A stretch of DNA of 64,000 bases from Diplocarpon mali (lineage: Eukaryota; Ascomycota; Leotiomycetes; Helotiales; Drepanopezizaceae), in the NCBI GenBank assembly GCA_024741835.1, contig JAENRP010000192.1, positions 7,360-71,359 on the forward strand, read 5' to 3'. How positions within the stretch are numbered: the stretch's first letter is position 1; the number at the start of each line of letters is the position of its first letter. A program made the position numbers and the translations under genes. The notes under the pieces are model-generated. The model searched no databases. It worked only from the letters and a program-made list of their open reading frames with translations, and was not told where the DNA came from. Shown piece after piece: positions 1 through 64,000 of the stretch.

Positions 1-2190
1 TTTAAACGACTCTGATTTTATACTACTATTACCCTTAAAAGCAGATAAGGCTTAAGACCGACGCCTCTGAAAGTATAGTTGCTAGCGTACTCTCTTAACT
101 CTAGGAAGACAAGAACTACTACCTAATCAGGTACTTCTTAAAGACTATAAATAATACTAAGCTAAATTACCCTATTTATAATAAGGACCTTTTAGCAATT
201 TTTAGATTATTCTACTAGTATAAGGCAGAGCTACTTAAGGCCTAGAAAATAGAGTATATATATATAGATCATAAAGCCCTTAAGTACTTTATAATAACTA
301 AGGACTTAATAGCCTAGTAGGCTCGCTAGGCAGAGTTCTTCGCTAAATTTAACTTCCTTATTATATACTAAATAGGTATAATAAATATACTAGCTAATAT
401 ACTCTTATATTAAGACTAGGAGCTGACCCCTCTTAAGGCCAGGAAACGAGCTTTACGCTACTAGCAGCTCTTACCTAATAATAAGCTCTTTATAAAAGTA
501 CTTACTACTAAAGGCAATTCCACTCTTAGGCCTGGCCTACGAGTAACAATTATGCCTATTATACTAATAAAGGTACCTGCCGACCTAATGTCTAAGGTCG
601 AGTATAATATAGCGAACTACTATATTATTAATAAGGTTATTCAAGCTAATAAGACCTCCTTTAAGCTATAGAAGTTCTAAGATAAAGCATAAAGCTATAG
701 CCTTAATTACAAACTCAGCTAAGGCAAACTCTTCTTCTAAAGTAGACTTATTATACTATCCTAACCTCCTAAACTATAGATAGCCTTAATTCGTTATATA
801 TATAAGTAACCCTACGTTATATATGCAAGAATTGGAAAGACCAGACTTCTAATAGGAAGAAAATACTACTGGAAAAGCCTTAGCAGCGATATTAGCACTT
901 ATATCTAGAACTATTATTATTCGAAAATGAAAGCTTATTATAATAAGACCCCTAGTTTCCTATAACCCTTGCCAATTCTTAAATAAGCTTATTAACACTT
1001 GATAATGGATTTTATAAAGCTTCCGCTTAATAAACTTGGTTATAATTTTACCTTTGTAATTATCAATAGGTTATTAAAGAAGGCAGTTTCGGTTTTATAT
1101 TATAATTCGATTAATATAAAAGGCCTTATAGAATTGTTTTTAATTCATTAGATATACTATTTTAGCATACTTAACTCGATTCTATTAAATAGAGGCGCCT
1201 AATTCGTCTCTTCCTTTTAAAAAGAGCTCTATCGAATACTAAGTATAAAGGTTAAGCTAACTATAGCCTATAACCTTAATATCAATAGCTAAACTAAGAT
1301 CATAAATCAGTACTTAAAATAATGCCTTAAACCGTTCTACTTATACTATTAAGATAATTAAAGTCGTCTCTTGCCTTTAATAGATATTACTTAATTAACC
1401 TTACTTTATAAATCGCTAGGGCAAATTTCCCCTTTCTAAGTACTAAACGGCTATAAAGCTCGCTCCTCTTAGAATTTAATTAACCTAGAGCCTCTATAGA
1501 TAGCAATTAAAAGAGTAAATTGTAAAATAGCGCTTTATATAACTACTAGAGCTTAAAAAGTAGTCCAATTTGCTTAATCATCTTTATAAGTATAATAGGC
1601 TAAAATGAAACGGCTTGCAGATCTTTACTACTAGCTAATTGATTAGACTATAGGAGATAATATACTAATTAGTATTAAAAATTGGAAACTGGACCGGCCG
1701 AGCCGAAAGCTTTCTAATAAGTAATATAGCTTAATAAAAGTACTAGAAAAGCTAAAAGAAAGCTAAAAGCTACAATTGCCTAATTCGCTCTATTCGATCT
1801 ACCTTATATTCTACTCCTACTTACTGCGAAAATACGTTCCTAACCCTCTATTAGGCTAAGCTTAAGAACCTCTTACCTTAATTAAAGTACTATCAGAATA
1901 AGAGGAGTAGGAGATAGAAGAAATAATTGGATCTTATATTTAAGCTAAGAAGCTCAAATATTAGATTAAGTAGAAAGGAGCTAATAAAGACCTCGAATAG
2001 TACCTATGCTCTAATGCTATAACGGCACTATATGCTATTTGAGATTTCCATTTAAAAAACCCTTAAGTTAAAGGGCTATTAAGGGTGCTATTAAGCTAGC
2101 TTAGGTCATATAATAATAGAGTTGAAAATTATAAGGACTTAGAGGATAATACGCCTATAGATATAACTGCGCAAGCGCAGTTTTTCAAAA
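1..2190 (+). pseudogene. Gypsy A pol remnant: RNase H, integrase, chromodomain-like tail
   Basis: The first 420 bases encode a Ty3-type RNase H with recognisable TDAS, NKDLLAIF and DHKALKYF blocks. Integrase follows from about 560. Its catalytic block near 1010 still reads MDFIKLPL, but the second acidic block reads LLNRGA instead of LLDRGA and the third QTK instead of QTE, so two of the three acidic residues are lost by G-to-A changes. A tail (about 1680-2190) resembles the end of chromodomain-containing Gypsy polyproteins. Many in-frame TAG/TAA codons sit where Gln or Trp is expected. One 23-bp palindrome (522-544) lies in the RNase H to integrase linker. Dead gene. Confidence 0.85.
522..544 (+). 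repeat. Single 23-bp palindrome in Gypsy A
   Basis: Left arm ACTCTTAGGCC, centre T, right arm GGCCTACGAGT; the arms pair with one mismatch. It lies in frame in the RNase H-integrase linker and encodes T-L-R-P-G-L-R-V. Confidence 0.9.
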
Positions 2191-2201
2191 GAGGAAGGTA
2201 G

Positions 2202-2454
2202 TATTATAGCTGCATTATATATAAAATTATATCATATATCGGTTAGGTATATAAAGTCAGGTATACGCTAAGGTAGTAAGGTAGCTAGATCACGTATATA
2301 CTAGTAAAGCACCTGTACTTATTTTAAAGGAGCTCTACTAGAGACTCTCTCTTCTTTATCTTTTCTTTTCTATTATATAATATACCTCTTAAGGTAATAT
2401 AGATAGCGTTACTCGATTATCGCCTTACTATACGCTCTAGAGCTAGTTATAATA
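2202..2454 (+). repeat. 3' LTR of Gypsy A
   Basis: 253 bp, matching the 254-bp LTRs at 3644-3897, 10540-10793, 47026-47279 and (inverted) 47309-47562. The original TGTTACGG start and GTAACA end have decayed to TATTATAG and ATAATA by RIP-type changes. A purine tract lies just upstream. Confidence 0.9.
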
Positions 2455-2483
2455 CTATATATATAAAGCAAATTCTCCTTGAA

Positions 2484-2741
2484 TTGGGCTTTTATATACA
2501 AAATAAGCTCCTATTATATATAGATAATAATAGAGCTTTACTATTAGCTAAAAACCCGCAATTTCACAAACGAATAAAGCATATAGCGGTCAAATATCAC
2601 TATATAAGAGATCTAATATTTAAAGGAGAACTAGACCTTATATATATAAATACACTAAGCCAGAAAGCAGATGGTTTTACTAAACCACTAGCAAAATCCC
2701 AATTTGTCGAATTCCTAAAGCAACTAGCTATTAGCACTTAA
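2484..2741 (+). pseudogene. Copia-1 RNase H C-terminus
   Basis: An open stretch of 85 codons that matches the end of Ty1/Copia polyproteins: a DNNRALLLAKNP block, then HKRIKHIAVKYHYIRDL and the closing ADGFTKPL motif, which in Copia elements is the end of RNase H. It stops a short way before the purine tract and LTR, as expected. It is open only because few RIP-sensitive codons occur here. The upstream gag, integrase and reverse transcriptase are cut off by Gypsy A, so this is not a functional gene. Confidence 0.85.
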
Positions 2742-2771
2742 GCTGCTACTAAAGCTATAATTCAGGAGGCG

Positions 2772-3209
2772 TGTTAAATATAAAATCATAGCTATACTAG
2801 CTAAGTAGGAATAGCTAAGGTGGAGTAGCTATACTAGCTAAGTTGGATTAGAAATCATAGCTATACTAAATTTAGCTATGAACTCTATATCCTAGCTATA
2901 AGTCATAGTTCTATATTTAGCTATGACTAATAGTACTAAGTTTAGCTAAAACTATATTACAAATCAAAGGATTACATATTGCATTATATATACCTATATT
3001 GATTTATAATCTAGTATAACTCTAATATACTAGAAGGTTCTAGAAGCTCAAGATATTTTGTATATATAGATTGCTTTGCTCCTGTAGTTAGGAATTAAGC
3101 CTCCTAAGCCTCCTAAGTCTCCAAGTTCTTCAAAAACTACTACTATTACTTACTACTCAATACTACCTTATACTCTCTTTACCATATCGGCCAGCACTCA
3201 TATTTCACA
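2772..3209 (+). repeat. LTR of Copia-1
   Basis: 438 bp with TGTTAAAT start and TTCACA end. The first 150 bases contain repeated GCTATACTAGCTAAG-like and CATAGCTATAC-like words. A close copy of 427 bp lies at 46409-46835. Confidence 0.85.
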
Positions 3210-3218
3210 AAAGTATTA

Positions 3219-3610
3219 TTATTAGCTTTAATAGATACTAGAGCCTTTAATTACCTATTTTTAAATCGTTCCCTTTCTATATATCTTTTAAAAGCGACTA
3301 GCTTTAAAATTCTTCCTCTTCCAGCCCCTATTCCTATCTATAGATTTTAAAATACTATTTGCGCGCAAGCTATATACTATATACGCTTTCACTTAACAAT
3401 TAATAAAAGGCGTATCTACAACTGCCCTTGGGTTATTCTCAACCTAGGCTAGCGCAATGCTATTATTAGAGTTAAATAGATACGCTGATTCTAACTTAAA
3501 CTTGATCTAAAGGAAAACTAATTTGTATAGCCTTTATAATACCTCCTATCTCTCTAATTCGCAAAGGAAATCATTATTCATCTTCCCCCTTTTAAAGGAC
3601 TTCGGATCCA
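3219..3610 (+). pseudogene. Gypsy C aspartic protease remnant
   Basis: Reads ALIDTRAFNYLFLNRSL, a decayed retropepsin active-site block (family consensus has DTGAS or similar). It continues through a hydrophobic core to a segment around 3560-3600 rich in Pro and Ile. In-frame stops replace Gln and Trp codons. The frame is cut at 3643 by Gypsy B; the reverse transcriptase half resumes after 10798. Confidence 0.65.
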
Positions 3611-3643
3611 ATCCGATTATTAAGCTAATATTAATCGTAGAAA

Positions 3644-3897
3644 TGTTACGGCCGCATTACGTGCATATCACATGAATAGTTATATCATATATCGAAGTCA
3701 GGTGTACGCTAAGGTAGCGAGGTGGCTGGATCACGTGCACGCTAGTGAAGCACCTATACTTATTCTAAAGGAGCTCTACTAAAGACTCTCTCTTCTTCTT
3801 TATCTTTTCTTCTTAATTATATAGCGTACCTCTTAAGGTAATATAGTTAGCGTTATTCGATTCTCGCCTTCTATACGCTTAAAAGTAAGTCGTAATA
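3644..3897 (+). repeat. 5' LTR of Gypsy B
   Basis: 254 bp. Keeps the unmutated TGTTACGGCCGC start; the end has decayed to TAATA. A CACGTG E-box-like word lies inside (GATCACGTGCACG). Confidence 0.9.
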
Positions 3898-5299
3898 TAA
3901 GAAAAGATCAACTCAACCTCTGCTAAGAAGCTTAATATCTACTACCTTTAGAATTGTTATTTCGAACTGCCTTAAGCAACTCAATCTCTCGATCTCGACT
4001 TCTACTATAAACTGCCTTAAGCAACTCGTATATAGCGCCTAGATCTTATTGATTTAGTTTTCAAAAGAAGTTAAATAACCTTCGAATATAAGATTAGCTC
4101 GTTTTTTCGACCCTTTACCTACTCCATTTTGCAAACGGAAATTCACTTTCAATTTCAATTCGAAAAAATTTTTATTTACTATACCCTTGCTTCGCTAGCA
4201 TAAGCTGCTGCCTAGAGTAGTATAATAACTTTTCTCTTCTTAACTTTCTCCCTCCCTTATAAATACTCTATACTACTCTTTTTTATCGACCTTATACTCA
4301 TTAATAATATACTTATTAATAACTCTCCTTATACTCTTTAAAGCTCCTCCTCTTCTGCGAAAGCCTCGAATATAACTCGACTCCTTAAAGACCCCTCCTT
4401 ACGAATAAGTTATCGACCTTCTCTATACTTCCTATTGACCTATACTTATTAACAACTCTCCTTATACTCTTCGAAGCTCCTTACCTCTTCAAAGCTCCTT
4501 ACTCCTTCCTTCGAAACACTCGGATGCAAACTAGGAGACCTATACCTATATATATATATAGAGACTTAATCAGCCTTAATAGGTTATACTATACTATTAG
4601 AGACTAGGTCAACTTTAGTAGAGTGATAAGCTTTAGATCCTCAGACCTTACTTCCTTAGATTTACACTATACCCTTAAGCAACCTTATTATAACTCCTAA
4701 TTAATAAAGAGATATGATCCTAAAGTAAAACCTTCTTTCTTAAGATCTATAAACCTATAATACCTTAATATATATTCTACTAGAAGGCTTTAAGAATGTA
4801 TATAGCTTTGCTTATACTATTCTTCCCTCTTTTAAATAGGTTACTATTTAGCATTAGGTCCCTTTAGACTAAACTAGATAATATAAAGAGAGTTAGTACT
4901 TAAGACCTCTAATCTTATACCACTTAAGAGAAGTGAAAGGTTAACCGCACCTCTACCGGGCCTTACTGCTACTAGTTCACTAGGCCTTACTGCTAACCCT
5001 AGTCCTAAAGATATTCCCCCTCTAGAGCTCACTTAGGAAGCTACCTCCCTTAGTATAGACTTTACTCCTAGGCTTAGCTTATAAGTGGATTCTTAAAATA
5101 TTCCCTTTCTATTGATTAAAGTTAAGGAAGAACTGACGTCTACCCTTACTATATCGGCCCCTCTCTTCTTAACTGCTTAGCAGGCCGAAATCGCAAACCT
5201 TATTAGTGCTACTATAGCTGCCACTTTTTAAAATAATACTACTATCCCTTTTTTCTTAAGTGCTAGCCCTTAAAATACTCGGTCCTTTACCGCCGACTT
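3898..5299 (+). other. Leader and gag 5' region of Gypsy B
   Basis: Starts TAAGAAAAGATC right after the LTR; the first 30 bases are repeated in Gypsy J (47280-47308, inverted). No coding frame could be followed with confidence before about 5300. C/T-rich in 4230-4520. Confidence 0.5.
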
Positions 5300-6835
5300 A
5301 CTGCCTCCCTTAGACTATTACCTTTTGATTATCTGACCTTTAGTCTTAGCTATTGACCTTTATTAAATTAAGTACCCTTAAACCTATTTTAGTAACTATT
5401 AAGGCAAAATCACCTATAACGCTTAGAAGATAGTTATAAAGGTATTTATTTAAGAGTACTTAAGCAACTTCACTTTAAAAGAGGACTAAATTATTGCTTA
5501 CTTTAAGTATATAATAAGTAAAGCTTAAAACTTAATCTTATAATATATAAATCCTATCTTTACTAATAAGTTTATATACGCTACTAATATCTTTAAGGTT
5601 TTAAATTAAAGGTTCTTTAATTATAACTATATTTAATCCGCTAAGCTTAAATATAGCAGGCTAATTATAGGTTTAATATTATATAATAAGTTCTAATTTA
5701 AGTTTATTACCCTTACTATAGTTAATAAGATCGATTAGTCTTACTAATTTAATAATATTTATAAAAAGGTCTCCTTAGCTTTAAAGAACGACTTTTAAAT
5801 AAAGAAGTATAAAATAAATAATAATTATACTACTTTAGATAAGTTCTTAGCTATTACAGACCGCGAGGCTTATAATATTAAGTAAGAAGAAGCCTATAAC
5901 GTTTGATAAGTTGCCTTTGCTATTGCATTTTCCCTTTCGAAGGACCGCGTCTTTAGCATATTAAAAAGGGAGTTATAAAGACTTATAGCTATAGCTACTT
6001 CTTTAGCTCCTTGCACTCGTTCCTCCTTGCCGGCGGCCTATTAAGAAAGGTCTGCCAGCTTGAAGCTGTTGTCTAATCTCTACTATAATTATAGAGCCTT
6101 TAGTTACTATGCGATAGACTGCCTTAAGTTAAAGAAGCAGGGCGAGTTTATAATAGCTAAAGTTAAGATAGAAAACGACCTACTATTAGGAAACTGCTAA
6201 GCTATAGTAAAGACTCCTATTATAATATAGGTTATAATTTATAAAAAGACTTAGATTTTGATTCCTGCCTTTTAATAGGCGGCTGCTAGTTCTTAGTTCC
6301 TATAGAATTAGCTTAAAATGGATCATTTATTAAAATAGTTACTTATATTAATAGTAGAGCTAATATTTTTAATATTATTAAGATATCTTTAATATATTAG
6401 CTCTTTTAAAGACTTAGGGTGAAGTTTATTAAACTGCTTAAACCGATTATCCTTATTAGCTATAATAGCCTTAAGGGAGAAACTATTCGATTTGCTATTT
6501 TACTTACCCTTATAATCGATAGGCGACGAATCAACTTCCCTTTCTTAATTATAAGCTTAAGAGTAACTGACGTTTTAATTAGTAGGAAGTTCCTAAAGTA
6601 CTATAACCTTAAATAGTCTTATAAAAAGGGGAAAAATAGTATCTCTTAGCCTAAGGATATGCCTATTATTCTTTACTTTAATTAACGTATATTAATCGAT
6701 CTCTTATAGCTAATAAGACCCTTAATAGCCTAATAAGACGTCGATTATTAAGTAGCTATAATAGATGCTAAGGACAAAGACCTAAGAATGGCTTAAGCCT
6801 AGCTCTTAGTGCTAATAAGTAATAACTCGAATTCT

Positions 6836-6948
6836 ACTCTTAGTCCTAGCCTACAAGTAAAATCTGCGAATTCGAATCCTACTCCTAGTCCTAGCCTATA
6901 AGTGAAAATTGCAAACTTGAATTCTACTCTTAGTCCTGGCCTATAAGT
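6836..6948 (+). repeat. Three 23-bp palindromes at exact 45-bp period in Gypsy B pol
   Basis: Units at 6836-6858, 6881-6903 and 6926-6948, each beginning ACTC and ending AAGT or a decayed GAGT. The 45-bp period equals 15 codons, giving a peptide minisatellite of the form T-L-S-P-S-L-Q-V-K-x-A-N. The spacer word TCTGCGAATTC is shared with the Copia E cluster at 18421-18803. Confidence 0.9.
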
Positions 6949-8813
6949 AGCCTTTTATAGACTTAAGGATAGCAGTTTCTTTAAAGACTTGAAAAGAGAT
7001 CTAAACTATATAAAGAAGGCCTTACTAAAAGTACTAGACCTTTTGCTCTCTCTTTTAATAAAGAAAACTACTCCTTTAAAGATAGCTTACTAGATTAGCC
7101 TAATCTTAGCCTTAGTAATCGGCGCCCTCTACTACTGCTTTATAATTAAGGTAAGATAAGCTATATAAACTTAAGAACTAGCGCTTAAAGAATTCATATT
7201 TATAAGCTTTATTTATAATTTAGATTAAGAAATCAATTGCTAAGAATCGGTTAAGCAAGCTGAAATTAGCTCCTTTAGCCTTAGTTCGATATTATAAGCT
7301 AAGTATAAGAGTAATAATAAGCTAATAGACTAAAAGCTCTTGCCTTAATATGCTAAGTTTAAGAACGTCTTTAGTCGCTAGGCCTTTAATCAGCTACTGG
7401 AACCTAGACTAGGGGTAGATTATAAAATCGAGCTAATAGGCGAGAATAATTTAATAATCAAACCCCTTTGCCGCCTTACTAACGAATAGCTCTTAAAGGT
7501 TAAGAGCTATATTCTTAAGAACCTATATAAAGGATTTATTAAAGCTTCGAGTTCCCCTTAGGTAGCCCTAATCCTTTTTATTAGAAAAGCTAATAGCTCT
7601 TTATATTTATATATTAATTATTAGAAACTAAACGCTTTAATAAAGAAAGACCCTTACCTGATTCCCTTTATTAATAAGATAATAGTATATATATTGAAAG
7701 CTTGTATTTTTTATAAAAATCGATATATAATAAGCCTTTTACTATATCTGTATATTAGCTAACGCTAAAGACCTAACTACCTTTTATACGTATTATAAGA
7801 CCTATAAATATAAGGTTTTACTATTTAGGCTAATAAATAGGCCTGCCACCTTTTAAAGGTTTATTAATAATATTCTCTTTAACTACTTTAACGATTTCTA
7901 CTCTACCTATTTAGATAATATTCTAATCTATTTAGAAAACTCCCTTAATTATAAGGTTTATATTAAGAAGATCTTAGGAATTCTTTAATGCTATAGCCTT
8001 TAAGTAAATATTAAGAAAAGCGAGTTCGGAGTTATTAAGACTAGGTTCCTAGGGTTTATTATTAGAGTTTATAAAATTGAGGTAGACCTTAATAAGGTCT
8101 TAGTTATTTAAGAGTGGAAATACGCTAAGAATGTATATAGCGTATAAAGCTTCCTAAGGTTCTGTAATTTCTATTAAAGGTTCATTTAAGATTATAGTTA
8201 TATCTGCCGACCTTTAATAGCTCTTATAGGAAACGTTCCTTTTAATTTTAATAATACTTATAAGGAAGCTTAAGAAGCTCTACGCTTAAGCCTTTAAATA
8301 ACCTTGATTTTATACTACTATTACCCTTAGAAGTAGATAAGGCTTAAGACTAACGCCTTTGATAGTATAGTCGCCGGCGTACTCTCCTAACTTTAGGAAG
8401 ACGATAACTACTACCTAATTGGGTACTTTTCGAAGACTATAAATAATGCCGAGCTAAATTACCCCATTTATAATAAGGAGCTCCTAGCGATTTTTAGATC
8501 GTTCTACTAGTATAAGGCAGAGCTACTTAGGGCTTAGAAAATAGTATATATATATATAGATCATAAAGCCCTTGAGTACTTTATAATAACTAAGGACTTA
8601 ATAGCCCGGCAGGCTCGCTGGGCAGAGTTCTTTGCTGATTTCAACTTCCTTATTATATACCGAATAGGCATAACGAATACGCTAGTTAATATACTCTTAT
8701 ATTAAGACTAGGAGCTAACCCCTTTTAAGGCTAGGAAACGAGCTTTATGCCACTAGCAGCTCTTACCTAATAATAAGCTCTTTATAAAAGTACTTGCTAT
8801 TAGAGGCGATTCT

Positions 8814-8881
8814 ACTTATAGGCCCGGCCTATAAGTAACTTTAGTATAGATCAATTCTACTCTTAGGCCTGGCCTATAAGT
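8814..8881 (+). repeat. Two 23-bp palindromes 45 bp apart, RNase H-integrase linker of Gypsy B
   Basis: Units 8814-8836 and 8859-8881. The homologous site in Gypsy A has only one unit (522-544), so one 45-bp repeat was gained or lost between family members without shifting the frame. Confidence 0.9.
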
Positions 8882-10539
8882 AACAACTATGCCAATCGCA
8901 CTAATAAAGGCACCTGCCGACCTAATATCTAAGGTCGAGTATAATATAGCGCACTATTACATTATCGATAAGGTCATTTAAGCTAATAAGACCTCCTTTA
9001 AGCTATAGAAGTTCCGAGATAAGGCGCAGAGCTATAGCCTCGATTATGAACTCAGCTAAGGCAAACTCTTCTTCTAAGGTAGACTTATTATACTATCCTA
9101 ACCTCTTAAACTGCGAATAGCCTTGATTTATTATATATATAAGCAACCTTGCGTCGTATACGTTAGAATCGGAAAAACAAGACTTCTAATAGGAAGAAAA
9201 TACTATTAGAAAAGCCTTAGTAGCGACGTCAGCACTTATATCCAGAACTATTATTATTTGAAAATGAAAGCTTATTATAATAAGACCTTAGGTTTCCTCT
9301 ACCCTTTGCCAATTCCTAAACGAGTATACTAATACTTAATCATAGATTTTATAGAGCTCCTACTTAACGAACTCGGCTACGACTTTGCACTAGTAATAAT
9401 AGACCGATTATCAAAGAAGGTAGTATTAATCCTATGCTATAAGACAGTTAATGCAAAAGGCCTTATAGAATTGTTTTTAATTCACTAGATACGCTATTTT
9501 AATATACCCGACTTAATTCTATTAGATAGAGGCGCCTAATTCGTCTCTACCTTTTAAAAAGAGCTCTATTAAATATTAGATATAAAGGTCAAGCTAACTA
9601 TAGCTTATAACCCTAATATCGATAGCTAAACTGAGATTATAAACTAGTACTTAAAATAACGCCTTAAGCTATTCTACTTATACTATTAAGATAATTGGAG
9701 TCATTTCTTACCTTTAATAGATATTGCCTAATTGACCTTACCTTACGAATCCCTAGGGCAAATTTCCCCTTTCCAAGTGCTAAACAGCTATAAAGCTCGC
9801 TTCTTATGGAATTTAATTAACCTAGAGCCTTTATAGATAGCAATTGAGAGAGTAAATTATAAAACGGCGCTTTATATAGCTACTAGAGCTTAAAAAGTAG
9901 TCTAATTCGCTTAGTTATCTCTCTAAGTATAATAAGCTAAAATGAAATGGCTTGCAGATCTTTACTACTAGCTAGTTAATTAGACTATAAGAGATAATAT
10001 GCTAATTAGTATTAAGAATTAGAAACTGGACCGGCCGAGCCGAAAGCTCTCCGATAAGTAGTACGGCTTAGTAAAAGTACTAGAAAAGCTAAAAGAAAGC
10101 TAAAAGCTATAATTGCCTAATTTGCTCTATTCGATCTACCTTATATTCTACTCCTACTTACTGCGAAAATACATTCCCAACCCTTTGCTAGGCTAAGCTT
10201 AGGAACCTCTTGCCTTAATTAAAGTATTATTAGAATAAGAGGAGTAGGAGATAGAAGAAATAATTAGATCTTATATTTGAGCTAGGAAGCTTGAATATTA
10301 GATTAAGTAGAAGGGAGCTAATAAAGACCTTGAATAGTACCTATGCTTTAACGCTATAATAGCGCCGTATGCTATTTAAGATTTCCATTTAAAAAACGCT
10401 TAGGCTAAAGGGCTATTAAGGGCACTATTAAGCTGGCTTAAGTTATATAATAATAGGGTTGACGATTATAAGGACCTAAAGGATAATACGCCTATAGATA
10501 CAACTGCGCGGGCGCAGTTTTTCAAAGGGGGGAGGGTAG

Positions 10540-10793
10540 TATTACGGCCGCATTATATGCATATTATATAAACGGTTATATCATATATCGAAGTTAGGTA
10601 TACGCTAAGGTAGCGAGGTAGCTAGATTATATGTACGCTAGTAAAGCACCTGTACTTATTCTAGAGGAGCTCTACTAAAGACTCTCTCTTCTTCTTCATC
10701 TTTTCTTCTTAATTATATAGCGTACCTCTCGAGGTAATACAGTCAGCGTCATTCGATTCTCGCCTTCTGTACGCTCGAGAGCAAGTCGTGACA
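10540..10793 (+). repeat. 3' LTR of Gypsy B
   Basis: 254 bp. Starts TATTACGGCC (one RIP-type change) and keeps the GTGACA end. Same length as the 5' LTR. Confidence 0.9.
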
Positions 10794-10949
10794 AGAAAAT
10801 AGGAAATAGCTATAGATAAAGCTTAATAGATTAATAGAAGATAGTCTTATATCAATTTAGTAGTCCTAACTAGGCGCAAGATCCTTATTACTATTACTAG
10901 GCTAGCACCCCTACTTATAACTAAGCCAGATCTAGGAAAATAGTCTAAT

Positions 10950-13900
10950 ACGAATCGACTATATTCTAACCCTATTCGCAAATGCCCTAAAGCTGCGGTT
11001 CCTATTTGCGAAATTAGTACTAATGCCTTTTATTATAATATAAAGCGTAAGGAGACTGAGTTCTTTTAAACTAGTATTTATAAAGTAGATAGGATTTTAA
11101 AGGAAAGATATAAGCTTAAGAATCCTAATATCGAAAAGCTAATTAATAATCGACTCCCGAAATAGTACTAATCTCTAAGATAAGCCTTTTTAAAAAGGGA
11201 TGCAGATACCCTCTCTCCCTATTAGTACTATAATTATAAGATATAGCTAAAAGGGCCTTTGCCTAACGCCTATTTGCCCCTTTACTATCAATCTACTAAG
11301 GAGCTTAAGGTTATAAAGGAGTACTTACTTAAGAATTTAGACAAAGGCTTTATTAAGATAAGTACTAGCCCCTTTGCTTCGCTAGTACTATTTATAAAAA
11401 AGGCCGACGGTAGCCTTCGATTTTGCATAGACTACTAGAAGCTAAACGCACTAACTCAGAAGGACGCTTACCTAATTCTAAGGATAGACAAGCTTTTAAG
11501 GCAAGTATCTAAAGCTAAGATCTTTATAAAATTAGATATTTAAGCCGCTTTTAATTAAATATAAATAGACCTTAAATCAAAGGAATATACTACCTTTTGA
11601 ATAAGGTATAGATCCTATAAATGCAAGGTTCTCCCATTTGGCCTCTATAATAGACCTAGTACTTACTAGTAGTATATAAATGATATTCTTTTAAATTACT
11701 TAGATAATTTTTATATAGCGTATTTAAATGATATTTTAATTTACTTTAAGAATATTAAAGAGCACTAGGGTTATATCGAAAAGGTATTGAAATGACTCTT
11801 AAAGGCTAGCCTTTAAGTAGATATTAAGAAGTGTAAGTTCTATATTACTCAAACTCGATATCTTAGATATATTCTAATGATGACTAAGATCGAACTAGAC
11901 CCTAAGAAGGTCGAACTACTGCGCAATTAGAAGTACTTAAAAACTATTACTAAAATGAAGTCCTACTTAGGATTTTGCGGGTTCTACTAATAATTTATTT
12001 GCAACTTTAGACTAATTGCTAAACCCCTTTCTATTTTAACCTAACTAATAGTACCTTAGGATTAGATAGAAGAATGCCGAATCGCTTTTAAAGAGCTTTG
12101 CAAGTAGTTGCTTTCAATTTAGCAAATTTACTATTTTAACCCTAACTTGCCTATAAAGCTGGAAACTAATACTTCTAATAGCGTTATTACTAGAGTACTT
12201 TCTTAGTAATACTCTAATAAGCAATAGTACCTAATTGGCTTCTATTTACATATACTCTTTAGCTATAAACCTAATTGGGAAATATATAATAAGGAACTCT
12301 TTACTATTATTAAATCCTACTATAAATGGAGACTTAAGCTTATATCACTTAAGGAGCAAATTGATATTTACTCAGATTACTACTCCCTTAAGTACTTTAT
12401 AACTATTAAGGTTCTAACTGCGAAATAATGCTAATAGATGGAATTTTTATTTAATTTCAATTTTCGAATTATATATACTCTTAATAAAGACAATTGGAAG
12501 GCTGATATTCTTAGCTATTAAGAGTAGGATATACCGGTCTATAAATAAGCGAAGCTAGATAGCCGATCTTAGGTTCTAATTTCCTCTACTTAATTAGACC
12601 TTTAAATTAATATTAAACTAGCTAATAAATTTCTTGCCGAATCCGCTAAAGGCACCCTTACCCTAATATTAACTAATACTCCTAATTCGACCTTAAATCG
12701 ACTTAAGGATTCCTTTAATTTAATTAAAAAGCTTTATTAAGATAACTGCGAATCCTTTTAAGAGATTTGCGCTAACCTCTTTAAAAATTACTCCTTAAAA
12801 GATAGATTGCTTTACTTTAAGGAGTATCTTTGCATATGCTATAATACTCCTTTATATACTTATCTAATTTAAGAAGCTTATAACCAACCTTTAAGCGCGC
12901 ACCTTAATAGCTTAAAGACCTATTAGCTTCTCGCTCTTAAGTACTATTAAGTCGGGATAGGTTCGGATTGTAAAAGATTTATTACAAACTATAGACCTTA
13001 TCAATTCTCGCATTCGAAGATAATTAAATAATAAAGCCTTTTGCAGCCCCTTCTTATTCTTAACTATCTTATATAGCATTTGTATATAGATTTTAAGGAT
13101 TTCCCTTTTAATAAATATAGTTTTGATCGAATCTTGGTTTTTATAGACCAGCTTAGTAAAAGTGCTATATCGATCCCTTATTAAAAAGATATCGACGCTT
13201 AAGGAACTGCTTGATTATTCGTTTAATAGATATATTGATTCGGCCATACTTTAAAGATAATTATCTTAGACTAAGGCCCCTAATTCGTCTCTTTATTTTA
13301 AAGAGAGTTCTGCTATATTATTAGTATTAAGATCAAACTTTTTATAGCATATTATAAAGAGACTAATAGCTAAACGGAGATTATAAATAAGTATATTAAT
13401 TTAAGGCTATAGCCTTTTATTAATTACTATTAAGATAATTAGAGTAAACTAATTCTATTAATAGATTATACGCAATCGACTTTCCCTTACGCTTCGATTG
13501 GTATAACCTTATATTAGCTTAAGTATAGAGTTGCACTTTAAATAAGTTAGGATTAGATCTTTCTAAAACCGTCCAGCTTATAAGAGAGATTTAACTAAGC
13601 AAAGGCTAGGCTAGTAGTAGAGAGGATGCACTTAGCCTAGGAAGTAGCGAAAGGCAATATAGAACGCACTTAGGAGAAAATGCAGAAGTTTATAAATTAA
13701 TATTAAAGGGAGATTGATTAGAAACTTAAAGATATAGTCTACCTTTTAATAAAAAATCTTAAGAACTACCGCCTTAATAGGAAACTGGCTAATCAATAGG
13801 ATAGCCCCTTTAAGGTTCTTAAGAAGGTAGGCAATTTATATTAGATTAAGCTGCCTATAGGTTCTATAATATATAATATCTTTATACTAAAGCTATTATT

Positions 13901-14240
13901 TAAAGATCCGTAAAACCCTTTACTAAGTTAGAAACAACCCTAGCCTACTATAGAAAAGATCGCTAAGTAAAAAGAATATAAAGTATTTAAGATACTAGGT
14001 ATACGCCTATCTTAAAGGAACTTAGAGTACTAAGTCAAATGGATTAATTATAACCTTGATTTAAGTTGGTATTATACCTTAAATTTTATAGGATCCTTAT
14101 ATAAGATTCGCAACTTTTATTAGGCCAATCCTATAAAGCTAGGACTACCTTAGAACCTATAACCTTAGCTAAAGGCTTAAGAAAGTAGTATAGATAATTA
14201 TAGTCACTTAAAAGATAATAGGCCAAATGTAAAATAGGTT
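10950..14240 (+). pseudogene. Gypsy C pol remnant: reverse transcriptase to chromodomain-like end
   Basis: Reverse transcriptase about 10960-12110, with the motif reading YLNDILIYF and a following LGFCGFY block. RNase H about 12150-12530 (NKELFTIIKSYYKW, NWKADILS blocks). Integrase about 12640-13900. A C-terminal segment about 13980-14240 reads VKWINYNLDLSWYY, like the chromodomain of Gypsy integrases. This is a different family from Gypsy A/B. The frame runs into an A-rich tract (about 14255-14297), where Gypsy D inserted. Stops are mostly at former Gln or Trp codons. Confidence 0.8.
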
Positions 14241-14297
14241 AGTAAACAAATCTAAAAATATAAAAAAAAAAAAAAGGAGAAAAAATAATAAAAATAG

Positions 14298-14591
14298 TAT
14301 GACGGCGGAAGCAAGGCATAAGTCGATAAAGTCACTAAGATCAAGGCTGCCAAATCGTATAGAATTCAAAGCTAAGGAGTATATATAAAGTAGGGAGCCT
14401 TCCTCTTAATATGCTCTCCTTAGCCTATAACTCCTAGAAGTCGATTTCTACTAATAAGTCATATTCTATCTACTAAAGGAAAGGTATAGTAAAGGTACGG
14501 CGTATCTATTGCATTAGTCTATTTTGCCTCTGTTTCTGCTTAGATAGTTCTTATACTTTTATTGCAACTATAGTATAACTATGCTATGATA
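14298..14591 (-). repeat. 3' LTR of Gypsy D
   Basis: 294 bp. Plus-strand start TATGACGGCGG and end TGCTATGATA, from original TGTGACGGCGG and TGCTGTGACA. Confidence 0.9.
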
Positions 14592-14599
14592 TTACCCCT

Positions 14600-14826
14600 C
14601 TCCTCTTAAGAAGCGAGGTGCCCTTATCTCGACCTATCTTAGATAAAGTCGTATATGATCCTATTTTTAGCCCTATTAATAAAGCCCTTTATCTTTTCAT
14701 TTATCAGATCACCTTTAGTATAGATAGTCTTAATAGCGGTCTCGACCAGTTCGTCTAAGTTATTAAACGCGCTAATAAGCTTTCTATCGCATAGATCCTT
14801 AAGATTGCATTATTATTATTAGTTTT
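14600..14826 (-). pseudogene. Extra post-pol frame of Gypsy D, second part
   Basis: Continuation of the frame at 22000-20930 beyond the Copia E insertion. It reads a hydrophilic helical segment including AFNNLDELVETAIKTIYTKG and ends next to the purine tract. One frame is open for about 55 codons before RIP-type stops. Confidence 0.45.
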
Positions 14827-15021
14827 TATTAAGCTTAAGTGAGTCGGCGCAGTAGGTATAGGAAACTTCTAAAGGTCGATGGTCGATATATTAGTAAGAG
14901 TTAAGGAAGGAAGGTTACCCCTTTCTTCCCTATAGCTATATACGTATTAATATCCTACTAACTAAGCAGTAGGGTTATATAATAATACATTAGAGTAATA
15001 GCTATATCACCTATCTTAATA
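14827..15021 (-). repeat. 3' LTR of Copia E
   Basis: 195 bp. Plus-strand ends TATTAAGC and CTTAATA are RIP-decayed forms of TGTTGAGC and CTCAACA. Confidence 0.9.
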
Positions 15022-15159
15022 CCCTTATTCAGACCTTACTCTAATTGACCTACAGTCAGGAAAATAACAATTATCCTTTTACGCTAATCTAACTCTTAAG
15101 TATCTCTTTAAATTAAAAATAATCAATTAATAGTAACCTCTATTAAAATTACTAATCCT

Positions 15160-15309
15160 ACTTATAAGGTAGGACTAGGAGTCAAATTTCTTAAAAGATG
15201 TTCTTTTATAAGACCATATAACTTGACTCGCGGTCTAAGCCTAGGAGTCGATTTAAAAACTTTCCTCTATAAGACTATATGACCTAACTCGCAAGGCGGG
15301 CCTAGGAGT
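15160..15309 (-). repeat. Three 23-bp palindromes in the 3' non-coding part of Copia E
   Basis: Units 15160-15182, 15226-15248 and 15287-15309, between the pol stop and the 3' LTR. Start-to-start distances are 66 and 61, so the triplet phase seen in coding clusters is not kept. The same three units occur in Copia F. Confidence 0.85.
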
Positions 15310-15323
15310 CGTCCTTAAGCCTG

Positions 15324-18300
15324 CTAAGCCTTTACTATCTTCTGCAACCCTAGCATATCTTTAAACGCTTCGAACTTTGCAACTATCTCTAGTAGCTTTA
15401 TAAATCTATTTGCTACTATTCGATTGGTTAAGATATAGGTAATTGATAACTTGTTTTTCGTAATAAGGTTGCGGATAAAGTAGTAGGTAATATTAATATA
15501 TTTCGATCGCTTATACAAGTATGGATTCTTTGCAAGTGCAATCGCCCTTATATTATCTGCTTAAAGATTAATATAGTTCCTATCTCATCTAATATACTTA
15601 ATGAAACCTATATCTTTTAGAACTTAGGCGATCTATAATCCTTGCTTACAATTTAATAATATTAATATATATTCGGCCTTAGTGCTTGCGATAGCCACTG
15701 ATTTCTGCTTCCTACTTCCTTATAATATAGGTCTGCTATATAGTACTACTACGCTTTTAGATATACTTTTCCAACCTTTTATATTTGCCCAGTCGGAATC
15801 GGTATATACTTTAAGCTTTGCGCTTATATATTTCGTTAGTCCGTATCTTACCTTCTATATGATTATCGATTGAAGGTACCTTCTAAGTCGCTTGATTGCA
15901 TTCTTGTATCGAATCGTCGGATCCTTTAAGTTCTGATTAAATTGCCTAGTAACAAAGGCGATATCTGGTCTTATATATACTATAGTATATATAATCGCTC
16001 TAATGTCCTATTAGTACTTCTTTAGATCTCCTCTTTGCTTATTTTCATTAGTAGGCTCTAACTTATTATACTTTCCTTCGATTAGAGTACGCTTTGGCTT
16101 AAAGTTGGGAGCATAAGTAGAGAGTCCTATTCGGTCTAGGATCTTCTCAATATACTGCTCTTAATCTAACTAGAGTTCTTAAGTAGAGCGGTTCCTTATA
16201 ACGCAGATGCTAAGGATCTTATAAATTCCCCTTAGATCCTTAGTATTAAAACGTTTCTAAATTGTTATAAAGAACCAATCTAATTAAGTGGTTGTTTTCG
16301 CAGCTATAGCAATATCGTCGATATATAGTAGCAACTTGATTCCACGCTTAGTATAGGTAAATAGATAAGGGTCAGCTAGGCTTTGAACGAATCCCATTTT
16401 CACTAAAGTAGAGCTATATAAGAGGTTCTAATTATAAGCTGATTATTTAAGCCTATAGATACTGCGGAGTATATAAAAAGAGTGGCCAGCGCGTATAGGA
16501 ATACCATTAGGTCGGGAGAGAAAAATCCATTCCTTTATAGTCGCTTTAGTAAATGCATTTTTAATATCGTACTATCTGCATTTAAGGTCCTCAGCAGCTA
16601 CTATTGCTATAAATATGCAAAGGGTATCCATGCGAACTATCGGCGCAAACGTATCGAAATAGTCTTCTCCATACTATTAAGAGAAGCCCTTAGCTATAAG
16701 CCTTGCCTTATAATACTCTAGGGTTCTATCTGCATATGTTTTAATTATAAAGACCCATTTTATTAATACTAGGTTTATATCCTTTAGCGTCGGTTCCTCT
16801 ATTTATATGCCATTTGTAGTAAGAGAGCTTATCTCCTCTTGGATTGCCTCACTCTATACTACTCTATTCTCCAGGTTATTAATAGCTTTGTTATACGTCT
16901 TTAAAAGAGAGATTTTCATTATCCCCTTAGCAGCTAGGAACGCATTATCTTCGTTAAAGCTCTATTGAAGTTCGAGCTTGTAGATCCTATGCGCTATTAT
17001 GGCCTAGATATGCTTAGACTCGCGTTCGTCTAAGGTATCTTCTAGTTCTAGGTCTCTATTCCTTTTTAAGGACATAGGTTCGGCTATAGGTTCTATAGGC
17101 TTATCATTTAAGGAATCGCTTTCTAATAGTAAAGGCTTATTATTACTCGTACCTATTTCAAGAACATCCTTTACTATAGGCACTTTAATTAAAGGGACGA
17201 CGATATTGAAGTTATTCTATACTTTAAGCAGTTCGCGGACAATAGGAATAGTCTATTCGGCCTTTGGACAACCAGCTAGTCGTCAATCAGCAGGTACGCT
17301 TAATATGCCTAAGCTAAGAGAAAGGGGTTATTAGTTCGGCTTAATAGTATTACCGTCGAGTGGTATACCTTGCGAATCTCTAGGTATGCAAAGCTTTAAG
17401 GATAGCTCCCCTCTATTTCAAAATTCGTCGAACTCAACTACCGAGGATATAATTACTCGCCCTAGATCTAGCGCGTATACTATCTATTGCTTTATTATCT
17501 ATTCAATATACCTAACAAATACACACTCTTTACCTTAATCTATTAGCTTCTTACTCTTTATACTTGCGGGCTAGGACTTCAGGCTAATATAAGAGTAATA
17601 GACGCTTCTAAAGACGCAGATATAGTCTAAGCTTAGTTTCTATTTAAAATATGCCTTATATAGCGATATTTAAGTGCTATTAACTATTAGTCTACTACCT
17701 ATTCTATTTTGCAAGTATACGTCTGCCTTAACCGCAAGGTCTTAGAATTCCAGTAGTAGGTCAGTATCTTATAGTAGAGCGCAATAGTTAGTCTCTACTT
17801 ATTAGATGCTTTACTTAATAATACTATTCTAATAGGAACCTTTATATATTACAATTAGTTTATAATAAACTCCTTATTTTACCTATTTATTAAGCTTTGC
17901 CTTAATCTCTAATGCGTTATTAAACCTAATAGCTATTAGCTTTAACTAGGTCCAGCGTTCCTTTATTACTTTCCAAGTTTCCAGCTTTTCTATAAGCTTA
18001 GATTTAGTCTTAGCGCAAATGGTCTATATCTACCGAGTGGAGTTATCTACTATTTAAGAAAACCAATTATTTCCTTTAATTAAGGTTATGAATAGTCTAG
18101 CAGTATCAATGGATATTAGCGCTAGTATTAAATCTTTCTATAGATTAAGCTCAGTTTGCGTCCGATTTCGAAGTTTTATTAGCTTGCAAATTCGGCATAC
18201 CAGGCGATCCTTCGGTACTTGGATCTTCCGTTTTAGGGTTAAGACCTTATACAGGCCCTTTAATTTCTCTAGCCTTAGATGCGCGAATCTTCTATACATT

Positions 18301-20340
18301 AGCTGATACCTTAATAGGCTTTCGGCTTCTAATAGCTTTAGTAGCCTATTATTAGTCGATACTTTATTATTAGCAGCTAGAAAGGACTAGTAATAGCAGT
18401 TTAAGGTTTTGCCATTTTCCAATTGCAAGCCTGGCTTAGGAGTCGTTTTTAATAAAACCGCAAGATCTACTCGCAGTCCTGGCTTAAGAGTCGATTTCCT
18501 GGAAATGGCAAGATCCACTCGCGGTCCTAGCTTAGGAGTCGTCTCTAACGAATTCGCGAATTTCACTCGCGGTCCTAGCCTAGGAGTCATTTCTGCGAAT
18601 TTCACTTGCGATCCTGGCCTAAGAGTTGTTATTAGCGAATTTGCAGAATCTACTCGCGGTCCTAGCCTAAGAGTTATTTCTGCTAAATTCACTTATGATC
18701 CTAGCTTAAGAGTCTATCCATTCTCCTTATCCTTACTCAATTGTATTAGGGCGGAGAGTGCACTTTCCTTAAAGGAATTCACTCGTAGGTCCGGCCTAAG
18801 AGTTAATTTCTATAATATTACCTTTAAGATAATATAAAGTCCATCTTTGATTTTAGCCTTAAAGATCACTTTATAGTTATTATTTATAAACTATATAAAT
18901 TGATTATTAAAAACTCTTATATAATTCAACTCTATATAAATCTTGCAATTAGATAAGAGATTAATGCTTAAGTTAAGCATAAGGAGAATATTTTACAAAA
19001 GGAAAGAAACGCTAGCGATATTTATCTCTATTATACCTATTAAGTCCGTATACAACCTTCTACTACTAACCTTAATAGAGTGCCTTTTTATTTTGGTAAG
19101 CGGGCCTTTAAATAGGTAGGATTTATTAGTTATATATGCTATATAACTAGTGTTATTATATTAGTCGGATTCAGGGATCTTACAGAGATCGGCTTTTAAG
19201 ATATAGGCATCTTTATTATAATTATCGTTTGAATTATCAAAAGTGGATTTAGGTTTAGATAATCTACTATTATTATTAAAGGTATCTGCTAAAGTTCTGG
19301 CTAAATAGCCTTTTCCTTTACCTTTCCTTAGTAGTTGCAGCCTTTGGTAGGATAAGGGTAGTTTGCTTCTTAACTTCTGCTTCAATTACTTCTTAATATT
19401 AAAGCTGGCGACTATATCGATCAGTTGCCTTCTAACTTTACAATTAGTAATATTATAAGCACTATTATAGAAGTAGCATTCCTAATGAGCTTAAGGGCTT
19501 ATCCTGCGCTCCTTCCTCTTCTCGGGCTTGTTATTGCCCTATAACGCGGCATTTGCTAATTTAGAATATCCTTTGAGGTCTTGCTCGATAGTTTAAAGGA
19601 GGTCGATCTTCTTATAGATCTTAAGGTTAGGTTAGACGAGAAGAGATTGTTTCGCAATAGCGAACTTAGAAGGGAGGCTATTAAGTAAGAAACTAAAAAG
19701 CTAAGTTTCCTTAAAAGTCATAGCTATCTTAGGATCTGCGGCTCTTACTCTCCTCTTCGCTTTATATAATATAAACTAGGCAAAGTCTATATTTATATCT
19801 ATATCCTTACTATCTTTATCTTTTTTATATTAAAATGAAGTGATCTGCTATAGTAGATACTAGGTATTAAAGGCAGTTATTTAAAAGTATTTTACCTTTA
19901 AAGTATCCTATCTTATCTTTGCGTTATTATAAACTCAAATAAAATCTCAGTCTTTATTACTTAAACCTCTATTGATCTTAAGCTTACATTTAGCTAAGGC
20001 CAGCCTATACTCCTTCTCCTTTTCCACATTTAAAATCTGCCTTTGGGATTCTTAGTTATTATCTACTAAAGCTCTTAGGCTAAGCTTATTTAATATATCT
20101 AGCAAATCCTTAGCAGTTATATTAGCTATTAAAGTAGAAGTAGACGAATCGGTAGAAGGAGTATAAAGGGCTATTCTCGCGTATTTAATAAGTGTCTTTT
20201 AAATCGCTATTTCGATGCCTTTGCTCTTAAAGTAAAGCTCTAAATCGTCGAACTATCGTTGCCAGTTCTTCTAAGAGAGTTAGAGGTCTTTAGACTTAGT
20301 GTTTCGATCGGAATCGGATGCTATTGCCATTTCAAATAGA
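15324..20340 (-). pseudogene. Copia E gag-pol remnant
   Basis: On the minus strand: gag about 20340-19430, with a decayed zinc knuckle near 19440-19480 (CYFYNSAYNITNC, where a CCHC would give Cys and His at the altered places). Protease region about 19080-18830, then a linker made of eight palindromic units (18803-18421). A GAG-pre-integrase-like block (LMYRRFAHLRLEKLKGLYKV) lies at about 18310-18240. Integrase about 18100-17450, reverse transcriptase about 16900-15950, RNase H ending at 15324. The last 64 codons are open and end with the Copia signature KYINITYYFIRNL ... TNRIVANRFIKLL. Plus-strand open stretches at 15682-15873 and 16482-16721 are complements of this pol. Confidence 0.8.
18421..18803 (-). 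repeat. Cluster of eight 23-bp palindromes in Copia E coding frame
   Basis: Units start at 18421, 18469, 18517, 18565, 18604, 18652, 18691 and 18781, each 23 bp. Distances are 48, 48, 48, 39, 48, 39 and 90, all multiples of three. On the sense (minus) strand they encode repeats such as T-P-R-L-G-P-R-V-K-F-A-N-S, in the protease to integrase linker. Both strands are open here (minus 18692-18387, plus 18409-18837). The plus frame is a by-product of the palindromes. Confidence 0.9.
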
Positions 20341-20712
20341 ATTGCATTTAAAATCAAATAAATTAAATGGTTGAAGGCACTCCTCCTATCGAAAAGTTAA
20401 AATGATTAAATAGCAAGTATTATAGAAGTATTAAATAGGGAGGAAGTCCTCTTATCGAAAAGGGTTTTTAGGCTATAACGTAGGGAATCACACCTCCTAT
20501 GAAACATAGTAAAGCAAGGAATCATACCTCTTATAGTACTAAAGGGTTATAAAGCAAGGAATCATACCTCTTGCAATACAGGTTGGCTAAATAAGGAATC
20601 ATACCTCCTATTCGCCGATTGCTCGCCTCTTACTACAAGTCTCGTTCAACTTCCTATTAATAGTTGCGGCGCAAGTGCTTTCTAAGGGAAGTTAATAATC
20701 TATTATCGGTCT

Positions 20713-20729
20713 ATCCAGGGCTTATAACC
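20713..20729 (-). other. Primer-binding site of Copia E
   Basis: Minus strand GGTTATAAGCCCTGGAT directly inside the 5' LTR. Same half-tRNA Met type as in Copia I and G. Confidence 0.6.
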
Positions 20730-20924
20730 TATTGAGCTTAAGTGAGTCGGCGCAGTAGGTATAGGAAACTTCTAAAGGTCGATAGTCGATATATTAGTAA
20801 GAGTTAGGGAAGGAAGGTTACCCCTTTCTTCCCTATAGCTATATACGTATCAATATCCTACTGACTAAGCAGTAGGGTCACATAATAATACATCGGAGTG
20901 ATAACTGTATCACCCATCTCAACA
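20730..20924 (-). repeat. 5' LTR of Copia E
   Basis: 195 bp. Plus-strand start TATTGAGC; end CATCTCAACA intact. The same LTR occurs in the opposite orientation at 39542-39736 (Copia F). Confidence 0.9.
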
Positions 20925-20929
20925 GTTTT

Positions 20930-22000
20930 TACATATCTATTTTAGCCAATCTATTTGGTTTGACTTCTATTATTTAGCAAAGGTGCTAGCAGTAGTAGTA
21001 GGGGTAGCCTTCCTCTTTTATATAATAGCACAAGTGGCGACTTACTATTATAGCTTATTGTTCTTGTCTTATAATATCTTAAGCTTTAATGCATCCTCCT
21101 TTGCTTTAGCTTATAGGGTTTTTAATTCGCGCGATTGTTTATTAAGGTCGTTATAGAGGCGATTGAACTCGACTGCCTTAAATAGTATAACGAAGACTAT
21201 ATAGCCACCTTATATAAAAGTTCCTCCTTTGGCCTTAATCTTTACGACTACTTTGTCAATATTAGCAGGTAGGCGTTTCTTGCTCTGCATAGCTTTTATA
21301 ACTATCTTTTAGATGCGCTATTTAAAGGCTTTAAATCTAATAGGCCTTAGGTTGACCTACGTCTCGCCTTAGTCAGAGATGTTTTAGCGTAGCTATTTCC
21401 GAAGGTTATTCCTTAAGAGTCTTAACTTACTAGGTTATAACTCTTTAATTATTGCATTATCTTTCCTCTTTATTGGCATACTATCCCTCTTTATCTTAAT
21501 AAGCGTAGGTCGGTTATCTTTATCGTTCTTATTCTTTAACTTATCGCAAAGCTAGTTAAAAGGGACCTTCTTACTAAGGGTAGTGCTATTTCTAAATAAG
21601 AAGGGGGTTGGGGTCGGCGTTAGCGAAGCAGTAGGTTTATTATCTTTGTCTATGAATAGGAGGGGCGTTAGTAATAGCAAGGCCGCAGGTTCATTATCTT
21701 TATCGCTTTCGGATTTGCTATTCGTATCACTTATAGCTAAGGGGGAAGAGGTGTTTCTAGCTGGCCTAATTAGCGTTGTAGGTTGGTCGTCTATTAGCCA
21801 TTAGGCAAGGGCAGCCTACATAGGGTCCTCCTTTATTAAGAAGGCTATAGTATTATTAATACTAATTATAGAATTGTCTTATGCGTTAAAGGAATTGGTA
21901 GGCGCGATGGCAGGCGTAATAGTCTTATTATTAGAAAGAAAGGGGTTGTTTATTAGTTTGCTTATAGTAATAATTAGCTAAGTAGTTTAGTTTAATAATA
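20930..22000 (-). pseudogene. Extra post-pol frame of Gypsy D, first part
   Basis: On the minus strand one frame stays open from about 22000 to 20930 except for TAG codons of the RIP type. It resumes at 14826-14600 after Copia E is removed. The encoded protein, about 430 codons in all, is not a known Gypsy pol domain. Its N-terminal half is rich in Ser, Thr, Asn and Pro with KSESDKDNEP-like acidic runs. A Lys/Arg-rich centre follows, then a helical, coiled-coil-like stretch with LKTL-AKAKEDALKLKIL-DKNNKL. It lies between the integrase C-terminus and the 3' LTR on the sense strand of the element. Function unknown; it could be a third ORF or a captured host fragment. Confidence 0.5.
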
Positions 22001-22229
22001 TAATATATAGTAGTAAAGCAGTAGGTTAGAAGAGCGAGTTGATTAATTTATAAAAGCAAAGCGAAGGTGGTAGGAAGGAGAAGTATTTATAAGGAAATAG
22101 ATCTAGGCAGAAGTACTAGCATAGAACTGAGAATAAAGGAATAGAATAGTAAAGAATAGTAAGTAGTAAGGCAGTAAATCATAAGAATAGTTCAAAGGGA
22201 GGGTGGTCTTTATTATACGTTTTAAATAA

Positions 22230-25200
22230 GTATATTAGTATCTAGCGCTTTATTCCTAGTCTCTATTAAGGTTGAATTATTATAAGGGTATTTATTATCG
22301 TCGCTAGTACGTTTAGTAATGACCTTTGTTCTTAAGAGTATTATTTAATAGGTAGTCTAGGTCGAGTTCGTCTTTAAAGGCGGCTTTTAACTAGGTTTGC
22401 AATCTCGCTAGGGGCCTAAGGGCATTAGGGTAATTAGAGTAGAACTTCTTAAGTAGTATAGCTGCGTTCTTAAAGTTGCTAGTAGGGTACTATTAATCGT
22501 TAGGATCTTATCCTACTTAGCTAACTTTATAATAGAGTTGCTTTTGCTATATATTAGACGTTAAGATTTGATCGACTTCCTATTTCAAATAGGTATTAAT
22601 AATAATAGGTTCTGCTAGTAGGTTGATTTGCCTAGGCAAGGGGTTATTAGCGGCTTTCCTTAGTCTATTAGTATAAAAGACGTTATATATTCGATAGGAC
22701 AGGGGTAGGTCTACCTTATAAGAGTAGTAGGCTAGACTAATGATTTTAAAAGGGCCTATAATAGGGAAGTCGAGCTTATTAGATAGTCGGTCTATTTTCT
22801 AAGCTCTCTTTATAATATATACTAGGTCTCTTAAGCCGAAGTCGGGTTGGCGTCGCTTTTTATTTGCTTATTTAGATTATCTCTTTTAAGCTATTAGTAT
22901 AGATTCTTAGGCAAACTAGACTACTTTATCGATTCTTTTAGCCTATGCTTACGCTTCTTCCCTATTTAGCTTCTCCTAAGGGTTCGAGTGCTTAGTGGTA
23001 TAGGCGGTTTAGTTAAAATCCAAGTGGGGTTTATAGCTATAATCGACTATAGAAAGAGAGAGGCCAATTGACTCGTTCGGGTAAGCAGCGCTAGCGATAT
23101 CTATAGTAGGGAGTAAGTCGGCCTAATCATCTTAGAAGTGGTTGATAAAGGGGCGTAGTTATATATTAATTATTTGGTTGATAATCTTAGTCTATTTGTC
23201 TATCTAAGTGTATTTAAAGGTTAATAGCTAGAGCTTGACCTACGCTAGCGTTAATAGCTTATTTATAAAGTCAGAGATAAACTAAGGTCCTTAGTCGCTA
23301 GTAATAATAAGAGGGCTCCCTTTAAACCTTTAGATATATTAGTAAAATAGAAAGGCGGCGGTCTGCGTAGTAGCCTTCTTTATCGTTAGTAGGCAAATAT
23401 GCCGCTTAAAGAGTCGGTTAATTATAATAAATATAGTATTATAGCTGTTGCTAATTGATTTAGGAGTATAGAAGTCTATAAATAGGTTGTCCTATATATA
23501 TAAGGGGATAGGCAGTAGTTTAAGGAGTCTTAGCGTCTTATCTTAAGGTTTATATGAATATTAGCAGTTATAATAGTTAGCAATATACCTCTTTATATCG
23601 CAGCAGTATATAGGCTATTAGTAGTAGTATTAAAGGAACTATATAGTCTTAATTCTACTAAGGTAAGCTATTAATATACTATTATAGATTTGGTAGAGTA
23701 GGCGGGTGCGGAGATTGTCCGATTCTTTAAGAACTACTAGCCTTCTATTATATAAGAGTAGTCCGTCCTTTAATAGGGTCTAAGGAGTCTCTTTTCTAAT
23801 AGCTTTCTCTTGCTTTAGTTATAGCGACTTATAGGTTTGGTTAGCGTTAAGGACTTCTTTTATTATTTGGAAATTGTTAATAGAAGAGCGTTCCTTAGGT
23901 ATTATAAGGTTAACTAGAGCTATTATAAGACGATCCTAAATAATACTAGCTAGGTTAAAAAGCTGATAGGTTCTTTCGGCTTCTCTTGCGGCTTTTTAAG
24001 TAGGCATAAGTTCGTCTTTCTATAATAGTATATCGGCTATTGTATTCTTCTTTCTAAAGCGATAGGTAATCTAGTAATTATATCTTAAGAGTACGTCTAT
24101 CTATTGGATTTGTTATTTATTAAGGAGTTTTTTAATTCTAAAGTACTCTAAAGCCTTATAATTGGTAATTACTAGGCAGCTCGATATACTTCGCAACTCT
24201 GCGTCCTATTTTTTTAAAGCTAATATAACCGCTAGTATCTCTTTATTATAGATTTCGTAGTATGATTCCGCATTTTATAATCCTTTAAAGAAGAAGGCGA
24301 TAGGGTGCTATTATTTATTATCTTTATCTTTTTAGCTAAGTACTTTAGCCGCCGCTAGGTTTGAGCAGTCGGTCTTAATCCTTATTAGTTAGTGGTTTTT
24401 AAAGTATAGCAAGGTAGGCGCGTTTAATAGCCGCTTCTTCAATTGTTCAAACGCATCTTATTATTCCTTAGTTAGGACGAACGTTAGGCTAGTCTCCTTT
24501 ATTATTAGCTAATTAAAAGGGCGCGCAATTCGACTATAGGCTTTGATAAATCTCTAGTAGAAGTTATAAAATCCTAAGAACGATTGCACTTATTTCTTTA
24601 TTAATAGGAAGGTCTATTCTTTAATAACCTTAATCTTAATAGGGTCGACTTATACTCCTTAATTAGTGATAATAAACCCTAGGAATCTGGTGCTAGTGAC
24701 TTCGAATTTGCACTTTTTAATATCGACCTATAGGTCAGCCTTACGTAGTCTTTCTAAGACCTGTCTAATGTGTTATTAGTGCTCTTCCTTAGTTTTTAAA
24801 AAAATTAAGATATTATTAATATATATAGAATAGAAGTCGTTTAAGTATTCTATTAAAACGGTATTAATATACTATTAGAAGGTAGCTAAGCTATTATATA
24901 ATCTAAAGGGGAGTACTACTAGTTTAAAAGAGCCGTACCTTATCCTAAAGGCTACTTACATTATAAAGTTAAGGTCTATTAAGATGCGATAGAACGTATA
25001 ACAGATGTCGAGCTTTATAAAGAGCGCTGCATTCTTAAGTCGTTTAAGGGTTTCTGTAATTAAAGGGAAGGGGTACTAGTCTTTTTTAATAAGTCTATTT
25101 AACTCTTAATAGTTAATGCAGAACTGCAGGCCGCCTTTAGGTTTCTTTACAAATAGGATAGGCGATAAGAAGGCAGCGTTAGACGGTTATATAAATCCCT

Positions 25201-27950
25201 TTTTTAAATTATCTATAAGGTATTCCCTTATCTTCTTAAGTTTAAGCTTACTTATTTTATATAAGTAGGCGGTTTTTATTATTAGTAGTAGTCCTTTAAA
25301 CTCGATCTTATAATTGATTAACCGCAATAGAGGTAGTATATTTATAGTACTTTTAGAAAAGCATATGGCTAGGTCGTAGAAGAAGGGTGGTAACTTGGCG
25401 CATAACTCATAGGCCTCCTAAGGTCTTAAAGCGTTATACTTACCAAGCGCGTTAAGTTCTTCCTCTTTTATCGCATGAATTAGGGTCTAGTCTATTCCTA
25501 AGTCTAATAGGCGAACGATAGCTTTGCATCAAGTTTAGATATAAGAGGTTCTCCTATCTCTTTTTTTAAAAAGGTAATCTAGTTTTATAAGCATAATTGA
25601 CCCAATCTTAGTATTAGTCTAGTAAAGGCTAACTCTAAAGGCTAGTCTTAAGATTATTGATATATCTATACTTATTAGTTAAAGGGTATTAATATTAAGT
25701 TCCTCTCTTTATTATTTATAGTTGGCTAGGCGAGTATCGAAGTCCTATATTAGCATATCCTTAGACTTAGTTAAAGGGTCTTTAAGAGCTTTCGGTAGTC
25801 TGAGGATGCTAGTCTTATTAAGCTATTGCTAGTCTTTCCGGTCGGCGTCCTATTAATCTAATTGATAAACGTTAGGCTAATATAGCTTCTTCCTCTTGCA
25901 ATCGATAATTACGTCTTATTTAGCTAACCACTTGCGACCTAAGATTATATTATATAAGCCTAAGTCGGCGGCTAAGAAGAACTGTCCTTTAAAGTCGTAT
26001 TTATCAATTGTAATATTTATTTATATAACCTGTCGAATAGCCTCGCTAGGTTGTCTATTAAATCCTTACAAAGGGATCGGTCTTTTAAGGTAATAAGTCG
26101 ATAGCTTTAGCTATATAATTAAAAAAGGGAGTATCTTACGATTAATAATTCCTAAGGCGTTGGCCCTGCAGTCTATTAGGGCTATTAGGTCGGTATAGCG
26201 CCCTTTCTAATAGAGTCGGCACTAGGTTACGAATTGCTAGCCTCTAATTAGCTTAAATAAGTCGACCGATTTCTAGTATCAGTTGCGCTTTAAGAATAAT
26301 ACTTAAAATCCTAAAGCGATTCATTTCCCGATTCCTTTATATTATCTATTATCTTAGCATTATTCTCTAGTTTATCGCAGCCTTTCTCTACTAGTATAAT
26401 CTTATATTATTTAAGGCAGTCTTAGCTATAGTGCCCTTTTTATCTATACTTATAGCAAGTATTATCGGTCTTTAGGGTTCGGTTGTAAGGGGCGCGTTTA
26501 TTATCTCTAGGTCCTAAAGGTCTAAGGGTAGTGTTTAATTCCTTTTAAGGACGGCTTAAGGCTCGTTTATAGCATATAGGTCCTATTTATTAAAAGGTAG
26601 AGGAGGGCCGGTTAGAAGTTTTAACCTAATACTTATTTCAATTAAAGCGTTATAAGGAGAGGCAGAGTTATCGGTTCTCCTTATTTATAAACCATTCGGC
26701 TAAGTCTCTAGGGTAGTCGAACTTCTAGTTAGAGAGTTGCTTTAGTAAAGACACTTTTACCTTATCCTAGAGCGCCTTATATTAGTTATTAGTCGACTTC
26801 CTTAGTTTAAAAGCTAGTTTATAAAAGTCGGCCTAAAAGGCTATAAAGGGGGTATTTCCTTATTTAAGCTTTATCTAATCGTCTTTAGCTATCTATCGCT
26901 CGGTTTCTTTGCTAACTCTATAGGCCCTTTATAAGATTCGGAATAGCTATATAGCCATTTCGATTTATCTAATAGATCCTTTTATAAGCCGATCTTAGAT
27001 TAAGCTTTAAGCGTCTCCTATTATCAAACTAGCGGTATATGCTAAGGCAACCGATTCGTTAGGGAACTCTATATAATTAACCTTTATCTTCTACTATATA
27101 TCAAAGATCTAGTCCTTGACCTTTATATCCCCTTTACTTAAAAAGGGGTTTAGATCTTTAATCTTTATTAGGCGGACCCGGCGACTAGGTTTAAGGGTTC
27201 GACTCTGTCCTCCGAAGTCAAGGGTATTAGAGTAGGGTTCCCTTTTAATAGGCTATTTAAGCTAAGTGGTAGGAGGATCTCTATAGGGATTTTTAAAGAG
27301 AAGTCGGCTTTATAGAATAAGGGTAGCCGGCTAGCTGACTGAGTTCGTATATTATTGCTCTTTTGCTAAGTTCTTTTAATACGCGCTAATCTCTTAAGTT
27401 GTTCTAAGCTCTTCTTACAGCTATATAGTTATAGGTGCGGTCGCTTCCTTTATCTTTTAAATATAATTATAAAAACTCTAAACTATTAAATCTTATTATT
27501 TAATATATTAGTAGTAGTATTCCATTAGGCGTTCCTTTACTACTAGTCGATCCTTATATATGGCAGATCTCTTGCCCGCTTTGATTCAGAACCTTAGTAA
27601 TATAAAGAAGTCGTCTCTCTTAGCCTTTATATTAGCATAAGAGATAGGTTGGATTAAGGCTTCTTATTTAAAAGAGGTTAATATATCTTTTATATTATAT
27701 AAGGTTTATTTTAAAAAGGGGGCTAGTTAAGGCTTGCTAGTAGAGTCGGCTAGTATAAGGGATTCGTCTTCCGCAGGGTTTTAAAGGGTGTCCTCTCTAA
27801 TTGAAAGGTTACTTAACTTAGGAGGTACTAGTATCGTTATCTTAAGGTTGATTCTCTTAAAGTAAAAGGTCCTTATATGACGTTTTCGTCCTACCAAAGG
27901 CTATAGTTAGGAAATGCCTTAATTCATAGATTCTATAATTTCTTTTAGAG
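22230..27950 (-). pseudogene. Gypsy D gag-pol remnant
   Basis: Read on the minus strand: gag about 27950-26500; a CCHC-like zinc knuckle near 26458-26410 (C-Y-K-Y ... G-H-Y-S ... D-C, one Cys now Tyr); protease about 26300-25850; reverse transcriptase about 25330-24480 with a clear PILFVKKPKGGLQFCIN block near 25150; RNase H about 24450-23990 (EIYNKEILAVILALKK); integrase about 23750-22900; and a C-terminal segment about 22900-22230. In-frame stops are mostly TAG. The short plus-strand open stretch at 25896-26093 is only the complement of the protease region. Confidence 0.8.
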
Positions 27951-28173
27951 TCAGCCGAGAGCTACTGACTATCGACAGTTGTTCTAGCTAAGTCTACTAG
28001 CTCTTCTTTCAATTCTTAAGTTCGGAAAGGGACCGAACGTTAAGGCCGTTCTTCAGGTTGCTTCTACGTATCGTAGGAGTCGGTCGGAAGAAGGGTCTCT
28101 AAAGGGGTACTAGTCTTCTGCTAAATATATTATATCGCCTTATAAGGCCAGAGGAGGTATAAGCTTTAAATTA

Positions 28174-28467
28174 TATAATAGCAAAAGCAAGGCATAAGTC
28201 GATAAAGTTACTAAGATCAAAGCTGCTAAATCGTATAGAATTCAAAGCTAAGGAGTATATATAAAGTAGGGAGCCTTCCTCCTAATATGCTCTCCTTAGC
28301 CTATGACTTTTAGAAGTCGATTTCTATTAATAAGTCATATTCTGTCTACTAAAGGAAAGGTATAGTAAAGGTGCGGCATATCTATTGCATTAGTCTGTTT
28401 CGCCTCTATTTCTGCTCGGATAGTTCTTATGCTTTTGTCGCGACTATGGTACAACCGTGCTGTGACA
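28174..28467 (-). repeat. 5' LTR of Gypsy D
   Basis: 294 bp, same length as its partner at 14298. The TGCTGTGACA end is intact; the other end has decayed to TATAATAGC. Confidence 0.9.
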
Positions 28468-28472
28468 AATAG

Positions 28473-29730
28473 AAAAATAATAACACTAGGCCTACTGCCC
28501 CCCTTTTATAATTCCTCCGACCCCTCTTCTTCTGCGCTTAAGGAGACGAGCTCTAACTCTGTTCTAAAGCTAGAGCTTAGCTCCCGTCTATGCCTCCGCT
28601 TAGAATAACCCTAACCTCCTTTTACTACTGCTAGCGCCGCCCTATTAGCCACTGCGCCTAACGCTACCCTTATTACTATAAGCCTCCCTCCTCTTATAAG
28701 AGACTCTGCTGCTATAGCAGTCCGCTCTACCGATATAGCAATAAACCTTAAGAGGCTTAGTATAGTTCGGCTAGATTGCTCTAACCTTGCTAGCTAAGAC
28801 TTAATAAAGTTACCGCGCTCCTATTAGAAAGTTAGCGATCAATTTAATACTAATTTAAGTTTAACTTATAGCAACTGTCGCCTAAACCCCTTTTAGCTAG
28901 CTTACTATAGCCTTAGCTATAGAGCAAAGCTCTGCAAGGCTAGCGCGCTTAAGTTAAGAGCGGCTAATCAGAGCCTCTACGCTAGCTACTAGCAGGAGGT
29001 TAATAAGGACCTAGGCGCGCTAGACCGCCTCCTAATAGAGCATCTCGCGGTTCCTTGCCGAAACCGCTTGCGTATTATTATTATCGTCGCTGCCGTCTTC
29101 CTCCTCTTACTGCTAGGCAGCCTCCTCTTGCCACTCCTTAAGGGCCGCGGATAGCGCTGCGAATTCCTTATTAATATAAAAGGGAAGCTATAGATAAGTG
29201 TTAGCTTAAATAGAACTCTAAAGTCGATTCGAGGTACTTATAAGGATATACTCCGCCTTTTGCTCTTAGTACTAATAGCACTTCTTACTACGCTCTAACT
29301 CGAATTCGCACTTATGCGCGATATCGCGCATAAGGCATTATATATACTAGCAATAATAAACGCGGTAGGCTACCGTAAGGGCGCCTGATAGCAAAGGGAT
29401 TAGCACTACGCGTATTAAACGCGATTCGACCCTAGACTAAAGTAAACTTACTTATAGTAGTAGTAGTAGTAGTAATTGTTTCTACTACTATATATTAGCC
29501 TTACGCTATAGTAGTAGGAATAGGGGACCTATACGATTATATATAGTTATTATACTAAAGAAGGAAGATCCTATAAAAGGAAAAACAAATTTAAGTATAT
29601 AATGCGACTTGCGCTAAACCAAATATAGAATAGTACTATTCGCATAATAATGCGCTAAGTATATTACTATACGAAAATTATCATAACCTACTAACGCTTA
29701 TAGGCAAGCGTTCTTAAAGGGGGAGGGTAG
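28473..29730 (+). pseudogene. Gypsy C post-pol frame with membrane-protein character
   Basis: After Gypsy D is removed, this stretch lies between the Gypsy C integrase C-terminus and its purine tract (GGGGGAGGGTAG at 29719-29730). One frame stays open for about 290 codons (about 28,500-29,390), interrupted mainly by TAG/TAA at likely former Gln codons. It contains a strong hydrophobic segment near 29070-29130 (LRIIIIVAAVFLLLLLG), flanked by Arg on one side and LKGRG on the other. A second hydrophobic stretch (LRLLLLVLIALLTTL) follows near 29250-29295. GC content is higher than in pol. No known Gypsy pol domain is visible. Position and membrane segments resemble an env-like third ORF, but a captured host membrane-protein fragment is equally possible. 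Confidence 0.5.
29456..29474. repeat. (TAG)n microsatellite
   Basis: Six to seven TAG triplets in the post-pol region of Gypsy C; possibly former CAG repeats changed by RIP. Confidence 0.6.
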
Positions 29731-29784
29731 TATAATAGCTGCACCTTCACTTAGTGCAATTACCTAAGAGTATAGCGTTTTAAG
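29731..29784 (+). repeat. Gypsy C 3' LTR, left piece
   Basis: Starts TATAATAGCTGCAC right after a purine tract. Split by Copia G at the GTTTC duplication (29785-29789); continues at 37404. Confidence 0.75.
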
Positions 29785-29789
29785 GTTTC

Positions 29790-29987
29790 TATTGTGCAGA
29801 ATGGGCGGAGTCTCCACTTATTCTAAAGACCCTCCACGTGACTCCTATTAAGTCATAGACTCCCCCTTTTCTTTCTAAAGTCTCTTTACTATATATATAT
29901 TAGAAAACAATATAATTAATTATCTTTATTTATATTAGTAAGCCTTTTAAGCGACCTAATGAAGGCCCTTTAGCCGACCGTACTATA
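29790..29987 (+). repeat. 5' LTR of Copia G
   Basis: 198 bp. Starts TATTGTGCAG (original TGTTGTGCAG) and ends CACTACA decayed to TACTATA. Confidence 0.9.
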
Positions 29988-30189
29988 GTTATAAGCCCTA
30001 TAAGCACTTTAATATGCTTTCTCTTCGTATGCAACCGGCTGGAGGGCCCTTTAAGCTCTTGACCGACTTTTCGAGTATTTATAATAACTTAAAGGACCTT
30101 TATTTTCAATTAATAAATTTCTAATTTCCAATCGAACCTTATTTGCAAACTTCATTTATATACTTAACCTTTTTCATTAGACTTTATTT

Positions 30190-33100
30190 AATATATCTAA
30201 CTCTTTAAGCATCTTTAAGCCTTGCTTTAATACCTTTGCCTCTTAAGTAAAGTGGTTTAATAAATATATATTCTTTGCTAAGCTTTATAATATTACTATT
30301 TTTACCGATCTAAGACTCTTATTTAAGTCAATTATAAAGACCAAGCCTTAAGCTCCCTTTATATAGGAGCTTAAGGAATTGGAAACGGCTAACCTTTATA
30401 TAGTATACGTAAGGTTGTATAAAGAGTATGCAGCGACTTTATCTAAATAGATTTACGCCTGCTTTTCCTTAAAAGACCTATTAAAGGCTCCTCCTCTATA
30501 GGCTTCTTATAAGGATATTAAGGATAAATATAAAATCCTAATAAAGGAGTACCATATATGTAAAGAGATTTAAAAGACCTAATGCAAATACTACGAACTA
30601 CTCTTAGAATAGGTCTTTAAGACCGTCGATAGAACGCTTTTAGCTTCTACAATAGCTTAAGTATAAATCCAAGCTGAGAAGCTCTCCTCTTTAATACCTA
30701 ATAGAGATACTCTTATAACTGGAACTATTGCTAATAACCCGCATTCCATTTTAGTAAACTAGCAACTCTTACTCTAAGGCTTAGTATCTATTTTAAAGCG
30801 TGATATTACGCCTTCTAATAAGGCTATTTAGTTTTAGATAAGGCTCTAGTATTGCGATATACTATACTAAGGCAAGATTAAGAGAACTAATACTTAGCAG
30901 TAGATCTAGGAGTAGTAGGAGGCGTACTGCTTAATAGAATAATATAGTCTTTTTAAGATTAAAAGGAGATTAGGAGTTATTGACTTTTTAAACTCAGTTA
31001 TAGTAAAGATTAATCTAAGTTAGGCGACTCGCTTAAAGGAGGAAATCATTACTAATAAGCAAATAGGAACCTTATATAAGTATGACCTAATATAGCTAAG
31101 CTGCGCCTTAGCAGGCATTGAATCTAATAGAGCGATTGATAATAAAGGGCTAGTAGTTTTTGCTACTTAAGAGTCTCTCTTAGATGCCGAAACCCCTTTG
31201 CAGGCTCTAGCGAGCAGCTCTTAAAATCGCTCTATAAGCTCTAGAAGGGAGATTAGGCTTAAGTGCCTTTATAAAGGCTTTAAAAATCACTATTAGAAGC
31301 CCTAGGACTATCGGAAACTATTATATGCTATAGACGGGCGCAAGGAAAATATAAAGGTTCTCCTTTTGCAAAAGGAGGTCCTACGAATATAAAAGGCGTT
31401 AAACGCAGGAGACTAGTTCAAGGGTTTCCAAGCATAGCTTAAGGAGAATAATATTGCGGTAATAGCGATTGATAAATTCAAGGGAAAGGCTTTAGCCTTT
31501 AAGGAGGACGGTTTAGATAATAAAAGGGAGAACTTACTAATCTTTATAGTAATAGATCCCTTTGCCTTTAACGCTTTTAAAGAATCGTTTAACGTCTACT
31601 ACCTCTTTAAGCTGGAATGCTACTCGCTTTCCTTAAGTACGCTCTTTAATAATTGCGCAACTACTTATATTATTAATTCAAAGGATTTACTTATCGCAGG
31701 TACCTTTAAGCCTTCTGGCGACTTGTAGCAATATATTGAAGTAGGTACTTTAAGACTCCTAATCATTAGGAAAGGTAATAGATATATAGCAGACTCTCTT
31801 CTATAGTATAATAGCTCTTCTATAGAGATAATGCTGCGCAATATTGCTATTATAAAGGAGTTTACTATTAATATTATCTTAGAGAGGCTCTTTGCAAATA
31901 AGGGTTTTTAGTACTCTGGAGTAGACCTTACTTTACGCTCTAGGAGTATTAGAGATTCTATAAAGCGAGCTTAATTAAAGCGTTACTATAATCTCGTTTT
32001 CTTTAAATATAAGCCTATTAACTATTTAGATCTTTTAAATATGCTTTAATATGACTTCTCTGCCTTAATAGCGTTTCCTATAGCTAAGACGACGCTTTAT
32101 AATAGGTTCTAGTCTAGCTATATACTTATTAAGGTATAGGATGATAATGCGTATACTTGGCACCTTTGCGCTGGCTACTTAGGCGCGGAGGCTTTCTAAG
32201 CGCTAGTTAAGTGCGCTAAGAGAGTGAAGATCAAGGGAATATAAAGGCTAGAGTGCCTTATATGCGTAGTAGCGTCTATTAGGTAAGTTATTTCTTATGC
32301 TACCTTTGAGAATCGATCTTTAAGGCCCTTTTTCAAGATCTCTTAAGATCTCTTTAACTTTTTAGATAACTTATATAATAGTTGCTTATAAGTTCTTTTA
32401 ATTAAGGATAAGTATAGTAGTATACTTTAGACGTTCTTACTAAGATCGAAGGGTAGAGATATAGTTATAGAAGTCCTTTAGGCCTTTGAAGTATAGGTAA
32501 AACGCTAATATAGGCTTTCTATTTGCAAAATCAGGTAAGATAATAATACTTTAGTAATCTCCTTAAGGGAAGACTCTCTTATAAAGTACTAGAGATAGGT
32601 AAAAGAAGAGGGAATTGATTTAAAGCTTACTCCTACTTATATATATTAACCTAATGGAGGCGCGGAGCGAGTAGGAAGGAAGTTGATTAAACGCTTTATT
32701 AAAATGAGAATCTATACTAGGCTTTTAGCAAGCCTTTAGCCAGAGGTTATAGAGGTTACTATATACCTTTATAATATCTCCTTACTCGCTAGGAAGAAGA
32801 TGATCTTATTAAGTGAGGCTCTTTACAATTGGTTTAAGCAGTATTTTCGATTTTATAAGTTGCTACTTATTAAGTAGATGATAGCGAGCTTAAAGCTTAA
32901 CTAGAGTCGCATTTATATATATAGCGCTTGCGTATACCCTTTAATTAGGGAAAGGGAGGCAGGGAAGGACCGCCGAACCTTTAAAATTGAACTATAAGGG
33001 CACCTAGGTTACTTAATTAGATATATTACCTTTAATGTTTATAGAATCTAGGTTCTTATGCTTTAGTAAGTAATAACGACTTATAATATCGAATTTAATA

Positions 33101-35735
33101 AGTCTCTCTTCTATAGTCCAAAAGCTAAGCGCGCAAATCCTATATCGCATTAGGAACTTAAGATAACCTTTCAATTGATTAAAGAAGGAGAAGGAACTTA
33201 AAACGCTAAGTTCGAAGGCATTTTCGAAGAATTGGAGCTTATCATAAGGCCGAACGCAATCGCTATAGAAGAAGCCACTATATAAGAAGAGCCTATATTA
33301 TAGACCGACGCTGCTTTATAACCTTTAACTAATAATATAAAAGGCCTTAACTTAAATCCAAATTCTTTAAAAGACCTGCTTAGAAACTTAAGGGTGGAAG
33401 CAAGCGAATTAAAAGCTACTTTACTAGTCTTTAAGAAGGCAAATAGCGACTAAAGCTTAAGGGTAATGATTCCTTATAAAGGCCTTACTAAAGAAGGAAC
33501 TATAGACGACTCTAAGGGAGTCTTTAAAGACGAGTTCTATAAGGCGATCGGCAGATCTTTAACTGCTATTCTATATAAGAATAGAGATAGCTTAAGGGCT
33601 TTAAGATAGAGTCTTCAATTATAAAGGCAAGCCTTAGTAAACTTTAGTAAAAGGCTAAAGGTACTACTACTAAGATCTGGGAAGAGCTTTAATAGTCTTA
33701 TAAGAAGCGACTTAGTAAAAGGAGTAGGCCTTAATAATATAATACCTTAAGTTGTAATACTAGTTTAAAGACTATAGGCTTAGGAGATAAAGCTATTTAA
33801 ACTCCTAAAGGAACCTTTAGTAATAATAAAAATAGAAAAGGAGACTTATAAAGAAAAGCGCAAAGAGGAACTCCCTTTTCTTAAGTAAAAGAGGATAAGA
33901 CGCTTAAGCGTTAAATAATAGGAGACTTTAAAAGTATATACTACTGCTCTAAAGCATATGCTCTCTTAAAGCAATATTGATTTACCCTACTTCTTATATG
34001 CGTAGGAGTTTATATCGACCTTTTAAGCAAATGAATAGATAAGGGAGGATAGGAAGGACTATTTGATAGTTTATACAATTATTAAAGCTACAGTTAATAG
34101 TTAGGTAAAGGATAGAATATAGTCTTCTAATTGCCTATAGTACTAAGGCTTTCTATTAAAGCCTTTGAAAGGATAGCTGGACTTAAAGAAGCACCCTTTT
34201 AGCAAATGATTTAAAGAAGGAGGGCGCTAGGAGATTAGGAATTTAGAATCTCGGAGTTGCTAGAGAATTATGCAAAGGGATTACTTAAAACCCTTGCTAA
34301 TACTATTGAAATGGTTTTTTACTTATAAGGTTAATAGCTCTAGCGAGCTTTTGAAGTGCCGATTATAGCTAGTTGTATAAGGAGATCTTTAAGATAAAGC
34401 TTTAATTTTCTTAACCTACGCAGCTACGCTTATAGTAAGGTCTTTTAAGGTACTAATAGCACTTATTACGTACTTTAATATAGAAGTAAAGCAGTTCGAT
34501 ATTATTAATGCGTTTGTTAACGCTCTTAAAGACCTAAGGAGTGCTTTAGTCATATGCTTTCTACCAAATGGCTTTAAGCGCCCTAGTATAATAGTAGAAC
34601 TGGACCGCGCGCTTTATAAGTTAAAAGACTCTTTAGTACTATAGTATAGGAACTTCGCAGGAACGCTTAAAGGCCTTTAACTTAAGCTACTAAGCGAGGA
34701 GCCTTATATTTTTATAATAAAGGATCGCATAGTCTTTATAGCGTTTTATATTAACGATATTTAAATATTATATAAGGCCTTTAACTTAGATTAAGCGACT
34801 CGTTTAATTAAAGACCTAAAGAGGGCGTACGAGCTTATTATTATAGAAGATATCTCCTAGTTCCTTAGAGTAAGGATTATTTAAGATAGGAAGGCAAAGA
34901 GGATCTCTTTAGTTTATAATACCTATATTAAGAAGATCATTTAAAAGTTCAGAGCTAATATAAGGAAAGTGCTTAGTACTCTACTGCTAAAGAAGGAGTT
35001 TATTAAGAACTTAGGGCAAGCTTCCTTAGAAAAGGTAAAGGAGTACTAAGAGAAAATAGGCTCTATTCTTTATATAGCGATTATAATACGCTTAGATATT
35101 GCATTCGTAGCCTTTTAACTATTTTTCTTCCTAACTAATCTAAGCTCTAAGCACCTCTTAGCTGCGGACTAAACGCTTTAATACCTATATAGTACGCGCT
35201 TCTTAGGAATTACCTATAGCTTTAAGGCTAGGGAATACTAATTGGTCGCATCTTTAGATACTTCTTTTAAAGATGATTAAGAGACCCGCAGATCCTCTTA
35301 AGGATACGTCTTCTTCCTATTTAAAGGATTGATTATTTAGAAAGCGAATCGCTAAGCGACTATCACGCTCTCCTTTACTAAAGTAGAACTCTATAGTATG
35401 GTTTCTACTATAAAGGAGATAATAGCTATAAAACGCCTCTTTAAGGAGATTTGCATAGACTCCTTCTTTAAATAGAATATATATTGCAATAACTAATAGA
35501 CAATTCGGCTAATTATTATAAAGAATAAGAAGATTAAGATAAGCCTTTAATATATTAAAATTAGTAATATATAGATCTGCTAAAAGTATTAAAGAGGAAG
35601 CTTTTAGATAATCTACCTCCTTATTAAGGAGATATATATAGATAGGCTTACTAAGAACCTAAACCGCTAGAAGTTTAAAAGCTTTATTTGTTTATTAAAC
35701 CTTTAGAGCTTTTAAATAATCGTTTAACAACTTGC
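30190..35735 (+). pseudogene. Copia G gag-pol remnant, one frame of about 5.5 kb
   Basis: A single frame can be followed from gag to RNase H with almost no frameshift; interruptions are overwhelmingly TAG/TAA at expected Gln or Trp codons, so decay is by RIP. Recognisable blocks: gag about 30200-31000; protease around 31640-31720 (YIINSKDLLIAGTF); the integrase core about 32150-32900, with AYTWHLCAGYLGAEAF before it and PNGGAERVGRKL inside; reverse transcriptase about 34200-35000 (FDIINAFVNALKDL and a FYINDI motif for YVDD); and RNase H to about 35735 (SFTKVELYSMVSTIKE). The integrase C-terminus to reverse transcriptase linker is long. Inactive. Confidence 0.85.
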
Positions 35736-35849
35736 ACTTACTAGCAAGTAGTCACTTATTATTAAGAGACTTATACTTATAAGCTCCTACTCTCTTATAG
35801 TTACGTTTATTTGTTTTCTCTTATAAAGCGTATTATAAAAGCTCTCCTT

Positions 35850-36470
35850 TTTTAAAAATATAAGATAGGTAATATTCCTAAGCCGCTATTATAAGGCGCA
35901 ACCCTTTCTTAGATCCTCTTAGCTAGCGCTAAGAGCTGCAAAGCTATAGCTATAAGTTCTATATAGATCTCCTCTTAAGAGAGGCCCAGAGGCACTCCCT
36001 CGGCCAGAGGCCCGCTGGCGAATATACTAGTAATAGCAAGGGCAAAGGCAGGGGGTGCGGCAAAGGCGACAAGGGCGAGGACGGCAGGGGCGGCGGCAAT
36101 AGCAGAAGCGGCGATAGTAGGAGTAAGAATAGGAGAGACAAAGGGAGATACTATAGTAGCAGCTGCAATAGCAGCAGTAGATAGGATAGAAGCGGTAGCA
36201 GCAATAGCAAAGGCAAACGGGTTTAAGCTAAAGGGCCTAGGAGCAAATGGGAATAGTATGCTAAGAGCAGGAGAGGCAGCGATACTACTACTTATAGGAG
36301 TAGTAGGCCCTCTTAGTACTAGGGTCCGATTGCTCCTATCTTTTAAAATCAGCTTAGAACTTAATAAGACTTGATAAACGTATTATAAAAGCTTTAAAGC
36401 GCACCCTTTACTATATTAAGTAGTAGTACTACCTCCTCCTTAAAGGCACTGCGGGCGCGGGCTGATACAA
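35850..36470 (-). pseudogene. Antisense post-pol frame of Copia G
   Basis: Between pol and the 3' LTR, the strand opposite to pol keeps a frame open except for TAG codons of the CAG type. It first encodes an Ala/Pro/Ile-rich, possibly membrane-spanning segment (AFAIAATASILSTAAIAAAT). A helical stretch follows near 35960-35890 (EEIYIELIAIALQLLALAKR). A second antisense frame (36141-35959) is fully open for 60 codons but is Leu/Pro low-complexity and probably a by-product. Antisense ORFs between pol and the 3' LTR are known in some plant LTR elements such as Grande and RIRE2. Function unknown; compositional bias could also explain it. Confidence 0.35.
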
Positions 36471-36649
36471 TAGCCTCTTAAGAGGTAAGGAGAGGTCCGC
36501 TAGCCTACTAGCAGCTATTACTTAATACTATATAATAAATGTAATGCGCACTAAAGGTACTATTAAAGTATTAATAATTAAGATTGCTAGTGCTCTTATA
36601 TGCGATATAATATACGCACGCGTTATTGCACTCTATTATAAGCTTAAGT

Positions 36650-36880
36650 ATACGGCGCGCAATAGGGGCAGGGCTTTTAAGTAGCAGCAGCGGCAGTAGG
36701 GGCAGCGGCGGCAGTAAGGGCGATAGCAGTGGCGGCTTATTGCCTAATAGGCGCTAGGACAATCGCGCTAAGGTTATAGCTCTTAAAGGAGCGCTAGCGA
36801 CCTAGCGCAAAGTTAGTATAATATAAGGTATAGGGACTTTAAGGGTCTTACTTTGCAAGGGCGGCTAGGGCTATAATAAG
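36650..36880. repeat. GC-rich GCAGCGGCGGCAG-type low-complexity tract in Copia G
   Basis: Imperfect GCAG/GGCAG/GGCGG runs, denser in G+C than the surrounding RIP-mutated DNA. A similar GGCAG/GGCGG tract lies at 36010-36200. Such tracts may be left over from an Ala-rich coding region read on the other strand. Confidence 0.5.
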
Positions 36881-37200
36881 CGGAAGTTCCTTTTATATTT
36901 AAAAATTATTAGTATAAAGATAATATTTTTAAATAATAAAAGAGGGTTATTTTTAAAAGAAGGGAAAGAGAACCTCTGCGATAGAAATACTTTATAAGAA
37001 GCCTAATAGAGCACTAGTATAGAATTGCGAAGATTCTTAAGCGCGCTTATTGCCTATAGCAACCCTTCTTATTTTAGAAGGAACGACCTTTAAAGGGGCA
37101 GTATATAAGATAGAGCCTCTTTTCCTTATAACTGCTATTCTTTCTTTTATTTTATCTATATAGCTAAGCGATTCTGGGAGCATCGCCTAACTAAGAGGTG

Positions 37201-37398
37201 TATTATATAAAATAGGCGGAGTCTCCACTTATTCTAAAGACCCTCTACGTGACTCCTACTAAGTTATAGACTCCCCCTTTTCTTTCCAAAGTCTCCTTAC
37301 TATATATATACTAGAGAATAATACAATTAATCATCTTTATCTATATTAGCAAGCCTTCTAAGCGACCTAATAAAGGCCCTCCAGCCGACCGCACTACA
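37201..37398 (+). repeat. 3' LTR of Copia G
   Basis: 198 bp. Starts TATTATATAA (decayed) and keeps the GCACTACA end. Confidence 0.9.
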
Positions 37399-37403
37399 GT
37401 TTC

Positions 37404-37651
37404 GCAATCTCGATTCAATGCAAGATTATCTTAAATCGACCTTAAAGGTGCAAAAGGATATTCTTATATAATATTATATAAATAGACAAAGAGCCTTAAG
37501 CTGCTTATATATATAAAGAAGAAGGGCTCTCCCTTAAGGAGGGCTCTCTAACTTCTTCGTTTCCTTTGTATTAGACCTATAGAATACGCCTTTTGCACCA
37601 CTTCTTACTACCATACTTGATCTCGCACTTCGGCGGTTCTGTGTCGTTATA
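37404..37651 (+). repeat. Gypsy C 3' LTR, right piece
   Basis: Continuation of the LTR after the Copia G insertion, ending GTGTCGTTATA. With the left piece and one copy of GTTTC the LTR is about 307 bp. It contains a hairpin (GGGCTCTCCC-TTAAGG-AGGGCTCTC near 37526-37551). From 37652 on the sequence is Copia F. Confidence 0.7.
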
Positions 37652-37659
37652 CTCTCTTC

Positions 37660-39240
37660 TAAAGACATATAATAAAGCTATTAATAATCTGGAGAATAGA
37701 GTAGTATAGAATAAGGCAATCTAAGAGGAGATAAGTTCTCTTACTACAAATGGCATATAAATAGAGGAACTAATGCTAAAGGATATAAACCTAGTTTTAA
37801 TAAAGTGGGTCTTTATAATTAAAATATATATAGATAGGACCCTGGAACTTTATAAGGCAAGGCTTATAGCTAAGGGCTTCTCCTAATAGTATAGAGAAGA
37901 CTACTTCGATATATTTGCGCTAATAGTCTGTATAAATACCCTTTATATATTTATAGTAATAGTAGCCGCTAAGAACTTTAAATACAGATAGTACAATATT
38001 AAAAATGCTTCACTAAAGCGATTATAAAAGAACGGATTTTTCTCTCCTAACCTAACGGTATTCCTATATGCGCTAGCCACTCTTTCTATATACTCTATAG
38101 TATCTATAGGCTTAAATAATCAGCCTATAATTAGAACCTCTTATATAGCTCTACTCTAATAGAAATAGGATTTATTTAAAGCCTAGCTAACCCTTATCTA
38201 TTTACCTATATTAAGTATAGAATCAAGTTGCTACTATATATTAATAATATTACTATAGCTATAAAAACAATTACTCAATTGGATTGGTTCTTTATAATAA
38301 TTCGGAAACGTTTTAATACTAAAGATCTAAGGGGAATTTATAAGATCCTTAGCATTTGTATTATAAGGAACCGCTCTACTTAAGAACTCTAATTAGATTA
38401 AGAGTAGTATATTAAGAAGATCCTAGACCAAATAGGACTCTCTACTTATACTCCTAACTTTAAGCCAAAGTGTACTCTAATTGAAGGAAAGTATGATAAG
38501 TTAAAGCCTACTAATAAAAATAAATAAAGAAGAGATCTGAAGAAGTACTAATAGGATATTAGAGCAATTATATATACTATAGTATATATAAGACTAGATA
38601 TTGCCTTTATTATTAAGCAACTTAATTAGAACCTAAAGGATCCGACAATTTAATATAAGAATATAATCAAGCGACTTAGAAGGTACCTTCAATCGATAAT
38701 CATATAGAAGGTAAGATATAGATTAATAAAATATATAAGTGCAAAGCTTAAAGTATATACCAATTCTAACTAGGCAAATATAAAAGGTCGGAAAAGTATA
38801 TTTAAAAGCGTAGTAATACTATATAGTAGACCTATATTATAAGGAAGTAGGAAGTAAAAATCAGTAGCTACTATAAGCACTAAGGCCGAATATATATTAA
38901 TATTATTAAATTATAAGCAAGGATTATAAATCGCTTAAGTTTTAAAAGATATAGGTTTCGCTAAGTATATTAAATAAGATAGGAACTGTATTAATCTTTA
39001 AGTAGATAATATAAAGGCAATTATACTTATAAAGAATCCACACTTATATAAGCGATTAAAATATATTAATATTACCTATTACTTTATTTGCAACCTTATT
39101 ATAAAGAATAAGTTATTAATTACCTATATCCTAACCAATTAAATAATAGCAGATGGATTTATAAAGCTACTAGAGATAGTTACAAAGTTTAAAGCGTTTA
39201 AAGATATACTAGAGTTATAGAAGATAGTAAGGGCTTAATA
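37660..39240 (+). pseudogene. Copia F reverse transcriptase-RNase H remnant
   Basis: Begins with KTYNKAINNLENRVV, continues through the reverse transcriptase entry block (LIKWVFIIKIYIDRTLELYKARLIAKGF near 37797-37880) and ends with a Copia RNase H closing at about 39240. Stops are mainly TAG or TAA at Gln and Trp sites. The order and spacing match Copia E. Confidence 0.8.
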
Positions 39241-39252
39241 GGCTTAAGGATA

Positions 39253-39402
39253 ACTCCTAGGCCCGCCTTGCGAATTAGGTCATATAATCTTATAAAGGAA
39301 AGTTTTTTAAATCGACTCCTAGGCCTAGACCGCGAGTCAAGTCATATAGTCTTATAAAAGAACGCTTTTAGGAAAATTGACTCCTAGTCCTACCTTATAA
39401 GT
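39253..39402 (+). repeat. Three 23-bp palindromes in 3' non-coding part of Copia F
   Basis: Units 39253-39275, 39315-39337 and 39380-39402, orthologous to the three units at 15160-15309 in Copia E. Distances 62 and 65; no triplet phase. Confidence 0.85.
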
Positions 39403-39541
39403 AGAGTTTAGTAATTTCAATAGAGGTTGCTATTAATTAATTGTTTTTAATTTAAAGAGATACTTAAGAGTTAGATTAGCGTAAAAGGATAGTTATTATT
39501 TTCCCAACTATAGGTCAATTAGAGTAAGGTCTAAGTAAGGG

Positions 39542-39736
39542 TATTAAGATAGGTAATATAGCTATTACTCTAATGTATTATCATATGACCCTACTACTTA
39601 ATCAATAGGATATTAACACATATATAGCTATAAGGAAGAAAGGGGTAACCTTCCTTCCCTAACTCTTACTAATATATCGACTATCGACCTTTAGAAGTTT
39701 CTATTACCTACTGCGCCGACTTACTTAAGCTTAATA
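39542..39736 (+). repeat. 3' LTR of Copia F
   Basis: 195 bp, inverted relative to the two Copia E LTRs. Starts TATTAAGATAGG and ends GCTTAATA. Confidence 0.9.
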
Positions 39737-40165
39737 AATTCGCTTAATTCTCTCTTTAAGTATAATAGGCTAAGATGAAACGGCTCGCAGACCTCTACCG
39801 CTAGCTAATTAATTAGACTATAGGTAATAATATACTAATTAGTATTAAAAACTGGAAACTCGACCAGCTGAGCCGAAAGCTCTCCGATAAGTAGTACGGC
39901 CTAATAAAAGTACTTAAAAAGCTAAGGGAAAGTTAAAAGCTCTAATTGCTTAAATCCCTTTACTTAATCTACCTTATATTCTACTCTCATTTACTATATA
40001 AATACGTTCCTAACTTATTACTAAGTTAGGTTTAGAAGCCTCTTACGCTAATTAAAGTACTATTAGAATAAAAGGAGTAAGAGATCGAAAAAGTAATTGG
40101 ATCTTATATTTAAGTTAAGAAGCTCAAATATTAGATTAAATAAAGAAGAGCTAATAAAGACCTTA
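39737..40165 (+). pseudogene. Gypsy H integrase C-terminal remnant
   Basis: Matches the A/B family from the integrase end through the KLDRPSRKLS-like block to the segment where Copia I entered. Contains RIP-type stops. Continues at 46275 after Copia I. Confidence 0.8.
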
Positions 40166-40398
40166 CATTGCAGGTATGCCCGTCATATGTTTGTCACATG
40201 ATCTGTCATATGATATATTATACATATGATATGTCATATAACTTGCCATATGACTTAGTAGCAGCCCTTATTAAATAGCTTATAGTTAGAGAGCTCTTAT
40301 GAATTAAGATACCTAATATTGTTATTTGCACCTTATACTTCTTTATACCCTCTTTTAGTTTACTATTAAGTTCACTATTAGAGAACCTCCTTGCTATA
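40166..40398 (+). repeat. 5' LTR of Copia I
   Basis: 233 bp. Starts CATTGCAGG (original TGTTGCAGG) and ends CTTGCTATA. The first 90 bases carry several CATATGAC/GTCATATG inverted words. Confidence 0.87.
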
Positions 40399-40412
40399 GG
40401 TTATAAGCCCTG
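40399..40412 (+). other. Primer-binding site of Copia I
   Basis: GGTTATAAGCCCTG. Drosophila copia uses a GGTTATGGGCCC-type site complementary to the anticodon-arm region of initiator Met tRNA (half-tRNA priming). The sequence here fits that site with GG changed to AA, a RIP-type change. Confidence 0.6.
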
Positions 40413-40849
40413 TATACTTATAAATAGCATTTGATAAATTCTATTAATTAAAGTCTCCTTTACAAACGAAAAGACTGATTGATATTTTTAAGTTTTTACT
40501 TAACTAACGATATATAATAGCGTTATTTTAATAATAAAATAGTGGCTATTCCCCTTCTGGAGCGCTATGCAATAATCTAAGCTTATGTAAGATTCGTTAT
40601 TATAGCTGAATTATTAGGACTAATAGCTGAGATTACTAGCTTAATTGCTAAAAGTACTCTACTACTTGAATCACTTAATCTTATAAGGACTGATATATAG
40701 TACTTTAAACTCGAATTTAATAGTTTATCTCCTCCTCCTCCTCCTTCTCTACCTTCTCCTTTCGATAACTCTATATATATATATATAAATAAGATATTAT
40801 TATCTTCAGCTGCCCTTAGCCTCCTTAAGTCTTAAAAGCTTAAAGGCAT

Positions 40850-41945
40850 AAAGGACTATAGCTAGTAGAGGAATAAGGTTTTGAACCTTGCAAAGTCAAA
40901 CGCCTTAACTATATATCTTTATATAAAAGCTAAAATATATACTCTACCTAAGGTTGACTTATAGGACTATTCCATTACTCTTAAGGAAAGGGATAATTAG
41001 GTTAGATAGGAAGCTAAAGAATCTTAGATAAAGCTTACTATTATATTTAATTGCAAACTAGGCCTATTAGCTTATATAAAAGGCGATAAATCTACTTTAG
41101 ATATATAGGAAGCTCTTTAAAAATAATATAAAGGATTTGGAATAGTGCTTGAATATAATGTTATATAGACCTATATTACTATTAAATATAATGACTTTAA
41201 CTCACTTAAAGCTTACGTTATCGCCTTTAGGCTTTCAATTACTAAATTGGAAGCTCTTAACTCTACTCCTCTCTCTTATTAGTACCCTATTATATTTATT
41301 GCTAGCTATTCTAATAGATGGCCTATTTAGGTAGATTAATAATACTTTAACCTTCGCTTAGCTATAGCAGCTAAACGGAAATCAAAGATCACGCTTAAAG
41401 CTCTTATTAAAGATATTACTAATAAAGCTCAAGCCTTATAGAGTTTAAAAATGAATAGAACTGTCTTATATAATAATAAATTAGATAGTAAGCCATATTC
41501 CTCTAATTATAAGAAGTCAGAAAATAAGAGAGGTTTTAAAGACTTAAAGAAGAGCACCTTTAGGAATACTACTACTTCCCTTAACTCTTCCTATCCTTAT
41601 TGCAAGCAACTAGAGTTATACTATAAGGCAGAAGATTGCTTTGCAATTAACAAATCGAAAAGAGAGGCCTAGGAAAAGGATTTAGGGAAAAAGTATATAT
41701 TCTATTACCTTAAAGGCAAGGACGATAAGTCCTTGCTATTATTATTACTAAAAGGCAAGAAGCCTTTTAAGAAGATTTAAAAGGAAGATAAAGAGTCAGA
41801 TAATGACCTCTTTAGGCATACTATGCTATTACTAACCCTAGGGCTAATTCTCACTCGCGAGCTAGGCCTAGGAGTTAATTCCTCATTAGGAGGCAACTCC
41901 TTTCTAAGGCCAATTTCTACTCGCGGGCCGGGCTTAGGAGTTAGT
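40850..41945 (+). pseudogene. Copia I gag remnant with zinc knuckle and protease linker
   Basis: Helical gag-like frame with few stops. The last 74 codons are open (41451-41672) and include a zinc knuckle that reads YPYCKQLELYYKAEDC, where a normal CCHC would have Cys at the first position and His at the third. An acidic and basic linker follows with two palindromic units at 41853 and 41919. Downstream the protease begins near 41990 and is broken by the TRIM at 42223. Inactive. Confidence 0.75.
41853..41941 (+). repeat. Two 23-bp palindromes in the gag-protease linker of Copia I
   Basis: Units 41853-41875 and 41919-41941, 66 bp apart (22 codons). Here the sense peptide is T-R-G-P-G-L-G-V, the opposite orientation to the pair at 43836, as a palindrome allows. 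Confidence 0.85.
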
Positions 41946-42222
41946 TCTTCTACCTCCTGCTTCTTATTAAAATTGAGGAATCGTTAGCTATATAATATAA
42001 GTGCTAGTAAGTACATTTCTAATAATCTCTTTAAGTTCACTTCTTATACTACTTAAGATAATCTACCCTCTTTAAGTATAGTTAATAGATCTATTCAACC
42101 TTTTGATATTAGCACTTGCAAAGTCAATGCACTTAAATCTAATAGAAAGGTATATATTCTTAAGTTAATTAATACTCTTTATATACCTTAATCACCTATC
42201 TGCTTATACTTAGGTAGTAAAC

Positions 42223-42307
42223 TGTTGTGCATAATACCGCTCGGCCAAAATGTGAATCCACACCTTAGGGCGCGTACTAGCATATTTAGCCTATTTTCTA
42301 TATAACA
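42223..42307. repeat. Left 85-bp LTR of the TRIM-like element
   Basis: Shares the block from ATACCGCTCGGCC to GCCTATTTTCT with the right copy without a visible change; differences are confined to G/A and C/T sites near the ends. Confidence 0.87.
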
Positions 42308-42636
42308 TACCCCCTAGGTCGCCGGAAGAACAGTTTTTCCGGCGGCCTAAGTACTAGCCTAGTCTGTGGTAGCGTAGATGTGGCGCATAGACCGCTAAGC
42401 CAATAGAAAATAGGTGGTCGGAAGGGCCGGAATGCATTTTTCTTCGGCCATACATCGGAGGTCGTTTTACTTAAATCTGTCGAAACTTCTGTTGATGCAG
42501 TCGAAACCGAGTATGATCATTGCTGAATTCTTTGAAAAGTAGTTTACTAGTAGAACTTCGAAGCGAGAAAAGTCGGCTAAACCTCGCGCAAGAGGAATGC
42601 GAAAAGATTTATCGCTACGCTTATAGGGCTTATAAC

Positions 42637-42721
42637 TGTTATATATAATACCGCTCGGCCAAAATGTGAATCCACACCTTAGGGCGCGTACTAGCATATT
42701 TAGCCTATTTTCTGCATAATA
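42637..42721. repeat. Right 85-bp LTR of the TRIM-like element
   Basis: Same 85-bp length as the left copy; start decayed to TGTTATATAT, end TGCATAATA. Confidence 0.87.
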
Positions 42722-42726
42722 TAAAC

Positions 42727-45700
42727 TTAATAAAATCAAAGGCTTCTATCGAAATAGCAAGCTATTTTTATCTAATAAGAAGGAAATTTACACTATTGAT
42801 AATAATATATATATTAATAAGGAATAGCCTTCTACTAACTCCTTTAGTTATATAAGTGGATATGCTCTTTTAGCTGCTATTAAGAATAGACCTCTTGATA
42901 TTAAGCTCTAGCACTATCGATTAGGCTATACTAGCTTATAAATAGTTAGAAAGACTTAATCTGCTATTATTAATATGCAGATTAAGGAAATAAAATCAAG
43001 GAAGACGCGAATCTGCGCTCCTTATAAGAAAGGCAGACCTTTCTAATATATTAATAAACGTTCAGCTCGCCCTCGACTTACAAAGGCACTTGATAAGCTA
43101 TACGTCGATATAGTTCATCTAAAGCCAATTGGCCTTAATAGTTATAAATACGCTTCTATCTTCACTTACGTAATTATAATAGCTAGATAGGGATAGACCT
43201 ATATAAATAAATCTAATACCTTTAAGGCAAATAAGAAGATGATCAGCCTTTTATAAACTTAGTATAATTATATAATCAAGCGGTAGAGAACTAATAGAGG
43301 CAAGGAGTACTCTCTTATATAGATGCGAATACTTATAGAAAACCTTAGTATAATTTTAAAGGAATCTACTTTATATATATTAGAATAAGATAGTAGATTA
43401 GAACGATTAATTCGTATACTAATAGAAAAGTTACAAATAGCAATAATTGATTAAAATATCCCCTCCTTTCTCTAGCCTTACCTCCTTCTTTTAGTAATAT
43501 ATATTACTAATCTTATTGCCTCTAATATCCTAGGTAGCAAGACTCTATATAGGGTCTTTTAAGATAATATTAAGCCTAATAAGTCTTATACTCCTTTAGT
43601 CAAGCATCTTTAAGTACTAGGCTATTGCATCTATATGCTAATTGAGAAAGAAAAGCGAACTTAAAGTAATAAACTCGCTTTAAAAGCAGAAGTAGGTACT
43701 CTTATCGGATTTGATAGCAGAAGTATCTATTAGATCTATATGCTATTGCAATTAAAGGAGAAGATTATTTGATCTTTTTATATTTGATTTGATAAAGACG
43801 GCTTAATTATAGAGCTGTAATTAAGGGGTGATTTCACTCTTAGGCTGGGCCTGCGAGTCACTTCTTAAAATGATATTTTCACTCCTAGGCCAGGACCGCA
43901 AGTTAATTCTGACTCTTACGATGATTTCACTCTTAGGCCAGGACCGCGAGTCAATTCTTTTAATTTAAAAGAAGCTAATAAAGCTGCGCTTCTAACTCTA
44001 AGAAAGAGAGGAAGACCTCTTGGTTTAAAGAACAAGGCTCACCCTTAGCCTTTTAAAAAGAGAGCTATTCGCTTTACTGCTTTTAGATTCAAAGTTGATA
44101 ACTCTAATAATAAGAAAGCCTATTTAGGCACCTTCTATATGGCCTTACTTGACTCTTTATACTCAAATGACCTAAAAACAGTTGAATAAGCCCTCTCTTA
44201 CGCTAACGCTAACAAATGGCGATTTATAATCAACTTTAAGTATAATTCCCTTACTTATAAGGATATATAGGTAGTAGTAAAACGCTTAGAACTCTTTAAA
44301 TATAATAGAGTACTTAGATTAAGGCTTATCTTTAAAATAAAAAGAGATTAAAATAGGGAAATCTCTTAATAGAAGGTCAGATTTATTATATAAGGCTATA
44401 TATAATAATAAGGTCGAGATTATAATTAAACCTTTGCTAGCGTTTGCAAATCTGCTATTTAAAAGATTGCAATTGCGCTTATAGCTCTTTATAACTTTAA
44501 GCTAGATCAGTTTAATATTAAGATAGCTTTCCTTAATTTAAAAGCTGACTTTAATATCTATATCAAATTACCTCTTAGATATACTTAAGATAAGGTCGTT
44601 CTTTTACCTTAAGACTACTGTCTTAAGCTTCTTAAGGCCTTATATAGCTTAAAGCAATCTCTATAACTATAGTAAGAAAAGCTATAGTCTAAGCTATAAA
44701 AGCTTGATTTTCATCCTTTTAATACTAACAATTGCATATATATTAACTGCGCCTTTCGGATTCTTATTATTACCTATATTAACGACTTCCTTATAATAGT
44801 AAAGAAGGGTAATATATATAATAAGTTTAAAAGAGATCTTCGCAACCTCTTTAAAATTATAAGTAGCGAACTAGCTAACTACTTCTTAAGAGTATATATA
44901 GTTAGAGATTGATAAAATAGAATGATCTCGCTTTATTAAGACGCCTATATTAATAAGGTTTTTAAACGTTTTTATATAACTAATTATAAGAGCGTACTAA
45001 CGCCTTTTGCTAATAGCTATAAAGTTCATATAGTCAAATTTGAAGGCTAAGCCACTTTATAGGAAGTAAAGCTATACTAAGAGATCTATAGTTCTTTATA
45101 GTACCTTATATACTATATGCATTAGGATATACTATACTACTGCTCTATTCTTAGCAAATTCCTTACTAACCCTTTACTATAATATATAGTAGCTTTAAAA
45201 TGAGTTTTATAATACTTATAAGGAATGCGATTCTATTATACTACCTTTAAAAGTAAAACAATTGACCTAAAGCTTTAGAAATTGCATAGCTACTGCGATT
45301 CTGATTAAGCAGGCGATAGAGGAACTAAGGCCTCTTATTCTAAGGCCGTCTTCTTCCTTAATAATAGTATAATTACTGCCTCCTTTAAGCGATAAACTAT
45401 CGTCGCTCTCTTATCTATAAAGGTAGAGTATATCGCTATATATAAATTCGTATAAGAAGCCTCTTAGATACGCCAGGTACTTAAGGAAATAGGCTATACT
45501 AGCGATAACGCTACTAAAGTCGAGATGATCTGCAACAATTAAAGAGCTCTTTATCTTACTAAAAACCCCGAATATTATTAGAGAATAAAGCATATTGATA
45601 TCAAGTTCTATTATATTTAGCAAGAGCTTTAGAAAAGCTATTTGAACCTTTAATATACAAATACTAAAGATAATGCCGCTAATAGCCTTACTAAGAGCTT

Positions 45701-45760
45701 AAATAGCTCTAACTATGCCACCTTTATCAAATTGTTAAATATAAAGGTTCTATACCTCGA
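42727..45760 (+). pseudogene. Copia I integrase-reverse transcriptase-RNase H remnant
   Basis: Pre-integrase block with HYRLGY near 42915. Integrase follows from about 43080 (LDKLYVDIVHLKPI with the first catalytic Asp). A linker at about 43830-43960 holds three palindromes encoding F-T-L-R-P-G-P-R-V repeats. Reverse transcriptase about 44200-45000 (LDQFNIKIAFLNLKADF, with a YINDFLIIVKK motif in place of YVDD). RNase H about 45280-45730 (SIKVEYIAIYKF, then RIKHIDIKFYYI and ANSLTKSL). The frame is continuous, with stops mainly at RIP-prone codons. The minus open stretch 45623-45411 is its complement. Confidence 0.82.
43836..43951 (+). repeat. Three 23-bp palindromes in the integrase-reverse transcriptase linker of Copia I
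   Basis: Units 43836-43858, 43881-43903 and 43929-43951; distances 45 and 48, both multiples of three. Each encodes T-(L/P)-R-(L/P)-G-x-(R/Q)-V. Confidence 0.9.
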
Positions 45761-45960
45761 TTAAGGGGTGATTTTTTTTATACCTCTATTATAAGGTGAT
45801 TTTTTTTACACTTCTATTAAAAGGTGATTTTTTTTTACTCCTAGGCCAGGCCCGCGAGTTGATTTTAACTTACTAAGGGGTGGATTTCCTACTCTAGAGT
45901 AGAGCGTGCTAGCGAACTCTACTCTATTTCCCATATCTGCAGGTTGATTTTTTATACGAA
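45753..45960 (+). repeat. T-tract minisatellite plus one palindrome near the 3' end of Copia I
   Basis: About four imperfect repeats of AAGGGGTGATTTTTTT-type sequence with a period near 34-36 bp, ending with a 23-bp palindrome (45837-45859). They lie just after the RNase H frame. Confidence 0.6.
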
Positions 45961-46036
45961 ACTATAAATAATAATAAAAGTTATAATATTATATATATTA
46001 CTAGCAAGTACCTTTAAAGGTCTCCTTAAAGGGGTA

Positions 46037-46269
46037 TATTGCAAGTATGCCTATTATATGTTTATTATATGATCTATTATATGATATATTATATATATAA
46101 TATATTATATAACTTGCTATATAACTTAGTGGCAGCCCTTATTAAATAGCTTATAGTTAGAGAGCTCTTATAAATTAAGACACCTAATATCGTCGTTTGT
46201 ACCTTATACTTCTTCATGCCCTCTTCTAGTTTACTATTAAGTTCACTATTAGAGAACCTCCTTGCTATA
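46037..46269 (+). repeat. 3' LTR of Copia I
   Basis: 233 bp, TATTGCAAG start, CTTGCTATA end. Nearly all CATATG words are decayed to TATATA-like sequence. Confidence 0.9.
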
Positions 46270-46295
46270 CCTTAAATAGTACCTATACTCTAATG

Positions 46296-46835
46296 TGTTA
46301 ATTATAGAATTATAGCTATACTAGGCTAAAGAACTAAAATTAGCCGAGTCCCTAAAGCACTTAGCAATAAGCTCTTTAATTGCTACTAAAGCTATGATTC
46401 AGGGGGCGTGTTGAATATAGAATCATAGCTATACTAGCTAAGTAGGAATAGCTAAGGTGGAGTAGCTATACTAGCTAAGTTGGATTAGAAATCATAGCTA
46501 TACTAAATTTAGCTATGAACTCTATATCCTAGCTATGAGTCATAGTTCTATATTTAGCTATGACTTATAGTACTAAGTTTAGCTAAAACTATATTACAAA
46601 TCAAAGGATTACGTATTGCATTATATATACCTATATTGATTTATAATCTAGTATAACTCCAATATACTAGAAGGTTCTAGAAGCTCAAGATATTTTGTAT
46701 ATATAGATTGCTTTGCTCCTGTAGTTAGGAATCAAGCCTCCTAAGTCTCCAAGTTCTCCAATAACTACTACTATTACTTACTACTCAATACTACCTTACT
46801 CTCTTTACCATATCGGCCAGCCCTCATATTTCACA
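46296..46835 (+). mobile_element. Shrunken Copia-1 element, 540 bp
   Basis: About the first 30 bases of the Copia-1 LTR (TGTTAATTATAG...) are fused to the last 80 bases of its RNase H frame, then purine tract AGGGGGCG and a full 3' LTR (46409-46835, 427 bp). Flanked by TAATG at 46291-46295 and 46836-46840, so both outer ends are genuine and the missing middle is an internal deletion. It lies in the tail of Gypsy H. Confidence 0.87.
46409..46835 (+). repeat. 3' LTR of the shrunken Copia-1
   Basis: TGTTGAATATAG start, less mutated than the copy at 2772-3209; TTCACA end. Confidence 0.88.
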
Positions 46836-47025
46836 TAATGCTATAATAATACCGTATGCTATTTGAGCTTTTTATTAAAATAACCCTTAAGCTAAAGGGC
46901 TACTAAAGGCGCTATTAAGCTAGCTTAAGTCATATAATAATAGAATTGACGATTATAAGAAGCTAAAGGACGATACGCCTATAGATACAACTGCGCGGGC
47001 GCAGTTTTTCAAAAGGGGGAGGTAG

Positions 47026-47279
47026 TATTATAGCCGCATTATATATATAATTATATCATATGCCGCTAAGGCTATAAGAAGTCAGGTGCACGCTAAGGTA
47101 GCAAGGTAGCTAGATTATATATATATTAGTAAAGCACTTATACTTATTCTAAAGGAGCTCTATTAAAGACTCTCTCCTCTTTATCTTTTCTTCTCTATTA
47201 TATAGCGTACCTCTTAAGGTAATATAGTCAGCGTTACTCGATTATCGCCCCTTTATACGCTCTAGAGCAAGTCGTAACA
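47026..47279 (+). repeat. 3' LTR of Gypsy H
   Basis: 254 bp, TATTATAGCC start, intact GTAACA end, preceded by a GGGGGAGG purine tract and the ACTGCGC-GG-GCGCAGT hairpin (46990-47005). Confidence 0.9.
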
Positions 47280-47562
47280 CTTAGCAGAAGTTGAAAGATC
47301 TTTTCTTATATTACGACTTGCTCTAAAGCGTATAAAAGAGCGATAATCGAATAATACTATCTATATTACCTTAAGAGGTACGCTATATAATAAAGAAGAA
47401 AAGATAAAGAGGAGAGAGTCTCTAGTAGAGCTCCTCCAGAATAAGTACAGGTGCTTTACTAGCGTGCACGTGATCCAGCCACCTCGCTACCTTAGCGTGC
47501 ACCTGACTTCTTGCAGCCTTAGCGGCACGTGATATAACCGTGCATATGATGCGGCCGTAACA
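47280..47562 (-). mobile_element. Gypsy J: inverted 5' LTR and 29 bp of leader
   Basis: LTR of 254 bp on the minus strand at 47309-47562 (plus-strand start TATTACGAC, end GGCCGTAACA). The 29 bases 47308 to 47280, read on the minus strand, begin TAAGAAAAGATC and end TCTGCTAAG, matching the leader after the Gypsy B 5' LTR (3898-3927). The piece is therefore the 5' end of a minus-strand family member whose leader was entered by Gypsy H. The rest lies left of the window. This is the outermost element seen. Confidence 0.75.
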
Positions 47563-47572
47563 CTTATTAGCA

Positions 47573-47706
47573 GAGCTCTTTAAAAGTAAGTATAAGTGCT
47601 CCTACTAGCGTGCACGTAATACAGCCTTAGCGTACATAAGCCGCCTCGCTAGCATATACGTAATACTCTAGCAGGCACAGGCACGTGATACTGCCTTGCC
47701 GTAACA
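47573..47706 (-). repeat. Truncated, diverged LTR related to the Gypsy A/B family
   Basis: Shares GAGCTC, TAAGTATA.GTGCT, CTAGCGTGCACGT and the terminal GCCGTAACA with the inverted LTR just before it, but has lost its other half and diverged internally. Confidence 0.55.
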
Positions 47707-47715
47707 ATAAGTATA

Positions 47716-47951
47716 TATTGCAAGGAGGTTCTCTAATAGTAAACTTAATAGTTAACTAGAAGAGGGCACGAAGAAGTATGAGGTGCAAACGACGATGTTG
47801 GATGTCTTGTCTTACTATGGGAGCTCTCTAACTACGAGCTATTTAACAAGGGCTGCCACTAAGTCATGTGGCAAGTCATATGACATATTATGTGTATAAT
47901 ATGTCATGTGACGAGTCATGTGACAAACAAGTGACGAGCGTACCTGCAACA
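47716..47951 (-). repeat. Solo LTR of the Copia I family at the edge of the repeat block
   Basis: 236 bp flanked by GTATA at 47711-47715 and 47952-47956, no internal region. It keeps many GTCATGTGAC and CATATGAC words that are decayed in Copia I. It marks the boundary between the RIP-mutated block and gene space. Confidence 0.88.
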
Positions 47952-47956
47952 GTATA

Positions 47957-49657
47957 TCTTAGTCACATGACGTGACCTTTGTATACTATCTATTATATCT
48001 ACTATCTAAGGAACTCTACTTAAGATCATATCAAAACTCAAGACTAAGAAACCCTTTTTTGAACTAAGGTATAAGAGAGAATCTTATCTTGGGAGGTAGG
48101 CAGAGACTAAGGAATAAAAAGTACATCTTAAGGAGTCTTTTATATTACTTTTCTCCTAACATATTAAAATAAAACTATAGCGTTCATCGATAGTAGTGTT
48201 ATATGGTCTCTAAATAACAAAGCATATTTAAAGAGGGAAAAGATAAATGAAGAATGAAACGTTGCCTATTGCACTGACCACTACCTGGCACCAATGGGTG
48301 GTAGGGTACAGGGCTAATGGTAGTACAGGGAGGTGCTTGCTGTCCTATAAGCGCCACCTGGGATTTCCCATCTACCTACGAAGCTGGGGCTAGTCATTTT
48401 CCAAATTAAGATACTACAGTCCAAGGTTTTCTGAGTTTCCTTTCTACTGAAGATTTAAATCTGACAGATCTGCAGAGGAATAGCAGTAAGGGACAGTCAC
48501 CGCCTGGCAGGCGGCGCGTTGACTGGAATTTGACTTGGCAAATTAGCACCTGTTGAATATAACAAACCCGCATCGGCACTATGATCTGAGACTTTTAAGT
48601 AATAAAACGTAAAAGAAACTGACTCTGAACTTCAGTACATTCTGTATTAGCTTAGTTGCCGCTTTAAAATATTGAGTACAATATTGGCTACGTTGCTATT
48701 GTTTGTATCAATCAGTTGCCATATTTTACATACTGTAGTGCAAAATCTCAAGTTTATTCTAGGGATGGTGAACCACTCCTTCATCGTCGGTTAAAAAATC
48801 TGGGTAAGTTAATTTCAAGGAGATTTTGGATGAATTTGCAAGGTCGAGTTTTCTTTCCTAGGGCCTTTGCAAAGTATTTGACCTGCAACAAAGTAGGCTA
48901 AGCTTTAAGTACTTTTCTTTCTGGCGGTGTACGTACTATTTGAACCTATATATGGTGAGTCACCATACGCGAAAAACTTCCCAGGCAACTTCTATATCCT
49001 TGAAGCTTATTCTAAGGGAAGTTACTAGCGAAAAAAATTTCCCAGCCTTAACAAAGGGTTCCTGGAGACTTATATTCAGTTTTGCATAATTCTTCTAATT
49101 TCGAAATAGGACCTAGCATTGATCATAAGCTATTGGCGATTAGCTCAACACATGTCTTTTTTTATTTGCTTTTGTTCAATATTACTCGCAAGGAAAGCAT
49201 TCAATATCGAAGAGACAGGATACAAAAGATACCCGCTGTACTACTACTTGGTAACAGTTAAGAAGTAGAGGTTAGAGATAAAGCCCGGAGTTTGCAAGGG
49301 GCAAATAAGGTTAAGGTTAAGGTGGTCGGGATGTTTAAGTTACTAAGTAAGGATTTTGAGAAAGAGATTACGATTCAAAGGCAGATTAATTACAGGAGTA
49401 TGGGATAAAGATAGAATCTGGCGTATGCATTAATTAGGGTATGTCAACTCAAGTAACGTGTATCGATTTACGCGTGTCGACTTGGAGATCTTCTAATTTT
49501 TTAAAAAGGAAGACTCTCCCGCTCTGGATTCGCCATCAAGACTATGTTTAGAACTAACACACAGATGATGGCCGTATGTAATCTTCATTCTGCCTCCTTC
49601 TCACTCCTCTTCATAGCAGTTAACCTATGATGCTGTCCTGGCTATCGATATCTACCC
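47957..49657. other. Intergenic region between the retroelement block and the LOV gene
   Basis: No gene recognised. Base composition returns to normal fungal intergenic values within a few hundred bases. A 61-codon open stretch at 48716-48901 has no recognisable motif. A pyrimidine-rich stretch (about 49588-49618) precedes the start codon of the LOV gene and is probably part of its promoter or 5' leader. Confidence 0.6.
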
Positions 49658-52083
49658 ATGGACGGTTCAACAATTACTGCGGGCAGCAGCCCTACGATTT
49701 CTGATCATCGACTGTCTTTTGCACCAACGGGGCCTGTCAATTCTTCTCCGGTTGATATCAAGCTCATTTCAAACCATACGGCAGATGAGCCTGAGCTCCT
49801 GGAAGCAGCAGCAACGGCGGCCACGGCCATGTCCGAAAGCGTTGACTCGGGCGAAGGGGGGTTCTTCAATCTCCATCCCCCGCCGTCCTCTGCCAGAGAT
49901 ACCAAGATCGAGGACGTGATGAAGCGACTGTTCTCGGCCGAACATCTTCATTTCATACTAGCCGATTCCAGTTTCTTCCGCAAATTCTCGTCGTTTCTCA
50001 ATCAGTTTAAGCCGAATCTGGTACCCACGCTGATCAGGTACCTCGAGATGCGCAAGGCAATTAAAGCTATCGAGTACGCAAATTCTGTCGCCAGAGAAAT
50101 CCGATGGCCTTCTCACACAGACTATTACAAGTTCTCGCGCCTCAAGGCGGCAGCTCCGGACGTACGATTTGAGGATTACGCTGAGAGAGAGATGTTGCTA
50201 CTCTGCTCGGAGGCGCTCCCTGCATTCGTAACTCATATATTGGTTGGCGTGGTGACTGACTGTGTATCCAGAGACATGGCTGTAGGTAATTGGCACGCCC
50301 GCTCAACTACCTCTTTGAATCCTGAGGAAATGCCCTGTCTTTTTCAAGAAAGCCCTTCATATTAATGCTAATTTTTTTTGTTACCCAGGGTCATGGAATT
50401 CCTATTCTGCGGGATCTTATTGGTAATCTCGCAGAGGTTTTCTGTCTTACCGACCCATCCGTCCATGACAACCCCATCATCTTTGCAAGCGAAGGTATGA
50501 ATCAACGTCTTCTGGTTTTTTCTGTATTTTGACGTAGCCGGAGAGTTCCATAGGACCACGCAGTACGGCACAACATATGCGATTGACAGAAACTGCCGCT
50601 TCCTGCAGGGTCCAGGCACGGATAAAAATGCCACTCTCCGACTTACGAAAGCAATATCCTTGGGCCAAGAATCAAACGAGGTTCTGCTGAATTAGTGAGT
50701 TGGGTCAGTATTCATGGAAACCAGTCATAGTTAACTCAAGCAGCCGTCGGGATGGCTCTCCTTTCGTCAATCTTCTGATGTGCTCCCCCCTCTACGACGA
50801 CAAAGGCATAATCCGCTACTTTATTGGGGCGCAAGTAGACGTAACCGGGCTGGTGTTGGACGGTCTGGGTATCGAGTCCTTCCACGCTCTCCTCCACAGT
50901 GACGATTTGAAAAAGATGGGAGCGACCCGTGAAGCGGGCAACCAAAACCTGCATTCACAGTTCTCGGCTCGACACCCCAGCAACAACAACAGCAAAACCA
51001 AGGATTATTTAGCGAGACTGCAGGAACTCAGCATGATGTTCAGCCAAGACGAATCAGACGTTGTGAACCGGAATAGTCGAGGCGCAGAGGATTCGACTGA
51101 TGGCAGCAGTGTTCAATCTGGGGTCCCAAACGGCGTCAAAAACCGTGGGCAGTCGAAGCGTTTCATCGGCGGTAATGAAGTCGGTGCCGACGGCAACGTG
51201 TTGAACTTCTCACATCATATCAATAAGCTTAAACAAGCAAATACGAATTTGCCTGGTATTTACAAACATGCAAGTCAAACCCTCCTCTACTTACCCCTGA
51301 AGCTTGCTGACGGCAGCGAAAGTACCTCCTCGTACGTCCTTATCCGTCGCTCCAGATAATCTTCGTCTCGTAAGTGAAACTGATGCTTCGGAGTCCCTGG
51401 TTTAGTCTCCCGTAAATGCTAAGTCCATCCCGCTGCATAGTCCCTCCCTACGTATCCCAGGCCTCCTCCGCACTCACCTCTTCACCAAACTCGGGGGCCC
51501 CAGGCAGACCATCTCAGCGCTCGAATCCGCATTCCGCGACGGCGCCTCCGTGACGGCGAAAGTGTTGTGGCTGCCGAAGGACATGCACGCTGGTGAACGG
51601 GGACGGGGGCCCGCAGAGGTCAAGCCGCGATACATCCGCTGCACGCCACTACTCGGGAGTGACGATCGAGTCGGGGTATGGATGGTCATCTTGGTAGCAG
51701 TTGACGAGGAGCTGGTCCGCGACGGTTACCGGCTGGATCCTATGCATGACATCGCTGACGATTTGAGGGAGGAGAGGAAACTTCGTGGTGAGATGAATGC
51801 GTCTACCGGCAGGTCAATGAAGTCTTCGAGGGTGGGGAGTGTGAGGCAGACTCCGAGTTTTGATACAGAGGCTGATGGGCGATTCGGCTTGGAGAATAAT
51901 AGAGGGAGTAGGAAGGGTGTTTTGGTGGGCCGAGGAGAATTGCAGCAAGGAAGTGCGATTATGAAGGAGCATAGGTGGGTAGATATGGATGAGAAGCAAC
52001 TTTACGCGCAGTATATGTGGAGCTCGTCCGGCATAGCCGGGGACCGTGGGAATGGGATGCCGATAAGAAAGAAAGAAAGATAG
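49658..52083 (+). CDS. RGS-LOV blue-light photoreceptor (six exons, 699 aa)
   Basis: Exons 49658-50281, 50389-50494, 50544-50694, 50741-51269, 51323-51369 and 51441-52083 sum to 2100 nt with the frame kept. Residues about 85-200 form a helical, RGS-like region (MKRLFSAEHLHFILADSSFF...). Residues about 225-332 are a LOV domain: the photoactive Cys is C261 in NCRFLQGPGTD, the flavin-contact Gln is Q325 in IGAQVDV. The LOV core has no loop insertion. Residues 333-699 are a long C-terminal part with the block Y-K-H-Y-L-L-V-R-P then S-L-R-I-P-G. The architecture matches fungal RGS-LOV proteins such as BcLOV4 of Botrytis, reported to bind membrane phospholipid in blue light; that function is inferred here. 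Introns are 107, 49, 46, 53 and 71 bp; the fourth uses a GC donor (GCAAGT). The start is the first in-frame ATG. It lies 1.7 kb from the retroelement block and shows no RIP. Confidence 0.85.
51270..51322 (+). other. GC-AG intron 4 of the RGS-LOV gene
   Basis: Donor GCAAGT, acceptor GCGAAAG. Only this splice joins GIYKH to YLLVRPYPSLQ in frame, restoring the conserved block; the unspliced frame terminates at 51359. Confidence 0.75.
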
Positions 52084-54420
52084 TTCTTAAACTGTTACTG
52101 AATTTCGATACCCCTTCGTATAGTCTCAAACCTTCAAGCTGTTATTCGTTCAAGCGTACATGGGAAGGGAGCAGCGCTGTCATTCTGAATAGTGATTCAT
52201 CGAGGCGATTTCAAGTGGGTTCTAAATATGAAGTGGTTTCACTGAAGCTGGGCTTTTGTTTATTTTCATTTTCAATTAACTAATCCATTTCTTCTGATGA
52301 AGCTCCGGAAAAACGTCAAATGCGCAATGCCAGAGAGTAACAAATCTCGCAGCCCGAGTCGACGCTGAATGTTCGTACCGACATCATCAGTCTCGTTTCT
52401 AGAGGATCTGATCTTCCAGAAGTCCTCTTGGATCTGTCCCACCCAATAGTGGAATATATTATAACCTGCGAAATCCGATCCCGTGACATTGCAACAACTA
52501 TTACCGAGTTTGAATGTGTTCTACTCACGGTTTTTTTTGTGTGTCGAGTACAGTAGATTAAAGAGCCCACATCTCGCACTTTATCGTTGGCTATGCTTTA
52601 AAATAACAATTTCAAGTAGGAATACTAAAAGCCAAATAGCTAGAGGACTGTCCGATACACGATCCACCATACTCGAAGTAGGAAAAAATATGATTCAATC
52701 CACTTTATTATTTCTTTGGGTCTTGAGGCGCTCGGTCACTTTTTTAAATAGCAAAAATGCCCATCTCTCAGTGAAATTTTGCCCTGGTTTTGGTCCATCA
52801 TACTTGAGAAGAACCTGAGAGAAGGATAAAAATATCCAAGAGTACCGCGAAGAGGTCGTCGACTACATGTCCATGAGCAAGAGTAAAAGCTCAGCCAAGC
52901 GTCAAGCCATACCTAGTACTCTAGTATTTAGCCAATCAGAGACCTCCGTATATGTAAGCAGCCGAGAGAAGGCAAAAGTCAATATCCATCTTCAGGCATC
53001 TCCGCAACTTCAAAGACACAAACCAAGCCTTGAAGTTCATCCTCCTCGTCCTTGCAAGAGAAATCAAACTTGCCAGACCACGCACCACTGCTCCATGATG
53101 TTGAACTCCCGATCTTGCACCTGAGGTCCCACGGCCACGCCATACTGCTCAATCCGAGGCCGCAGCTGAAGTTCTACGTCCGGAATCTGCCGAACACGCC
53201 GAAGCATATCCGAAATGCCTCCAACCAGACCAGACACTGAAAGGGCCCGGGGTGTATATGCTGTCCGATGCAACGGAATGTAGGAGGTTACAGAGTGGAG
53301 GACAAGGATAACTTCTGAGCACGATAAGGAGGCTTTCCTGCAGCCGGTCGGAAAGAGTGACATAATAAAGGAGCGGGCATCTCGGTGGCATGCAGAAATT
53401 AACTGCTTACGAAATGAACCAGGCTGAGGCCCAAGATCCAAGATACGACGAGCAGGCACATCCTTGTGTTTTCAAAATTGACATTTTATACCCAGGAGGT
53501 AGGCATCGAAGCGAGACCATGACGGAAGAGCATGCCATATTTTCTCGGCCGCCTGTCCAGGTTGGCGACATTACACTCAATCTCAAGATTTAGATGAGAA
53601 GCGCGAAGCCGGCGTCAAATTTAGTGGAATGGGAGGTTGAGGGATGAGAGGTGGTATATCTCTATCTGTGGAGGACGACTGACCCCAAATTACCCAATCT
53701 CCTGGGTAGAGTGAGTCCTCTGGGTCGCAATTCTGCCAGATCTAGACAGCTCTTCTATGGCCGTGATATATTACAGGGTCCCTGTTCTCCATCCGAGTAA
53801 AGGCGCTGGAACAATGCGTCCCTCTGGTCTTAAACTTTCATTGCTGCTAAAGCATGAGTTCTCACCCCAATCTCAGAGAGCCCTTGAATTTTTCCGCTTG
53901 CTGTTTCCTAGAACTATGTACAAGGTTAATACCGCGAGATTAGTATGATCTCTTGTATATTCGCCAGATAATGCTTGTTCCCAGCTCAAGCTTGACAGGG
54001 AACAAAGCTAGATGAAAATGATCTAAATCAGGCCAAGAGGATCTTGCATTTTCCTGACACTGCGCTTACGCGTATCCTAGAAATAACTGCAGATATCCTC
54101 CATAGCCCTGTGCCTGATGCAATAAACACCAGTCTGTGCACAACGTAAGCTGACATTGAGCAATGAAAGAAGAACCCAATAAACCCTTGAAATGATCAGA
54201 CTAGTCTATATTAGGAGAGTTCGCCATGTAACAAGTACAGGACAAAGCTTGTATGCAGGAGCCCTACTCGGCATATTCAGATTATCATCGCCATCAAAGG
54301 TAAAGAAAGTATCAGTCAAAGTAATCTTTCAACTCCAGTCTTAAACCCCTGTCTTAAGCGAGACTCTTGACCTCAAATCCCTCTCCAGTACAACACCACC
54401 CACACGTGCGCCATCCTGCA
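52084..54420. other. Intergenic region with one degenerate coding-like stretch
   Basis: No confident gene. The minus strand from about 53460 to 53064 is open for 131 codons and has a protein-like segment (RRVRQIPDVELQLRPRIEQY), but no start context, domain or plausible splice partner was found. It may be a gene relic. Other open stretches here (52483-52818, 53757-53948) look random. Confidence 0.4.
53064..53459 (-). pseudogene. Possible gene relic, unknown
   Basis: 131-codon open frame. Its second half has balanced, protein-like composition (ISDMLRRVRQIPDVELQLRP, then QDREFNIMEQWCVVWQV). An overlapping frame continues to about 52980 with FDFSCKDEEDELQGLVCVFE, which suggests a frameshift or an unrecognised intron near 53070. 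Family not recognised. It could also be chance. Confidence 0.25.
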
Positions 54421-54855
54421 ATGGCCCCCGCCCTGCCACAGACACTCAACATCCCCTTCCTCATCCACGTCGTCCTCGAAACACCCGCCTCGCTCAACTT
54501 CTTCCTCCGCCCCGGCAACCAGCTCGCGGCGCCCGCACCGCAAGCCCACGCTCTGGTCCGGCAGTACGCCGCCCTGCTGCTCTCCTCGAACCTGGTCGCG
54601 CTGGTCTTTGCGTTCAGGGACGTGGACGAGACGAGTCAGAGGGTGGCGGGCGCGCTGGCGGTCTATCATGTGGCGCCGCTCGTGAGGGCTGTAGGGAGGA
54701 TTGGGAACAGGATCGAGGGCGAGAGGGGGGCTTCGAGACGCGCGAGTGGGAGGGAAGAAGCTGAAGGGGGTTTAGGCGGGCCGTGGCTTCATGCTGCTAC
54801 GCATGCTTGTGCGCTTGGGGCGCTGGTTTGGGAATTTGGCTTTGGAGGGAAGTGA
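54421..54855 (+). CDS. Small fungal membrane protein of unknown function (144 aa)
   Basis: Intronless. The ATG at 54421 is chosen because the frame upstream has no ATG and the protein then begins MAPALPQTLNIPF. It has four hydrophobic segments at about residues 8-29, 48-65, 75-92 and 124-141, with an Arg/Glu-rich loop at 95-117 between the third and fourth. A Pro at the edge of segment 1 and a PWLHAATHA block before segment 4 look conserved-type features, but I do not recognise a named family. Codon use is strongly G/C-ending, unlike the neighbouring intergenic DNA, which supports a real gene. Convergent with BUD22, with 234 bp between stop codons. Confidence 0.65.
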   Translation: MAPALPQTLNIPFLIHVVLETPASLNFFLRPGNQLAAPAPQAHALVRQYAALLLSSNLVALVFAFRDVDETSQRVAGALAVYHVAPLVRAVGRIGNRIEGERGASRRASGREEAEGGLGGPWLHAATHACALGALVWEFGFGGK

Positions 54856-55089
54856 GGTGCGGCGAGTCTCGTCGAGCTTCTGTATGACATGGGAAAGCAG
54901 TTGAAAAGTTCCAATATCAGGTCACCTTGTGCTACTGGCGTAGGTCTTTTTCGCCGGACTATCAGGGGAATTACGTGCAGGATAAATGAAGAAATGAATG
55001 CAAATATCCTGTAGATAATGGCCCGCAAATTCGTTACACTTGGTGTACGGGCATATAACTCTTCTTCACTCACGGGTATCGACACATGC

Positions 55090-56511
55090 TCAATCAAACG
55101 TGACCTTCTTTCCCTGGAATGTAGCCGCCTTCTTTTCTTCTTTGGCCTTCTTAGCCGCCTGCCAACTAGGATGCAGAACTCCCACATCATCTCTCTTGAG
55201 CTCCTTCTTCCTCGGCTCCAACACAACAGCCTTCTCTCCGTATACTTGACTAAAATCTCTCTGTCTTCCTCCTCTATTGAATCCTCTCCCCCCTCTCCCA
55301 CCTCGTCCACCTCTCTCGCCGCCCGTAGCACCTCTCTTCGCATCCCACCCATCGTCCTTCTTCCTCCCCATCTCGGCAACAGCGGGTAGTCCTTTCTTGA
55401 TGTGATTCGCCTCAGACCCGTGCTTCTTTTCAGCTATAGCCCTTCTCGCCATTTGGCCAGGTCTGTTTTTCTTAGTTGGCGGAGGCGCATCGTCAAAATC
55501 AGATGCCGAAGATTCCGAACCAGACCAGTACCCGGCATTTAGACTCGGGAGAAATGTTGATCCCTTTGGAGCTGTAACAAGAACCTCAGGTCTGGATAGG
55601 TCCTTATGCAAGAATCTTGGCTCGGGAATATCCGATTCGGAGAGGGCGACGGATTCGGAGGAGGACGATGGTGATACTGAAAGCGAAAGTCGTTTTCTTG
55701 GTTGCGCGGACTTTCTCTCGATCGCGTTTGTTTCTCCGTCAAAGCTCTCTTCGTCTGACGAGCCACCTATGAGAGCTCCGTACCGAGAAAGCCGTCGTTC
55801 GGAATGATCATCTTCGTCACCTCTACACAAGTCGTGCGAGTCGGGCATTTCGATTTTATCTCGGGCAGGAACACTCTCATTTCTGGCAGCCCTCTTCTCA
55901 GGTTTCATGCCATCTTCTAGCTCGCTATCCTTTCCGTCCGAACTGACCCTCTGAGCATTCCCAATGTTCGGTTGCTTCAGTATCCCCTTGACTTCTCTCT
56001 TTTTTGCAGCTTTCCCCTTTTTCACAACGGCTGGCGGCGGGATTCCCATGGCAATATACATGCGGGTGATAATCTGCGGCATCGCATCCTTGACAGCAGT
56101 CATGTTTGCCATTCCACTGAGCACATTTTTTGACGCCGCGACCATCGCATCCGTCATATCAGGCCTTGGGATAACCTTCATGACCTCATCCGGCAACAGA
56201 TTACTCTCCGCAAACTTCTTAACCTTCAACAAATGCTTGTGTAGATGGGCAACGGTTGCTTGCTCTACACTGATAGCTCGCAGGGCCTCGATTTCCCTCA
56301 TGATTCGTGCTATGTCTTCGCTTCTGCCCTCGGCCGTTGCAATTCTCAGCCGCTTTGCTAGTTTTTGACGTTCAAAAGTCTTGGCCAACTTCATGGCTCG
56401 GTGCAGCATCTTCTTGCTTTGAACAAGCTGGTCCTGGACATCTTGCTTGCGCATGAGCTGAACTCTGTCACCCTCAGAGGCTTGGTAAGCGGCGCGTTTA
56501 CGTTTCGGCAT
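55090..56511 (-). CDS. BUD22: BUD22/SRFBP1-family ribosome biogenesis protein (473 aa)
   Basis: Intronless. Members of this family act in the nucleolus in early maturation of the 18S rRNA and small subunit. The N-terminal 150 residues are highly charged and helical (basic MPKRKR start, QDQLVQSKKMLHRAMKLAK, coiled-coil-like). The centre is acidic and Ser-rich. The conserved C-terminal signature is present: GYWSGSESSASDFDD, then KKNRPGQMARRAIAEKK, an RGG-type Gly/Arg tract (GGERGGRGGRGGRGF) and the closing LHPSWQAAKKAKEEKK ... FQGKKVTFD. The last 29 residues are the best diagnostic. The start is the only upstream ATG in frame. Divergent from the SDR gene, with 284 bp between the two starts. Confidence 0.88.
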   Translation of the reverse strand: MPKRKRAAYQASEGDRVQLMRKQDVQDQLVQSKKMLHRAMKLAKTFERQKLAKRLRIATAEGRSEDIARIMREIEALRAISVEQATVAHLHKHLLKVKKFAESNLLPDEVMKVIPRPDMTDAMVAASKNVLSGMANMTAVKDAMPQIITRMYIAMGIPPPAVVKKGKAAKKREVKGILKQPNIGNAQRVSSDGKDSELEDGMKPEKRAARNESVPARDKIEMPDSHDLCRGDEDDHSERRLSRYGALIGGSSDEESFDGETNAIERKSAQPRKRLSLSVSPSSSSESVALSESDIPEPRFLHKDLSRPEVLVTAPKGSTFLPSLNAGYWSGSESSASDFDDAPPPTKKNRPGQMARRAIAEKKHGSEANHIKKGLPAVAEMGRKKDDGWDAKRGATGGERGGRGGRGGRGFNRGGRQRDFSQVYGEKAVVLEPRKKELKRDDVGVLHPSWQAAKKAKEEKKAATFQGKKVTFD

Positions 56512-56795
56512 CTTGTGGAGGCTGTTTGTCTGTTGGGTTGAGATATGTTCGATCTCTAAGCCTTGTCTTAGGTAGCGCGTTTAATCTGGTGCTACTTCCC
56601 ACTAGTGGCGGCAGAAAAGCCACACCGCTCTGGCGTTAGTGTGTATAGGTAGGTGGGTGAGGTATAATATGTCAGCGGCGCATTTGACTACCCTATCGTT
56701 GATGTCAAGTCTGGGACAATGTCGCGTGGTATTATTTGAAGATAAGTTGAATTCCTTTTGATTTCTTATTTCTAATCTCCGAAACACCTATAACC
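56512..56795. promoter_or_regulatory. Divergent promoter region between BUD22 and SDR genes
   Basis: 284 bp between two start codons on opposite strands, so both promoters must lie here or extend into the neighbours. No specific site recognised. Confidence 0.5.
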
Positions 56796-57755
56796 ATGGC
56801 TACTACCTCAATTCAAGTTCCAAACCTCTTCAATGTAGAGCGTTTGGTAGCAGTTGTCACCGGTGGAGGATCAGGTCAGTTCAGGGAGGCTGATGCTGTT
56901 GAACACGATTTGCTAATGATCGGTAGGTATTGGCCTCATGATGGCACGAGCCTTGGCTCTTAATGGCGCACACAAAGTCTTCATCATTGGCAGGCGCAAA
57001 GAGGTCCTCGAGGCCGCCGCGAAATCCGTTCCAACCGGCAACATCATTCCTCTAGTCGGAGATGTCACCTGCAAAGAAACTCTTTCCACGTTGGTTGCTA
57101 CCATCACATCCGAGGTCGGCTACATAAATGTCCTGATTGCAAATTCTGGAATTCTTGGACCGCAGAAATCTATCCCAATTACCGCGGAATCCAGCATTGC
57201 AGACTTTCAAAAGGCGTATGGGGAGTCAAGCTTCGAAGAATACGCAGCCACATTCGAAGTCAACACTGTTGCTGTGTGGTTTACGGTTGTGGCCTTCTTG
57301 GGGCTATTGGACGAGGGAAATAAAAAAAGCAATATGGAGCAGAAGAGCCAGGTTATAGCTACCAGTAGCATCGGAGGCTTTAATAGGAATGTGCCAGGTG
57401 GTTTTGCTTACGGCCAAAGCAAATCCGCCACGACACATCTGGTCAAACAGTTGGCAACACAACTAGCTCCGTTCGGCATTAGATCTAACGCCCTTGCTCC
57501 GGGATGTGAGTCAAAAGTTTCTGTCTCGTGAGAGAAGAATACTAACATAACGAAGTGTTTCCCTCGGAACTGGCAGCTGGGATCATCGGCGACGGCGTCT
57601 TTCCACGCACTGTGATTCCTCTCGAAAGAACTGGCACGGAAGAAGACATGGCCGGAGTTATTCTCTTCCTCACCAGCAGAGCAGGTGCTTATCTCACAGG
57701 TAATGTATTGGTTGTTGACGGTGGCAGGTTGAGTTTGATGCCCTCTACATACTAA
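56796..57755 (+). CDS. Short-chain dehydrogenase/reductase (285 aa, three exons)
   Basis: Exons 56796-56874, 56927-57505 and 57556-57755 total 858 nt. Introns of 52 and 50 bp have GT-AG ends and a TGCTAATG-type branch point in the first. Classical NAD(P)H-dependent SDR with a Rossmann fold: cofactor loop TGGGSGIG at residues 22-29 (created by joining exons 1 and 2), IANSG near residue 99 in place of NNAG, structural Asn near 139 (FEVNT), catalytic Ser 173 or 174 (ATSSIGG), Tyr188 and Lys192 (YGQSK), and a NALAPGLFPSE block formed across intron 2. Ends with [11 protein letters not shown]. Substrate unknown. All catalytic residues are present, so it is probably active. Confidence 0.9.
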
Positions 57756-59193
57756 ACATTAACTTTGAAACGATGATTGAGGTAATGGACATCACGTGAG
57801 CAGCGCGCATCTTTAACACTACGTTACTTGAAAATTAAGGTAGTCACTACTGCTTGCCTGTCGTCCTGTGCTAGTGGACATGGAGGCTCCGATGTCTCCA
57901 TGATATAACTCTTGAAACCATTTGTCGATATTTCATTGCTGGACCTTACTTTTTGACCGAACCGATGATTTTGGCATGGAGGTCTTGCTTCCCTTCATCA
58001 GTTCAATGACTGATATTACCATTCCATCTCTTGAACCAATCCACTGAGTTTTCATGCGATTAGATCAAGTGTAGTGCATAATTTATTACTATAGTAGAGC
58101 TGTCCGTCCGTATCGACTGCTATGAATTTGCAGCCAAGTTGATTAGCAGGTACCAGAAACTCGAAGTCCTCTGATCCAGGAGTGGCTCGTACATAAACCT
58201 CGGCGTGTGGGATGTGTGCGAACTCATATGAATTAATTTTGCTGCGCGCATCTAAATATGTCATTAACTGGTACACTGCGCTTACCTATGATGAAACTAG
58301 TGCTTGTGCGATTTCTCTCTAGTTTTACATATCAGTGTCGTCAAGTACCACTTGATGATTGAAGTAACTGCTGTACCACTGTACTCAAAATTGATTTTGA
58401 GCTTTCAAAGGGCACCTAATGCTTAATAGGGACTGAAACTGAGTTTTTTTTTTGAGTAATATTTCCGAAATCTTCATTTCCCTCCCTCCCTCTCAGACCC
58501 CCTTCTCTCTCTCCCCTAACTGTAGGTTGAAAAGCTCAAAAAACGTTGGGACATCAACCACAATAGTTCACTTTCTGAACTGTTTAATCTCTAGAATCTT
58601 TTCTTTGGATGTTTGCTTACGATAGTTGAGTTTGAATGGACGATATTCCTCCTTAAATTGACAGGGGCGGCCTTAAGGAGCGGCTGGCTTCAAAATGCAT
58701 CAATATTTATTATAGATGCAGATCGTATCCACTATACACGACTTAGTAGCTCAGTATGGCAAGAACTTCAACCATTTAAATTTTGATTTTTTCTTTAGAA
58801 TTGAGCTTTTGGTACCTTTTCACCCAGCAGACATAAAAAGATAAGTGCAGGAAGTAAACACTCGCTTAAGTTGTTACTTGAGTGCAGAGTTTACTTCATC
58901 CTTAGTGAAATTACCAACTCCATTCTCTTCTCACTCTTATCGTGTCAACTTAGATGTTTCGTGATGTTCTCAGACAAGCAACCACCTCCAGGGCCTCTCT
59001 TAACGCGTCTGATAATTTCTCCAGATCAAAATCCTAGTATCCTTTGCAACATGGCCTTTTACTGACCGTCAGCCTTCTAGAAAATTGAGCGCATCGCCTT
59101 CTTCATCTTCAATTCCAACCCGTCGCCTCAAAGCCAAGCCAAACTGACTCCAGCTCACATCAAATAAGAATTACGAAAGAGAGCATATATGAG
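57756..59193. other. AT-rich intergenic region
   Basis: No gene recognised. It has a T-run and C/T-rich stretch at 58446-58520 (repeated TCCC and CTCT). The minus open stretch 58276-58052 lacks known motifs. Confidence 0.55.
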
Positions 59194-61187
59194 ATGTCAG
59201 CCCAAGATGCGCTTGAAATCATGATCAGACAACTTCAAGACTCATACGAGGAGTTATTTGTTAAATCGACCCAAGGAAGATTCTCCAAGGCTTTGAAAAA
59301 TTCCAGAGGCTCACAATCGAGATCCAACTAATGGTCGTAAGAAATACCACATCTTACATTTCCGCCCACTCAGCACAAAAGACAATTGCTAACCTCCCAG
59401 ACCAAATAGTCGCGGTCATCTTTTCCCCCACCTCTTTTTGTCAGGTTACATCAAACTGCGCTGGCAGGATTCGGCGAATGATCCGAGACACAGTATTCTT
59501 TCCCATCCGCCTTGTAAACGAATCAAGAAGCACGCAGTGAGACTCGTCGCCATAACCACATTATCTCTTGCCCTCGCAACATGAAGGATGCGAAATCAAA
59601 GGGAATATTTTTCGCTATACCTAGTTCGAATCTGTGTCAATCCTAAGATAGACTCCATATATATCTCATACCTACAAGTTGCGATTCACGGTCATATCGC
59701 GAGGGAACTTATCAGGGTACTTGTTTCCCACAATATCAATTGCTTCAAGCTAGTCGAGAAGATGGAGTTGAGAGATGTTTATATTTCTGCTCTCAGCGCA
59801 TTGAGCCAAGAAGCGATCCAAATCATCGTCAAGATTGATAGCAAGAAGATCTACACGCTCCGTTTGTTTCCAATCCTGCTGTGGATAATCGTTACGCCTG
59901 ATAAGGAATTCGATTATTCGCCGCTACGGGTATTTGAGGTTTTCAAAACGCATTCCACTCCGCGTTTCAAGAGATACCGATGGATGTTCACCAACGGGAA
60001 ACCACCAGAACTTATTACCCGTCTTTGAAAGTCACTGCAAGCCTACGGGTTCTGAGTTGGTAGATGTTGAGCACTATGTAAAGATCGAGTTGCTAAAAGT
60101 GATTGCAGGAAGCTAGACGGTATTTGAGGTTGCCTCGAAGCTAAAAGGCAAACCAGGTACGGTACGATGCAGTTATAATTCTCCTGGCTGCCGAAGATGA
60201 CAAGGTTCAACCCTGTGTCCGAGATTATCAGCATTCGTGAAAAGACGCCCTAGGTTACTAATAGAGCCTGGAAGCCGGAAACTCCAATTTTTCGCCAAAC
60301 TAGCTCGATTCTTCGCAAGAAAAGTGAATTTGCAGACAGATTTAGCACCCTGGTGTTTGATATATCACAGAAGAAGCCATTACCGACTACATTCGGACAC
60401 CATGTAGCTGGATTAGCGAATGCGACGGTGCAATTGCTGAGTTCATATGGACTTACACACCTTTGTTTACATTTGCAGCCACTAGCGCTGCCGTGCCGAG
60501 TGCGTCCTTTCCACAATAAATGGAGACGTGCTCGAATATTTGCAATAGGTTATCGCAACGACATCCACTTCTTTTGAAATGAAACGCAGATAACCAACAA
60601 TCTCTCACCCCGAAAAGCAGTTGCACCTCGAAAGAAGAGATAAACTGACTCGAATTAGGAGAACGCTCGCGTGCAAATAACCGTACGATACAGTCATATC
60701 CTGGTTTAATTCAAGATTGGCTCCAGATCTCGTCATATTTATCTCCAAAATTGAGTTCCATCCGTCTAGCTCGTATGGGTTCTCCTACCACCAACAACTC
60801 TCGGACTTCTTCGACTTCGTCCGTAAAAGCCACTCCTCCGTCGATCGATAACAACAGATTCACTATCTTCTAAGAATTGCTCTCGGAGATGCAGTCCAAG
60901 ATCTGGATAACAGTATCACCAGCACCTAACCACTTCTGCCTCGACCACTCTCCTTACAATAATGACGGAGAAGCCAAGGGAAGCATCGAGAACAAGGTCC
61001 CTCTGCCGAATATGCTTAGGGTTTGTCCCGAGAACCGAGTAGACACTTTGAGAAACCAAGCTTTGTTATACCCAACAGAGATTAACGGATATTTATCTGC
61101 TAGACAGAGTACGCGACCGATCTGTGTAGATGCAAGCAAGGACACTGGCTGGAGCGAGTTCGCTAATTTGAGGACTGGACATGAATA
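59194..61187 (+). pseudogene. F-box-like protein pseudogene
   Basis: Starts with an ATG frame (MSAQDALEIMIRQLQDSYEE). It shifts frame at an A-run near 59293-59298, enters an F-box-like block (ANLPDQIVAVIF near 59390) and shifts again near 59445 (then KLRWQDSANDPRHSIL). It resumes in the frame 59588-60028 (IDSIYISYLQVAIHGHIARE), then 60180-60577 and 60877-61187. At least three frame changes and several stops rule out an intact gene; introns could account for some. The layout fits the many F-box proteins of ascomycetes with divergent C-terminal halves. Borders are approximate. Confidence 0.45.
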
Positions 61188-64000
61188 ATTGCATGATTGG
61201 CTTTCAAGTGTCACGGAGAATAACTTGAAATTCATGTAAGCTATCAAAATGTTGGATATTCGAGAGTTCTTTTTTTTTTCGATAACTTCAAGGGAATAAA
61301 GCGTTGTTTTCATGTGGTTAAGTGCCAACTCTGATTCGTCGATCATACAAGATAATCCAAGAGGCCGTCATAGAGTCACAGAACACTGATTCTCGGCTCT
61401 AGGGCAAACAGATATTGGCGACGGTAGAGCGAGCTACCTCGGGTCAAAGGGATTGGTCACAAGTCTTGCAGATGATTCTTCTAGGCCTATGCCTTACTAT
61501 AGATTTGCAGAGCTTGACGTTAAGCACTTATATCCTGAATCTGGAGTGTCTAAATACAAAAAAAACATCCTCCGACCCTCTTTCCAGATAATGGAATACT
61601 CAGTTTCACAAGTTAATCTCTTCAGTAAGCTGAAGTCACAGGTGCTCAAACATCCCAGGTAGGCTTGTGGCGTGTCCCTCGAGTAATTTTCCGGCGGTGT
61701 CAACATAATACCTGCTAAAGTCAGTAACGGAGGTTAATAATGACACGGGAAGATAAGAACCAGGTATCTTGATTTGGCAGTATCAGAAGTCATCGCCCGC
61801 AACGGAAATGGCAAGGCGCCTATGCAGTCGGAGACTCGGATCCATGCGTGGATACTGTCGGATTAGCCTTCGCGTGATAATTAACGGCTCAATTTTCAGG
61901 GTATGTTTGTATACTGACTCTTTCATCTGCTCCTTTCGAGGGCTATTCATTGCAAATTTCTAAGAGAAATGGGCTTTTCCAAACTCTCTTTAGTTCTAAA
62001 AGCAGTGATGAGACGGTTTGCAGATACAAATGAGATCTCTTCGCCGCTTTCCCATATATTCTCCTCCTTATCTAGTACAGTTGAACTTTGCTATTAGGAT
62101 TCTTTTAGTAAGGATAGATTTTTTATAATCAGTTTTCGCTAAGGACTTTATTTTCATAAAGGCTACTCCTATGAATCACAATAAATCTAAGCATTGAAGT
62201 ACAATTAATGATTTTTCAAACAGACAGTTTAGTTTAAATTATGTGATATTGTATATTGTTTCTTCCAACTGTAAATGATTGAACCTCACCTATTATTGGT
62301 AGCTCCGGATGTGTTAATCAGCGTTGAGCTTACAACGACAATGATCATCTTTCTCTAAGTTACTGAAAGAAAGGAAGGATGGCTAGATGAGAGACTTAAA
62401 CGCGCAGAGATGAGATGTTGCCTACAAGTCGTAAAAGAAGAAATCAAGCTCTAAGATGTGTTTTCTTTAGAGCTGGGATATTACTTGACTTAGACCTCAG
62501 ATCGCTTGAAAGTATCGTTATAATCCTAACCAAGTCACGCAACCCACTGATTATCATCGCGCCGTGTATGCAGATTATTTATAAAATGAAGTTTTTAGTA
62601 AGATATCCATGTAGTATTATTTGAATACAGCTGTAAAGGCCCGAGTAAAGATTCGTTAGATTAAACTTTGTAAACGCAGTTCTACCGCTCACCGGCCTTG
62701 TGAAAAACTTGGAAAAAATAAACTGGGCATATAGGATCAACTGCCATCAAAACAAGTGAAACTCTTGCCTTTATTTTCCGAGAACACGTACAATGCTCAA
62801 ATAGTGGATCGCGCAACTTGATTAAGATCATATGGGATAATTAGGGAAGTTCGCATATAGGTCCTACGTATGCTAGCTAGCACCCAAGTGGGTGGGGCCA
62901 GCGGTGTGTCCGAACTTCATCGGCATACCCGCACTGAAAATTGCACCAAAACCAATTATAATTCTGATGACAGGAAGGAATGAAGCTTTTCAAATCGATA
63001 CAACAAAGTTTTTTTGACTGTTAAACAAGATTCAAAGTGGTATTTTCAGCTGCGAATTACTATTTAGTGATGTTTTCAGATTTCACAATGTTATAGCTTA
63101 CGCTTATAAATCCTCTGGGGCTTAGGGACTTCGGCCTACTTGTCTTGCTTTTTTAAACAGCTTTGATTCTTGATTCTGAGTGTATTCTTGGTTTTGAATC
63201 ACCGTCCTCGAGAGAAAAAAAAGGAATCCTTCTGCGATCTTGGTTCACGTTTCTCCCTGAGAAGCTTACCCGCGACCTCAACGCTACAAAACTATTCTAT
63301 CTGTTAGAATATACATGGATTTGGCTTATGTAATCGTACCTTGTATATTACTCCTGCAGCTCCATAGAACTCAGATTCTACACCTTTAGATTCTGTCACT
63401 ATCATTGTCGTTTCCGATACAGGATCATAATAAATGGAGTTATGAATAGGTTGGCTGAGCGGATCATATCCGCAATATTACATATCTTATATTTATACTC
63501 GCGGGCAAACCGCTTTATCCGGATATACCGCTTTCTTTAAGTGTAGGAGAAGGCTCCAAACTGGCGAGGTTATACTAGCCTCGGCTAAAAACTCCAGCAT
63601 TGATCCTTTGCGAGCTGATAAGACATCTAGGAGGCTCATAAATATATTCTGATAAATTCGTCCAACAACCCTTGGATATGTAGCATAAGCAACGCTACTG
63701 GGATTTAGAGGACTGACAGTGACACAAATTTTTTAATTTAATCTTGACATAGTCGCTCTTTGCAGTAGGCTGAAAGTATGTGCATATTCGTTTCATGGAT
63801 TTTGACCGACCAAAAACTTCCCTGCCCCAGAAATCCCCCCAGGAATCAGACGTGCACATTTGTAACCCACTTAAAAAAGTGAGGGATAGAACAGAAGAAT
63901 ACTCTATAGTGGGGCGACAATTGTACTTCAGATTTTGGAATCGAGTCTTCTATAATTGATTACTTATTATTAGCAATGCCGTGTATCTGCTATTAGTAGT
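61188..64000. other. AT-rich intergenic DNA without recognised genes
   Basis: Only short open stretches (longest 70-odd codons) without motifs on either strand. No tRNA, rRNA or LTR ends noticed. No RIP-type TpA saturation like that of the left compartment. Confidence 0.55.

Follow-up and report, generated by a model that had tools for sequence, protein, structure and literature searches.

According to excerpts of the published reports, in-frame selfish palindromes are known from bacteria and from one archaeon (PMC2996958). For the GC clusters of yeast mitochondria, cut-and-paste or RNA-mediated copying has been proposed (PMC4478555), PARCEL repeats are associated with mobile elements in some taxa (PMC2996958), and for Nematomorpha mitochondria a phase with pairing third codon positions has been described (PMC6649704). 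Fungal GalEa Copia elements carry a conserved hairpin palindrome of 9 bp at one place, beside the LTR; compared by description, it is a different palindrome from the one reported here (PMC5445492). Among the titles and abstract openings searched, which included few subscription papers, none reported a short protein-coding palindrome from retrotransposons of fungi or an in-frame selfish palindrome in a nuclear genome. A published D. coronariae assembly has approximately 34% repeats, mainly Copia and Ty3 elements, and the term palindrom is absent from the main text of that paper (PMC11527701).

Here we describe a 23-bp near-palindrome that recurs in the window, by which we mean the whole 64,000-nucleotide stretch analyzed (C192:7360-71359 of a 49.37-Mb assembly with 676 contigs). 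The little-mutated form of the unit is ACTC-S-CGGGCC-N-GGCCCG-S-GAGT. Two successive scans, by IUPAC consensus and by weight matrix, identified 27 units in the window (Table 1). The original prediction had counted 26, with family counts that agree with the scans; the additional unit lies at 5064-5086. On both strands of window positions 1-48000, a RIP-tolerant consensus gave 18 exact matches and 25 with at most one mismatch (a single palindrome may score twice in the mismatch-tolerant scan, once per strand), compared with means of 0.00 and 0.01 in 100 dinucleotide shuffles, which bears out the enrichment over shuffled sequence that had been expected. The same holds for the genome-wide profile scan proposed at the outset: the RIP-tolerant 23-letter pattern matched the whole assembly exactly 5,318 times (2,748 + 2,570), and the reversed-pattern control 0 times. 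There is no double-strand counting in this total because position 5 cannot be both purine and pyrimidine, and genome totals are numbers of copies, not of independent insertions. A less mutated pattern gave 441 genome matches, and the little-mutated form ACTCGCGGGCCNGGCCCGGGAGT gave 21 exact matches and 94 with at most one mismatch genome-wide (control, 0), with one place appearing on both strands. The 24-letter pattern ACTCNYRGGYCNNRGCCTANGAGT, one letter longer than the unit, had 0 matches, and exact scans with one unit pattern found 0 matches in bacterial and archaeal genome contigs and 0 in viral contigs. Among the genome matches listed, on contigs C1-C9, none lies on C2 or C5.

It is chiefly positions 5 and 19 (G or C) that give the near-palindrome an orientation, and variants with G5 and C19 and with C5 and G19 are both present. 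The predicted hairpin energy of the little-mutated form is -15.4 kcal/mol as RNA and -9.9 as DNA. A common decayed form folds no better than shuffles (z about 0), which counts against the reverse-transcriptase step considered below.

Table 1. Host elements and 23-bp units. Positions are those of the window except for L032; domains and UTRs are putative assignments.
Feature	Position	Strand	Basis or remark
Gypsy A	1-10.8 kb	+	Pfam on X-at-stop translation
Copia E	14.8-20.9 kb	-	Pfam on X-at-stop translation
Copia E, second stretch	37.7-39.7 kb		Pfam / identity to Copia E
Copia I	40.1-46.3 kb	+	Pfam on X-at-stop translation
Gypsy J	L032	+	Pfam on X-at-stop translation
Unit, Gypsy A copy 1, RNaseH-integrase linker	522..544	-	in frame, TLRPGLRV on +
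Unit, Gypsy A gag N terminus	5064..5086	-	matches P0122 aa 52 TPGPGPRV, placed by eye
Unit of 3-unit array, Gypsy A protease-RT linker	6836..6858	-	scans; L083, P0122
Unit, Gypsy A protease-RT 3-unit array	6881..6903	-	scans
Unit, Gypsy A protease-RT 3-unit array	6926..6948	-	scans
Extra unit, Gypsy A copy 2, RNaseH-integrase linker	8814..8836	-	perfect 23-bp palindrome
Unit, Gypsy A copy 2	8859..8881	-	place equivalent to 522
Unit, Copia E supposed 3'UTR	15160..15182	+	host on - strand; scan; L073
Unit, Copia E supposed 3'UTR	15226..15248	+	
Unit, Copia E supposed 3'UTR	15287..15309	+	
First unit, Copia E 8-unit in-frame array	18421..18443	+	degenerate
Array unit, Copia E	18469..18491	+	
Array unit, Copia E	18517..18539	+	
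Array unit, Copia E	18565..18587	+	
Array unit, Copia E	18604..18626	+	
Array unit, Copia E	18652..18674	+	
Array unit, Copia E	18691..18713	+	
Last array unit, Copia E	18781..18803	+	
Unit, supposed 3'UTR of second Copia E stretch	39253..39275	-	stretch called 'Copia F'
Unit, supposed 3'UTR of second Copia E stretch	39315..39337	-	
Unit, supposed 3'UTR of second Copia E stretch	39380..39402	-	
Unit, Copia I gag-protease linker	41853..41875	+	in frame
Second unit, Copia I gag-protease linker	41919..41941	+	in frame, TRGPGLGV
Unit, Copia I integrase(SH3)-RT linker	43836..43858	-	in frame on + strand
Unit, Copia I integrase(SH3)-RT linker	43881..43903	-	
Unit, Copia I integrase(SH3)-RT linker	43929..43951	-	
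Unit, Copia I, probably 3'UTR	45837..45859	-	past RNaseH end, by eye

Units are dispersed over unrelated sites. A sample of 264 kb, made up of the window and 20 stretches of 10 kb picked for holding units, gave 307 matches scoring 12 bits or more, counted over both strands, compared with 1 in the reversed sequence; with the two orientations merged, these correspond to 189 units, which fall into 20 clusters by their 150-bp flanks (units masked). For the clusters other than 12-19, hosts were identified by comparing X-at-stop translations with Pfam. They represent no fewer than two families each of Gypsy and Copia, and the four families identified are all LTR retrotransposons. At L044, a single weak Pfam match below the cut-off lies in the Copia E part, and a second unit-bearing element at this locus has no Pfam match. 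'Copia F' had been taken for a family of its own, but window positions 37652-39738 share 89% identity with a 2.1-kb part of Copia E; it is therefore Copia E, which leaves three host families in the window. Gypsy C and Gypsy D had been described as free of units, and none was found at 11.2-14.2 kb or 24.0-25.4 kb, stretches with 58%-60% DNA identity to Gypsy A that are probably those elements. Two D. coronariae protein records are 79% and 96% identical to retroelement pieces of this genome, and the closest non-self match of the BUD22 gene in the window is from Diplocarpon rosae (73%). The DNA thus probably comes from the apple-blotch fungus D. coronariae or a species very near to it. A peptide-array query of the protein collection returned one match, a D. 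coronariae hypothetical protein.

Both orientations are found within single elements, namely Gypsy J at L032 (4938-, 5947+, 7863+, 8025-) and Copia I in the window (41853+, 43836-, 45837-). An explanation by a single peptide in one orientation was rejected because one element carries both. Units also sit at supposed UTR sites in three elements: the Copia E 3'UTR (past the RNaseH end, L073), the 3' end of Copia I, and Gypsy J before gag, all assigned by eye. The original prediction held that descent of the host elements does not suffice to explain the distribution, and this is upheld by the 20 flank clusters, the mixed orientation within one element, and relatives that lack the insert (see below).

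At all seven sites where the host frame is fixed by domains or by a protein record, the unit lies inside the ORF in phase 0 and encodes the octapeptide T[RP]GPGP[GR]V or a close variant. Three of these sites are in Gypsy A (gag N terminus and protease-RT, both in P0122, and RNaseH-integrase), and the others are Copia I gag-protease, Copia I integrase-RT, Copia E upstream of integrase, and the homologue P0127; several of the Pfam frame anchors (SH3, integrase) score below the curated cut-off. Most frame-fixed units occupy linkers that separate the gag, protease, integrase, and RT domains. In Copia I, units 43836-43951 are in the frame common to SH3 before them and RVT_2 after them, units 41853 and 41919 are in the same register, and in less mutated copies the frame, judged by eye, is open, starting on the gag side and running into a protease-like motif. 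The Copia E array lies upstream of the integrase SH3 and the RT, by eye in the protease/GAG-pre-integrase interval, and 8/8 units are in the frame of SH3 and RVT_2, both of which are on one side. RNaseH and integrase of Gypsy A share a frame, and the intervening units, one in copy 1 and two in copy 2, are in it. The decayed Gypsy A protease-RT units of the window (6836-6926) are in phase 2 relative to the downstream RT frame, which counts against the phase-0 reading. At L083, which is less mutated, the protease and the start of the RT are in a common frame and are separated by a single stop. P0122, a D. coronariae protein record of 860 aa, is open throughout and carries TPGPGPRV at residues 52, 602, and 617. 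Three Gypsy J sites are in phase 0 by open reading (by eye), and the unit at L047 3278, translated by hand, gives TREPGPRV in phase 0.

Stops were also counted by frame in 19 clusters (one had no usable copy), and a phase-0 frame had the fewest in 17 but not in cluster 6 (Gypsy J 5'UTR) or cluster 7 (Gypsy J gag, a near tie). Neighboring units favor the array clusters in this test, and the cleaner figure is that for single-unit clusters outside supposed UTRs, 10 of 11. The test is unspecific because two of three UTR clusters are also lowest in a phase-0 frame, by small margins, and Gypsy J gag gave a near tie in favor of another phase despite being in phase 0 by eye; this counts against the best explanation. 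The phase lock requires peptide selection or another cause. 2A ribosomal skipping depends on an NPGP motif, and the residues upstream in the unit-bearing peptides do not match it by eye; this idea was set aside. In-frame, phase-locked coding units and the secondary arrays are points that go beyond the original prediction.

Neighboring units in coding arrays are spaced by 39, 45, 48, 54, 66, 78, or 90 bp, and all 98 spacings are multiples of 3; the corresponding figure for the Copia E 3'UTR array is 7 of 17. Unit number varies among family members, with 7-10 units in Copia E, 2-4 in the Gypsy A protease-RT linker, and 1-2 in its RNaseH-integrase linker, and array lengths change by whole codons. 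The arrays look like secondary tandem expansions held in frame, so that it would be single units, and arrays as wholes, that occupy unrelated places. The view that all copies stand at non-homologous places holds for these but not for copies within an array, which are tandem-like (45/48/39 bp).

Nor does conservation seem to end at exactly 23 bp, as had been stated: the central 23 bp are strongly conserved, but a weaker RAWTY motif also occurs on both sides. Of the 23 flanks on each side, 7 left and 11 right ones have this motif exactly at one base outside the unit, and at offsets other than 1 and 2 it reaches at most 2 left and 4 right flanks (each flank being the majority letters of a context, after removal of 14 of 37 contexts that were array-internal, near-duplicate, or cut). 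The margin is perhaps part of a longer, less conserved palindrome, possibly of 35 bp, or a target preference. A permutation test of the flanks revealed no clear target-site duplication; a weak direct-repeat signal within contexts appeared at periods 30-32 (p 0.01-0.02, uncorrected over 17 periods). Inverted matching of the flanks within contexts did not extend past the common motif.

RIP does not cause transversions, and substitutions were therefore compared by transversions. In 141 coding-cluster units, these affect 103 of 846 cells at third positions (free position 12 omitted) versus 17 of 2,256 elsewhere; in 36 UTR units, 17 are at third positions and 20 elsewhere. Few founders, at positions 9 and 15, account for the third-position transversions; positions 3 and 21, which are also third codon positions, have none in the 141 coding units. 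The DNA itself is therefore conserved there, beyond the peptide alone, which counts against the best explanation. The pattern may indicate common DNA ancestry with some peptide constraint, and we do not lean on it.

Used as a query, the protease-RT region of Gypsy A retrieved one D. coronariae protein and six others, of which P0128 (covering 24%) was left out of the alignment. The octapeptide is absent from the protease-RT linker in P0123-P0126, four of the five aligned homologues besides D. coronariae. The fifth, P0127 (identity 42% by BLASTP and 47% when aligned), carries TREPGPRV in this linker too, but farther on, at residue 241, and this is the octapeptide of L047 3278. A loose octapeptide pattern matched 3 of 128 proteins: P0127 and the D. 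coronariae records P0121 and P0122. No octapeptide was found in the RNaseH-integrase linker, which aligns poorly, of the three relatives that reach it (P0126-P0128). For DNA, the joined flanks of the Copia I gag-protease site were used as a query in this genome, with 40 of 172 candidates scored; there were 57 matches, none of empty-site length. Each was either one-sided or exceeded the query in length, as filled sites would, by 24 bp in the shortest full-length cases. The distant Gypsy A homologue at window 12-14 kb was rejected as a DNA empty site because, at 57.7%, it is too diverged to place the junction. The suggested comparison of empty with filled sites thus succeeds at the protein level, as linkers without insert, but no empty DNA site was matched. 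The lack of a base-precise empty site and of a clear target-site duplication counts against the best explanation.

Taken as a whole, the reading we prefer has a probability of roughly 0.6: the unit is a protein-coding micro-palindrome that is copied between retrotransposons, filtered by frame, tandemly expanded, and mutated by RIP. Its core, that the unit is a transferred coding palindrome, is very probable; a reverse-transcriptase step in the transfer is a tentative proposal, with the odds somewhat against it. In the mechanism that we infer, the reverse transcriptase would stall at the hairpin and change templates at the short AT-rich margins, so that a unit copy reaches a new site in the course of reverse transcription. 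Only tolerated insertions, those in linkers, of whole codons, and in the phase of the Gly-Pro octapeptide, would survive selection acting on the host ORF. Local tandem duplication would produce arrays, retrotransposition of the hosts would multiply every founder to thousands, and RIP would then mutate the copies. The mobile palindrome suggested by the original prediction is the best fit, although actual movement was not seen.

The main rival to template switching is a nuclease or transposase, which would move the unit in trans as a DNA-level mini-element to a symmetric, AT-rich RAWTYN/NRAWTY target, much as has been proposed for yeast mitochondrial GC clusters, with no part for a reverse transcriptase. 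The flank motif, symmetric and one base away on either side, would suit such an element, and so would the two orientations, the units in supposed UTRs, and the weak direct-repeat signal at periods 30-32. We nevertheless consider it unlikely: the four identified host families are all LTR retrotransposons, the matches listed on contigs C1-C9 avoid C2 and C5, and no clear target duplication was detected. A further rival would make the peptide the functional entity, a polyprotein linker or protease cleavage site that was repeatedly gained and selected, with the palindrome as a by-product. Retroviral proteases read about 8 residues, close to the length of the octapeptide, and the coding sites are mostly at domain boundaries, keep a single codon phase, and concentrate their transversions at third positions. 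These third-position events come from few founders, however, and the UTR clusters have 17 at third positions and 20 elsewhere; conserved third positions 3 and 21 imply a common DNA origin and not convergence, units are also present in supposed UTRs of three elements, and one linker can hold up to 10 copies. We regard selection for such a module as distinctly improbable.

Very little weight falls on a cis-acting DNA or RNA site (for protein binding, insulation, or RNA dimerization) gained by several families. The palindrome itself, the 45-48 bp arrays, and the hairpin of the little-mutated form are compatible with one, but codon phase and whole-codon spacing would be left unexplained, and the position within the element varies among families. 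An ordinary origin, as a minisatellite, low-complexity sequence, RIP artefact, or inheritance from a common host ancestor, is scarcely credible; array copy number does vary, but shuffled and reversed controls are about 0, the contexts are unrelated, and little-mutated copies exist.

If the transferred-palindrome reading is true, exchange between Gypsy and Copia elements would be demonstrated, and the availability of little-mutated copies, numerous contexts, and a number of assemblies of this species would make the spread of such palindromes testable. To our knowledge, a 23-bp sequence moving between unrelated retroelements in thousands of copies would rank among the smallest known mobile sequences. 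It is an even bet that this is the first nuclear, eukaryotic protein-coding selfish palindrome, of 23-35 bp, using LTR retrotransposons as hosts and copying machinery and moving between unrelated families, perhaps species, in one codon phase.

As described in excerpts of the literature, the closest counterparts we found among mobile palindromes of comparable size are the yeast mitochondrial GC clusters (for example GC42), which are likewise short, GC-rich, and mobile (PMC4478555). They are mitochondrial, 42 nt long, and have a putative AG target duplication (PMC4478555), whereas the unit is in frame in ORFs and its contigs carry nuclear genes and LTR elements. PARCEL sequences are also tandem protein repeats encoded by DNA with dyad symmetry, but form a variable amphipathic repeat of 25 residues in ORFs of unknown function (PMC2996958); the unit has 8 residues, near-fixed DNA, and is often single. 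Inverted repeats in coding genes are shared with Nematomorpha mitochondria, where the palindromes are perfect and up to 284 bp, and where the description mentions no dispersed common sequence (PMC6649704). Like a MITE, the unit is an inverted-repeat, non-autonomous, dispersed sequence, but it is far shorter; the palindrome is present, and the direct-repeat signal is weak. A minisatellite would be confined to head-to-tail arrays, and many units are single and dispersed in unrelated contexts. The closest likeness is to the Rickettsia palindromic elements (RPEs) and the Wolbachia palindromic repeats, which are palindromic, stand in frame in unrelated ORFs as the unit does, encode a conserved peptide, and are tolerated in unstructured parts of proteins (PMC10969869, PMC2996958). 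RPEs are described as bacterial, about 150 bp long, and located in host genes; by these descriptions the unit is set apart by its 23-35 bp, its fungal nuclear setting in LTR-retrotransposon polyproteins, its one phase, and its tandem copies. The unit thus appears to resemble the bacterial palindromic elements and probably belongs to none of the families compared; its kind is already known from bacteria, and what seems to be new is the setting of an in-frame palindrome in fungal nuclear LTR retrotransposons.

The consensus scan of the window detected no units in two Gypsy-like stretches, which have 58–60% DNA identity to Gypsy A, and none in the gene-rich flank, where BUD22 is accompanied by other long ORFs.

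Positions of features in the window
Feature	Position	Strand
Gypsy-like stretch	11180-14224	
Gypsy-like stretch	23976-25366	
Additional sequence (~500 bp) in the Copia I copy	42224-42721	
Gene-rich flank	49631-57531	
BUD22	55093-56580	-

Further observations come from unit-bearing 10-kb stretches of the same assembly. In L072 and L083, a half-unit-like sequence, ACTCCCGTGGCC, comes after the second unit and adjoins the array in the Gypsy A protease-RT linker; it is perhaps a truncated copy of the unit. No element type was recognized by Pfam for the unit-bearing element of L044 and L048 (context clusters 12–15), and L048 carries a diverged copy of this element in which both units are kept within the aligned part. 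The additional sequence in the window's Copia I copy looks like a small later insertion because, by sequence comparison, L040 and L042 run on with almost no interruption at the matching point.

In a protein search, the translated Copia E array was resembled by P0121, a D. coronariae "hypothetical protein." This reading lies on the strand opposite to the Copia E pol; therefore, P0121 is probably a mis-annotation.
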